Made by a program: the position numbers and the translations under genes
Source: Meghimatium bilineatum
Lineage: Eukaryota > Mollusca > Gastropoda > Stylommatophora > Philomycidae
Direction: 5' to 3'
DNA length: 64,000 nucleotides
NCBI GenBank assembly: GCA_034231615.1
Contig: CM067306.1
Coordinates: 31,566,617 to 31,630,616 of the forward strand
Shown: piece after piece, positions 1 through 64,000 of the stretch
How positions within the stretch are numbered: position 1 is the first letter of the stretch
How the letters are laid out: each line of letters begins with the position of its first letter
The notes under the pieces: generated by a model
Databases searched by the model: none
What the model was told of the DNA's origin: nothing
Seen by the model: only the letters and a program-made list of their open reading frames with translations

Positions 1-312
1 CTCCTTCTGACACTGTAAACACACGAAATAATTGAACCCTTCCTCTTTAGATAACGTAACCTCATAATTAACGTTACGGAGAATACACAACAAACCACAC
101 CGCCGCCCGTTTTATATTATGACAGTAGAACTATAAGAAAATTATGTGATTACTCAAAATGTTTCATACGTAAGCTTGGGTTTTTTTTTCTGCAAAACTC
201 CATATGTGCAAAGTATGACGGCCATATGGGGGGGGGAGGAGAGGTGGTGACCATTCATGTTAAAGTATTGACCATCCACTTCTGTAAGCGCCGTATACCC
301 ACCGTTTTCCCC

Positions 313-315
<3 letters not shown>
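1..315. other. Unassigned left flank
   Basis: No coding or repeat family is recognised here. A run of nine G lies at 228-236, the first of several poly-G tracts in the left third of the window. The stretch ends at the TA microsatellite. Confidence 0.5.

Positions 316-381
<66 letters not shown>
316..381. repeat. (TA)n microsatellite
   Basis: About 33 uninterrupted AT dinucleotides. Short ORFs on both strands that read through it as alternating Tyr-Ile are artefacts of the repeat. Confidence 0.98.
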
Positions 382-384
<3 letters not shown>

Positions 385-433
385 ACCTGTGTTAAAATTA
401 TATTCCTTACAACTCTCCCACCTGTGTTAAAAT
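381..433 (+). repeat. 18-bp direct repeat beside the microsatellite
   Basis: TCCCACCTGTGTTAAAAT occurs at 381-398 and again at 416-433, separated by 17 bp. The first copy starts where the TA tract ends. This looks like a local slippage or duplication product. Confidence 0.85.
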
Positions 434-927
434 GAATAAATGGTAGAAGTTTCTCTGGCAAAGAAAGCTGCAATAAAAGCGAGCACATGGATCAAAAGAA
501 ACAATAGATTAATGTTTTTGAGATTGTTGAATAGTCCAATGTCAGATGAATAACTTCTAAATCCGCTTATGTGATCCATAAATGAATCCAAGGTGGAGAA
601 AGTGAACAATGTATAACCCAAGTATGTAATTGTTCAGCACTGTGAACATTCTGCAGTTATGTTGAATGGTATACAGGATTTTTGATTTATTTAAGATCAA
701 AACTTGCAAAATGAAATGTCTGAAGAAGGCCATTGGAATCATCAGACTCAACCAAAATACGCAATGAGAACACGAGAAAGATAATAGATAAAACACGATG
801 CATATAATATATATAGAAACAAAAGATAAAATAATTGGATAATGGAGGGAGGGGGTTTAAATTTCAGTAATTTTTACCAATGCGGACGTTTTTATAAGAA
901 TTGTCTATTGTCATAACGTCCACACTT
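434..927. other. Unassigned AT-rich stretch
   Basis: Short hydrophobic ORFs occur on the minus strand, but none resembles a known protein and base composition is simply AT-rich. Nothing is called as a gene. Confidence 0.5.
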
Positions 928-2490
928 GCCGCTGAGCGTAGAGGTTTGTACAGAAGATGTAGTCTGTGTTCCAGAGCCAGGTGTGTTTATATGGTTGTAG
1001 TGCAGTCATGTTTATTCAGGATGGTCTTGATGTTGTCTATCTATCTTTTCCTAGGTCTGCCCTTAGCTTTGTATCATTATTTAAATCTTGTTATATGCTC
1101 TTATGGGACCGTTTATCCTCATAAGACGTCAAAACAATTTGATCTGTTGTTTCTCTATATACTTGATGCACTATGTTATACTTAGTATCCGTCTGATGTT
1201 CTAATTGCGCACCTTGTCGAATCTGATGACTCAAATAGCCTTACTTAGACATTTCGCAAGTTTCGATCTTTCTCTTATGTGTAGGTGTTAGTTGCCAAGT
1301 CTGGCATTGGTAGCATAGTGTTGGCACAAAGATGATCTTACTTATGTGTAGGTGTTAGTTGCCAAGTCTGGCATTGGTAGCATAATGTTGGCACAAAGAT
1401 GCTCTTACTTATGTGTAGGTGTTAGTTGCCAGTCTGGCATTGGTAGCATAGTGTTGACACAAAGATGCTCTTACTTATGTATAGGTGTTAGTTGCCAAGT
1501 CTGGCATTGGTAGCATAATGTTGGCACAAAGATGCTCTTACTTATGTGTAGGTGTTAGTTGTCAAGTCTGGCATTGGTAGCATAGTTTGGCACAAAGATG
1601 CTCTTACTTATGTGTAGGTGTTAGTTGCCAAGTCTGGCATTGGTAGCATAATGTTGGCACAAAGATGCTCTTACTTATGTATAGGTGTTAGTTGCCAAGT
1701 CTGGCATTGGTAGCATAGTTTGGCACAAAGAAGATCTTACTTATGTGTAGGTGTTAGTTGCCAGTCTGGCATTGGTAGCATAGTTTGGCACAAAGAAGAT
1801 CTTACTTATGTGTAGGTGTTAGTTGCCAGTCTGGCATTGGTAGCATAGTTTGGCACAAAGAAGATCTTACTTATGTGTAGGTGTTAGTTGCCAAGTCTGG
1901 CATTGGTAGCATAATGTTGACATAAAGATGATCTTACTTATGTGTAGGTGTTAGTTGCCAGTCTGGCATTGGTAGCATAGTTTGGCACAAAGAAGATCTT
2001 ACTTATGTGTAGGTGTTAGTTGCCAGTCTGGCATTGGTAGCATAGTTTGACACAAAGATGATCTTACTTATGAGTTTCTTTACTTCCATGTTGTTTTTTT
2101 GGGTGCTTTAGCAAAAGTGACATCTGGTATATCACAATATTTTCATTTTGACATCTTGTTTCTATCTTCTCAATTGACTCGTCCGTCTTCTGTGAAGATA
2201 CTTCGTAGGTGCTTGAACTCTTTGACTTTTATTATTTTTGTGTTCTCTATTTGAATGTTTAAATGCTCTGCTGATCTCGTTATTTGCATAGTTTCTGCTT
2301 TTTGTATATTGATTCGCTTGTTGTATTTATTGCATATTCTTGATAGTGAGTTGATGTGAGTTTGCAGTTTTTCTTCGTCATCATATATGATGTTTTTATC
2401 GGCAGCGAAAAGCAGTTTACTGAGTTTGTTTTTACGTTGTTCATTCTCTGTTGTTTCATAAATCAGAAGTTGTATAAGAATACGCATATA
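928..2490 (-). pseudogene. Decayed LINE reverse transcriptase, C-terminal part, split by a minisatellite
   Basis: Reading the minus strand from about 2490 leftwards gives RT palm and thumb sequence in the usual order. LLFAADKNI near 2,400 is an eroded FADD catalytic box with the first Asp replaced by Ala. It is followed by DDEEKLQTHINSL, NIQKAETM and IFTEDGRVN. The 67-bp minisatellite comes next. To its left come KRKIETCEM, KVRN, then IKYIEKQQIKLF with a stop, RLMRINGPIRAYNK, and finally GRPRKR with a stop before IDNIKTIL. These match the C-terminal region of invertebrate non-LTR retrotransposon polyproteins. Several stops and frame changes show it is dead. The 5' part (endonuclease and RT fingers) is absent, as expected of a 5'-truncated copy. 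Family assignment is by eye; the left boundary is approximate. Confidence 0.82.
1276..2075. repeat. 67-bp minisatellite, 12 copies, derived from LINE RT sequence
   Basis: The core GTAGGTGTTAGTTGCC recurs 12 times every 64-68 bp. Copies differ by small indels (CCAAGTCTGG or CCAGTCTGG; GTGTTGGC or GTTTGGC). One unit read on the minus strand translates as FVPTLCYQCQTWQLTPTHK, which is the segment expected at this point of the enclosing LINE RT. Flanking codons continue the protein on both sides (KKLISKIIFV upstream, KRKIETCEM downstream). The array is therefore an internal amplification within the element. Sixty-seven is not a multiple of three, so successive copies fall in different frames. Confidence 0.93.
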
Positions 2491-2529
2491 AATTCTATTA
2501 CATATGACTGTATGTAAAAATAAGATGAC

Positions 2530-3018
2530 AGCTATGTTGATGGAAAAGATCTAAAGATAGTAGTAAGAAACATGTATTGGAAACAAACAGCTGTGTCGAG
2601 GGTTGACGGTAATGTAGGAGAATTTTAAAAGATAGAGATGGGCATCAGACAAGGATGTGTAATGTCACCAGATCTTTTCTTTCTGTATACAGAGGATATT
2701 ATGTAAGACTTAGAAAACATGCTAGGAACAGCAGTTGGAGGTTACAAAATCTGAATAATCTAAGATATGCTGACGATACAGTTCTGATTGCAGGGAGAGA
2801 ACAAGAAATTTAAACCTTGTTAGACATGGTTGTAAAAAAAAGTGAAAACAAAACTCTCAGTCTAAACCAGAAGAAACCAGAAGTAATGGCTGTTTCAAGA
2901 AATACACACCGCCAGAATACAGCATTACTATCTATGATTCAACATTAAATCATGGGGATAAAGTCAAGTATCTTGGCACCATTTTAACATCAGATGGCAG
3001 GTGCTTAAATAAGTAACA
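2530..3018 (+). pseudogene. Decayed LINE reverse transcriptase, palm domain
   Basis: Plus-strand translation shows VRNMYWKQTA, then GIRQGCVMSPDLF at 2,641-2,679 (the conserved RT motif before the catalytic box). The catalytic box is YADDTVLIAG near 2,763-2,792, followed by LGTILTSDGRC near 2,975-3,005. The YADD residues are intact but stops interrupt the frame, for example before KIEMGI and after TEDIM. It lies back to back with the minus-strand LINE ending at 2,490. The protein resembles the fragment at 19,214-19,721, which carries the next part of such a polyprotein, so both may come from one family. It stops abruptly after GRCLNK. Confidence 0.88.
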
Positions 3019-3887
3019 GTAATTGCAGTAAGAGTAACTGTAACAATGAAACAGTAACCCTATGGTTTTTTTTTTAATTGATAGAACAAGGGGATCTCAT
3101 CCAAATTTCTCGTATTTGTATATAGGAAACAATAATTTGTAAAAATATTTTAGACAGATGCATACAATTAAAAAAAAATAATACACTAATTGGTAAATGC
3201 AAATTAAAAGTGAAAGTACATCAGGAGTAGATTTCTCAACTTTGTTGTGACATAATAATTAATTAAAACAAATCTGTTGACAACTGTGTATATTATCTCC
3301 CCTTCATTGCAAACGTAAAACCACCTTCTATAAAGTGAAAACCACCTTCTATAAAGTGGCAAGTTCCCTGTTTACTGTGACTAAATTATATTTCATTAAT
3401 GAAGCATTATGTTTAGTCAGTGTGACTATCTAAGACACATTAGTCAAGTTTTCTTCCAGTAAACAGAGCCCTATTTCTATCTCGTGAACACAGTTCACGA
3501 AAGTAAGATTGCTCTTAAGATGTCAACATTAGGACCAGTAAGAAAAACCAAAACACAAACAATGCGTGGTGTGGACTGTGCTATGTGGTTTTGATCAGTG
3601 GTGCCAATGTGGTGTGGAAAAATCAAGCAAAGTTAGTGGTACTGTTATTGTTGTCTACCATGCACATCGTAAAATGTGACTAAGAAGGTTTTGGGAGGTT
3701 GAGTTGGCTCTCCTACTCAATAGGGTGTGTCTCCTATGCTGAATAGGGTATGTCAGATCGAAAGGCGCAGATATCGCAACCACGATGTAAATTATGACAT
3801 ACCACATTCCATTCTCCGGATTACATCCTGATAACATACAGGAGTTTGAGGACGAACGCATAAAAAGAGGAAGCAGATAAAGATCAG
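3019..3887. other. Unassigned stretch with small duplications and an inverted repeat
   Basis: No gene is recognised. A 21-bp unit with core CCACCTTCTATAAAGTG is duplicated at 3,317-3,337 and 3,338-3,358. CTGTTTACTG at 3,368-3,377 pairs with CAGTAAACAG at 3,457-3,466. Inside that pair TGACTAAA pairs with TTTAGTCA. The nested pairs could be the remains of a small inverted-repeat element. Confidence 0.5.
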
Positions 3888-3905
3888 TGGTTCTCAAAAT
3901 GTAAT
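3888..3905 (+). repeat. Possible hAT-type terminal repeat
   Basis: CAGTGGTTCTCAAAATG resembles the terminal inverted repeat of many hAT transposons, which typically start CAGTGGTTCTCAAA. No matching opposite end and no 8-bp target duplication were found nearby. This may be a lone relic or chance. Confidence 0.3.
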
Positions 3906-4108
3906 TAGGTTTACGTCTGGGGCTATATATTTGAAGGGAGGGGGGTAATTTCACAAAAAAATGAAACTATGGCGCAGATTATTCCAGATCTGCAACATAA
4001 AAATAAGTTTTTGAATGCTTCTATTCTTTTACAAAACTGCCCACTATATCACAGCACAAAGGGGAAACGATGGCTATCTGAAACAGCTCTGGCGGAAAGC
4101 TCTACTGC

Positions 4109-4224
4109 ACTGTCTAACTGCTGCACTGTCTAACTGCTGCACTGTCTAACTATTGCACTGTCTAACTGCTGCACTGTCTAACTGCTGCACTGTCTAACTG
4201 CTGCACTGTCTAACTGCTGCACTG
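4109..4224. repeat. 16-bp minisatellite, about 7 copies
   Basis: ACTGTCTAACTGCTGC is repeated in tandem seven times. One copy has ATTGC in place of CTGC-type sequence; the rest are identical. It appears young. Confidence 0.96.
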
Positions 4225-6159
4225 GAGCTGTTCTTTGAACAGTTCAGTTCTTTGATGGAATCCATATCAGCATCTGACCTGCTGGAAAACGAGGAAGAAG
4301 GGGAAAAGAATTATGCGATGCATAAGATATACGATAGTTATAATCCTTGAGGAAAGATGTCAAGCTTTTTTCGGGTCTATAGGAATTAATCTCTAGTGCC
4401 TGGAACAACACATCGGCTGGAAATACGAGGGCTGGGACAACACAGTGCAATATAAGGAAAAACGGATTTAGATACAAATGTTATCAATATGTATACGCAC
4501 GACATACTAGCGAATAGGCGCAAAGACATACGACGTTTTGAAAAAGAAACCATCATCAGGACAAACTATAGCTGACTAACAATGAATAGAAACACACGTA
4601 TGACAAAATGGGAGGCAAGGGATGATGAAAGTGGGAGAGAAAGAAGCACAAGCACAAGTGATTATTAAGGGAGTGATATTACGGATGATGAAATCAACCC
4701 TGGTAACAGGAGATAAAAAGAAAATTGAGATCTTGTCAACAAGACATAGATGCTTTCCATCTTAGTTCTCACTAAGGATAATTGAGTCTGCGTTTGTTAT
4801 CAAACTCCTGCAAATTAGCGTTTTGTCATTGTTCACAACATTGATGCGAGATCTTCGCTTTTGACCTAACACATTCGACTTTATAATGGCACTGTATCAT
4901 TGTGACCTTATATAGGAGGGGGCAGCCAACTCCACCATATAACCTCCTTAGTCGTTTCTTAAAATATACATGGAAAGCAAACAGTATTGCTATTATTTGT
5001 TCCCCTCTCGAGATTTAAAAAAACACTAATGGTGTGTGACTTTTTAAAAACAATTTGTGTTGTCTAGTGCTTTTTACGGAACGAGTTGGTGGCACTTGCC
5101 TAAACACAATACGTGTTAAATGGTGGTTATTTTGTGCATCTATCATTCAGGGCAATATACCGCTAATTTTCCCAAACAACTTGCATATCATATATTAATA
5201 AAAGAAAAGTGTGAAAACCAGAATACTGGTTTCATTAGTTATTATAAAGATAAAGAATGCAACAGATCGCATGTAACCCATGTCTGCTGAAAGACACCAG
5301 TACACATAGAAATGACCGGAATATACCGATGTGGTATCAAAAATTCCCCATTACACATTGTTTACTACACTGTATAATCTTGTCTCTCAATTAGTTGTGT
5401 GGACTATTTGAAAATAATCCATCTGAAGTCACATTATTTAACCATTACAGTGATTTTAATTGGTCACTTTTGTATACATTGTGTCGACAGCCAATGACAA
5501 ATCAACGTCAAGTAAAGTCATTTAGTAGAATGAGTTCACGTGACTGTATTTGACGAGAGACACGGTACAGTAAGTCGATATGACCTAGCAAAAGACAATC
5601 TCATAAAACGTTTACAAACAAAAATGTAAAAGTCATGATTGAATGATTGTCCAAACAAATGTCAAGTGTTTTGTTTTTGAGAAAACTAATTGTACTTGAA
5701 TTAAACTCACAACATAAAAACATGACTCTTTTTGGAACTTGACGTTTTAAAAATATAAAAACGTGATTGCAATGCAAAAATAGGATAAAAACTGAGGCTC
5801 TGTATGGAAAAATAATTTTGTAAAATATATTTTGAGGCTCTGTCTAGGATAGCAGGGCTATAGAGAGTGGACATTTCCATTATTCATTAAGGGTCATAAC
5901 CCCGCAGATACTATCAGATAAGGGGATGTAATACATGTGAAATGTATTAATATGTGCAAATGTATTAATAAATCATAAGAACACAAATATTTTGATCTGA
6001 TCATGTGGTAATATAATTTAAATAAACAACTCTAATTTATCTTGAGTGATTTTATGTAACTCTTCCCCGTTCTACTATTTATAAAAACGTTTTTTTGAAA
6101 GCAATATGCACGACATTCTTCCCTAACTGTTGACATGGTGAACAAAAGTGTGGCACATA
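4225..6159. other. Unassigned intergenic stretch
   Basis: No coding region, RNA gene or clear repeat is recognised on either strand. The longest ORF is a 77-residue minus-strand frame at 4,244-4,477 without a known motif. Confidence 0.5.
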
Positions 6160-6560
6160 AGCTTTTGGATGTTAAGGGATAATGTCCGTACAAGGTTCAA
6201 GTTCCCCGCGGAACTTTACATACAAAAGTTGGCTCTTGACTTTGTATGGGAACTAGTGTCAGTAGTCCGTTCACATGTCTTAGACTCCACCGCGGGGTCA
6301 AGGTTCAGCCAGTGTCGAGTCAGCTCGCTCGTCACAGTACCGCTTGGGATCTAGGCTGGTTCCTCCCCATATGACATGTTAAGACAGGACGAAGTCACCG
6401 GGGTGAAGTTTTCGGTCGTACGGAATGTTAACAGCATAAACGTGCTCAGCTAAGTGGTGAGCTATACTTAGCGTCCGAGTGGCTTTCGAATGTCGGCGCC
6501 TGCTATGTCATACCGCCTCGAAAGAGGATTACGGGGGTATAGGAGAGCTGCTTAGAAAGT
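6160..6560. other. Locally GC-richer unassigned block
   Basis: This about 400-bp block is richer in CpG and G+C than its AT-rich surroundings (CCGCGG twice, CACCGGGG, TCGGCGCC, CCGCCTCG). No protein is recognised. GTCCGAGTGGC near 6,471 faintly resembles a tRNA A-box, but no convincing B-box follows. It could be an old mobile element or a promoter or exon remnant. Confidence 0.4.
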
Positions 6561-7996
6561 GCTTCACTCGACTTTTTTGTCATGAAATTATCTAAATTTT
6601 AGTATTATTTGTATTTACACGGTTACCACTTAAACGTATTTTTGATACTGTTATTTATTGGAAAGAATAAACAATATTGATACAAAGTAATAATATTGTC
6701 TTACAGTTTTTAATGGCCATAGTTCTTAATTCGTAATTTAAAAGATCTAATTATAATTTCGTTAACACAAGAAAATAAATTAGTATTCACGAGAAAAAAA
6801 AATGGGATTGCAATTTGTGAGTTTTAAAACGCTTCATTTTTGAGAGAAAATTTATTTTCAACAATAACGCAATTCCACAATATAACGACATCCACCTGTG
6901 TCAAGTGAGTTTAAAAAAAATGTAAACTCAAAATATTTTGACTTGATACATTGCTTACTAAAATTGCGGAAATATACATTTGTTTATGTTAATGGCACGT
7001 ATGTATTGTAATTGTATGTATTGAGTGCAAAGATGTGTCCAGGTCTCACCAAGATTGTCTTGGTTTTATAACACTGACTTATATCTCGCCCTGTTTTGCC
7101 TATGTCCCAGTTTCTATAACATTTTACAAATACAACAAATGTGTTACGTGTTAAAATCAACACACTTGGTCTCGCTTCGTTCAAGCGAAGAAACACGCTT
7201 GGTAACCTTAAATGCGGTCGAGCGTGAAGACTTTGATTTATTTATACATAGATTAGTGGTCATAAGGTATTTTCTGTAGACGTATTAATTAATTCACAGT
7301 ATTATGTGATTGCCATGTGTCTTCTGTCACGGAGATCATCTAATAAATAAATTACATTTCCAACACAGCTGACATGTGTTCTTTGATCTAATTAAAAAGA
7401 AAGAATCTCTTCAAGAATCTGTTTCTAGTAAACAAAAATCTGAACGTAGTGATAGATAAACTTAATTTCCAATAGAAATCGTCCTTGGTTGGCGGGTCTG
7501 AAAGGGGAGCATGGGGAGCTAAACTGTTACCTGTCAAGCATATCGTAAGCAGCAACTAAGAGGAATTTAAGGTGGAGTTTGTTGTCCCATAATGGCCCGT
7601 AGATAAGGAGGTTGTAGTGTTGAGATATTCAACTTCCCGTCCTTTAGCAAATCAGAATAGGTCTATGCCTTTTAGCATTAGAAATTTGGCCAAAATGCGG
7701 GTAAAAAGTCTCTCCCCCCTCCCCCGTAGAGATTTTCACAAAATGAACATCACATGAAGATCTGATACACGAAATACACGAATGACTTTTTTAAAGGGAA
7801 TTACTACTCCCCCTACTTTATAATATATTTATAACACTGGTCTCATCCCACAGTGTCAAATTGACCTAGAGGCTATGCTGAAGTTCGATTTGTCAGTTAA
7901 GCTGTCAATTATGGCACAAATTTTATCTGGACTATATCCTGCTGATCTGCAGGAGCTTGAGATTGGATACAGAAGATGAAACAAGAAGTTGAAAAT
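6561..7996. other. Unassigned AT-rich stretch
   Basis: No gene or repeat family is recognised. Overlapping 70-84 residue ORFs at 6,984-7,279 on both strands have no recognisable motif. Confidence 0.45.
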
Positions 7997-8128
7997 ATGT
8001 TTACACCAGAAGGTATCAATCTTGAACAGATGTGTGCACCAGAAGGCATCTATCTTGAACAGATGTGTGCACCAGAAGGCATCTATCTTGAACAGATGTG
8101 TGCACCAGAAGGCATCGATCTTGGTGAA
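7997..8128 (+). repeat. 33-bp minisatellite, 4 copies
   Basis: Four 33-bp units begin at 7,997, 8,030, 8,063 and 8,096. Because 33 is a multiple of three they read as an 11-residue repeat (MCAPEGIYLEQ) in a 71-residue ORF at 7,976-8,191. The ORF has no recognised domain. Whether it is coding cannot be decided from sequence alone. Confidence 0.93.
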
Positions 8129-8434
8129 GAATGGAATATCTTTTCAAGACTATCTTTGCAATCACTAGAGAGTTCATTGATAAACATATGAATGTGAATG
8201 AATGCTGTGTTCACGGAGTTTATCTCCGAACATTTTCATGACACAGACGATCAAAATAATCCACAATCAGTGGTTCGAATGGACTTTTACCACCAGATCA
8301 CGTGGAATAACAGTTCACGAAGCCAGTAGAGCCTTCACTAAACAACAAACATCCTAACGATGTGTGTGCTGTAACGCAATTACACTTGCTAGAAATTGAA
8401 GCCTATTTACGCTAAGACGATATCAACATTATCA
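8129..8434. other. Unassigned stretch
   Basis: No feature is recognised between the 33-bp repeat and the LINE 3' end. Confidence 0.45.
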
Positions 8435-8720
8435 TCAGGTGCCATGCCGGCTGACGTAGGCGACCATGGCTCTCCATATCTCTCTGTCTAAAGTATTATG
8501 TATCAAGCTCGTTGTTGTTTCCCTGCCGTGCCATGTTGTCAAACTGTCTAATATATTTTCACGTTGTAGCCATCTGTCTCTGTTGCCTTCAATCTTGCCT
8601 GTTGTGACTATATTCTCCAAACCTCCCTGTCTCATGAAGTGGTCAAAAATATGAAGATTGTCTTTTTCTTATATTATTTATTAGGGTCCGTTTCGCATTT
8701 GACTCTTTCAACACTTACAC
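8435..8720 (-). pseudogene. LINE 3'-terminal fragment (HGT-ending family)
   Basis: The minus strand encodes the RT C-terminal tail: HFMRQGGLENIVTTGKIEG, then ILDSLTTWHGRE, then a terminal SRHGT immediately followed by TGATGATAAT. The first codons of that short repeat are the stop. Upstream sequence as far as about 8,720 is more decayed (NNLHIFDHFM-like, with stops). The same terminal organisation occurs at 18,733-19,184, with HIMRRGGIENIVTTGKIEG and AIRHGT. The copy is 5'-truncated. Confidence 0.85.
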
Positions 8721-8830
8721 ATTAGTTTTTCTGACAGGCCATGATATTCTAAGTCCATGATATCAACATACCTTAACCAAAAGGTTGTAATCCCTTATTG
8801 ACCAATCATCAACTAAGGAAACATTTATTC

Positions 8831-8892
8831 ATACACTGTAAATGTCACGTGATTGTGTCTCCTGTGTACATCGTTATTAGTTTACAGTGTAT
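8831..8892. repeat. 12-bp inverted repeat
   Basis: ATACACTGTAAA at 8,831-8,842 is perfectly complementary to TTTACAGTGTAT at 8,881-8,892, with a 38-bp loop. It could be a hairpin or the ends of a tiny element; no target duplication was noticed. Confidence 0.7.
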
Positions 8893-8939
8893 ACGTTTTT
8901 GAGTATTCCTGTATTTCTCGGTCGTTGGGTTTTTGTGGT

Positions 8940-8960
8940 GGGGGGGGGGGGGGGGGGGGG
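8940..8960. repeat. Poly-G tract of 21 G
   Basis: An uninterrupted run of 21 G preceded by a TGGTG-type sequence. Such tracts can form G-quadruplexes and are error-prone in sequencing. Confidence 0.97.
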
Positions 8961-9594
8961 TTACCGTGAGGATAAAATAAGACGATTGATTGAACAGGCC
9001 TAAGTCTGACCTATTTATTCGAGGTTCTTAATCAGAGTTGGCACGTTCCTTTCTTTTTTTTAAAGTGACATTTCCCCGTAAACATGACAGAAGTTTAACA
9101 TTACAATACTGCCAATAGCCTATTCATTACAGATGAGGTATAGTCTTCGCACGAAAGGTCAGCAACAGTTCCCATTTACCTTTATGTGCTATCAGACCAT
9201 ACTATAAGCCTATAACCGGGTGTTGTGGCACACGCCCCAAAGGTGGAAAAGGGGGGGGGGAATTTCCTTGTTTAGGGGGACACTTGAAAAAAATAATTTT
9301 GTACTTGAGATTTAGTTGTTGATTATATGTTTTGAACATTTAGCCTATTTAACTGTTTTTTTTTCTTCTAATAATCTTCTAGTGTTTTCTTCCTAAAACG
9401 CCAGTCTTGTGTCCTGAACAAGTTATAATTAGGTTTCATTTATGGAATAAGTCATTTTTTGAATAGACCTATACAAAATGTAGGACTGGGGGGGGGGGGT
9501 AGGGGGTGGCATCAGAATTTTTGAAAGATTGAGGGTGGGGAAAGGTTTAAATAAAAGGTTGGGTAAAACTGCTATACCCTGCCAGGTTCACAGT
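8961..9594. other. Unassigned stretch with further poly-G tracts
   Basis: No gene is recognised. Additional G-runs lie near 9,251-9,260 and at 9,488-9,509 (twelve G, TA, five G, T, GG). Confidence 0.6.
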
Positions 9595-9760
9595 AGTACC
9601 ACATTGGATGAAACAACACCCAGAGTTCTCCAGCGAATTCTTTCAGCGACGCAGATGAGTGAAAATACCTTGATGCTGCCTGTCCATGATTTTCTTAGTC
9701 TTCGTCTGCTTCTTCCAACCTCGACTGTTCCCTGTAGTATAGTTTATAACGAATAATCAT
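9595..9760 (-). pseudogene. LINE 3'-terminal fragment (GTVEGG-type)
   Basis: The minus strand reads GTVEVGRSRRRLRKSWTGS, then AERIRWRTLGVVSSNVVLL and a stop. This matches the C-terminal end of LINE polyproteins that carry a GTVEGGRR-RGR-K-W-D-NI motif followed by an (A/E)DR-RWR motif. The fragment at 15,955-16,195 on the plus strand has the same motif (ILQGMVEVERRLGGQKKTW). Both are short 5'-truncated tails. Confidence 0.78.
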
Positions 9761-9868
9761 ATCATCACACATCCAAAAATACCATCAGAGCCGCAGACAA
9801 GTTTTCATTGAGGAAGGGAAAATAATGTCAAAAAAGGCATTCATCCATTTTTTAATGTAATTCCTTCC

Positions 9869-11715
9869 TTTTGATGAGAAAACTGATGACTTTTTTGATG
9901 AGAAAGCTGATGACTTTTTTTGATGAGAAAGCTGATAACTTTTTTGATGCTAAAACTGTAGACTTTTTTGATGAGAAAACTGATGACTTTTTTGAAGAGA
10001 AAACTTTTTTGATGATTAAGCTAATGTCTTTTTAGGATGAGAAAGATGATGACTTATTTGATGCGAAAGGTGATGACTTTTTGTATGCGAAAACTGATGA
10101 TTTTTTTTGATTTGAAAGGTGATGACTTTTTTTAATGCTAAAACTGATTATTTTTTTGATGAGAAAACATTACTTTTTTGATGAGAAAGATGATGACTTT
10201 TTTGGATGAGAAAGCTGATGACATTTTTGATGAGAAAACTGATTACTTTTTAAAATGAGAAAGCTGATGACTTTTTTTGATGAGAAAGCTGATGGCTTTT
10301 GGATGAGAAAACTGATGACTTTTTTAATGAGAAAGCTGATGACTTTTTTTGATGAGAAAGCTGATAACTTATTTGATGAGAAAGCTGCTGGCTTTTTTGA
10401 TTAGAAAGCTGATGACTTTTTTGATGAGAAAGGTGATGACTTTTTTTTATAAGAAAGCTGACATTTTGATGAGAAAGGTGATAAAAATTTTTATGCGAAA
10501 GCTGATGGCTTTTTGATGAGAAAACTGATGACTTTTTTAATGAGAAAGCTGATGACCTTTTTTGATGAGAAAGCTGATAACTTTTCTGATGAGAAAACTG
10601 ATTACTTTTTAAAATGAGAAAGCTGATGACTTTTTTTGATGAGAAAGCTGATGGCTTTTGGATGAGAAAACTGATGACTTTTTTAATGAGAAAGCTGATG
10701 ACCTTTTTTGATGAGAAAGCTGATAACTTATTTGATGAGAAAGCTGCTGGCTTTTTTGATTAGAAAGCTGATGACTTTTTTGATGAGAAAGGTGATGACT
10801 TTTTTTTATAAGAAAGCTGACATTTTGATGAGAAAGGTGATACAAATTTTTATGCGAAAGCTGATGGCTTTTTGATGAGAAAACTGATGACTTTTTTAAT
10901 GAGAAAGCTGATGACCTTTTTTGATGAGAAAGCTGATAACTTTTTTTGATGAGAAAACGGATGACTTTTTTAATGAGAAAGCTGATGACTTTTTTGATGA
11001 GAAAGCTGATGGATTTTTTGATGAGAAAGCTGATGACTTTTTTGATGAGAAAGCTGATGGCTTTTTAAATGAGAAAGCTGATGGCTTTTTTGATGAGAAA
11101 GCTGATGACTCTTTTGATGAGAAAGCTGATGGCTTTTTAAATGAGAAAACTGATGGATTTTTTGATGAGAAAGCTGATGACTTTTTTGATGAGAAAGCTG
11201 ATGGCTTTTTTGATGAGAAAACTGATGGCTTTTTTGATGAGAAAGCTGATGACTTTTTTGATGAGAAAGCTGATGACTTTTTTGATGAGAAAACATGACT
11301 ATTTTGATGAGAAAGGTGATAACATTTTTGATGAAAAAGTTGATGAGAAAACTGATCTTTTTTAATGAGAAAGGTGATTATTTTTTTGCTGTGAAAACAG
11401 ATGACTTTTTAAATGTGAAAACTGATGACTTTTTTGATGCTAAAACTGATGACTTTTTTGATGAGAAAGGATATGACTATTTCGATGAAAAAGGTGATAC
11501 CATTTTTGATGAGAAAACTGATGACTTTTTTGATGAGAAAGGGTATGACTATTTCGATGAGAAAGGTGATACCATTTTTGATGCGAAAGGTGATTACTTT
11601 TTTATGAGAAAACGGCTTTTTTGATGAGAAAGCTGATGACTTTTTTTTATGAGAAAGTTGATAACTTTTTTGATGAGAAAGTGATGACTTTTTTGATGAG
11701 AAAGATGACCATTTT
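9869..11715. repeat. 24-bp minisatellite, about 75 copies
   Basis: A GATGAGAAAGCTGATGACTT-type 24-bp unit repeats for 1.85 kb with single-base changes and length variation in the T run. Where the length stays at 24, long ORFs appear on both strands: DEKADDFF repeats on plus (10,921-11,298) and SHQKSHQL repeats on minus. Frameshifts from T-run slippage break all frames elsewhere, so it is not called as a gene. Confidence 0.96.
10241..10940. repeat. About 340-bp segmental duplication inside the 24-bp array
   Basis: The block 10,241-10,581 recurs at 10,600-10,940 with an offset of 359 bp. It includes the same idiosyncratic variants (ATTACTTTTTAAAATGAG, GATTAGAAAG, TTATAAGAAAGCTGACATTT, TTTTTATGCGAAAG). 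This is a second-level duplication on top of the 24-bp period. Confidence 0.88.
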
Positions 11716-11825
11716 GTGAAAAATTGTTAATGTAGGGTTTCACCCACCATTTGACTAAATTCCTAGCAATAAAAAATAAGTTATGATTATCTAAGGGTGG
11801 GAGGGGGGAGTTGAACACCCACCTC

Positions 11826-12475
11826 CCTTAACAACAGACCTATAAACAAGTAGATATACTTGTCGCTTTACTATTGGCAGTAATGATTCTTATAGACCTG
11901 TATGAATCTAGTTTATTTCTAACATACACATTTGTCTCTAGATGGACTAGTATTGTGGCTTGGTAAAAGCTCACCAACCGAGCTTATTGACAACATGAGA
12001 GGCAGAGTCGTGGAGAAACATGATCGCCTATGCCAATCAGCATGGCACTTGATTGATTGACACATTTGTCTTATGCTCTCTATAGGAGATGTGCAGAATT
12101 CATCTGTAACATTTGTATTCGAAGGTCTGTATCTTCTCTCCATGACTGCAGTGAGTGTTCAGCTTTCACACCAACACAACACAATAGACAACATAAGTGA
12201 GTTACAAAGTTAGTTTTTCACACTAACACTGACTTTGCTTTTCCACATTAAAGTTAACCTTGACATATCCGCTACACCTGTCTCCAGCTTTAGGGACCTA
12301 TCTCTGTCTGTTTTGTGTTTTCCATCGCTGCATAGGCCTATGCAGGATCCCAGGTATTTGAAAATATTCACGTCCTCAAATTTATATGCCCATTTATCAT
12401 GTTGTTGGTTTGTGCTTCTGTACCTTCGCTGTTAACCAAGATTGTATTTTATTCAGCGTTTACTTTGGTCTCCTT
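11826..12475 (-). pseudogene. Decayed LINE reverse transcriptase, thumb region, interrupted by a younger LINE tail
   Basis: Reading leftwards from about 12,475: ETKVNAE, then FEDVNIFKYLGSCI, then LKLETGVADMSRLTL and KSKVSVSV. Next come SIVLCWCESWTLTAVMERR and KCYR, a stop, ILHISYREHKTN. The frame is then broken by the insertion at 11,938-12,059 and resumes left of it as KTNVYVRNKL followed by VKRR-like decayed sequence. Motif order fits the RT thumb and following region (YLGS, ESWTL, REHKTN-YVRN). Stops and frameshifts show it is inactive. Confidence 0.8.
11938..12059 (+). mobile_element. 5'-truncated LINE tail inserted in an older LINE, with 12-bp target duplication
   Basis: The plus strand encodes LVLWLGKSSPTELIDNMR, then, after a frame slip, RNMIAYANQHGT. 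TGA and a TTGATTGATTGA tail follow. ACACATTTGTCT flanks it at 11,926-11,937 and 12,060-12,071. The host LINE on the opposite strand reads coherently across the joined flanks (REHKTN to KTNVYVRNKL). Target-site duplication, 5' truncation and a 3' simple repeat are the hallmarks of target-primed reverse transcription. The 122-bp insert belongs to the HGT-ending type seen at 8,435 and 18,733. Confidence 0.87.
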
Positions 12476-12559
12476 GCTAGCACAATGTGAAAACTATAAA
12501 TGTTTCATGTTTCACAATATGGTACATTATTACTTGATGCTACCTGACCATTTTGTTTA

Positions 12560-12812
12560 AATGTAACTGTAGGGAGAAAGTCCAAGATGACTGGTTGAAT
12601 GTAACTGTAGGGATCCAGTCCAAGATGACTGGTTAAATGTAACTATAGGGAGCAAGTCCAAGATGACTGGTTAAATGTAACTGTAGGAATCAAGTCCAAG
12701 ATGACTGGTTAAATGTAACTGTAGGAAGAAAGTCCAAAATGACTGACTGGTTAAATGTAACTGTAGGGAGCAAGTCCAAGATGACTGGTTTAATGTAACT
12801 GTAGGGAGCAAT
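12560..12812. repeat. 38-bp minisatellite, about 6.7 copies
   Basis: AATGTAACTGTAGGGAGCAA begins each unit and GTCCAAGATGACTGGTTA completes it. Copies differ by a few substitutions, and one copy has a duplicated GACT. Confidence 0.95.
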
Positions 12813-12948
12813 GCTAGGATCTGGGAAGTCTTTTACTTTAGAGAGGTCTTTGCTGTGACCATCCTGCATTTTTGAGACAAACTGTTAGGTAAAAAGGGTT
12901 GATTCCCTACCAGAAGTCATTGCAGAAAAAAAATCATGAGGATTGGTA

Positions 12949-13122
12949 AAGTGGAATTCCTCTATAGAGAATCCTCTTATAACAAATTTCCCTATATAGC
13001 AACACATTTAAAAACCCCCAATTATATTTATTCTTTATTGTCTGTACTGTACATGGTAAATTTATGTTATTACATACATATTTTGTTGGTCTGGACCAAG
13101 TTGTTATAAGGGGATTCCACTA
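12949..13122. mobile_element. Tigger/pogo-like miniature inverted-repeat element
   Basis: The left end reads AAGTGGAATTCCTCTATA and the right end, complemented, reads TAGTGGAATCCCCTTATAAC. Both are bounded by TA (12,947-12,948 and 13,123-13,124). Tc1/mariner-superfamily elements insert at TA, and pogo/Tigger-type ends commonly contain a CAGTGGAACC-like motif. The 174-bp interior has no transposase, so this would be non-autonomous. Internal copies of the CTTATAACAA sub-repeat are at both ends. Confidence 0.72.
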
Positions 13123-13124
13123 TA

Positions 13125-13384
13125 ATAAACCCTACACTTTCTTAATTGCCTCTGATAGCATACATCGCAGATTGTAGTATTATTAGTTTTTGCTCTACCA
13201 TTGAATCACTGTAACACGAGCAGCTAATTTTCCATATAAAAATATAGCATAACTTTCTGTAATATTTTGAATGGACTGAATGACTTTTTGCATCTTGCAG
13301 ACAATCATTAAGAAAACAAACAAAAACAAGCCAATGAGCCTTTTTCTCAGGAATGGAAGACTTTATAAGTGATCATGTTGTCAA
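13125..13384. other. Unassigned stretch
   Basis: AT-rich sequence between the miniature element and the LINE remnant. No feature is recognised. Confidence 0.45.
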
Positions 13385-13862
13385 AGCAATAAAAGATGTT
13401 TGTTTTCATCTTTCCCTTTTATCTTTCATATCTTTTATTACATTGTTCCTAAACAATCGTCCCAGCATGCAGATAGTGCCTCCAGACAGCTCACGTTTTG
13501 GCCATGTTTACCAGATTTTGGAGAAATTTTTCATTGAGGACTTACAAATGTCTTTGTACCTCAGCATTGGACTACCACAGGCCATCAGAAGCTTCTCTGA
13601 ATAGTACTTATTGTGGAATGCGACAGTTTGGCATTCTGTGGACATGGTCCAGCCCTTGCAATCTATTTTTATTAAGTGTTTCCATGGTAGATGGTAGCTG
13701 AGTGTGGCGCACAAGTTCTATATAGGTAATTTTATCGTGCCATTTAATGTAAGATTTTGCTGAGACATCTTAGCTGAAAGGTGTTTAGTCTCCTCTCATG
13801 TCTTGTGTAGGTTGTCCATGTTTCAGATCCATAATATAGTATGATTACCCTGTTGTGAAGCA
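13385..13862 (-). pseudogene. Decayed LINE C-terminal region (HVHRM family)
   Basis: The minus strand reads DKITYIELVRHTQLPSTM, then LQGLDHVHRMPNCRIPQ (HVHRM at 13,632-13,646). It shifts frame to LRYKDICKSSMKNF and shifts back to AVWRHYLHAGTIV, stop, then KRYERYKRKDENK. This order (LGHVHRM, RFKDVCKRDMK, WR-L-AG, basic end) is characteristic of a widespread animal LINE polyprotein C-terminus. At least two frameshifts and several stops are present. A 5' part upstream of DKIT is not recognised. Confidence 0.82.
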
Positions 13863-14139
13863 GACATCAGTCATTTCAGAAATTCTCTCTTGTATGGCTG
13901 GTCGATTATACTATCGATATAATCACAGACGTACACTGTTCAGCAGATGTGGTAAAAACATTGAATGTATTAGTTACCAAAGCCAAAGGTGTCAGGCCAT
14001 TGGTGCAAAAAAACGGCAACACAACACATTTCCGCTGTGTGAACTACATTCTGTTGGAAATCTTGTAGGATCACTGTGCTACTATAAGCGAGATCCATGG
14101 GAGTTTGAGAACAAACAGAATAAAAAAAGACCTACATAG
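13855..14139 (+). other. Unrecognised 94-codon ORF
   Basis: An ORF of 94 codons with a balanced, basic and Cys-containing composition, unlike the low-complexity ORFs around it. Its end (KRDPWEFENKQNKKRPT) is basic. I recognise no domain. It begins at the boundary of the decayed HVHRM LINE and may be another repeat-derived fragment. No splice or promoter signal supports it. Confidence 0.2.
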
Positions 14140-14217
14140 TGTATAAACAGATAAACAGAAAACAAACATTGCATTTTTTGGTTCAAAATGTATTTAGATT
14201 TGATACTAATTTTTCTA

Positions 14218-14272
14218 TCCTCACACATTAACATTTCTTTCCTCACACACTAACATTTCTTTCCTCATGCAC
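14218..14272. repeat. 22-bp repeat, about 2.5 copies
   Basis: TCCTCACACATTAACATTTC-type units follow each other twice, with a third partial copy ending TCCTCATGCAC. Confidence 0.88.
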
Positions 14273-14382
14273 TATAGCATTGTGAATGTTTATGTAGTTG
14301 ATGCATCTGTTATTCTTATGGTGAAACCAATATTATTCTTGATTATTCTTTACATAAAACATTCAAGTAATAACTGTTTCTC

Positions 14383-14912
14383 ATTGATGGTACTAAGACT
14401 TGTCTAGTTTCTCATTGATGGTACCAAGACTTGTCTAGTTTCACTTTGATGGTACCAAGACTCTTGTCTAGTTTATCCTTGATGGTACCAAGACTCTTGT
14501 CTAGTTTCTCCTTGATGGTACCAAGACTTGTCTAGTTCCTCATTGATGGTACCAAGACTTGTCTAGTTTCACTTTGATGGTACCAAGACTCTTGTCTAGT
14601 TTATCCTTGATGGTACCAAGACTCTTGTCTAGTTTCTCCTTGATGGTACCAAGACTTGTCTAGTTTATCCTTGATGGTACCAAGACTCTTGTCTAATTTA
14701 TCCTTGATGGTACCAAGACTCTTGTCTAGTTTATCTTCGATGGTACCAAGACTCTTGTCTAGTTTATCCTTGATGGTACAAAGACTCTTGTCTAGTTTCT
14801 CCGTGATGGTACCAAGACTTGTCTAGTTTATCTTTGATGGTACCAAGACTCTTGTCTAGTTTATCCTTGATGGTACCAAGACTCTTGTCTAGTTTATCTT
14901 TGATGGTACCAA
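14383..14912. repeat. 33-bp (30-bp variant) minisatellite, 17 copies
   Basis: GATGGTACCAAGACT occurs about 17 times at 30-33 bp spacing. The 3-bp difference is CTCTTG versus CTTG. Both lengths are multiples of three, and the minus strand reads as an 11-residue repeat (GTIKDKLDKSL) within a 62-codon ORF at 14,764-14,952. No flanking coding sequence is recognised. Every intact copy carries the palindrome GGTACC. Confidence 0.96.
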
Positions 14913-15082
14913 GAAACTCAAAATCTAGTTTCTCAGAGTGCTTCTTCATCAATATTTTTGTTTTGGTAGTGTATTCTATTCAGGACATAGCATCAACCCA
15001 GCATTTTTTGGTTTTATTTATTTTCTATGCAATATAAATACATTCAGTAGTTTGCCATTTCTCTGAACAATATGAATATACG

Positions 15083-15165
15083 ATTGTCTGTGGTGAGATT
15101 TGAACCCAGTACTTTGGCCATCACAGACCTAAGAGTTTGTGAGCTGGAGGAAGTGGGAAGAGGCT
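15083..15165 (-). mobile_element. Probable tRNA-derived SINE head
   Basis: On the minus strand TACTGGGTTCAAATCTCACC matches the TpsiC arm (B-box GGTTCAAATC) of a tRNA. About 45 bp upstream, CCAGCTCACAAACTC could be a degenerate A-box region. Spacing and order suit an RNA polymerase III promoter of tRNA-derived SINE type. The A-box is poor and the SINE body is not recognised. Confidence 0.45.
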
Positions 15166-15286
15166 GTGAATGGGTGGCATTTAGCAAAGATAGAAAGTTA
15201 TTGACAACAGCTGTGATTCAGCTGGGAAAAGAGTACAGTGTCTGGGCTGTCAACAGAACAGAGGGATGATCCAAGAACTCATACTT

Positions 15287-15610
15287 CAGCACTTGAAGCC
15301 ACATATAATTTACACAGATGGCTCAGTAACACAAGAAACACACATGGGGTTTTGTGGCCTACCAAAATGGCAGGAAATTAGCCAAGAAGTGAGCTGCATA
15401 CCACACTATAACATCAAGTATGAGAATGGAGATAGAGGTAGTGACAGCAGATCTCACTTGGCTGGCGACACAATCACCAACAGACTCAGTGATTTTATTG
15501 AACTCTCAAAGTATGCTGTGCAAGATAGAAAAATGTTATGACCAATTATACTGTACGCCTAAAGAAATACTAAAATACTACAAAGGAGGTGCATCTAATG
15601 TAGTACCGCA
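15287..15610 (+). pseudogene. LINE RNase H-like domain fragment, frameshifted
   Basis: IIYTDGSVTQETHMGF near 15,307-15,355 contains the TDGS motif that carries the first catalytic Asp of type I RNase H. After a frame change near 15,420 the sequence reads MRMEIEVVTADLTWLATQS. It holds the Glu of the second motif (MEIE-VTA-L-WL), followed by NSQSMLCKIEKC, where the usual T/S-D-S-SML has Asn in place of Asp. This is the RNase H domain found at the C-terminus of some LINE polyproteins. The remaining domain end is missing and the frame is broken. Confidence 0.75.
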
Positions 15611-15634
15611 ATGACCCTGACAGATTATGGGTTT

Positions 15635-15765
15635 ATGAAAAGATGGTTCATTTGTCATGTCAGAGGTGTTAAGTCTAAAGCATGTGGTTCTTGCATTCCA
15701 TGTACCCAGTCTGAGTATTACTGATTGCTTGTTTTGTCTAGGTACTATACTATAAATGATTAAAA
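15635..15765 (-). pseudogene. LINE endonuclease N-terminal fragment
   Basis: The minus strand reads ILRLGTWNARTTCF (GTWNARTT at about 15,684-15,706), then RLNTSDMTNE. A (L/I)GTWNVRTM motif opens the apurinic-endonuclease domain of many animal LINEs, with the Asn in the active site. Only this opening segment is recognisable and the rest of the domain is absent. It is unusual here as the sole 5' piece among many 3' LINE fragments. It lies in opposite orientation to the adjacent RNase H fragment. Confidence 0.55.
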
Positions 15766-15954
15766 TCAGTTTCCCCATGTTTCATCCATTTACATGTGTC
15801 CAATGAGGCAGGCATAAATAATGGGCAACACCTACTAGCAGTGCAGATTATACCAGGTGTTAGCTGACCAGTACAACCAAATTGCTGCTCTCACTGAAAT
15901 GAGTGACTCATAGTGAACTCCCACAAATTTAAGAGAAATTGAAACTTGTAAACT

Positions 15955-16195
15955 GTCCCTTTCCGTGTTGTGTCCACTGACAAGAGGCATTCTTCAGGGT
16001 ATGGTGGAGGTTGAAAGAAGACTAGGAGGCCAGAAGAAGACATGGCTGGATAATATCAATGACTGCACAGGGTGTGAAATTTCAACTTCAAATCTCATCA
16101 GGATGGTAGAGGATAGAGATGTGTGAAAATCTTTCTGTACCAAATTTATCAATGTGACACTCCTACGACCCTGACGGACTATGGGTGTTATTATT
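15955..16195 (+). pseudogene. LINE 3'-terminal fragment (GTVEGG-type)
   Basis: The plus strand reads ILQGMVEVERRLGGQKKTW, then LDNINDCTGCEISTSNLI and RMVEDRDV. A stop falls where Trp is expected, followed by KSFCTKFINVTLL. It then ends with CGACCCTGACGGACTATGGG. A similar terminal phrase (GACCCTGACAGATTATGGG) occurs at about 15,611, after the RNase H fragment, so both may share a 3' end. The copy is 5'-truncated and inactive. Confidence 0.8.
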
Positions 16196-16285
16196 ATATC
16201 AGTATCTTTTGCCCACCTTATCTTCTCCTACCATTGCCATTTGACTATGATCAAATTTTATGATGCAACTAATGCATGCAATGAC
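16196..16285. other. Unassigned short spacer
   Basis: No feature seen. Confidence 0.4.
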
Positions 16286-16359
16286 ATCACCAGTACAATA
16301 TGAATGATTGGCTTTCATCCAATAATATCACTAGTACAATGTGAACGATTGGCTTTCAA
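16286..16359. repeat. 41-bp tandem duplication
   Basis: An ATCACCAGTACAATATGAAT-type unit is followed at a 41-bp offset by a diverged copy (ATCACTAGTACAATGTGAAC), both ending GATTGGCTTTCA. Confidence 0.85.
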
Positions 16360-16369
16360 ACCACAAACT

Positions 16370-16430
16370 AATTCAACCAAGTTGTGTCTGTGAAATGAAC
16401 CAAATAACCCCTCTACCACTGAGCCAACAT
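16370..16430 (-). mobile_element. tRNA-like A-box, possible SINE remnant
   Basis: On the minus strand TTGGCTCAGTGGTAGAG (about 16,411-16,427) is a near-perfect tRNA D-arm/A-box. GGTTCATTTCAC about 26 bp downstream is only a weak B-box. A degraded tRNA-derived SINE is plausible; a tRNA gene is not, because no cloverleaf can be drawn. Confidence 0.35.
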
Positions 16431-16795
16431 ATGGAGAAAATGTGTATTTTCAAACAGTGTTCAGAACAGAATAGACTTCTGGAGATAGTGCCCACTGCAA
16501 ACGTTTGATGTTCAACAATGAAACAACAAATTTGACTTCCAAGGCAGGAAGTATCCTGATTTTTTTGGCAGTTGGTGAAAACTGTGACTTTATTGGCACT
16601 TCATAGAACTAAAAGGTTTAGCTTGATGTGCAATTTTAAATTTAGCTAGCTGACAAAATTAGGTGTGCCTCTTCTGCTCTAGAAGTAAAATTGGTTACCA
16701 AATAATGTAGCAAATGTTTGTAGTGCTTAGGTGGCAAGAGTAAGTTCAGCCTACAACTTACAGCTGTATATTTCCATGTGACAAGACTAAAAAAC

Positions 16796-16985
16796 CTTGG
16801 CGGAGACATCAACAGAACTAAGTCAATAAATCTTACATTCTTACAGTGAGTTCTAAATATGACAGGCCTGAAAAAATCTTGACGGAGACACTCACAGAAC
16901 TGTAAGTCAATAAATCTTCCATTCTTATAGTGAGTTCTAGATATAACAAGATTTTTTCTAAAAAAAACCTTGGCGGAGATACACA
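16796..16985. repeat. 82-90 bp tandem repeat, about 2.2 copies
   Basis: CTTGGCGGAGA, CTTGACGGAGA and CTTGGCGGAGA mark unit starts near 16,796, 16,878 and 16,968. GTCAATAAATCTT and CATTCTTA-AGTGAGTTCTA are shared inside. The array lies just downstream (minus strand) of the FOXRED1-like stop, so it would fall in the 3' untranslated region if that exon is expressed. A 114-residue minus-strand ORF through it reflects the repeat. Confidence 0.85.
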
Positions 16986-16992
16986 ATTAAAA

Positions 16993-17258
16993 CTATCTGC
17001 TACAATGAAGATTCATCTCCTCTTTTACTGGATCCCTTGTTAAAAATCTGTCAAAATGAAACTTCTCCAAATCAATTGTTACATAATTTCCATCAAAAAT
17101 AAACTCTGTGATTGCACGACCGATGCCAATAGCATGTTGCAACCCATGTCCACCCAATACATTGACAAAAATGAAGTTTTTCAGGTAAGGATGAGGTCCA
17201 ACAACCGGGTTCTGGTCAAAGAATTGTAGTCATTGTAGCCAGCCCAAGCAGTTTTTAT
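16993..17258 (-). pseudogene. FOXRED1: FOXRED1-like last exon, C-terminal fragment with frameshift
   Basis: FOXRED1 is a mitochondrial FAD-dependent oxidoreductase-fold protein needed for respiratory complex I assembly. The minus strand shows a splice-acceptor-like CCCTCTTTTCAG ending at 17,259, then IKTAWAGYNDYNS. A one-base deletion near 17,219-17,224 shifts the frame. It resumes as FDQNPVVGPHPYLKNF, then GGHGLQHAIGIGRAITEF, then TIDLEKFHFDRF, and stops at 16,993-16,995. The order AWAGY-DYN, FDQN, GPHP, GHGLQ, GIGRA, IDL, RF is that of the FOXRED1 C-terminus. The usual Pro after GHGLQ-A is Ile. No upstream exon was found as far as the LINE at 17,513. It is either a decayed duplicate or a real terminal exon with a sequencing error. 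A candidate polyadenylation signal (AATAAA, minus strand) lies at 16,589-16,594. Confidence 0.72.
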
Positions 17259-17259
17259 C

Positions 17260-17512
17260 TGAAAAGAGGGATACAAGGTAAGAGAAATTATGAAACAAAA
17301 ACCAAAATATTGGTTTGTAAATTCAGTATGCAGACAGATCAGGTCATAGCAAGACAAATATATACACTAAAATGCAAAATACTATATCATTAATTTAACA
17401 AAGATAGGCAGGGAAGTGTCACCTTTACAAACAAAATAAATATCTAATAATAATAATTCAAATATATTCTGTAAATAATTCAAATATTACGTGTGCTGTC
17501 AATCATTTCTTC
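17260..17512. other. AT-rich stretch, possible intron
   Basis: Lies immediately upstream of the FOXRED1-like acceptor on the minus strand. No exon or repeat family is recognised. Confidence 0.4.
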
Positions 17513-18012
17513 TTATGGTCCATGCTATGTGGCATTGTTTAGTATGTCTCTCTATGGCTTTCTGTTTCATGTGCAGTCAATAATTTTCAATATGGATGTT
17601 CTCCCATGCCATATGCTAGGTTGTCCAGCATCTTCTCTCTTTGTCTTCCCCTACCCTTCTAATTTATGAATGTATTAAAATCAACAGGCATAAATGCACA
17701 AGACCTCCAATTCCTAGCAACTGACCGGCAGGCATGGAGAACTATGACATCCGTCCTATGTGCCAAACTTGGCAAAAGAGGAACTGACTGACTGACCCTT
17801 CTTGCTTCTCAACTTGTCTGTTGTCATGGTGTTTTCCCTCTTTCCTGTTCTCATGACATGTCCAAAAAATGTGGACTGTCTCTTTCTGATGCCGGTGAGC
17901 AGCTTTTAAAAAATAATAATTTCTTTCAAGTCATCTTCATTACGCTCTTCTATATGTCCATGGTGTTCTTAATATTCTTCTATAAAACCACATCTCTGTT
18001 GCCTCAATATAA
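17513..18012 (-). pseudogene. Decayed LINE C-terminal region, split by a younger LINE tail
   Basis: The minus strand reads IEATEMWFYRRILRTPWTY, then GIRKRQSTFFGHVMRTGK and TTDKLRSKKG. It is interrupted at 17,661-17,794 and continues in frame as RGRQREKMLDNLAYG. A stop and frame change follow, then RDILNNAT, a stop and HGP ending at 17,513. The last part parallels WRDMISNAIRHGT in the copy at 18,733, so both belong to one family. Stops and frameshifts mark it as inactive. Confidence 0.83.
17661..17794 (+). mobile_element. 134-bp LINE tail inserted in an older LINE, with 8-bp target duplication
   Basis: ACCCTTCT flanks the insert at 17,653-17,660 and 17,795-17,802. The insert reads on plus INAQDLQFLATDRQAWRTM, then LCAKLGKRGTD and a stop. 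This is a typical LINE C-terminus (ATDRQ-WR motif). It ends in an ACTGACTGACTG tail whose TGA supplies the stop. The host LINE frame on the opposite strand is contiguous when the insert and one flanking copy are ignored. This copy is heavily 5'-truncated. Confidence 0.87.
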
Positions 18013-18038
18013 TTTTTCACTATTCTGAAATATTTAGG

Positions 18039-18521
18039 TACCACCAATACATCCAATTATACCACCACTACATCCAATTGTACCACCAATGCATTCAATT
18101 ATACCAACAATGCATCCAATTGTACCACAATTGCATTCAATTATACCAACAATACATCCAATTGTACCATCAATGCATTCAATTATATCATCAATACATC
18201 CAATTGTACCACTAATGTGTCCAATTATACCACCAATACATTCAATTTTACCACCAATGCATTCAATTATACCAATGCATCCAATTATACCACCAATACA
18301 TCCAATTATACCACCAATACATCCAATTGTACCACCAATACATTCAATTGTACCACCAATACATTCAATTGAACCACCAATACATTCAATTGTACCACCA
18401 ATACATCCAATTGTACCACCAATACATTCAATTGTACCACCAACACATTCAATTGTACCACCAATACATCCAACTGTACCACCAATGTATCCAATTGTAC
18501 CACAATACATCCAATTGTATC
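18039..18521. repeat. 21-bp minisatellite, about 23 copies
   Basis: ACCACCAATACATCCAATTG-type 21-bp units. Since 21 is a multiple of three and the unit lacks stops in most frames, ORFs run through on both strands: PPIHSIV repeats on plus, GGTIECI and VVQLNVL repeats on minus. That simultaneous openness argues against any one being selected as a protein. Confidence 0.96.
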
Positions 18522-18732
18522 AACAGCACAGTGTTCATGATCAGGTTTTGAACTCGGAGCGAGTTTGACAGATTTGTATTTGTTAGATGGGTTCAATAAT
18601 GATTCAGCTAACAAGTTGATGAATTACATTATAGTATAGATAAGAATTAATTCTCTGTTTTGACTTTTAACCCATTGGCTATCGCAGCCAAAAAGATATT
18701 TGAAACAGTAGTTAAAAGGAGAATCATCATCA
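18522..18732. other. Unassigned spacer ending in a TGA-type LINE tail
   Basis: No gene is recognised. CATCATCATCA at about 18,725-18,735 is the (TGA)n tail of the minus-strand LINE to its right. Confidence 0.5.
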
Positions 18733-19184
18733 TCAGGTGCCGTGTCGAATGGCGTTGGAGATCATATCTCTCCATGTACATCGATTCCCCATATATGTCA
18801 TCATCTCTGTCTGTGTCGTCAATCGAAGCCATTTAGTCAAACTGTACAATATCTTTTCTCTAGGTCTTCCCCTTGATCTTTTCCCTTCTATCTTTCCTGT
18901 TGTCACTATATTCTCAATGCCTCCTCTTCTCATTATGTGCCAAATAAATGTTGACTGTCTTTTTATTATATTATCAATAATGCATATTTTCACATCCATC
19001 CTTCTAAGACATTCTTCATTAGTAATCCTTGCTGTCCAAGGAATGTGTAACGTTCTTCGAATAAATCACATTTCCGCTGCCTCCAATGGTTTTTGTGATG
19101 TCTTATTTATAGTCCATGCTTCACTTCCATAGTGTAGCACTGGTACAATGTAGCATTTGAGAACACATTTTCTAGTATCCATCT
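18733..19184 (-). pseudogene. LINE C-terminal region (HGT-ending family)
   Basis: Minus-strand reading from 19,184: DTRKCVLKCYIVPVLHYGS, then EAWTINKTSQKPLEAAEM. A TGA at 19,066-19,068 replaces a Trp, then FIRRTLHIPWTARITNEE follows. Further on come RQSTFIWHIMRRGGIENI, VTTGKIEGKRSRGRPREK, WRDMISNAIRHGT, and TGATGATGAT. It is the best preserved LINE tail in the window, with an 88-codon uninterrupted end. The stop codon is the first unit of the (TGA)n tail. It is truncated at about 19,184, next to the oppositely oriented element at 19,214. Confidence 0.9.
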
Positions 19185-19213
19185 ATATGGACTTGTTGCA
19201 TAGGATTTGTTGC

Positions 19214-19721
19214 AAAAGGAGAATAGGAATGGCTAAAAATACTTTTAATATATGAGGAAAATATTAGCATCTAAACAAATTACAAACAAGCTAAAAATGA
19301 GAATTATAAAAAGTTACATGTAATCTATATTAATGTATGGTCCAGAAACATGGACACTGAACAAACAATAAGACAAAATTTATGCTTTTGAGATGTGGAT
19401 ATATAGAAGAATAGGGAGAACATCATGGAAAGAGAAGAAAACAAAGAGGTTCTAACAACACTTAGAACGAAGGAGGAATTATTGAAGGAAACAACGATCA
19501 GGCAAATAAAATATTTTTGACACATTAAAAGACATGACACTTTCTTGAAGACCTTGAGGGTAAATTTGAAAGGAGGAGAGCACGAGGTAGACAGTGATAT
19601 AAGTGGGAGAGTAACATCTCAAGATGGACAGGTTAGTCTAGAAGAGTGCACCACCAAAACAAGAGACATGGGATGTTGGAGGTCTGTTGCAGCCAACCTT
19701 CGTTGTGGAGAAGACACTTGA
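19214..19721 (+). pseudogene. LINE C-terminal region, head-to-head with the preceding copy
   Basis: The plus strand reads KRRIGMAKNTFN, then KILASKQITNKLKMRIIKSY, a stop, SILMYGPETWTLNK, then AFEMWIYRRIGRTSWKEKK. The motifs YG-ETWTLNK and AFEMW-YRR are canonical for the RT thumb region of animal LINEs. Later sequence is frameshifted (RQIKYF-H-I-K-RHD-like, then WRSVAANLRCGEDT). It ends with TGATGATGG, so here too the stop is in the tail. It differs in sequence from the neighbouring minus-strand LINE, so the pair is not one twin-primed insertion. The giant satellite begins about 120 bp downstream. Confidence 0.86.
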
Positions 19722-19726
19722 TGATG

Positions 19727-19838
19727 GTGCAGTAGAATAGTTTAGTAGCCCTTGGTACAGTAGAATAGTTTAGCCGCCCTTGGTACAGTAGAATAGTTTA
19801 GTAGCCCTTGGTACAGTAGAATAGTTTAGAAGCCCTTG
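19727..19838. repeat. 28-bp minisatellite, 4 copies, at the satellite boundary
   Basis: Exactly four 28-bp units (GTACAGTAGAATAGTTTAGT plus AGCCCTTG, with small variants) fill the gap between the LINE 3' tail and the first satellite monomer. The first unit may grow out of the LINE tail (GGTGCAGTAG). Confidence 0.93.
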
Positions 19839-22800
19839 TTTGTATGTTGCATATTTACATACAAAGTACATTTCATAAAAATGTTTACTTCTGAATTTTG
19901 CACTATAGGAACTAAGTAGAAAAAATAATGTGTTTATATGTAATATATTTATATACAAGGAAAATTTTATAAAAATATTTACTTCTGATTTTTGTACTAT
20001 AGGAACTAAGTAGATATAGAATGTGTTTATATGTCACATAAAAAAAGATAATTCTTTTTAAATGTTTATTTTTTGAATTTTGCACTATAGGATCTAAGTA
20101 GAAAAATAATGTGTTAAAATGTTGCATATTTATATACAAAGTATATAATATAATAATGTTTCCTTCTGAATTTTGCACTATAAGAACTAAATAGAAAATG
20201 AATGTGTTTATATGTCGCATAAAAAGAAAAATTTTTAAATGTTTATAAGAATGTGTTAATATGGCGCATATATACATACAAAGTATATTTTTTTTAAATG
20301 TTTAACTTCTGGATTTTGCACTATTGGAACTAAGCAGAAAAAGAATGTGTTTATATGACATATATTTATATACAAGGTAAATTTTGAAAAATATTTACTT
20401 CTGATGTTTGCACTATAGGAACTAAGTAGAAAAAGAATGTGTTAATATGTCGCATATTTACATACAAAGTATATTTTATAAAAATGTTTACTTCTGAAAT
20501 TTGCACTATAGGAACTAAGTAGAAAAAGAATGTGTTTATGTAGCATAAATATAAAATAGTAAATTTTTTAAATGTTTATTTTTTGAATTTTGCTCTATAG
20601 GAACTAAGTAGAAAAAGAATGTGTTTATATGTCATATATACAAGGTAAATTTTATAAAAATATTTACTTCTGATTTTTGCACTATAGGAATTAAGTAGAA
20701 ATGGAATGTGTTTATATGTCGCATAAAAAGAAATTTTTAAAAAATGTTTATAAGAATGTTTTAATATGCCGCATATTTACATACAAAGTATATTTTATAA
20801 AAATGTTTACTTCTGAATTTTGCACTATAGAAACTAGGTAGAAAAAAATAATGTCATAGGAACTAAGTAGAAAAAGAATGTGTTTATATGTCATATATTT
20901 ATATACAAGGTAAATTTTATAAAAATATTTACTTCTGATTTTTGCATCATAGGATCTAAGCAGTAAAAGAATGTGTTTATGTAGCATAAATATAAAATAG
21001 TAAATTTTTTTAATGTTTATTTTTTGAATTTTGCACTATAGGAATTAAGTAGAAAAAGAATGTGTTTATATGTCGCATCAAAAGAAATTTTTTTATAAGA
21101 ATGTGTTAATATGGCGCATATTTACATACAAAGTATATTTTATAAAAATGTTTACTTCTGAATTTTGCACTATAGGAACTAAGTAGAAATAGAATGTAGC
21201 ATAAAAAAGAAAATTCTTTTTTAATGTTTATCTTTTGAATTTTGCACTATAGGAATTAAGTAGAAAAAGAATGTGTTTATATGTCATATATACAAGGTAA
21301 ATTTTATAAAAATATTTACTCCTGATTTTTGCACTATAGGAATTAAGTAGAAATGGAATGTGTTTATATGTCGCGTAAAAAGAAATTAAAAAAAAATGTT
21401 TATAAGAATGTGTTAATATGGCGCATATTTACATACAAAGTATATTTTATAAAAATGTTTACTTCTGAATTTTGCACTATAGAAACTAGGTAGAAAAAAA
21501 TAATGTCATAGGAACTAAGTAGAAAAAGAATGTGTTTATATGTCATATATTTATATACAAGGTAAATTTTATAAAAATATTTACTTCTGATTTTTGCATC
21601 ATAGGATCTAAGCAGTAAAAGAATGTGTTTATGTAGCATAAAAATAAAATAGTAAATTTTTTTAATGTTTATTTTTTGAATTTTGCACTATAGGAATTAA
21701 GTAGAAAAAGAATGTGTTTATATGTCGCATCAAAAGAAAATTTTTAAAATTTTTTATAAGAATGTGTTAATATGGCGCATATTTACATACAAAGTATATT
21801 TTATAAAAATGTTTACTTCTGAATTTTGCACTATTGGAACTAAGCAGAAAAAAATGTGTTTATATGTCATATATTTATATACAAGGTAAATTTTATAAAA
21901 ATATTTACTTCTGATTTTTGCACTATAGGAACTAAGTAGAAATAGAATGTGTTTATGTACATAAATATAAAATAGTAAATTTTTTTAATGTTTATTTTTT
22001 GAATTTTTCACTATAGGAATTAAGTAGAAAAAGAATGTGTTTATATGTCATATATACAAGGTAAATTTTATAAAAATATTTACTTCTGATTTTTGCACTA
22101 TAGGAATTAAGTAGAAAAAGAATGTGTTTATATGTCGCATCAAAAGACGTTTTTTTATAAGAATGTGTTAATATGGCGCATATTTACATACAAAGTATAT
22201 TTTATAAAAATGTTTACTTCTGAATTTTGCACTATTGGAACTAAGCAGATAAAAATGTGTTTATATGTCATATATTTATATACAAGGTATATTTTATAAA
22301 AATATTTACTTCCTATTTTTGCACTATAGGAACTAAGTAGAAATAGAATGTAGCATAAAAAAAGAAAATTATTTTTTAATGTTTATTTTTTGAATTTTGC
22401 ACTATAGGAATTAAGTAGAAAAAGAATGTGTTTATATGTCATATATACAAGGAAAATTTTATAAAAATATTTACTTCTGATTTTTGCACTATAGGAATTA
22501 AGTAGAAATGGAATGTGTTTATATGTCACATAAAAAGAAAAAAGGAAATTTTATAAAAATGTTTATTTTTTGAATTTTGCACTATAGGATCTAAGCAGTA
22601 AAAGAATGTGTTTATATAGTAGCATAAATATAAAATAGTAAATTTTTGTGATGTTTATTTTTTAAATTTTGCACTATAGGAATTAAGTAGAAAAAGAATG
22701 TGTTTATATGTCGCATCAAAAGAAAATTTTTAAAATTTATTATAAGAATGTATTAATATGGCGCATATTTACATACAAAGTATATTTTATAAAAATGTTT

Positions 22801-24170
22801 ACTTCTGAATTTTGCACTATTGGAACTAAGCAGAAAAAAATGTGTTTATATGTCATATATTTATATACAAGGTAAATTTTAGTAAAATATTTACTTCTGA
22901 TTTTTGCACTATAGGAACTAAGTAGAAAAAAGAATGTGTTTATGTCGCAGAAATATAAAAAAGTAAATTTTTAAAATATTTATTTTTGAATTTTGCGCTA
23001 TAGGAATTAAGTAAAATAGAATGTGTTTATTTGTCATATATACAAGGACAATTTTATAAAAATATTAACTTCTGATTTTTGCACTTTATGAATTAAGTAG
23101 AAAAAGAATGTGTTTATATGTCGCATCAAAAGAAAATTTTTTAAATTTTTTATAAGAATGTGTTAATATGGCGCATATTTACATACATAGTATATTTTAT
23201 AAAAATGTTTACTTCTGAATTTTGCACTATTGGAACTAAGCAGAAAAAAATGTGTTTATATGTCAAATATTTATATACAAGGTAAATTTTATAAAAATAT
23301 TTACTTCTGATTTTTGCACTATAGGAACTAAGTAGAAATAGAATGTGTTTATATGTAGCATAAAAAAAGAATATTCTTTTTAAATGTTAATTTTTTGAAT
23401 TTTGCACTATAGGATTTAAGTAGAAAAGGAATGTATTTATATGTCATATATACAAGGTAAATTTTATAAAAATATTTACTTCTGATTTTTGCACTATAGG
23501 AATTAAGTAGAAATAGAATGTGTTTATATGTCGCATAAAAAGAAAATTTTTAAAAATGTTTATAAGAATGTGTTAATATGGCGCATATTTACATACAAAG
23601 TATATTTTATACAAATGTTTACTTCTGAATTTTGCACTATAGAAACTAGGTAAAAAAAAATGTCATAAGAACTAAGTAGAAAAAGAATGTGTTTATATGT
23701 CATATATTTATATACAAGGTAAATTTTATAAAAATATTTACTTCTGATTTTTGCATCATAGGAACTAAGTAGAAAAAGAATGTGTTTATATGTCACATAA
23801 AAAGAAAAAGGAAATTTTATAAAAATGTTTATTTTTGAATTTTGCACTATAGGAACTAAGTAGAAATAGAATGTGTTTATATGTAGCATAAAAAAAGAAT
23901 ATTCTTTTTAAATGTTAATTTTTGGAATTTTGCACTATAGGATCTAAGTAGTAAAAGAATGTGTTTATGTACATAAATATAAAATAGTAAATTTTTTAAT
24001 GTTTATTTTTTGAATTTTGCACTATAGGAATTAAGTAGAAAAAGAATGTGTTTATATGTCATATATACAAGGTAAATTTTATAAAAATATTTACTTCTGA
24101 TTTTTGCACTATAGGAATTAAGAAGAAATAGAATGTGTTTATATGTCATATATAAAGAAAATTTTTTTAA
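19839..24170. repeat. Irregular left edge of the satellite
   Basis: Monomer order is variable and point differences and deletions are more frequent than further right. One two-copy duplication is clear, with an offset of 652 bp (landmarks at 20,748 and 21,400). Such divergence is usual at satellite array ends. Confidence 0.8.
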
Positions 24171-24174
24171 ATGT

Positions 24175-27100
24175 TTATAAGAATGTGTTAATATGGCGCA
24201 TATTTACATACAAAGTATATTTTATAAAAATGTTTACTTCTGAATTTTGCACTATAGAAACTAGGTAGAAAAAAATAATGTCATAGGAACTAATTAGAAA
24301 AAGAATGTGTTTATATGTCATATATTTATATACAAGGTAAATTTTATAAAAATATTTACTTCTGATTTTTGCATCATAGGAACTAAGTAGAAAAAGAATG
24401 TGTTTATATGTCACATAAAAAGAAAAAGGAAATTTTATAAAAATGTTTATTTTTGAATTTTGCACTATAGGAACTAAGTAGAAATAGAATGTGTTTATAT
24501 GTAGCATAAAAAAAGAATATTCTTTTTAAATGTTAATTTTTTGAATTTTGCACTATAGGAATTAAGTAGAAAAAGAATGTATGTCATATATACAAGGTAA
24601 ATTTTATAAAAATATTTACTTCTGATTTTTGCACTATAGGAATTAAGTAGAAATAGAATGTGTTTATATGTCGCATAAAAAGAAAATTTTTTTAAATGTT
24701 TATAAGAATGTGTTAATATGGCGCATATTTACATACAAAGTATATTTTATAAAAATGTTTACTTCTGAATTTTGCACTATAGAAACTAGGTAGAAAAAAA
24801 TAATGTCATAGGAACTAAGTAGAAAAAGAATGTGTTTATATGTCATATATTTATGTACAAGGTAAATTTTATAAAAATATTTACTTCTGATTTTTGCATC
24901 ATAGGAACTAAGTAGAAAAAGAATGTGTTTATATGTCACAAAAAAAGAAAAAGGAAATTTTATAAAAATGTTTATTTTTGAATTTTGCACTATAGGAACT
25001 AAGTAGAAATAGAATGTGTTTATATGTAGCATAAAAAAAGAATATTCTTTTTAAATGTTAATTTTTGGAATTTTGCACTATAGGATCTAAGTAGTAAAAG
25101 AATGTGTTTATGTACATAAATATAAAATAGTAAATTTTTTAATGTTTATTTTTTGAATTTTGCAATATAGGAATTAAGTAGAAAAAGAATGTGTTTATAT
25201 GTCATATATACAAGGTAAATTTTATAAAAATATTTACTTCTGATTTTTGCACTATAGGAATTAAGAAGAAATAGAATGTGTTTATATGTCATATATAAAG
25301 AAAATTTTTTTAAATGTTTATAAGAATGTGTTAATATGGCGCATATTTACATACAAAGCATATTTTATAAAAATGTTTACTTCTGAATTTTGCACTATAG
25401 AAACTAGGTAGAAAAAAATAATGTCATAGGAACTAAGTAGAAAAAGAATGTGTTTATATGTCATATATTTATATACAAGGTAAATTTTATAAAAATATTT
25501 ACTTCTGATTTTTGCATCATAGGAACTAAGTAGAAAAAGAATGTGTTTATATGTCACAAAAAAAGAAAAAGGAAATTTTATAAAAATGTTTATTTTTGAA
25601 TTTTGCACTATAGGAACTAAGTAGAAATAGAATGTGTTTATATGTAGCATAAAAAAAGAATATTCTTTTTAAATGTTGATTTTTTGAATTTTGCACTATA
25701 GGAATTAAGTAGAAAAGGAATGTATTTATATGTCATATATACAAGGTAAATTTTATAAAAATATTTACTTCTGATTTTTGCACTATAGGAATTAAGTAGA
25801 AATAGAATGTGTTTATATGTCGCATAAAAAGAAAATTTTTAAAAATGTTTATAAGAATGTGTTAATATGGCGCATATTTACATACAAAGTATATTTTATA
25901 CAAATGTTTACTTCTGAATTTTGGACTATAGAAACTAGGTAGAAAAAAAAAATGTCATAGGAACTAAGTAGAAAAAGAATGTGTTTATATGTCATATATT
26001 TATATACAAGGTAAATTTTATAAAAATATTTACTTCTGATTTTTGCATCATAGGAACTAAGTAGAAAAAGAATGTGTTTATATGTCACATAAAAAGAAAA
26101 AGGAAATTTTATAAAAATGTTTATTTTTGAATTTTGCACTATAGGAACTAAGTAGAAATAGAATGTGTTTATATGTAGCATAAAAAAAGAATATTCTTTT
26201 TAAATGTTAATTTTTTGAATTTTGCACTATAGGAATTAAGTAGAAAAAGAATGTGTTTATATGTCATATATACAAGGTAAATTTTATAAAAATATTTACA
26301 TCTGATTTTTGCACTATAGGAATTAAGTAGAAATAGAATGTGTTTATATGTCGCATAAAAAGAAAATTTTTTAAAATGTTTATAAGAATGTGTTAATATG
26401 GCGCATATTTACATACAAAGTATATTTTATAAAAATGTTTACTTCTGAATTTTGCACTATAGAAACTAGGTAGAAAAAAATAATGTCATAGGAACTAAGT
26501 AGAAAAAGAATGTGTTTATATGTCATATATTTATATACAAGGTAAATTTCATAAGAATATTTACTTCTGATTTTTGCATCATAGGAACTAAGTAGAAAAA
26601 GAATGTGTTCATATGTCACAAAAAAAGAAAAAGGAAATTTTATAAAAATGTTTATTTTTGAATTTTGCACTATAGGAACTAAGTAGAAATAGAATGTGTT
26701 TATATGTAGCATAAAAAAAGAATATTCTTTTTAAATGTTAATTTTTTGAATTTTGCACTATAGGAATTAAGTAGAAAAGGAATGTATTTATATGTCATAT
26801 ATACAAGGTAAATTTTATAAAAATATTTACTTCTGATTTTTGCACTATAGGAATTAAGTAGAAATAGAATGTGTTTATATGTCGCATAAAAAGAAAATTT
26901 TTAAAAATGTTTATAAGAATGTGTTAATATGGCGCATATTTACATACAAAGTATATTTTATACAAATGTTTACTTCTGAATTTTGCACTATAGAAACTAG
27001 GTAGAAAAAAAAAATGTCATAGGAACTAAGTAGAAAAAGAATGTGTTTATATGTCATATATTTATATACAAGGTAAATTTTATAAAAATATTTACTTCTG

Positions 27101-28150
27101 ATTTTTGCATCATAGGAACTAAGTAGAAAAAGAATGTGTTTATATGTCACATAAAAAGAAAAAGGAAATTTTATAAAAATGTTTATTTTTGAATTTTGCA
27201 CTATAGGAACTAAGTAGAAATAGAATGTGTTTATATGTCACATAAAAAGAAAAAGGAAATTTTATAAAAATGTTTATTTTTGAATTTTGCACTATAGGAA
27301 CTAAGTAGAAATAGAATTTGTTTATATGTAGCATAAAATAAGAATATTCTTTTTAAATGTTAATTTTTGGAATTTTGCACTATAGGATCTAAGTAGTAAA
27401 AGAATGTGTTTATGTACATAAATATAAAATAGTAAATGTTTTAATGTTTATTTTTTGAATTTTGCACTATAGGAATTAAGTAGAAAAAGAATGTGTTTAT
27501 ATGTCATATATACAAGGTAAATTTTATAAAAATATGTACATCTGATTTTTGCACTATAGGAATTAAGTAGAAATAGAATGTGTTTATATGTCGCATAAAA
27601 AGAAAATTTTTAAAAATGTTTATAAGAATGTGTTAATATGGCGCATATTTACATACAAAGTATATTTTATAAAAATGTTTACTTCTGAATTTTGCACTAT
27701 AGAAACTAGGTAGAAAAAAATAATGTCATAGGAACTAAGTAGAAAAAGAATGTGTTTATATGTCATATATTTATATACAAGGTAAATTTCATAAAAATAT
27801 TTACTTCTGATTTTTGCATCATAGGAACTAAGTAGAAAAAGAATGTGTTTATATGTCACAAAAAAAGAAAAAGGAAATTTTATAAAAATGTTTATTTTTG
27901 AATTTTGCACTATAGGAACTAAGTAGAAATAGAATGTGTTTATATGTAGCATAAAAAAAGAATATTCTTTTTAAATGTTAATTTTTTGAATTTTGCACTA
28001 TAGGAATTAAGTAGAAAAGGAATGTATTTATATGTCATATATACAAGGTAAATTTTATAAAAATATTTACTTCTGATTTTTGCACTATAGGAATTAAGTA
28101 GAAATAGAATGTGTTTATATGTCGCATAAAAAGAAAATTTTTTAAAATGT
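24175..28150. repeat. 531-bp higher-order units, left block
   Basis: Identical landmarks recur at 25,318, 25,849, 26,380 and 26,911 (531-bp steps), and again at 27,620 and 28,151. The unit order is F, short monomer, A, C, D, B, E. Interspersed longer steps (525, 618, 709) reflect gain or loss of monomers, including a duplicated C monomer near 27,130-27,330. Confidence 0.88.
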
Positions 28151-31048
28151 TTATAAGAATGTGTTAATATGGCGCATATTTACATACAAAGTATATTTTA
28201 TACAAATGTTTACTTCTGAATTTTGCACTATAGAAACTAGGTAGAAAAAAAAAATGTCATAGGAACTAAGTAGAAAAAGAATGTGTTTATATGTCATATA
28301 TTTATATACAAGGTAAATTTTATAAAAATATTTACTTCTGATTTTTGCATCATAGGAACTAAGTAGAAAAAGAATGTGTTTATATGTCACATAAAAAGAA
28401 AAAGGAAATTTTATAAAAATGTTTATTTTTGAATTTTGCACTATAGGAACTAAGCAGTAAAAGAATGTTTTTATGTAGCATAAATATAAAATAGTAAATT
28501 TTTTTAATGTTTATTTTTTGAATTTTGCTCTATAGGATATAGTAGAAAAAGAATGTGTTTATATGTCATATATACAAGGAAAATTTTATAAAAATATTTA
28601 CTTCTGATTTTTGCACTATAGGAATTAAGTAGAAAAAGATTGTGTTTATATGTCGCATCAAAAGAAAATTTTTAAATTTTTATTATAAGAATGTGTTAAT
28701 ATGGCGCATATTTACATACAAAGTATATTTTATAAAAATGTTTACTTCTGAATTTTGCACTATTGGAACTAAGCAGAAAAAGAATGTGTTTATATGTCAT
28801 ATATTTATATACAAGGTATTTTTTATAAAAATATTTACTTCTGATTTTTGCATCATAGGAACTAAGTAGAAAAAGAATGTGTTTATATGTCACATAAAAA
28901 GAAAAAAAGGACATTTTATAAAAATGTTTATTTTTTTAATTTTGCACTATAGGATCTAAGCAGTAAAAGAATGTGTTTATGTAGTAGCATAAATATAAAA
29001 TAGTAAATTTTTTTGATGTTTATTTTTTTAATTTTGCACTATAGGAATTAAGTAGAAAAAGAATGTGTTTATATGTCATATATACAAGGAAAATTTTATA
29101 AAATATTTACTTCTGATTTTTGCACTATAGGAATTAAGTAGAAAAAGAATGTGTTTATATGTCGCATCAAAATAAAATTTTTTAAATTTTTTATAAGAAT
29201 GTGTTAATATGGCGCATATTTACATACAAAGTATATTTTATAAAAATGTTTACTTCTGAATTTTGCACTATTGGAACTAAGCAGAAAAAAATGTGTTTAT
29301 ATGTCATATATTTATATACAAGGTAAATTTTAGTAAAATATTTACTTCTGATTTTTGCACTATAGGAACTAAGTAGTAAAAGAATGTGTTTATGTACATA
29401 AATATAAAATAGTAAATTTTTTAATGTTTATTTTTTGAATTTTGCACTATAGGAATTAAGTAGAAAAAGAATGTGTTTATATGTCATATATACAAGGTAA
29501 ATTTTATAAAAATATTTACTTCTGATTTTTGCACTATAGGAATTAAGTAGAAATAGAATGTGTTTATATGTCGCATAAAAAGAAAATTTTTTAAAATGTT
29601 TATAAGAATGTGTTAATATGGCGCATATTTACATACAAAGTATATTTTATACAAATGTTTACTTCTGAATTTTGCACTATAGAAACTAGGTAGAAAAAAA
29701 AAATGTCATAGGAACTAAGTAGAAAAAGAATGTGTTTATATGTCATATATTTATATACAAGGTAAATTTTATAAAAATATTTACTTCTGATTTTTGCATC
29801 ATAGGAACTAAGTAGAAAAAGAATGTGTTTATATGTCACATAAAAAGAAAAAGGAAATTTTATAAAAATGTTTATTTTTGAATTTTGCACTATAGGAACT
29901 AAGCAGTAAAAGAATGTTTTTATGTAGCATAAATATAAAATAGTAAATTTTTTTAATGTTTATTTTTTGAATTTTGCTCTATAGGATATAGTAGAAAAAG
30001 AATGTGTTTATATGTCATATATACAAGGAAAATTTTATAAAAATATTTACTTCTGATTTTTGCACTATAGGAATTAAGTAGAAAAAGATTGTGTTTATAT
30101 GTCGCATCAAAAGAAAATTTTTAAATTTTTATTATAAGAATGTGTTAATATGGCGCATATTTACATACAAAGTATATTTTATAAAAATGTTTACTTCTGA
30201 ATTTTGCACTATTGGAACTAAGCAGAAAAAGAATGTGTTTATATGTCATATATTTATATACAAGGTATTTTTTATAAAAATATTTACTTCTGATTTTTGC
30301 ATCATAGGAACTAAGTAGAAAAAGAATGTGTTTATATGTCACATAAAAAGAAAAAAAGGACATTTTATAAAAATGTTTATTTTTTTAATTTTGCACTATA
30401 GGATCTAAGCAGTAAAAGAATGTGTTTATGTAGTAGCATAAATATAAAATAGTAAATTTTTTTGATGTTTATTTTTTTAATTTTGCACTATAGGAATTAA
30501 GTAGAAAAAGAATGTGTTTATATGTCATATATACAAGGAAAATTTTATAAAATATTTACTTCTGATTTTTGCACTATAGGAATTAAGTAGAAAAAGAATG
30601 TGTTTATATGTCGCATCAAAATAAAATTTTTTAAATTTTTTATAAGAATGTGTTAATATGGCGCATATTTACATACAAAGTATATTTTATAAAAATGTTT
30701 ACTTCTGAATTTTGCACTATTGGAACTAAGCAGAAAAAAATGTGTTTATATGTCATATATTTATATACAAGGTAAATTTTAGTAAAATATTTACTTCTGA
30801 TTTTTGCACTATAGGAACTAAGTAGTAAAAGAATGTGTTTATGTACATAAATATAAAATAGTAAATTTTTTAATGTTTATTTTTTGAATTTTGCACTATA
30901 GGAATTAAGTAGAAAAAGAATGTGTTTATATGTCATATATACAAGGTAAATTTTATAAAAATATTTACTTCTGATTTTTGCACTATAGGAATTAAGTAGA
31001 AATAGAATGTGTTTATATGTCGCATAAAAATGAAATTTTTTTTAATGT
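28151..31048. repeat. 1449-bp unit, two tandem copies
   Basis: Landmarks at 28,151, 28,642 and 28,696 recur at 29,600, 30,091 and 30,145. Private variants are shared (GGATATAGTAG, GAAAAAAAGGACATTT, AGAATGTTTTTATG), which shows block duplication. Confidence 0.9.
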
Positions 31049-33464
31049 TTATAAGAATGTGTTAATATGGCGCATATTTACATACAAAGTATATTTTATA
31101 AAAATGTTTACTTCTGAATTTTGCACTATAGAAACTAGGTAGAAAAAAATAATGTCATAGGAACTAAGTAGAAAAAGAATGTGTTTATATGTCATATATT
31201 TATATACAAGGTAAATTTTATAAAAATATTTACTTCTTTTTTTGCATCATAGGAACTAAGTAGAAAAAGAATGTGTTTATATGTCACATAAAAAGAAAAA
31301 GGCAATTTTATAAAAGTGTTTATTTTTGAATTTTGCACTATAGGAACTAAGCAGTAAAAGAATGTTTTTATGTAGCATAAATATAAAATAGTAAATTTTT
31401 TTAATGTTTATTTTTTGAATTTTGCTCTATAGGATATAGTAGAAAAAGAAGGTGTTTATATGTCATATATACAAGGAAAATTTTATAAAATATTTACTTC
31501 TGATTTTTGCACTATAGGAATTAAGTAGAAAAAGAATGTGTTTATATGTCGCATCAAAAGAAAAATTTTTAAATTTTTTATAAGAATGTGTTAATATGGC
31601 GCATATTTACATACAAAGTATATTTTATAAAAATGTTTACTTCTGAATTTTGCACTATTGGAACTAAGCAGAAAAAAATGTGTTTATATGTCATATATTT
31701 ATATACAAGGTAAATTTTAGTAAAATATTTACTTCTGATTTTTGCACTATAGGAACTAAGTAGAAAAAAGAATGTGTTTATGTCGCAGAAATATAAAATA
31801 GTAAATTTTTTAATGTTTATTTTTTGAATTTTGCACTATAGGAATTAAGTAGAAAAAGAATGTGTTTATATGTCATATATACAAGGTAAATTTTATAAAA
31901 ATATTTACTTCTGATTTTTGCACTATAGGAATTAAGTAGAAATAAAATGTGTTTATATGTCGCATAAAAAGAAAATTTTTTAAAATGTTTATAATAATGT
32001 GTTAATATGGTGCATATTTACATACAAAGTATATTTTATAAAAATGTTTACTTCTGAATTTTGCACTATAGAAACTAGGTAGAAAAAAATAATGTCATAG
32101 GAACTAAGTAGAAAAAGAATGTGTTTATATGTCACATAAAAAGAAAAAGGAAATTTTATAAAAATGTTTATTTTTGAATTTTGCACTATAGGAACTAAGT
32201 AGAAATAGAATGTGTTTATATGTAGCATAAAAAAAGAATATTCTTTTTAAATGTTAATTTTTTGAATTTTGCACTATAGGATCTAAGTAGTAAAAGAATG
32301 TGTTTATGTACATAAATATAAAATAGTAAATTTTTTAATGTTTATTTTTTGAATTTTGCACTATAGGAATTAAGTAGAAAAAGAATGTGTTTATATGTCA
32401 TATATACAAGGTAAATTTTATAAAAATATTTACTTCTGATTTTTGCACTATAGGAATTAAGTAGAAATAGAATGTGTTTATATGTCGCATAAAAAGAAAA
32501 TTTTTTAAAATGTTTATAAGAATGTGTTAATATGGCGCATATTTACATACAAAGTATATTTTATAAAAATATTTACTTCTGAATTTTGCACTATAGAAAC
32601 TAGGTAGAAAAAAATAATGTCATAGGAACTAAGTAGAAAAAGAATGTGTTTATATGTCATATATTTATATACAAGGTAAATTTTATAAAAATATTTACTT
32701 CTTTTTTTGCATCATAGGAACTAAGTAGAAAAAGAATGTGTTTATATGTCACATAAAAAGAAAAAGGAAATTTTATAAAAATGTTTATTTTTGAATTTTG
32801 CACTATAGGAACTAAGCAGTAAAAGAATGTTTTTATGTAGCATAAATATAAAATAGTAAATTTTTTTAATGTTTATTTTTTGAATTTTGCTCTATAGGAT
32901 ATAGTAGAAAAAGAATGTGTTTATATGTCATATATACAAGGAAAATTTTATAAAATATTTACTTCTGATTTTTGCACTATAGGAATTAAGTAGAAAAAAA
33001 TTGTGTTTATATGTCGCATCAAAAGAAAATTTTTTAAATTTTTTATAAGAATGTGTTAATATGGCGCATATTTACATACAAAGTATATTTTATAAAAATG
33101 TTTACTTCTGAATTTTGCACTATTGGAACTAAGCAGAAAAAAATGTGTTTATATGTCATATATTTATATACAAGGTAAATTTTAGTAAAATATTTACTTC
33201 TGATTTTTGCACTATAGGAACTAAGTAGAAAAAAGAATGTGTTTATGTCGCAGAAATATAAAATAGTAAATTTTTTAATGTTTATTTTTTGAATTTTGCA
33301 CTATAGGAATTAAGTAGAAAAAGAATGTGTTTATATGTCATATATACAAGGTAAATTTTATAAAAATATTTACATCTGATTTTTGCACTATAGGAATTAA
33401 GTAGAAATAGAATGTGTTTATATGTCGCATAAAAAGAAAATTTTTTAAAATGTTTATAAGAATG

Positions 33465-36400
33465 TGTTAATATGGCGCATATTTACATACAAAGTATATT
33501 TTATAAAAATGTTTACTTCTGAATTTTGCACTATAGAAACTAGGTAGAAAAAAATAATGTCATAGGAACTAAGTAGAAAAAGAATGTGTTTATATGTCAT
33601 ATATTTATATACAAGGTAAATTTCATAAGAATATTTACTTCTGATTTTTGCATCATAGGAACTAAGTAGAAAAAGAATGTGTTTATATGTCACAAAAAAA
33701 GAAAAAGGAAATTTTATAAAAATGTTTATTTTTGAATTTTGCACTATAGGAACTAAGTAGAAATAGAATGTGTTTATATGTAGCATAAAAAAAGAATATT
33801 CTTTTTAAATGTTAATTTTTTGAATTTTCACTATAGGATCTAAGTAGTAAAAGAATGTGTTTATGTATATAAATATAAAATAGTAAATTTGTTAATGTTT
33901 ATTTTTTGAATTTTGCACTATAGGAATTAAGTAGAAAAAGAATGTGTTTATATGTCATATATACAAGGTAAATTTTATAAAAATATTTACTTCTGATTTT
34001 TGCACTATAGGAATTAAGTAGAAATAGAATGTGTTTATATGTCGCATAAAAAGAAAATTTTTTAAAATGTTTATAAGAATGTGTTAATATGGCGCATATT
34101 TACATACAAAGTATATTTTATAAAAATGTTTACTTCTGAATTTTGCACTATAGAAACTAGGTAGAAAAAAATAATGTCATAGGAACTAAGTAGAAAAAGA
34201 ATGTGTTTATATGTCATATATTTATATACAAGGTAAATTTTATAAAAATATTTACTTCTGATTTTTGCATCATAGGAACTAAGTAAAAAAAGAATGTGTT
34301 TATATGTCACATAAAAAGAAAAAGGAAATTTTATAAAAATGTTTATTTTTGAATTTTGCACTATAGGAACTAAGCAGTAAAAGAATGTTTTTATGTAGCA
34401 TAAATATAAAATAGTAAATTTTTTTAATGTTTATTTTTTGAATTTTGCTCTATAGGATATAGTAGAAAAAGAATGTGTTTATATGTCATATATACAAGGA
34501 AAATTTTATAAAATATTTACTTCTGATTTTTGCACTATAGGAATTAAGTAGAAAAAGAATGTGTTTATATGTCGCATCAAAAGAAAATTTTTAAAATTTT
34601 TTATAAGAATGTGTTAATATGGCGCATATTTACATACAAAGTATATTTTATAAAAATGTTTACTTCTGAATTTTGCACTATTGGAACTAAGCAGAAAAAA
34701 ATGTGTTTATATGTCATATATTTATATACAAGGTAAATTTTAGTAAAATATTTACTTCTGATTTTTGCACTATAGGAACTAAGTAGAAAAAAGAATGTGT
34801 TTATGTCGCAGAAATATAAAATAGTAAATTTTTTAATGTTTATTTTTTGAATTTTGCACTATAGGAATTAAGTAGAAAAAGAATGTGTTTATATGTCATA
34901 TATACAAGGTAAATTTTATAAAAATATTTACTTCTGATTTTTGCACTATAGGAATTAAGTAGAAATAAAATGTGTTTATATGTCGCATAAAAAGAAAATT
35001 TTTTTAAATGTTTATAATAATGTGTTAATATGGCGCATATTTACATACAAAGTATATTTTATAAAAATGTTTACTTCTGAATTTTGCACTATAGAAACTA
35101 GGTAGAAAAAAATAATGTCATAGGAACTAAGTAGAAAAAGAATGTGTTTATATGTCACATAAAAAGAAAAAGGAAATTTTATAAAAATGGATTTTTGAAT
35201 TTTGCACTATAGGAACTAAGTAGAAATAGAATGTGTTTATATGTAGCATAAAAAAAGAATATTCTTTTTAAATGTTAATTTTTTGAATTTTGCACAATAG
35301 GATCTAAGTAGTAAAAGAATGTGTTTATGTACATAAGTATAAAATAGTAAATTTTTTAATGTTTATTTTTTGAATTTTGCACTATAGGAATTAAGTAGAA
35401 AAAGAATGTGTTTATATGTCATATATACAAGGTAAATTTTATAAAAATATTTACTTCTGATTTTTGCACTATAGGAATTAAGTAGAAATAGAATGTGTTT
35501 ATATGTCGCATAAAAAGAAAATTTTTTTAAATGTTTATAAGAATGTGTTAATATGGCGCATATTTACATACAAAGTATATTTTATAAAAATGTTTACTTC
35601 TGAATTTTGCACTATAGAAACTAGGTAGAAAAAAATAATGTCATAGGAACTAAGTAGAAAAAGAATGTGTTTATATGTCATATATTTATATACAAGGTAA
35701 ATTTTATAAAAATATTTACTTCTTTTTTTGCATCATAGGAACTAAGTAGAAAAAGAATGTGTTTATATGTCACATAAAAAGAAAAAGGAAATTTTATAAA
35801 AATGTTTATTTTTGAATTTTGCACTATAGGAACTAAGCAGTAAAAGAATGTTTTTATGTAGCATAAATATAAAATAGTAAATTTTTTTAATGTTTATTTT
35901 TTGAATTTTGCTCTATAGGATATAGTAGAAAAAGAATGTGTTTATATGTCATATATACAAGGAAAATTTTATAAAATATTTACTTCTGATTTTTGCACTA
36001 TAGGAATTAAGTAGAAAAAGATTGTGTTTATATGTCGCATCAAAAGAAAATTTTTAAAATTTTTTATAAGAATGTGTTAATATGGCGCATATTTACATAC
36101 AAAGTATATTTTATAAAAATGTTTACTTCTGAATTTTGCACTATTGGAACTAAGCAGAAAAAAATGTGTTTATATGTCATATATTTATATACAAGGTAAA
36201 TTTTAGTAAAATATTTACTTCTGATTTTTGCACTATAGGAACTAAGTAGAAAAAAGAATGTGTTTATGTCGCAGAAATATAAAATAGTAAATTTTTTAAT
36301 GTTTATTTTTTGAATTTTGCACTATAGGAATTAAGTAGAAAAAGAATGTGTTTATATGTCATATATACAAGGTAAATTTTATAAAAATATTTACTTCTGA

Positions 36401-39400
36401 TTTTTGCACTATAGGAATTAAGTAGAAATAAAATGTGTTTATATGTCGCATAAAAAGAAAATTTTTTTAAATGTTTATAATAATGTGTTAATATGGCGCA
36501 TATTTACATACAAAGTATATTTTATAAAAATGTTTACTTCTGAATTTTGCACTATAGAAACTAGGTAGAAAAAAATAATGTCATAGGAACTAAGTAGAAA
36601 AAGAATGTGTTTATATGTCATATATTTATATACAAGGTAAATTTCATAAGAATATTTACTTCTGATTTTTGCATCATAGGAACTAAGTAGAAAAAGAATG
36701 TGTTTATATGTCACAAAAAAAGAAAAAGGAAATTTTATAAAAATGTTTATTTTTGAATTTTGCACTATAGGAACTAAGTAGAAATAGAATGTGTTTATAT
36801 GTAGCATAAAAAAAGAATATTCTTTTTAAATGTTAATTTTTTGAATTTTCACTATAGGATCTAAGTAGTAAAAGAATGTGTTTATGTATATAAATATAAA
36901 ATAGTAAATTTGTTAATGTTTATTTTTTGAATTTTGCACTATAGGAATTAAGTAGAAAAAGAATGTGTTTATATGTCATATATACAAGGTAAATTTTATA
37001 AAAATATTTACTTCTGATTTTTGCACTATAGGAATTAAGTAGAAATAGAATGTGTTTATATGTCGCATAAAAAGAAAATTTTTTAAAATGTTTATAAGAA
37101 TGTGTTAATATGGCGCATATTTACATACAAAGTATATTTTATAAAAATGTTTACTTCTGAATTTTGCACTATAGAAACTAGGTAGAAAAAAATAATGTCA
37201 TAGGAACTAAGTAGAAAAAGAATGTGTTTATATGTCATATATTTATATACAAGGTAAATTTTATAAAAATATTTACTTCTGATTTTTGCATCATAGGAAC
37301 TAAGTAAAAAAAGAATGTGTTTATATGTCACATAAAAAGAAAAAGGAAATTTTATAAAAATGTTTATTTTTGAATTTTGCACTATAGGAACTAAGCAGTA
37401 AAAGAATGTTTTTATGTAGCATAAATATAAAATAGTAAATTTTTTTAATGTTTATTTTTTGAATTTTGCTCTATAGGATATAGTAGAAAAAGAATGTGTT
37501 TATATGTCATATATACAAGGAAAATTTTATAAAATATTTACTTCTGATTTTTGCACTATAGGAATTAAGTAGAAAAAGAATGTGTTTATATGTCGCATCA
37601 AAAGAAAATTTTTAAAATTTTTTATAAGAATGTGTTAATATGGCGCATATTTACATACAAAGTATATTTTATAAAAATGTTTACTTCTGAATTTTGCACT
37701 ATTGGAACTAAGCAGAAAAAAATGTGTTTATATGTCATATATTTATATACAAGGTAAATTTTAGTAAAATATTTACTTCTGATTTTTGCACTATAGGAAC
37801 TAAGTAGAAAAAAGAATGTGTTTATGTCGCAGAAATATAAAATAGTAAATTTTTTAATGTTTATTTTTTGAATTTTGCACTATAGGAATTAAGTAGAAAA
37901 AGAATGTGTTTATATGTCATATATACAAGGTAAATTTTATAAAAATATTTACTTCTGATTTTTGCACTATAGGAATTAAGTAGAAATAAAATGTGTTTAT
38001 ATGTCGCATAAAAAGAAAATTTTTTTAAATGTTTATAATAATGTGTTAATATGGCGCATATTTACATACAAAGTATATTTTATAAAAATGTTTACTTCTG
38101 AATTTTGCACTATAGAAACTAGGTAGAAAAAAATAATGTCATAGGAACTAAGTAGAAAAAGAATGTGTTTATATGTCACATAAAAAGAAAAAGGAAATTT
38201 TATAAAAATGGATTTTTGAATTTTGCACTATAGGAACTAAGTAGAAATAGAATGTGTTTATATGTAGCATAAAAAAAGAATATTCTTTTTAAATGTTAAT
38301 TTTTTGAATTTTGCACAATAGGATCTAAGTAGTAAAAGAATGTGTTTATGTACATAAGTATAAAATAGTAAATTTTTTAATGTTTATTTTTTGAATTTTG
38401 CACTATAGGAATTAAGTAGAAAAAGAATGTGTTTATATGTCATATATACAAGGTAAATTTTATAAAAATATTTACTTCTGATTTTTGCACTATAGGAATT
38501 AAGTAGAAATAGAATGTGTTTATATGTCGCATAAAAAGAAAATTTTTTTAAATGTTTATAAGAATGTGTTAATATGGCGCATATTTACATACAAAGTATA
38601 TTTTATAAAAATGTTTACTTCTGAATTTTGCACTATAGAAACTAGGTAGAAAAAAATAATGTCATAGGAACTAAGTAGAAAAAGAATGTGTTTATATGTC
38701 ATATATTTATATACAAGGTAAATTTTATAAAAATATTTACTTCTTTTTTTGCATCATAGGAACTAAGTAGAAAAAGAATGTGTTTATATGTCACATAAAA
38801 AGAAAAAGGAAATTTTATAAAAATGTTTATTTTTGAATTTTGCACTATAGGAACTAAGCAGTAAAAGAATGTTTTTATGTAGCATAAATATAAAATAGTA
38901 AATTTTTTTAATGTTTATTTTTTGAATTTTGCTCTATAGGATATAGTAGAAAAAGAATGTGTTTATATGTCATATATACAAGGAAAATTTTATAAAATAT
39001 TTACTTCTGATTTTTGCACTATAGGAATTAAGTAGAAAAAGATTGTGTTTATATGTCGCATCAAAAGAAAATTTTTAAAATTTTTTATAAGAATGTGTTA
39101 ATATGGCGCATATTTACATACAAAGTATATTTTATAAAAATGTTTACTTCTGAATTTTGCACTATTGGAACTAAGCAGAAAAAAATGTGTTTATATGTCA
39201 TATATTTATATACAAGGTAAATTTTAGTAAAATATTTACTTCTGATTTTTGCACTATAGGAACTAAGTAGAAAAAAGAATGTGTTTATGTCGCAGAAATA
39301 TAAAATAGTAAATTTTTTAATGTTTATTTTTTGAATTTTGCACTATAGGAATTAAGTAGAAAAAGAATGTGTTTATATGTCATATATACAAGGTAAATTT

Positions 39401-39495
39401 TATAAAAATATTTACTTCTGATTTTTGCACTATAGGAATTAAGTAGAAATAAAATGTGTTTATATGTCGCATAAAAAGAAAATTTTTTTAAATGT
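33465..39495. repeat. 3021-bp unit, two tandem copies
   Basis: Landmarks at 33,454 and 34,071 recur at 36,475 and 37,092. Rare private variants recur at the same 3021-bp offset: GAATTTTCACTATAGG (G lost), AAAAATGGATTTTTG, and ACATAAGTATAAAATAG. Flanks differ just left of about 33,465. A third start at 39,496 diverges after about 125 bp, so there are about two copies. Confidence 0.9.
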
Positions 39496-42400
39496 TTATA
39501 ATAATGTGTTAATATGGCGCATATTTACATACAAAGTATATTTTATAAAAATGTTTACTTCTGAATTTTGCACTATAGAAACTAGGTAGAAAAAAATAAT
39601 GTCATAGGAACTAAGTAGAAAAAGAATGTGTTTATATGTCACATAAAAAGAAAAAGGAAATTTTATAAAAATGTTTATTTTTGAATTTTGCACTATAGGA
39701 ACTAAGTAGAAATAGAATGTGTTTATATGTAGTATAAAAAAAGAATATTCTTTTTAAATGTTAATTTTTTGAATTTTGCACTATAGGATCTAAGTAGTAA
39801 AAGAATGTGTTTATGTACATAAATATAAAATAGTAAATTTTTTAATGTTTATTTTTTGAATTTTGCACTATAGGAATTAAGTAGAAAAAGAATGTGTTTA
39901 TATGTCATATATACAAGGTAAATTTTATAAAAATATTTACTTCTGATTTTTGCACTATAGGAATTAAGTAGAAATAGAATGTGTTTATATGTCGCATAAA
40001 AAGAAAATTTTTAAAAATGTTTATAAGAATGTGTTAATATGGCGCATATTTACATACAAAGTATATTTTATAAAAATGTTTACTTCTGAATTTTGCACTA
40101 TAGAAACTAGGTAGAAAAAAATAATGTCATAGGAACTAAGTAGAAAAAGAATGTGTTTATATGTCATATATTTATATACAAGATAAATTTTATAAAAATA
40201 TTTACTTCTTTTTTTGCATCATAGGAACTAAGTAGAAAAAGAATGTGTTTATATGTCACATAAAAAGAAAAAGGAAATTTTATAAAAATGTTTATTTTTG
40301 AATTTTGCACTATAGGAACTAAGCAGTAAAAGAATGTTTTTATGTAGCATAAATATAAAATAGTAAATTTTTTTAATGTTTATTTTTTGAATTTTGCTCT
40401 ATAGGATATAGTAGAAATAGAATGTGTTTATATGTCATATATACAAGGAAAATTTTATAAAAATATTTACTTCTGATTTTTGCACTATAGGAATTAAGTA
40501 GAAAAAGATTGTGTTTATATGTCGCATCAAAAGAAAATTTTTAAATTTTTATTATAAGAATGTGTTAATATGGCGCATATTTACATACAAAGTATATTTT
40601 ATAAAAATGTTTACTTCTGAATTTTGCACTATTGGAACTAAGCAGAAAAAGAATGTGTTTATATGTCATATATTTATATACAAGGTAAATTTTATAAAAA
40701 TATTTACTTCTGATTTTTGCATCATAGGAACTAAGTAGAAAAAGAATGTGTTTATATGTCACATAAAAAGAAAAAAGGACATTTTATAAAAATGTTTATT
40801 TTTTGAATTTTGCACTATAGGATCTAAGCAGTAAAAGAATGTGTTTATGTAGTAGCATAAATATAAAATAGTAAATTTTTTTGATGTTTATTTTTTTAAT
40901 TTTGCACTATAGGAATTAAGTAGAAAAAGAATGTGTTTATATGTCATATATACAAGGTAAATTTGATAAAATATTTACTTCTGATTTTTGCACTATAGGA
41001 ATTAAGTAGAAAAAGAATGTGTTTATATGCCGCATCAAAAGAAAATTTTTTAAATCTTTTATAAGAATGTGTTAATATGGCGCATATTTACATACAAAGT
41101 ATATTTTATAAAAATGTTTACTTCTGAATTTTGCACTATTGGAACTAAGCAGAAAAAAATGTGTTTATATGTCATATATTTATATACAAGGTAAATTTTA
41201 GTAAAATATTTACTTCTGATTTTTGCACTATAGGAACTAAGTAGAAAAAAGAATGTGTTTATGTTGCAGAAATATAAAATAGTAAATTTTTTAATGTTTA
41301 TTTTTTGAATTTTGCACTATAGGAATTAAGTAGAAAAAGAATGTGTTTATATGTCATATATACAAGGTAAATTTTATAAAAATATTTACTTTTGATTTTT
41401 GCACTATAGGAATTAAGTAGAAATAAAATGTGTTTATATGTCGCATAAAAAGAAAATTTTTTTAAATGTTTATAATAATGTGTTAATATGGCGCATATTT
41501 ACATACAAAGTATATTTTATAAAAATGTTTACTTCTGAATTTTGCACTATAGAAACTAGGTAGAAAAAAATAATGTCATAGGAACTAAGTAGAAAAAGAA
41601 TGTGTTTATATGTCATATATTTATATACAAGGTAAATTTTATAAAAATATTTACTTCTGATTTTTGCATCTAAGTAGAAAAAGAATGTGTTTATATGTCA
41701 TATATTTATATACAAGGTAAATTTTATAAAAATATTTACTTCTGATTTTTGCATCATAGGAACTAAGTAGAAAAAGAATGTGTTTATATGTCACATAAAA
41801 AGAAAAAGGAAATTTTATAAAAATGTTTATTTTTGAAATTTTGCACTATAGGAACTAAGTAGAAATAGAATGTGTTTATATGTAGCATAAAAAAAGAATA
41901 TTCTTTTTAAATGTTAACTTTTTGAATTTTGCACTATAGGATCTAAGTAGTAAAAGAATGTGTTTATGTACATAAATATAAAATAGTAAATTTTTTTATG
42001 TTTATTTTTTGAATTTTGCACTATTGGAACTAAGCAGAAAAAGAATGTGTTTATATGTCATATATTTATATACAAGGTAAATTTTATAAAAATATTTACT
42101 TCTGATTTTTGCATCATAGGAACTAAGTAGAAAAAGAATGTGTTTATATGTCACATAAAAAGAAAAAAGGACATTTTATAAAAATGTTTATTTTTTGAAT
42201 TTTGCACTATAGGATCTAAGCAGTAAAAGAATGTGTTTATGTAGTAGCATAAATATAAAATAGTAAATTTTTTTGATGTTTATTTTTTTAATTTTGCACT
42301 ATAGGAATTAAGTAGAAAAAGAATGTGATTATGTGTCATATATACAAGGAAAATTTTATAAAATATTTACTTCTGATTTTTGCACTATAGGAATTAAGTA

Positions 42401-45400
42401 GAAAAAGAATGTGTTTATATGTCGCATCAAAATAAAATTTTTTAAATTTTTTATAAGAATGTGTTAATATGGCGCATATTTACATACAAAGTATATTTTA
42501 TAAAAATGTTTACTTCTGAATTTTGCACTATTGGAACTAAGCAGAAAAAAATGTGTTTATATGTCATATATTTATATACAAGGTAAATTTTAGTAAAATA
42601 TTTACTTCTGATTTTTGCACTATAGGAACTAAGTAGAAAAAAGAATGTGTTTATGTCGCAGAAATATAAAATAGTAAATTTTTTAATGTTTATTTTTTGA
42701 ATTTTGCACTATAGGAATTAAGTAGAAAAAGAATGTGTTTATATGTCATATATACAAGGTAAATTTTATTAAAATATTTACTTATGATTTTTGCACTATA
42801 GGAATTAAGTAGAAATAAAATGTGTTTATATGTCGGATAAAAAGAAAATTTTTTAAAATGTTTATAATAATGTGTTAATATGGCGCATATTTACATACAA
42901 AGTATATTTTATAAAAATGTTTACTTCTGAATTTTGCACTATAGAAACTAGGTAGAAAAAAATAATGTCATAGGAACTAAGTAGAAAAAGAATGTGTTTA
43001 TATGTCATATATTTATATACAAGGTAAATTTTATAAAAATATTTACTTCTGATTTTTGCATCTAAGTAGAAAAAGAATGTGTTTATATGTCACATAACAA
43101 GAAAAAGGAAATTTTATAAAAATGTTTATTTTTGAAATTTTGCACTATAGGAACTAAGTAGAAATAGAATGTGTTTATATGTAGAATAAGAAAAAGAAAA
43201 TTCTTTTTAAATGTTAATTTTTTGAATTTTGCACTATAGGATCTAAGTAGTAAAAGAATGTGTTTATGTATATAAATATAAAATAGTAAATTTTTTTAAT
43301 GTTTATTTTTTGAATTTTGCACTATAGGAATTAAGTAGAAAAAGATTGTGTTTATATGTCATATATTTATATACAAGGTACATTTTATAAAAATATTTAC
43401 TTCTGATTTTTGCATCATAGGATATAAGTAGAAAAAGAATGTGTTTATATGTCATATATTTATATACAAGGTAAATTTTTTAAAAATATTTACTTCTGAT
43501 TTTTGCATCATAGGATCTAAGCAGTAAAAGAATGTGTTTATGTAGCTTAAATATAAAATAGTAAATTTTTTAAATATTTATTTTTTGAATTTTGCACTAT
43601 AGGAATTAAGTAGAAAAAGAATGTGTTTATATGTCATATATACAAGGAAAATTTTATAAAAATATTTACTTCTGATTTTTGCACTATAGGAATTAAGTAG
43701 AAAAAGAATGTGTTTATATGTCGCATCAAAAGAAAATTTTTTAAATTTTTTATAAGAATGTGTTAATATGGCGCATATTTACATACAAAGTATATTTTAT
43801 AAAAATGTTTACTTCTGAATTTTGCACTATTGGAACTAAGCAGAAAAAAATGTGTTTATATGTCATATATTTATATACAAGGTAAATTTTAGTAAAATAT
43901 TTACTTCTGATTTTTGCACTATAGGAACTAAGTAGAAAAAAGAATGTGTTTATGTCGCAGAAATATAAAAAAGATAATTTTTAAAATATTTATTTTTGAA
44001 TTTTGCGCTATAGGAATTAAGTAGAATAGAATGTGTTTATTTGTCATATATACAAGGACAATTTTATAAAAATATTTACTTCTGATTTTTGCACTATAGG
44101 AATTAAGTAGAAAAAGAATGTGTTTATATGTCATATATACAAGGTAAATTTTATTAAAATATTTACTTATGATTTTTGCACTATAGGAATTAAGTAGAAA
44201 TAAAATGTGTTTATATGTCGCATAAAAAGAAAATTTTTTTAAATGTTTATAATAATGTGTTAATATGGCGCATATTTACATACAAAGTATATTTTATAAA
44301 AATGTTTACTTCTGAATTTTGCACTATAGAAACTAGGTAGAAAAAAATAATGTCATAGGAACTAAGTAGAAAAAGAATGTGTTTATATGTCATATATTTA
44401 TATACAAGGTAAATTTTATAAAAATATTTACTTCTGATTTTTGCATCTAAGTAGAAAAAGAATGTGTTTATATGTCACATAACAAGAAAAAGGAAATTTT
44501 ATAAAAATGTTTATTTTTGAAATTTTGCACTATAGGAACTAAGTAGAAATAGAATGTGTTTATATGTAGCATAAGAAAAAGAAAATTCTTTTTAAATGTT
44601 AATTTTTGGAATTTTGCACTATAGGATCTAAGTAGTAAAAGAATGTGTTTATGTATATAAATATAAAATAGTAAATTGTTTTAATGTTTATTTTTTGAAT
44701 TTTGCACTATAGGAATTAAGTAGAAAAAGAATGTGTTTATATGTCATATATTTATATACAAGGTACATTTTATAAAAATATTTACTTCTGATTTTTGCAT
44801 CATAGGATATAAGTAGAAAAAGAATGTGTTTATATGTCATATATTTATATACAAGGTAAATTTTATAAAAATATTTACTTCTGATTTTTGCATCATAGGA
44901 TATAAGTAGAAAAAGAATGTGTTTATATGTCATATATTTATATACAAGGTAAATTTTAGTAAAATATTTACTTCTGATTTTTGCACTATAGGAACTAAGT
45001 AGAAAAAAGAATGTGTTTATGTCGCAGAAATATAAAAAAGATAATTTTTAAAATATTTATTTTTGAATTTTGCGCTATAGGAATTAAGTAGAATAGAATG
45101 TGTTTATTTGTCATATATACAAGGACAATTTTATAAAAATATTTACTTCTGATTTTTGCACTATAGGAATTAAGTAGAAAAAGAATGTGTTTATATGTCG
45201 CATCAAAAGAAAATTTTTTAATTTTTTATAAGAATGTGTTAATATGGCGCATATTTACATACAAAGTATATTTTATAAAAATGTTTACTTCTGAATTTTG
45301 CACTATTGGAACTAAGCAGAAAAAAATGTATTTATATGTCATATATTTATATACAAGGTAAATTTTAGTAAAATATTTACTTCTGATTTTTGCACTATAG

Positions 45401-47190
45401 GAACTAAGTAGAAATAGAATGTGTTTATATGTAGCATAAAAAAAGAATATTCTTTTTAAATGTTAATTTTTGGAATTTTGCACTATAGGATCTAAGTAGT
45501 AAAAGAATGTGTTTATGTACATAAATATAAAATAGTAAATTTTTTTAATGTTTATCTTTTGAATTTTGCACTATAGGAATTAAGTAGAAAAAGAATGTGT
45601 TTATATGTCATATATACAAGGACAATTTTATAAAATATTTACTTCTGATTTTTGCACTATAGGAATTAAGTAGAAAAAGAATGTGTTTATATGTCGCATC
45701 AAAATAAAATCTTTTAAATTTTTTATAAGAATGTGTTAATATGGCGCATATTTACATACAAAGTATATTTTATAAAAATGTTTACTTCTGAATTTTGCAC
45801 TATAGAAACTAGGTAGAAAAAAATAATGTCATAGGAACTAAGTAGAAAAAGAATGTGTTTATATGTCATATATTTATATACAAGGTAAATTTTATAAAAA
45901 TATTTACTTCTGATTTTTGCATCATAGGAACTAAGTAGAAATAGAATGTGTTTATATGTCACATAAAAAGAAAAAGGAAATTTTACAAAAATGTTTATTT
46001 TTGAATTTTGCACTATAGGAACTAAGTAGAAATAGAATGTGTTTATATGTAGCATAAAAAAAGAATATTCTTTTTAAATGTTAATTTTTTGAATTTTGCA
46101 CTATAGGAATTAAGTAGAAAAAGAATGTATTTATATGTCATATATACAAGGTAAATTTTATAAAAATATTTACTTATGATTTTTGCACTATAGGAATTAA
46201 GTAGAAATAGAATGTGTTTATATGTCGCATAAAAAGAAAATTTTTAAAAATGTTTATAAGAATGTGTTAATATGGCGCATATTTACATACAAAGTATATT
46301 TTATAAAAATGTTTACTTCTGAATTTTGCACTATAGAAACTAGGTAGAAAAAAATAATGTCATAGGAACTAAGTAGAAAAAGAATGTGTTTATATGTCAT
46401 ATATTTATATACAAGGTAAATTTTAGTAAAATATTTACTTCTGATTTTTGCACTATAGGAACTAAGTAGAAAAAAGAATGTGTTTATGTCGCAGAAATAT
46501 AAAAAAGATAATTTTTAAAATATTTATTTTTGAATTTTGCGCTATAGGAATTAAGTAGAATAGAATGTGTTTATTTGTCATATATACAAGGACAATTTTA
46601 TAAAAATATTTACTTCTGATTTTTGCACTATAGGAATTAAATAGAAAAAGAATGTGTTTATATGTCGCATCAAAAGAAAATTTTTTAAATTTTTTATAAG
46701 AATGTGTTAATATGGCGCATATTTACATACAAAGTATATTTTATAAAAATGTTTACTTCTGAATTTTGCACTATTGGAACTAAGCAGAAAAAAATGTGTT
46801 TATATGTCATATATTTATATACAAGGTAAATTTTAGTAAAATATTTACTTCTGATTTTTGCACTATAGGAACTAAGTAGAAATAGAATGTGTTTATATGT
46901 AGCATAAAAAAAGAATATTCTTTTTAAATGTTAATTTTTGGAATTTTGCACTATAGGATCTAAGTAGTAAAAGAATGTGTTTATGTACATAAATATAAAA
47001 TAGTAAATTTTTTAATGTTTATTTTTTGAATTTTGCACTATAGGAATTAAGTAGAAAAAGAATGTGTTTATATGTCATATATACAAGGTAAATTTTATAA
47101 AAATATTTACTTCTGATTTTTGCACTATAGGAATTAAGAAGAAATAGAATGTGTTTATATGTCATATATAAAGAAAATTTTTAAAAATGT
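39496..47190. repeat. Mixed-order satellite block
   Basis: The same monomer types occur without one dominant unit. Repeated A-type monomers stand in direct tandem at 41,590-41,760 and 44,720-44,960. Linker variants with AACAAGAAAAAGG and GATAATTTTTAAAATATTT are enriched between 42,700 and 46,700. A related landmark pair is offset by 1468 bp (45,723 and 47,191). Confidence 0.75.
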
Positions 47191-48783
47191 TTATAAGAAT
47201 GTGTTAATATGGCGTATATTTACATACAAAGTATATTTTATAAAAATGTTTACTTCTGAATTTTGCACTATAGAAACTAGGTAGAAAAAAATAATGTCAT
47301 AGGAACTAAGTAGAAAAAGAATGTGTTTATATGTCATATATTTATATACAAGGTAAATTTTATAAAAATATTTACTTCTGATTTTTGCATCATAGGAACT
47401 AAGTAGAAATAGAATGTGTTTATATGTCACATAAAAAGAAAAAGGAAATTTTACAAAAATGTTTATTTTTGAATTTTGCACTATAGGAACTAAGTAGAAA
47501 TAGAATGTGTTTATATGTAGCATAAAAAAAGAATATTCTTTTTAAATGTTAATTTTTTGAATTTTGCACTATAGGAATTAAGTAGAAAAAGAATGTATTT
47601 ATATGTCATATATACAAGGTAAATTTTATAAAAATATTTACTTATGATTTTTGCACTATAGGAATTAAGTAGAAATAGAATGTGTTTATATGTCGCATAA
47701 AAAGAAAATTTTTAAAAATGTTTATAAGAATGTGTTAATATGGCGCATATTTACATACAAAGTATATTTTATAAAAATGTTTACTTCTGAATTTTGCACT
47801 ATAGAAACTAGGTAGAAAAAAATAATGTCATAGGAACTAAGTAGAAAAAGAATGTGTTTATATGTCATATATTTATATACAAGGTAAATTTTATAAAAAT
47901 ATTTACTTCTGATTTTTGCATCATAGGAACTAAGTAGAAATAGAATGTGTTTATATGTCACATAAAAAGAAAAAGGAAATTTTACAAAAATGTTTATTTT
48001 TGAATTTTGCACTATAGGAACTAAGTAGAAATAGAATGTGTTTATATGTAGCATAAAAAAAGAATATTCTTTTTAAATGTTAATTTTTTGAATTTTGCAC
48101 TATAGGAATTAAGTAGAAAAAGAATGTATTTATATGTCATATATACAAGGTAAATTTTATAAAAATATTTACTTATGATTTTTGCACTATAGGAATTAAG
48201 TAGAAATAGAATGTGTTTATATGTCGCATAAAAAGAAAATTTTTAAAAATGTTTATAAGAATGTGTTAATATGGCGCATATTTACATACAAAGTATATTT
48301 TATAAAAATGTTTACTTCTGAATTTTGCACTATAGAAACTAGGTAGAAAAAAATAATGTCATAGGAACTAAGTAGAAAAAGAATGTGTTTATATGTCATA
48401 TATTTATATACAAGGTAAATTTTATAAAAATATTTACTTCTGATTTTTGCATCATAGGAACTAAGTAAAAAAAGAATGTGTTTATATGTCACATAAAAAG
48501 AAAAAGGAAATTTTATAAAAATGTTTATTTTTGAATTTTGCACTATAGGAACTAAGTAGAAATAGAATGTGTTTATATGTAGCATAAAAAAAGAATATTC
48601 TTTTTAAATGTTAATTTTTGGAATTTTGCACTATAGGATCTAAGTAGTAAAAGAATGTGTTTATGTACATAAATATAAAATAGTAAATTTTTTAATGTTT
48701 ATTTTTTGAATTTTGCACTATAGGAATTAAGTAGAAAAAGAATGTGTTTATATGTCATATATACAAGGTAAATTTTATAAAAA
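47191..48783. repeat. 531-bp higher-order units, middle block
   Basis: Landmarks at 47,191, 47,722 and 48,253 are 531 bp apart. The first two following copies are nearly identical to one another (shared TTTACTTATGATTT and TTTACAAAAATG variants), so they are recent duplicates. Confidence 0.88.
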
Positions 48784-48870
48784 TATTTACTTCTGATTTT
48801 TGCACTATAGGAATTAAGTAGAAATAGAATGTGTTTATATGTCGCATAAAAAGAAAATTTTTTTAAATGT

Positions 48871-51800
48871 TTATAAGAATGTGTTAATATGGCGCATATT
48901 TACATACAAAGTATATTTTATAAAAATGTTTACTTCTGAATTTCGCACTATAGAAACTAGGTAGAAAAAAATAATGTCATAGGAACTAAGTAGAAAAAGA
49001 ATGTGTTTATATGTCATATATTTATATACAAGGTAAATTTTATAAAAATATTTACTTCTTTTTTTTGCATCATAGGAACTAAGTAGAAAAAGAATGTGTT
49101 TATATGTCACATAAAAATAAAAAGGAAATTTTATAAAAATGTTTATTTTTGAATTTTGCACTATAGGAACTAAGCAGTAAAAGAATGTTTTTATGTAGCA
49201 TAAATATAAAATAGTAAATTTTTTTAATGTTTATTTTTTGAATTTTGCTCTATAGGATATAGTAGAAAAAGAATGTGTTTATATGTCATATATACAAGGA
49301 AAATTTTATAAAAATATTTACTTCTGATTTTTGCACTATAGGAATTAAGTAGAAAAAGATTGTGTCTATATGTCGCATCAAAAGAAAATTTTTAAATTTT
49401 TATTATAAGAATGTGTTAATATGGCGCATATTTACATACAAAGTATATTTTATAAAAATGTTTACTTCTGAATTTTGCACTATTGGAACTAAGCAGAAAA
49501 AGAATGTGTTTATATGTCATATATTTATATACAAGGTAAATTTTATAAAAATATTTACTTCTGATTTTTGCATCATAGGAACTAAGTAGAAAAAGAATGT
49601 GTTTATATGTCACATAAAAAGAAAAAAGGAAATTTTATAAAAATGTTTATTTTTTGAATTTTGCACTATAGGATCTAAGCAGTAAAAGAATGTGTTTATG
49701 TAGTAGCATAAATATAAAAGAGTAAATTTTTTTGATGTTTATTTTTTTAATTTTGCACTATAGGAATTAAGTAGAAAAAGAATGTGTTTATATGTCATAT
49801 ATACAAGGACAATTTTATAAAATATTTACTTCTGATTTTTGCACTATAGGAATTAAGTAGAAAAAGAATGTGTTTATATGTCGCATCAAAATAAAATTTT
49901 TTAAATTTTTTATAAGAATGTGTTAATATGGCGCATATTTACATACAAAGTATATTTTATAAAAATGTTTACTTCTGAATTTTGCACTATAGAAACTAGG
50001 TAGAAAAAAATAATGTCATAGGAACTAAGTAGAAAAAGAATGTGTTTATATGTCATATATTTATATACAAGGTAAATTTTATAAAAATATTTACTTCTGA
50101 TTTTTGCATCTAAGTAGAAAAAGAATGTGTTTATATGTCACATAACAAGAAAAAGGAAATTTTATAAAAATGTTTATTTTTGAAATTTTGCACTATAGGA
50201 ACTAAGTAGAAATAGAATGTGTTTATATGTAGCATAAAAAAAGAATATTCTTTTTAAATGTTAATTTTTGGAATTTTGCACTATAGGATCTAAGTAGTAA
50301 AAGAATGTGTTTATGTACATAAATATAAAATAGTAAATTTTTTAATGTTTATTTTTTGAATTTTGCACTATAGGAATTAAGTAGAAAAAGAATGTGTTTA
50401 TATGTCATATATACAAGGTAAATTTTATAAAAATATTTACTTCTGATTTTTGCACTATAGGAATTAAGTAGAAATAGAATGTGTTTATATGTCGCATAAA
50501 AAGAAAATTTTTTTAAATGTTTATAAGAATGTGTTAATATGGCGCATATTTACATACAAAGTATATTTTATAAAAATGTTTACTTCTGAATTTCGCACTA
50601 TAGAAACTAGGTAGAAAAAAATAATGTCATAGGAACTAAGTAGAAAAAGAATGTGTTTATATGTCATATATTTATATACAAGGTAAATTTTATAAAAATA
50701 TTTACTTCTTTTTTTTGCATCATAGGAACTAAGTAGAAAAAGAATGTGTTTATATGTCACATAAAAATAAAAAGGAAATTTTATAAAAATGTTTATTTTT
50801 GAATTTTGCACTATAGGAACTAAGCAGTAAAAGAATGTTTTTATGTAGCATAAATATAAAATAGTAAATTTTTTTAATGTTTATTTTTTGAATTTTGCTC
50901 TATAGGATATAGTAGAAAAAGAATGTGTTTATATGTCATATATACAAGGAAAATTTTATAAAAATATTTACTTCTGATTTTTGCACTATAGGAATTAAGT
51001 AGAAAAAGATTGTGTCTATATGTCGCATCAAAAAAAATTTTTAAATTTTTATTATAAGAATGTGTTAATATGGCGCATATTTACATACAAAGTATATTTT
51101 ATAAAAATGTTTACTTCTGAATTTTGCACTATTGGAACTAAGCAGAAAAAGAATGTGTTTATATGTCATATATTTATATACAAGGTAAATTTTATAAAAA
51201 TATTTACGTCTGATTTTTGTATCATAGGAACTAAGTAGAAAAAGAATGTGTTTATATGTCACATAAAAAGAAAAAAGGAAATTTTATAAAAATGTTTATT
51301 TTTTGAATTTTGCACTATAGGATCTAAGCAGTAAAAGAATGTGTTTATGTAGTAGCATAAATATAAAATAGTAAATTTTTTTGATGTTTATTTTTTTAAT
51401 TTTGCACTATAGGAATTAAGTAGAAAAAGAATGTGTTTATATGTCATATATACAAGGACAATTTTATAAAATATTTACTTCTGATTTTTGCACTATAGGA
51501 ATTAAGTAGAAAAAGAATGTGTTTATATGTCGCATCAAAATAAAATTTTTTAAAATTTTTTATAAGAATGTGTTAATATGGCGCATATTTACATACAAAG
51601 TATATTTTATAAAAATGTTTACTTCTGAATTTTGCACTATAGAAACTAGGTAGAAAAAAATAATGTCATAGGAACTAAGTAGAAAAAGAATGTGTTTATA
51701 TGTCACATAAAAAGAAAAAGGAAATTTTATAAAAATGTTTATTTTTGAATTTTGCACTATAGGAACTAAGTAGAAATAGAATGTGTTTATATGTAGCATA

Positions 51801-54273
51801 AAAAAAGAATATTCTTTTTAAATGTTAATTTTTGGAATTTTGCACTATAGGATCTAAGTAGTAAAAGAATGTGTTTATATGTAGCATAAAAAAAGAATAT
51901 TCTTTTTAAATGTTTATTTTTTGAATTTTGCACTATAGGAATTAAGTAGAAAAAGAATGTGTTTATATGTCATATATACAAGGTAAATTTTATAAAAATA
52001 TTTACTTCTGATTTTTGCACTATAGGAATTAAGAAGAAATAGAATGTGTTTATATGTCGCATAAAAAGAAAATTTTTTAAAATGTTTATAAGAATGTGTT
52101 AATATGGCGCATATTTACATACAAAGTATATTTTATAAAAATGTTTACTTCTGAATTTCGCACTATAGAAACTAGGTAGAAAAAAATAATGTCATAGGAA
52201 CTAAGTAGAAAAAGAATGTGTTTATATGTCATATATTTATATACAAGGTAAATTTTATAAAAATATTTACTTCTTTTTTTTGCATCATAGGAACTAAGTA
52301 GAAAAAGAATGTGTTTATATGTCACATAAAAATAAAAAGGAAATTTTATAAAAATGTTTATTTTTGAATTTTGCACTATAGGAACTAAGCAGTAAAAGAA
52401 TGTTTTTATGTAGCATAAATATAAAATAGTAAATTTTTTTAATGTTTATTTTTTGAATTTTGCTCTATAGGATATAGTAGAAAAAGAATGTGTTTATATG
52501 TCATATATACAAGGAAAATTTTATAAAAATATTTACTTCTGATTTTTGCACTATAGGAATTAAGTAGAAAAAGATTGTGTCTATATGTCGCATCAAAAGA
52601 AAATTTTTAAATTTTTATTATAAGAATGTGTTAATATGGCGCATATTTACATACAAAGTATATTTTATAAAAATGTTTACTTCTGAATTTTGCACTATTG
52701 GAACTAAGCAGAAAAAGAATGTGTTTATATGTCATATATTTATATACAAGGTAAATTTTATAAAAATATTTACTTCTGATTTTTGCATCATAGGAACTAA
52801 GTAGAAAAAGAATGTGTTTATATGTCACATAAAAAGAAAAAAGGAAATTTTATAAAAATGTTTATTTTTTGAATTTTGCACTATAGGATCTAAGCATAAA
52901 AAAATGTGTTTATGTAGTAGCATAAATATAAAATAGTAAATTTTTTTGATGTTTATTTTTTTAATTTTGCACTATAGGAATTAAGTAGAAAAAGAATGTG
53001 TTTATATGTCATATATACAAGGACAATTTTATAAAATATTTACTTCTGATTTTTGCACTATAGGAATTAAGTAGAAAAAGAATGTGTTTATATGTCGCAT
53101 CAAAATAAAAATTTTTAAATTTTTTATAAGAATGTGTTAATATGGCGCATATTTACATACAAAGTATATTTTATAAAAATGTTTACTTCTGAATTTTGCA
53201 CTATAGAAACTAGGTAGAAAAAAATAATGTCATAGGAACTAAGTAGAAAAAGAATGTGTTTATATGTCATATATTTATATACAAGGTAAATTTTATAAAA
53301 ATATTTACTTCTGATTTTTGCATCATAGGAACTAAGTAGAAATAGAATGTGTTTATATGTCACATAAAAAGAAAAAGGAAATTTTATAAAAATGTTTATT
53401 TTTGAATTTTGCACTATAGGAACTAAGTAGAAATAGAATGTGTTTATATGTAGCATAAAAAAAGAATATTCTTTTTAAATGTTAATTTTTTGAATTTTGC
53501 ACTATAGGAATTAAGTAGAAAAAGAATGTATTTATATGTCATATATACAAGGTAAATTTTATAAAAATATTTACTTCTGATTTTTGCACTATAGGAATTA
53601 AGTAGAAATAGAATGTGTTTATATGTCGCATAAAAAGAAAATTTTTAAAAATGTTTATAAGAATGTGTTAATATGGCGCATATTTACATACAAAGTATAT
53701 TTTATAAAAATGTTTACTTCTGAATTTTGCACTATAGAAACTAGGTAGAAAAAAATAATGTCATAGGAACTAAGTAGAAAAAGAATGTGTTTATATGTCA
53801 TATATTTATATACAAGGTAAATTTTATAAAAATATTTACTTCTGATTTTTGCATCATAGGAACTAAGTAAAAAAAGAATGTGTTTATATGTCACATAAAA
53901 AGAAAAAGGAAATTTTATAAAAATGTTTATTTTTGAATTTTGCACTATAGGAACTAAGTAGAAATAGAATGTGTTTATATGTAGCATAAAAAAAGAATAT
54001 TCTTTTTAAATGTTAATTTTATGGAATTTTGCACTATAGGATCTAAGTAGTAAAAGAATGTGTTTATGTACATAAATATAAAATAGTAAATTTTTTAATG
54101 TTTATTTTTTGAATTTTGCACTATAGGAATTAAGTAGAAAAAGAATGTGTTTATATGTCATATATACAAGGTAAATTTTATAAAAATATTTACTTCTGAT
54201 TTTTGCACTATAGGAATTAAGTAGAAATAGAATGTGTTTATATGTCACATAAAAAGAAAATTTTTTAAAATGT
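48871..54273. repeat. 1650- and 3215-bp units
   Basis: Landmarks at 48,871, 50,521 and 52,086 share private changes (GAATTTCGCAC, ACTTCTTTTTTTTGC, AAAAATAAAAAGG, TTGTGTCTATATG). The steps are 1650 and 1565 bp; the 85-bp difference equals one monomer. Hence 3215 bp separates 48,871 from 52,086 and 49,362 from 52,577. Confidence 0.87.
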
Positions 54274-57200
54274 TTATAAGAATGTGTTAATATGGCGCAT
54301 ATTTACATACAAAGTATATTTTATAAAAATGTTTACTTCTGAATTTCGCACTATAGAAACTAGGTAGAAAAAAATAATGTCATAGGAACTAAGTAGAAAA
54401 AGAATGTGTTTATATGTCATATATTTATATACAAGGTAAATTTTATAAAAATATTTACTTCTTTTTTTTGCATCATAGGAACTAAGTAGAAAAAGAATGT
54501 GTTTATATGTCACATAAAAATAAAAAGGAAATTTTATAAAAATGTTTATTTTTGAATTTTGCACTATAGGAACTAAGCAGTAAAAGAATGTTTTTATGTA
54601 GCATAAATATAAAATAGTAAATTTTTTTAATGTTTATTTTTTGAATTTTGCTCTATAGGATATAGTAGAAAAAGAATGTGTTTATATGTCATATATACAA
54701 GGAAAATTTTATAAAAATATTTACTTCTGATTTTTGCACTATAGGAATTAAGTAGAAAAAGATTGTGTCTATATGTCGCATCAAAAGAAAATTTTTAAAT
54801 TTTTATTATAAGAATGATGGCGCATATTTACATACAAAGTATATTTTATAAAAATGTTTACTTCTGAATTTTGCACTATTGGAACTAAGCAGAAAAAGAA
54901 TGTGTTTATATGTCATATATTTATATACAAGGTAAATTTTATAAAAATATTTACTTCTGATTTTTGCATCATAGGAACTAAGTAGAAAAAGAATGTGTTT
55001 ATATGTCACATAAAAAGAAAAAAGGAAATTTTATAAAAATGTTTATTTTTTGAATTTTGCACTATAGGATCTAAGCAGAAAAAAATGTGTTTATGTAGTA
55101 GCATAAATATAAAATAGTAAATTTTTTTGATGTTTATTTTTTTAATTTTGCACTATAGGAATTAAGTAGAAAAAGAATGTGTTTATATGTCATATATACA
55201 AGGACAATTTTATAAAATATTTACTTCTGATTTTTGCACTATAGGAATTAAGTAGAAAAAGAATGTGTTTATATGTCGCATCAAAATAAAAATTTTTAAA
55301 TTTTTTATAAGAATGTGTTAATATGGCGCATATTTACATACAAAGTATATTTTATAAAAATGTTTACTTCTGAATTTTGCACTATAGAAACTAGGTAGAA
55401 AAAAATAATGTCATAGGAACTAAGTAGAAAAAGAATGTGTTTATATGTCATATATTTATATACAAGGTAAATTTTATAAAAATATTTACTTCTGATTTTT
55501 GCATCATAGGAACTAAGTAGAAATAGAATGTGTTTATATGTCACATAAAAAGAAAAAGGAAATTTTATAAAAATGTTTATTTTTGAATTTTGCACTATAG
55601 GAACTAAGTAGAAATAGAATGTGTTTATATGTAGCATAAAAAAAGAATATTCTTTTTAAATGTTAATTTTTTGAATTTTGCACTATAGGAATTAAGTAGA
55701 AAAAGAATGTATTTATATGTCATATATACAAGGTAAATTTTATAAAAATATTTACTTCTGATTTTTGCACTATAGGAATTAAGTAGAAATAGAATGTGTT
55801 TATATGTCGCATAAAAAGAAAATTTTTAAAAATGTTTATAAGAATGTGTTAATATGGCGCATATTTACATACAAAGTATATTTTATAAAAATGTTTACTT
55901 CTGAATTTTGCACTATAGAAACTAGGTAGAAAAAAATAATGTCATAGGAACTAAGTAGAAAAAGAATGTGTTTATATGTCATATATTTATATACAAGGTA
56001 AATTTTATAAAAATATTTACTTCTGATTTTTGCATCATAGGAACTAAGTAAAAAAAGAATGTGTTTATATGTCACATAAAAAGAAAAAGGAAATTTTATA
56101 AAAATGTTTATTTTTGAATTTTGCACTATAGGAACTAAGTAGAAATAGAATGTGTTTATATGTAGCATAAAAAAAGAATATTCTTTTTAAATGTTAATTT
56201 TATGGAATTTTGCACTATAGGATCTAAGTAGTAAAAGAATGTGTTTATGTACATAAATATAAAATAGTAAATTTTTTAATGTTTATTTTTTGAATTTTGC
56301 ACTATAGGAATTAAGTAGAAAAAGAATGTGTTTATATGTCATATATACAAGGTAAATTTTATAAAAATATTTACTTCTGATTTTTGCACTATAGGAATTA
56401 AGTAGAAATAGAATGTGTTTATATGTCACATAAAAAGAAAATTTTTTAAAATGTTTATAAGAATGTGTTAATATGGCGCATATTTACATACAAAGTATAT
56501 TTTATAAAAATGTTTACTTCTGAATTTCGCACTATAGAAACTAGGTAGAAAAAAATTATGTCATAGGAACTAAGTAGAAAAAGAATGTGTTTATATGTCA
56601 TATATTTATATACAAGGTAAATTTTATAAAAATATTTACTTCTTTTTTTGCATCTTAGGAACTAAGTAGAAAAAGAATGTGTTTATATGTCACATAAAAA
56701 TAAAAAGGAAATTTTATAAAAATGTTTATTTTTGAATTTTGCACTATAGGAACTAAGCAGTAAAAGAATGTTTTTATGTAGCATAAATATAAAATAGTAA
56801 ATTTTTTTAATGTTTATTTTTTGAATTTTGCTCTATAGGATATAGTAGAAAAAGAATGTGTTTATATGTCATATATACAAGGAAAATTTTATAAAAATAT
56901 TTACTTCTGATTTTTGCACTATAGGAATTAAGTAGAAAAAGATTGTGTCTATATGTCGCATCAAAAGAAAATTTTTAAATTTTTATTATAAGAATGTGTT
57001 AATATGGCGCATATTTACATACAAAGTATATTTTATAAAAATGTTTACTTCTGAATTTTGCACTATTGGAACTAAGCAGAAAAAGAATGTGTTTATATGT
57101 CATATATTTATATACAAGGTAAATTTTAGTAAAATATTTACTTCTGATTTTTGCACTATAGGAACTAAGTAGAAAAAAGAATGCGTTTATGTCGCAGAAA

Positions 57201-57485
57201 TATAAAATAGTAAATTTTTTAATGTTTATTTTTTGAATTTTGCACTATAGGAATTAAGTAGAAAAAGAATGTGTTTATATGTCATATATACAAGGTAAAT
57301 TTTATAAAAATATTTACTTCTGATTTTTGCACTATAGGAATTAAGTAGAAATAAAATGTGTTTATATGTCGCATAAAAAGAAATTTTTTTAAAATGTTTA
57401 TAAGAATGTGTTAATATGGCGCATATTTACATACAAAGTATATTTTATAAAAATGTTTACTTCTGAATTTTGCACTATAGAAACT
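53124..57485. repeat. 2181-bp unit, two tandem copies
   Basis: Landmarks at 53,124 and 53,655 recur at 55,305 and 55,836. Private variants recur at the same offset, for example TTAATTTTATGGAATTTT near 54,014 and 56,195. The right end of the second copy merges into the 2664-bp pattern. Confidence 0.87.
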
Positions 57486-60400
57486 AGGTAGAAAAAAATA
57501 ATGTCATAGGAACTAAGTAGTAAAAGAATGTGTTTATATGTCATATATTTATATACAAGGTAAATTTTATAAAAATATTTACTTCTGATTTTTGCATCAT
57601 AGGAACTAAGTAGAAAAAGAATGTGTTTATATGTCACATAAAAAGAAAAAAGGAAATTTTATAAAAATGTTTATTTTTTGAATTTTGCACTATAGGATCT
57701 AAGCAGTAAAAGAATGTGTTTATGTAGTAGCATAAATATAAAATAGTAAATTTTTTTGATGTTTCTTTTTTGAATTTTGCACTATAGGATATAGTAGAAA
57801 AAGAATGTGTTTATATGTCACATAAAAAGAAAAAAGGAAATTTTATAAAAATGTTTATTTTTTGAATTTTGCACTATAGGATCTAAGCAGTAAAAGAATG
57901 TGTTTATGTAGTAGCATAAATATAAAATAGTAAATTTTTTTGATGTTTATTTTTTTAATTTTGCACTATAGGAATTAAGTAGAAAAAGAATGTGTTTATA
58001 TGTCATATATACAAGGAAAATTTTATAAAATATTTACTTCTGATTTTTGCACTATAGGAATTAAGTAGAAAAAGAATGTGTTTATATGTCGCATCAAAAT
58101 AAAATTTTTTAAATTTTTTATAAGAATGTGTTAATATGGCGCATATTTACATACAAAGTATATTTTATAAAAATGTTTACTTCTGAATTTTGCACTATTG
58201 GAACTAAGCAGAAAAAAATGTGTTTATATGTCATATATTTATATACAAGGTAAATTTTAGTAAAATATTTACTTCTGATTTTTGCACTATAGGAACTAAG
58301 TAGAAAAAAGAATGTGTTTATGTCGCAGAAATATATAAAAAAGATAATTTTTAAAATATTTATTTTTGAATTTTGCGCTATAGGAATTAAGTAGAATAGA
58401 ATGTGTTTATTTGTCATATATACAAGGACAATTTTATAAAAATATTTACTTCTGATTTTTGCACTATAGGAATTAAGTAGAAAAAGAATGTGTTTATATG
58501 TCGCATCAAAAGAAAATTTTTTAAATTTTTTATAAGAATGTGTTAATATGGCGCATATTTACATACAAAGTATATTTTATAAAAATGTTTACTTCTGAAT
58601 TTTGCACTATTGGAACTAAGCAGAAAAAAATGTGTTTATATGTCATATATTTATATACAAGGTAAATTTTATAAAAATATTTACTTCTGATTTTTGCATC
58701 ATAGGAACTAAGTAAAAAAAGAATGTGTTTATATGTCACATAAAAAGAAAAAGGAAATTTTATAAAAATGTTTATTTTTGAATTTTGCACTATAGGAACT
58801 AAGTAGAAATAGAATGTGTTTATATGTAGCATAAAAAAAGAATATTCTTTTTAAATGTTAATTTTATGGAATTTTGCACTATAGGATCTAAGTAGTAAAA
58901 GAATGTGTTTATGTACATAAATATAAAATAGTAAATTTTTTAATGTTTATTTTTTGAATTTTGCACTATAGGAATTAAGTAGAAAAAGAATGTGTTTATA
59001 TGTCATATATACAAGGTAAATTTTATAAAAATATTTACTTCTGATTTTTGCACTATAGGAATTAAGTAGAAATAGAATGTGTTTATATGTCACATAAAAA
59101 GAAAATTTTTTAAAATGTTTATAAGAATGTGTTAATATGGCGCATATTTACATACAAAGTATATTTTATAAAAATGTTTACTTCTGAATTTCGCACTATA
59201 GAAACTAGGTAGAAAAAAATTATGTCATAGGAACTAAGTAGAAAAAGAATGTGTTTATATGTCATATATTTATATACAAGGTAAATTTTATAAAAATATT
59301 TACTTCTTTTTTTGCATCATAGGAACTAAGTAGAAAAAGAATGTGTTTATATGTCACATAAAAATAAAAAGGAAATTTTATAAAAATGTTTATTTTTGAA
59401 TTTTGCACTATAGGAACTAAGCAGTAAAAGAATGTTTTTATGTAGCATAAATATAAAATAGTAAATTTTTTTAATGTTTATTTTTTGAATTTTGCTCTAT
59501 AGGATATAGTAGAAAAAGAATGTGTTTATATGTCATATATACAAGGAAAATTTTATAAAAATATTTACTTCTGATTTTTGCACTATAGGAATTAAGTAGA
59601 AAAAGATTGTGTCTATATGTCGCATCAAAAGAAAATTTTTAAATTTTTATTATAAGAATGTGTTAATATGGCGCATATTTACATACAAAGTATATTTTAT
59701 AAAAATGTTTACTTCTGAATTTTGCACTATTGGAACTAAGCAGAAAAAGAATGTGTTTATATGTCATATATTTATATACAAGGTAAATTTTAGTAAAATA
59801 TTTACTTCTGATTTTTGCACTATAGGAACTAAGTAGAAAAAAGAATGCGTTTATGTCGCAGAAATATAAAATAGTAAATTTTTTAATGTTTATTTTTTGA
59901 ATTTTGCACTATAGGAATTAAGTAGAAAAAGAATGTGTTTATATGTCATATATACAAGGTAAATTTTATAAAAATATTTACATCTGATTTTTGCACTATA
60001 GGAATTAAGTAGAAATAAAATGTGTTTATATGTCGCATAAAAAGAAATTTTTTTTTAATGTTTATAAGAATGTGTTAATATGGCGCATATTTACATACAA
60101 AGTATATTTTATAAAAATGTTTACTTCTGAATTTTGCACTATAGAAACTAGGTAGAAAAAAATAATGTCATAGGAACTAAGTAGTAAAAGAATGTGTTTA
60201 TATGTCATATATTTATATACAAGGTAAATTTTATAAAAATATTTACTTCTGATTTTTGCATCATAGGAACTAAGTAGAAAAAGAATGTGTTTATATGTCA
60301 CATAAAAAGAAAAAAGGAAATTTTATAAAAATGTTTATTTTTTGAATTTTGCACTATAGGATCTAAGCAGTAAAAGAATGTGTTTATGTAGTAGCATAAA

Positions 60401-63400
60401 TATAAAATAGTAAATTTTTTTGATGTTTCTTTTTTGAATTTTGCACTATAGGATATAGTAGAAAAAGAATGTGTTTATATGTCACATAAAAAGAAAAAAG
60501 GAAATTTTATAAAAATGTTTATTTTTTGAATTTTGCACTATAGGATCTAAGCAGTAAAAGAATGTGTTTATGTAGTAGCATAAATATAAAATAGTAAATT
60601 TTTTTGATGTTTATTTTTTTAATTTTGCACTATAGGAATTAAGTAGAAAAAAATGTGTTTATATGTCATATATTTATATACAAGGAAAATTTTATAAAAT
60701 ATTTACTTCTGATTTTTGCACTATAGGAACTAAGTAGAAAAAAGAATGTGTTTATGTCGCAGAAATATAAAAAAGATAATTTTTAAAATATTTATTTTTG
60801 AATTTTGCGCTATAGGAATTAAGTAGAATAGAATGTGTTTATTTGTCATATATACAAGGACAATTTTATAAAAATATTTACTTCTGATTTTTGCACTATA
60901 GGAATTAAGTAGAAAAAGAATGTGTTTATATGTCGCATCAAAAGAAAATTTTTTAAATTTTTTATAAGAATGTGTTAATATGGCGCATATTTACATACAA
61001 AGTATATTTTATAAAAATGTTTACTTCTGAATTTTGCACTATTGGAACTAACCAGAAAAAAATGTGTTTATATGTCATATATTTATATACAAGGTAAATT
61101 TTATAAAAATATTTACTTCTGATTTTTGCATCATAGGAACTAAGTAAAAAAAGAATGTGTTTATATGTCACATAAAAAGAAAAAGGAAATTTTATAAAAA
61201 TGTTTATTTTTGAATTTTGCACTATAGGAACTAAGTAGAAATAGAATGTGTTTATATGTAGCATAAAAAAAGAATATTCTTTTTAAATGTTAATTTTATG
61301 GAATTTTGCACTATAGGATCTAAGTAGTAAAAGAATGTGTTTATGTACATAAATATAAAATAGTAAATTTTTTAATGTTTATTTTTTGAATTTTGCACTA
61401 TAGGAATTAAGTAGAAAAAGAATGTGTTTATATGTCATATATACAAGGTAAATTTTATAAAAATATTTACTTCTGATTTTTGCACTATAGGAATTAAGTA
61501 GAAATAGAATGTGTTTATATGTCACATAAAAAGAAAATTTTTTAAAATGTTTATAAGAATGTGTTAATATGGCGCATATTTACATACAAAGTATATTTTA
61601 TAAAAATGTTTACTTCTGAATTTCGCACTATAGAAACTAGGTAGAAAAAAATTATGTCATAGGAACTAAGTAGAAAAAGAATGTGTTTATATGTCATATA
61701 TTTATATACAAGGTAAATTTTATAAAAATATTTACTTCTTTTTTTGCATCATAGGAACTAAGTAGAAAAAGAATGTGTTTATATGTCACATAAAAATAAA
61801 AAGGAAATTTTATAAAAATGTTTATTTTTGAATTTTGCACTATAGGAACTAAGCAGTAAAAGAATGTTTTTATGTAGCATAAATATAAAATAGTAAATTT
61901 TTTTAATGTTTATTTTTTGAATTTTGCTCTATAGGATATAGTAGAAAAAGAATGTGTTTATATGTCATATATACAAGGAAAATTTTATAAAAATATTTAC
62001 TTCTGATTTTTGCACTATAGGAATTAAGTAGAAAAAGATTGTGTCTATATGTCGCATCAAAAGAAAATTTTTAAATTTTTATTATAAGAATGTGTTAATA
62101 TGGCGCATATTTACATACAAAGTATATTTTATAAAAATGTTTACTTCTGAATTTTGCACTATTGGAACTAAGCAGAAAAAGAATGTGTTTATATGTCATA
62201 TATTTATATACAAGGTAAATTTTATAAAAATATTTACTTCTGATTTTTGCATCATAGGAACTAAGTAGAAAAAGAATGTGTTTATATGTCACATAAAAAG
62301 AAAAAAGGAAATTTTATAAAAATGTTTATTTTTTGAATTTTGCACTATAGGATCTAAGCAGTAAAAGAATGTGTTTATGTAGTAGCATAAATATAAAATA
62401 GTAAATTTTTTTGATGTTTATTTTTTTAATTTTGCACTATAGGAATTAAGTAGAAAAAGAATGTGTTTATATGTCATATATACAAGGAAAATTTTATAAA
62501 ATATTTACTTCTGATTTTTGCACTATAGGAATTAAGTAGAAAAAGAATGTGTTTATATGTCGCATCAAAATAAAATTTTTTAAATTTTTTATAAGAATGT
62601 GTTAATATGGCGCATATTTACATACAAAGTATATTTTATAAAAATGTTTACTTCTGAATTTTGCACTATTGGAACTAAGCAGAAAAAAATGTGTTTATAT
62701 GTCATATATTTATATACAAGGTAAATTTTAGTAAAATATTTACTTCTGATTTTTGCACTATAGGAACTAAGTAGAAAAAAGAATGTGTTTATGTCGCAGA
62801 AATATAAAAAAGATAATTTTTAAAATATTTATTTTTGAATTTTGCGCTATAGGAATTAAGTAGAATAGAATGTGTTTATTTGTCATATATACAAGGACAA
62901 TTTTATAAAAATATTTACTTCTGATTTTTGCACTATAGGAATTAAGTAGAAAAAGAATGTGTTTATATGTCGCATCAAAAGAAAATTTTTTAAATTTTTT
63001 ATAAGAATGTGTTAATATGGCGCATATTTACATACAAAGTATATTTTATAAAAATGTTTACTTCTGAATTTTGCACTATTGGAACTAAGCAGAAAAAAAT
63101 GTGTTTATATGTCATATATTTATAAACAAGGTAAATTTTAGTAAAATATTTACTTCTGATTTTTGCACTATAGGAGCTAAGTAGAAATAGAATGTGTTTA
63201 TATGTAGCATAAAAAAAGAATATTCTTTTTAAATGTTAATTTTTGGAATTTTGCACTATAGGATCTAAGTAGTAAAATAATGTGTTTATGTACATAAATA
63301 TAAAATAGTAAATTTTTTAATGTTTATTTTTTGAATTTTGCACTATAGGAATTAAGTAGAAAAAGAATGTGTTTATATGTCATATATACAAGGTAAATTT

Positions 63401-64000
63401 TATAAAAATATTTACTTCTGATTTTTGCACTATAGGAATTAAGTAGAAATAGAATGTGTTTATATGTCGCATAAAAAGAAAATTTTTTAAAATGTTTATA
63501 AGAATGTGTTAATATGGCGCATATTTACATACAAAGTATATTTTATAAAAATGTTTACTTCTGAATTTCGCACTATAGAAACTAGGTAGAAAAAAATAAT
63601 GTCATAGGAACTAAGTAGAAAAAGAATGTGTTTATATGTCATATATTTATATACAAGGTAAATTTTATAAAAATATTTACTTCTTTTTTTTGCATCATAG
63701 GAACTAAGTAGAAAAAGAATGTGTTTATATGTCACATAAAAATAAAAAGGAAATTTTATAAAAATGTTTATTTTTAAATTTTGCACTATAGGAACTAAGC
63801 AGTAAAAGAATGTTTTTATGTAGCATAAATATAAAATAGTAAATTTTTTTAATGTTTATTTTTTGAATTTTGCTCTATAGGATATAGTAGAAAAAGAATG
63901 TGTTTATATGTCATATATACAAGGAAAATTTTATAAAAATATTTACTTCTGATTTTTGCACTATAGGAATTAAGTAGAAAAAGATTGTGTCTATATGTCG
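56945..64000. repeat. 2664- and 2432-bp units at the right edge
   Basis: Landmarks at 56,945 and 59,609 are 2664 bp apart, and 59,609 and 62,041 are 2432 bp apart. 57,398 and 60,062 also differ by 2664 bp, and 58,530 and 60,962 by 2432 bp. Copies share rare variants such as AGAATGCGTTTATG and GATGTTTCTTTTTTG. The window ends inside a monomer. Confidence 0.85.

Follow-up and report, generated by a model that had tools for sequence, protein, structure and literature searches.

Biologists have long asked how higher-order repeats originate, mostly in studies of centromeres, where each array has its own history. The question is raised here by a satellite array on contig CM067306.1 of Meghimatium bilineatum (hereafter C9), analysed in a window of 64,000 nucleotides (positions 31,566,617 to 31,630,616 of the forward strand). 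What is new is that this array forms part of a giant unit dispersed over the genome.

Organization of the array

The array consisted of monomers of approximately 88 bp, was AT-rich (GC 21%; 0.205–0.215 within it, 0.32–0.39 to its left) and ran past the end of the window (Table 1). It ended at C9:31671914, for a total of 85.5 kb, and a 70-bp satellite adjoined its far end. Within the window, 476 monomers ended, 168 of them distinct. The conserved box of the monomers was absent from the opposite strand of the array. Neither Rfam families at gathering scores nor tRNA genes were detected. On the minus strand, the 531-bp unit holds an open frame of 116 aa, a length reached by 3 of 1000 dinucleotide shuffles; it is probably an accident of AT-rich codons.

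Table 1. Features of the window (positions count from its first nucleotide).
Feature	Position	Strand	Remarks
Left arm of the giant dispersed unit, part within the window	1–19838	+	3-kb sharing at loci read, and probes
67-bp minisatellite of the left arm	1274–2072	+	12 copies
Probe site in a very abundant dispersed family	8688–8715	+	11,027 matches
24-bp minisatellite	9869–11708	+	77 copies; collinear in the C2 copy
21-bp minisatellite	18038–18519	+	23 copies; within the shared 3 kb
Broken tail, presumably reverse-transcriptase-like	19521–19718	+	Putative assignment
28-bp tandem repeat, right end of the left arm	19725–19838	+	Copy number varies between loci
88-bp satellite array with higher-order units	19839–64000	+	Continues 41.3 kb further
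Diverged left edge of the array	19839–24838	+	Edit distances to nearest other copy
531-bp unit (B A F C D G)	25158–27193	+	3.8 copies, 97.7%
1449-bp unit, 15 monomers	27991–31739	+	2.6 copies, 99.1%
3021/3023-bp unit, 33 monomers	30802–39596	+	2.9 copies, 99.6%
2181/2188-bp unit, 24 monomers	51926–57148	+	2.4 copies, 99.5%

Average-linkage clustering of 340 distinct monomers from both C9 arrays (the second is described below), with ten cuts compared by silhouette, performed best at 10 and 11 clusters (0.655 and 0.635). Eight clusters with 50–274 copies apiece formed the main classes, A–H. The clustering thereby recovered the discrete linker classes on one conserved box that an earlier note on this sequence had described, and their fixed order was borne out as well: the conditional entropy of the next monomer was 0.93 bits in the window, compared with a mean of 2.82 and a minimum of 2.77 in 500 shuffles. 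The monomers of the 531-bp unit measured 87+143+31+91+91+88 bp. The commonest class, A (274 copies), looks like two monomers fused with the loss of one box; by eye, its halves are the 'short' linker and one other class of the earlier note. A strict alternation of two monomer types was rejected. Two right-half types exist, but I–I steps were common (135/503 in array 1), and the two sides of class D scored differently, the left as type II and the right as type I.

Identity between classes was 0.57–0.90 (0.22–0.34 for the 31-bp class F, by length), whereas unit copies were 94–99.9% identical to one another. All nine previously listed unit lengths (531, 652, 1449, 1650, 2181, 2432, 2664, 3021 and 3215 bp) proved real, each offset giving one or more 200-bp stretches of ≥97% identity, compared with 3.5% of 200 random offsets. 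The weak point is the 652-bp offset, seen in a single run of 430 bp within the diverged left edge. Tandem copies identical in their class labels were found for four units (Table 1), with 2.91 copies of 3023 bp and 2.38 copies of 2188 bp. The best offsets differed at all three other loci read (2642 bp on C1, 5584 bp on C2 and 3961 bp on C4), so that the units were locus-specific.

A giant dispersed unit

The left junction of the array was found at 15 places (≤3 mismatches; at most three per contig), and a reversed control gave none. The right end of the unit's left arm, just left of the array, was present at 64 places on 21 of 32 contigs, 32 on each strand and up to seven per contig, and all 15 junctions lay ≤400 bp from one of these ends. 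Outside the C9 pair, 10 of 13 loci were read, and all 10 shared nearly all of the 3 kb left of the array; at most of them the last kilobase diverged by 1–3%. A further 1.5 kb, read at one locus, had 84% identity, and beyond these stretches sharing was traced with short probes.

Probes approximately 18, 28 and 40 kb left of the junction kept their order and strand at about a third to half of the loci tested, in distance ranges chosen after the lists were seen. An exact copy of the 67-bp minisatellite lay 16.5–22.8 kb upstream of 17 of 51 right ends (0 and 0 in the controls). Order and strand were kept at 9/16 loci for a 65-bp probe and at 8/18 for a 48-bp probe (0 in wrong-side and wrong-strand controls); each of the three counts includes the two C9 copies. 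By eye, the probe at 8688–8715 also had exact copies at the corresponding place in the C1, C2 and C4:7.93M units. The left arm thus reached at least C9:31546352 by probes, approximately 40 kb left of the junction. A common flank and junction at dispersed loci, as sought for a transposable element, were therefore present, and we have little doubt that the array belongs to a dispersed unit. That the flank belongs to the repeat had been overlooked in the earlier note.

The unit consists of a left arm of at least approximately 40 kb, with minisatellites and broken LINE pieces, followed by the 88-bp satellite and, on C9 at least, the 70-bp satellite. Copies differed in what they retained. The 88-bp satellite ranged from nothing recognizable to >100 kb; 49 of 64 right ends had no array junction at ≤3 mismatches and 34 of 51 no exact 67-bp copy upstream. 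Conversely, no right end lay at the expected distance for 7 of 16 (65-bp) and 10 of 18 (48-bp) probe loci. Among 12 right ends on C1–C4, exact boxes occurred within 341 bp at three and in a cluster 93 and 209 kb off at two; seven had none. Flank identity and array-edge identity showed no joint rise (r −0.29, two poorly aligned rows included). This uneven retention and the absence of a joint rise count against the explanation proposed below.

An ordinary centromeric or pericentromeric satellite, with one functional array per chromosome, would likewise be AT-rich with nested, locus-specific higher-order units, and the C1 and C9 arrays lie near the middle of their contigs. Instead of one main locus per chromosome, however, contigs carried up to three junctions and up to seven right ends, on both strands, and the loci read had a non-satellite flank in common. 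Scored against the CENP-B box motif, the array's best match had 4 mismatches at 9 key positions, no better than shuffles (2–4). We consider such a satellite very improbable, and the centromeric or heterochromatic role proposed in the earlier note found no support in the 15 junctions, the 64 unit ends in both orientations or the motif scores. Collapse or shuffling of repeats during assembly is more improbable still. A 100-N gap on C9 does join a second copy of flank and array, 98–99.9% alike and possibly the other haplotype retained in tandem, but the junction, the box and higher-order units all recurred on other contigs of the assembly.

Probable exchange through the conserved box

Between classes, box and linker differed sevenfold in divergence (0.052 and 0.374), the box being nearly invariant; within classes they did not differ (0.036 and 0.044, p 0.53). 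A count version of the comparison gave p values of 0.004, 0.010 and 0.28 at three cut-offs and failed at the strictest. Only 5 chimeric linkers (and 7 doubtful ones) were found among 1102 monomers. Both parents were identified for 26 of 43 junction types, and in 23 of these 26 the crossover zone overlapped the box, a test that is partly circular because the classes are defined mainly by their linkers. With the same circularity, junctions placed in a conserved box are the arrangement of the Meloidogyne satellites discussed below.

Since class junctions lay mostly in the box and chimeric linkers were few, unequal exchange through the shared box is the likely engine of the higher-order units. Unequal exchange or slippage would take place mainly inside the box of approximately 40 bp that is common to the classes, because linkers of different classes are too dissimilar to pair. 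It would preserve the linkers as an 'alphabet' while yielding new letter orders, stretches of about 5 to 35 letters would be amplified into higher-order units, and the left edge, distant from exchange, would decay. Edit distances to the closest other copy averaged 3.1 in the first 2.5 kb of the array, 1.2 in the next 2.5 kb and 0.0–0.7 deeper in. At the right edge of array 1, decay was absent until the final 0.5 kb, which counts against the edge-decay picture.

Alternatively, selection for protein binding could conserve the box, with junctions falling there merely because no other long stretch is identical between classes. The near-invariance between classes would fit, and CenH3-associated nematode repeats with a conserved box are described in PMC9673304. 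Box and linker varied to a similar extent within classes, however, and the commonest class appears to dispense with one box in its fused pair. We therefore regard selection as an unlikely explanation and exchange through the box as the better one.

Origin and possible mobility of the unit

Overall, the array is probably the satellite portion of a giant dispersed unit whose arrays then evolved copy by copy. The common junction, the shared adjoining arm, the locus-specific higher-order units and the discrete linker classes were observed directly; the unit would have spread through the genome in one piece, with the array of each copy evolving separately afterwards. As the array sits at the same place inside a scattered repeat, copies that carry it represent separate replays of pattern evolution.

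We lean slightly towards a unit that is or was mobile. Termini, a target-site duplication and a transposase were not found in the sequence searched, which covered part of the arm; the outer ends lie beyond the sequence read. For two broken open reading frames that lie approximately 37 kb to the left of the junction, Pfam and NCBIfam returned no certain match. A non-mobile unit, whose segmental duplications arose through ectopic exchange among repeat-rich regions and took the arrays with them, is a serious but less probable alternative. It accords with the lack of long frames in the part of the arm that the window covers (19.8 kb, where no frame outside the minisatellites exceeds 138 aa), with a single weak RVT_1 match, below its cut-off, among eight pieces searched, and with the variable retention of parts. 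The C1 and C22:64.49M copies moreover have an insertion in common, and the first 280 bp of their arrays are 100% identical, as expected of recent block copying. The number of right ends, their even division between strands and their spread over 21 contigs are, on the other hand, more transposon-like. Tentatively, the unit might be a mobile element of >100 kb, mostly satellite, with two satellite families and several minisatellites, which seeded arrays at dozens of sites where higher-order repeats were then built per landing via one box.

Comparison with known satellites

Primate alpha satellite combines diverged monomers in a fixed order with far more similar higher-order copies, array-specific units and a diverged edge. 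The slug array shares all four features, and the likeness drawn in the earlier note is a fair one, given the nested units and the unit lengths peculiar to each of three other loci. It differs in its 88-bp monomers, the lack of a CENP-B box, several interstitial loci per contig and the shared non-satellite arm.

The earlier note called such organization far less often described in invertebrates; higher-order repeats of nematodes and beetles have been published (PMC3694981, PMC7598501). Among the matches listed from an open-access library, none described this satellite or a higher-order satellite of a gastropod. A literature search for the box sequence strings gave no match. The highly divergent satellites of Meloidogyne form Box 1/Box 2 higher-order arrays of diverged monomers with junctions at conserved boxes, including a 17-bp CENP-B-like box (Mestrovic 2013, PMC3694981), whereas the slug's box is approximately 40 bp long, its linkers are related to one another, and its arrays lie in a dispersed unit. 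Other Meloidogyne tandem repeats, diverged and joined by one conserved 19-bp box, form arrays that are reported to be CenH3-associated and are short compared with those of the slug (Despot-Slade 2021, as described in PMC9673304). TCAST of Tribolium likewise has higher-order units of mixed subfamilies, but its monomers are 360 bp long and centromeric (PMC7598501). Bivalve Helitrons carry short satellite arrays with shared junction nucleotides on a dispersed element (PMC5139131, PMC8268682). This likeness concerns arrays and junctions; the slug unit differs in having an arm of approximately 40 kb and arrays of up to >100 kb with higher-order units.

Implications

At least 15 copies of one unit, with arrays starting at the same edge, amount to replicated trials of the birth of higher-order repeats. 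These trials lie away from a single centromeric locus, and the divergence of their flanks serves as a clock. In addition, the dispersed unit illustrates how long satellite arrays could pass from one chromosome to another.

Extent and organization of the array

The earlier note had claimed a giant satellite from position 19839 to the end of the window, with a monomer alphabet and nested units, and this was confirmed with Tandem Repeats Finder, composition and a scan for the box (the ~40-bp segment that the monomer classes have in common). The window corresponds to C9:31566617-31630616. With neighbouring stretches added, array 1 extended beyond the window and measured 85.5 kb in total, on a single strand. 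The window's 44.2 kb of array contained 353 box matches. Genome-wide (1.612 Gb, 32 contigs) there were 40,136, and 0 in the control; assuming the window's box density elsewhere, the 88-bp satellite would total approximately 5.0 Mb.

Past a gap on C9, 41.6 kb were mostly collinear with the left flank (98.3–99.9% in the main blocks), followed by array 2 of approximately 108 kb, with both boundaries as in array 1. The first 26 monomer labels of the two arrays agreed, but the order differed thereafter, and the longest blocks in common at ≥98% were 3.3 kb. This second copy is either a genuine duplication or, possibly, the alternative haplotype retained in tandem by the assembly.

Features and their coordinates
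Feature	Coordinates	Strand	Stretch	Remark
88-bp array 1	window 19839 to C9:31671914			
70-bp AT-rich satellite	C9:31671914-31680762		L012-L013	directly after 88-bp array
100-N gap	C9:31680763-31680862			near-identical second copy of flank and array beyond
1288-aa frame	C9:31526670-31530533	−	L026	left flank; uninterrupted
116-aa open frame	window 47067-47597	−		similar frames in other units
65-bp minisatellite	C7:35242598-35248545	−		several dozen listed matches
Insertion shared by C1 and C22	C1:61962523		L033	after first satellite monomer
Insertion shared by C1 and C22	C22:64486827		L041	after first satellite monomer
Nuclear mitochondrial DNA copy	C2:121988305-121991928		L028	frames open under invertebrate code

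The two C9 arrays together comprised 1551 monomers, 340 of them distinct, and clustering was optimal at 10–11 clusters (silhouette 0.655, 0.635), eight of which were large. By eye, class A (143 bp) was an apparent fusion of two monomers with one box lost, and class F (31 bp) an apparent truncated box. The fixed monomer order held, with a next-monomer entropy in the window of 0.93 bits versus 2.82 when shuffled. All nine unit offsets proposed from the sequence had stretches at ≥97% identity, compared with 3.5% of 200 random offsets. In each array's 25 longest listed runs, the repeating unit had 5 to 35 monomers and was present in 2 to 4 tandem copies, neighbouring copies being 94–99.9% identical. 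Left-edge monomers were more diverged than interior ones in both arrays. Divergence in array 1 was not raised at the right edge except in the last three monomers, and rose more mildly 20–25 kb in. The 116-aa frame within array 1 was equalled by 3 of 1000 dinucleotide shuffles of its unit.

Probable exchange of monomer classes through the box

Linkers, the class-specific remainders of the monomers, behave as intact modules: of the 1102 monomers scored, which came from classes B–E, G, H and J (A, F, I and K excluded), 5 had a clearly chimeric linker and another 7 a doubtful one. Across the box, the signal of the preceding class fell and that of the following class grew. Both parents were identified for 26 of the 43 junction types. 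Scored by the best case per type, the crossover zone, sometimes wide, met the box in 23 of the 26, lay in the linker in one and gave no overlap in two; classes were defined mainly by linkers, which biases toward this outcome. The difference between classes was 7-fold lower in the box (0.052) than in the linker (0.374), whereas within classes the two were about equal (0.036 and 0.044, p = 0.53). Tested as counts, this contrast gave p = 0.004, 0.010 and 0.28, depending on which of three cut-offs was set for frequency; the first nine columns were excluded from the test. The pattern is more consistent with exchange via the box than with constraint acting on it today.

A giant dispersed unit

The junction between the 28-bp repeat and the first monomer was found at 15 places at ≤3 mismatches (reversed control, 0), on C1, C2, C9, C11, C22, C23, C24 and C25. 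In 3.3 kb compared at 10 of the 13 junction loci besides the two C9 copies, all ten had nearly the entire flank in common, in blocks 88–94% identical, minisatellites included. Over 1.1 kb near the junction, ten rows were 96.7–99.1% identical (the two C9 copies identical), excluding loci L032 and L036, which aligned poorly to most other rows, perhaps owing to indels. The first 280 bp of array were 94–97% identical among seven loci; the window and one other locus showed 83–88% against the seven and each other. The C1 and C22:64.49M loci were identical here and had an insertion in common; one unit may be a recent copy of the other, or both may have a common source. Identity in the flank and identity at the array edge did not rise together (r = −0.29, a value that includes the rows with poor alignment).

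Ten kilobases each of C1, C2 and C4, a part of each array, gave best self-offsets of 2642, 5584 and 3961 bp (next 413 bp), respectively. Monomers >12% from every C9 monomer made up 35%, 33% and 7%. The nearby flank, read at C1 and C2, was 2–3% from the window's, which suggests a faster turnover of higher-order structure than of flank.

Allowing ≤3 mismatches, the right end (the last bases of the left arm before the junction) occurred exactly 64 times across 21 contigs, with 32 occurrences on each strand. Minisatellite probes farther left retained order and strand, within distance ranges chosen after the lists were viewed and applied equally to controls. Of 51 right ends on contigs whose matches were listed in full, 17 had the 67-bp repeat 16.5–22.8 kb upstream, counting only exact copies (75 places from 100 matches listed; both controls 0). 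A right end followed the 65-bp repeat (27.7 kb left in the window's copy) by 22–32 kb at 9 of 16 listed loci, taken from 100 of 558 matches, and the 48-bp repeat (~40 kb left) by 35–51 kb at 8 of 18, taken from 100 of 101; two loci in each set were the C9 copies, and controls gave 0. Given these fractions, many unit copies are without one or other part. A 1.5-kb stretch 10 kb out on C2 was collinear at 84% identity. The 28-mer probe from window position 8688 carries less weight, because its family had 11,027 matches (3 mismatches), evenly split between strands. The 65-bp repeat had 3 copies on C9 and several dozen listed matches at one C7 site (Table); unit minisatellites differ strongly in length between copies.

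Exact boxes on C1–C4, in a list complete but for the last cluster, formed five clusters; three started 165–341 bp past a right end, and two sat 93 and 209 kb past one. By exact match, 7 of the 12 right ends there were without a box, so a recognisable array is not present in every unit copy.

Neighbouring sequences

The 70-bp satellite had 24,207 exact 30-mers genome-wide, roughly 10.7 Mb from density. The 100 matches listed included only two of its arrays, both on C1; by eye, each lay 20.5–20.8 kb downstream of an exact match to the 8688 probe and was oriented like it. These two arrays showed regular higher-order spacing by eye. The boundary between the 88-bp and 70-bp satellites was found again solely at the two C9 copies. 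The 1288-aa frame is presumably LINE-like, and as it is uninterrupted, some LINEs here look young. In the C2 mitochondrial fragment, the COX1 frame was open and tRNA-Ile and tRNA-Lys were predicted between protein genes; we take the other genes to be ND4 and ND2, the latter also open, in the order ND4-trnI-ND2-trnK-COX1. Such an arrangement points to a heterobranch gastropod as the probable host.

The giant satellite was thus real and well read in the earlier note, but its nature is revised: the 88-bp array is a higher-order satellite borne by a giant dispersed unit. Invertebrate higher-order repeats, box-located junctions and element-borne satellites are each already known, and the search listings of the literature gave no published precedent for all three in combination and at this scale.
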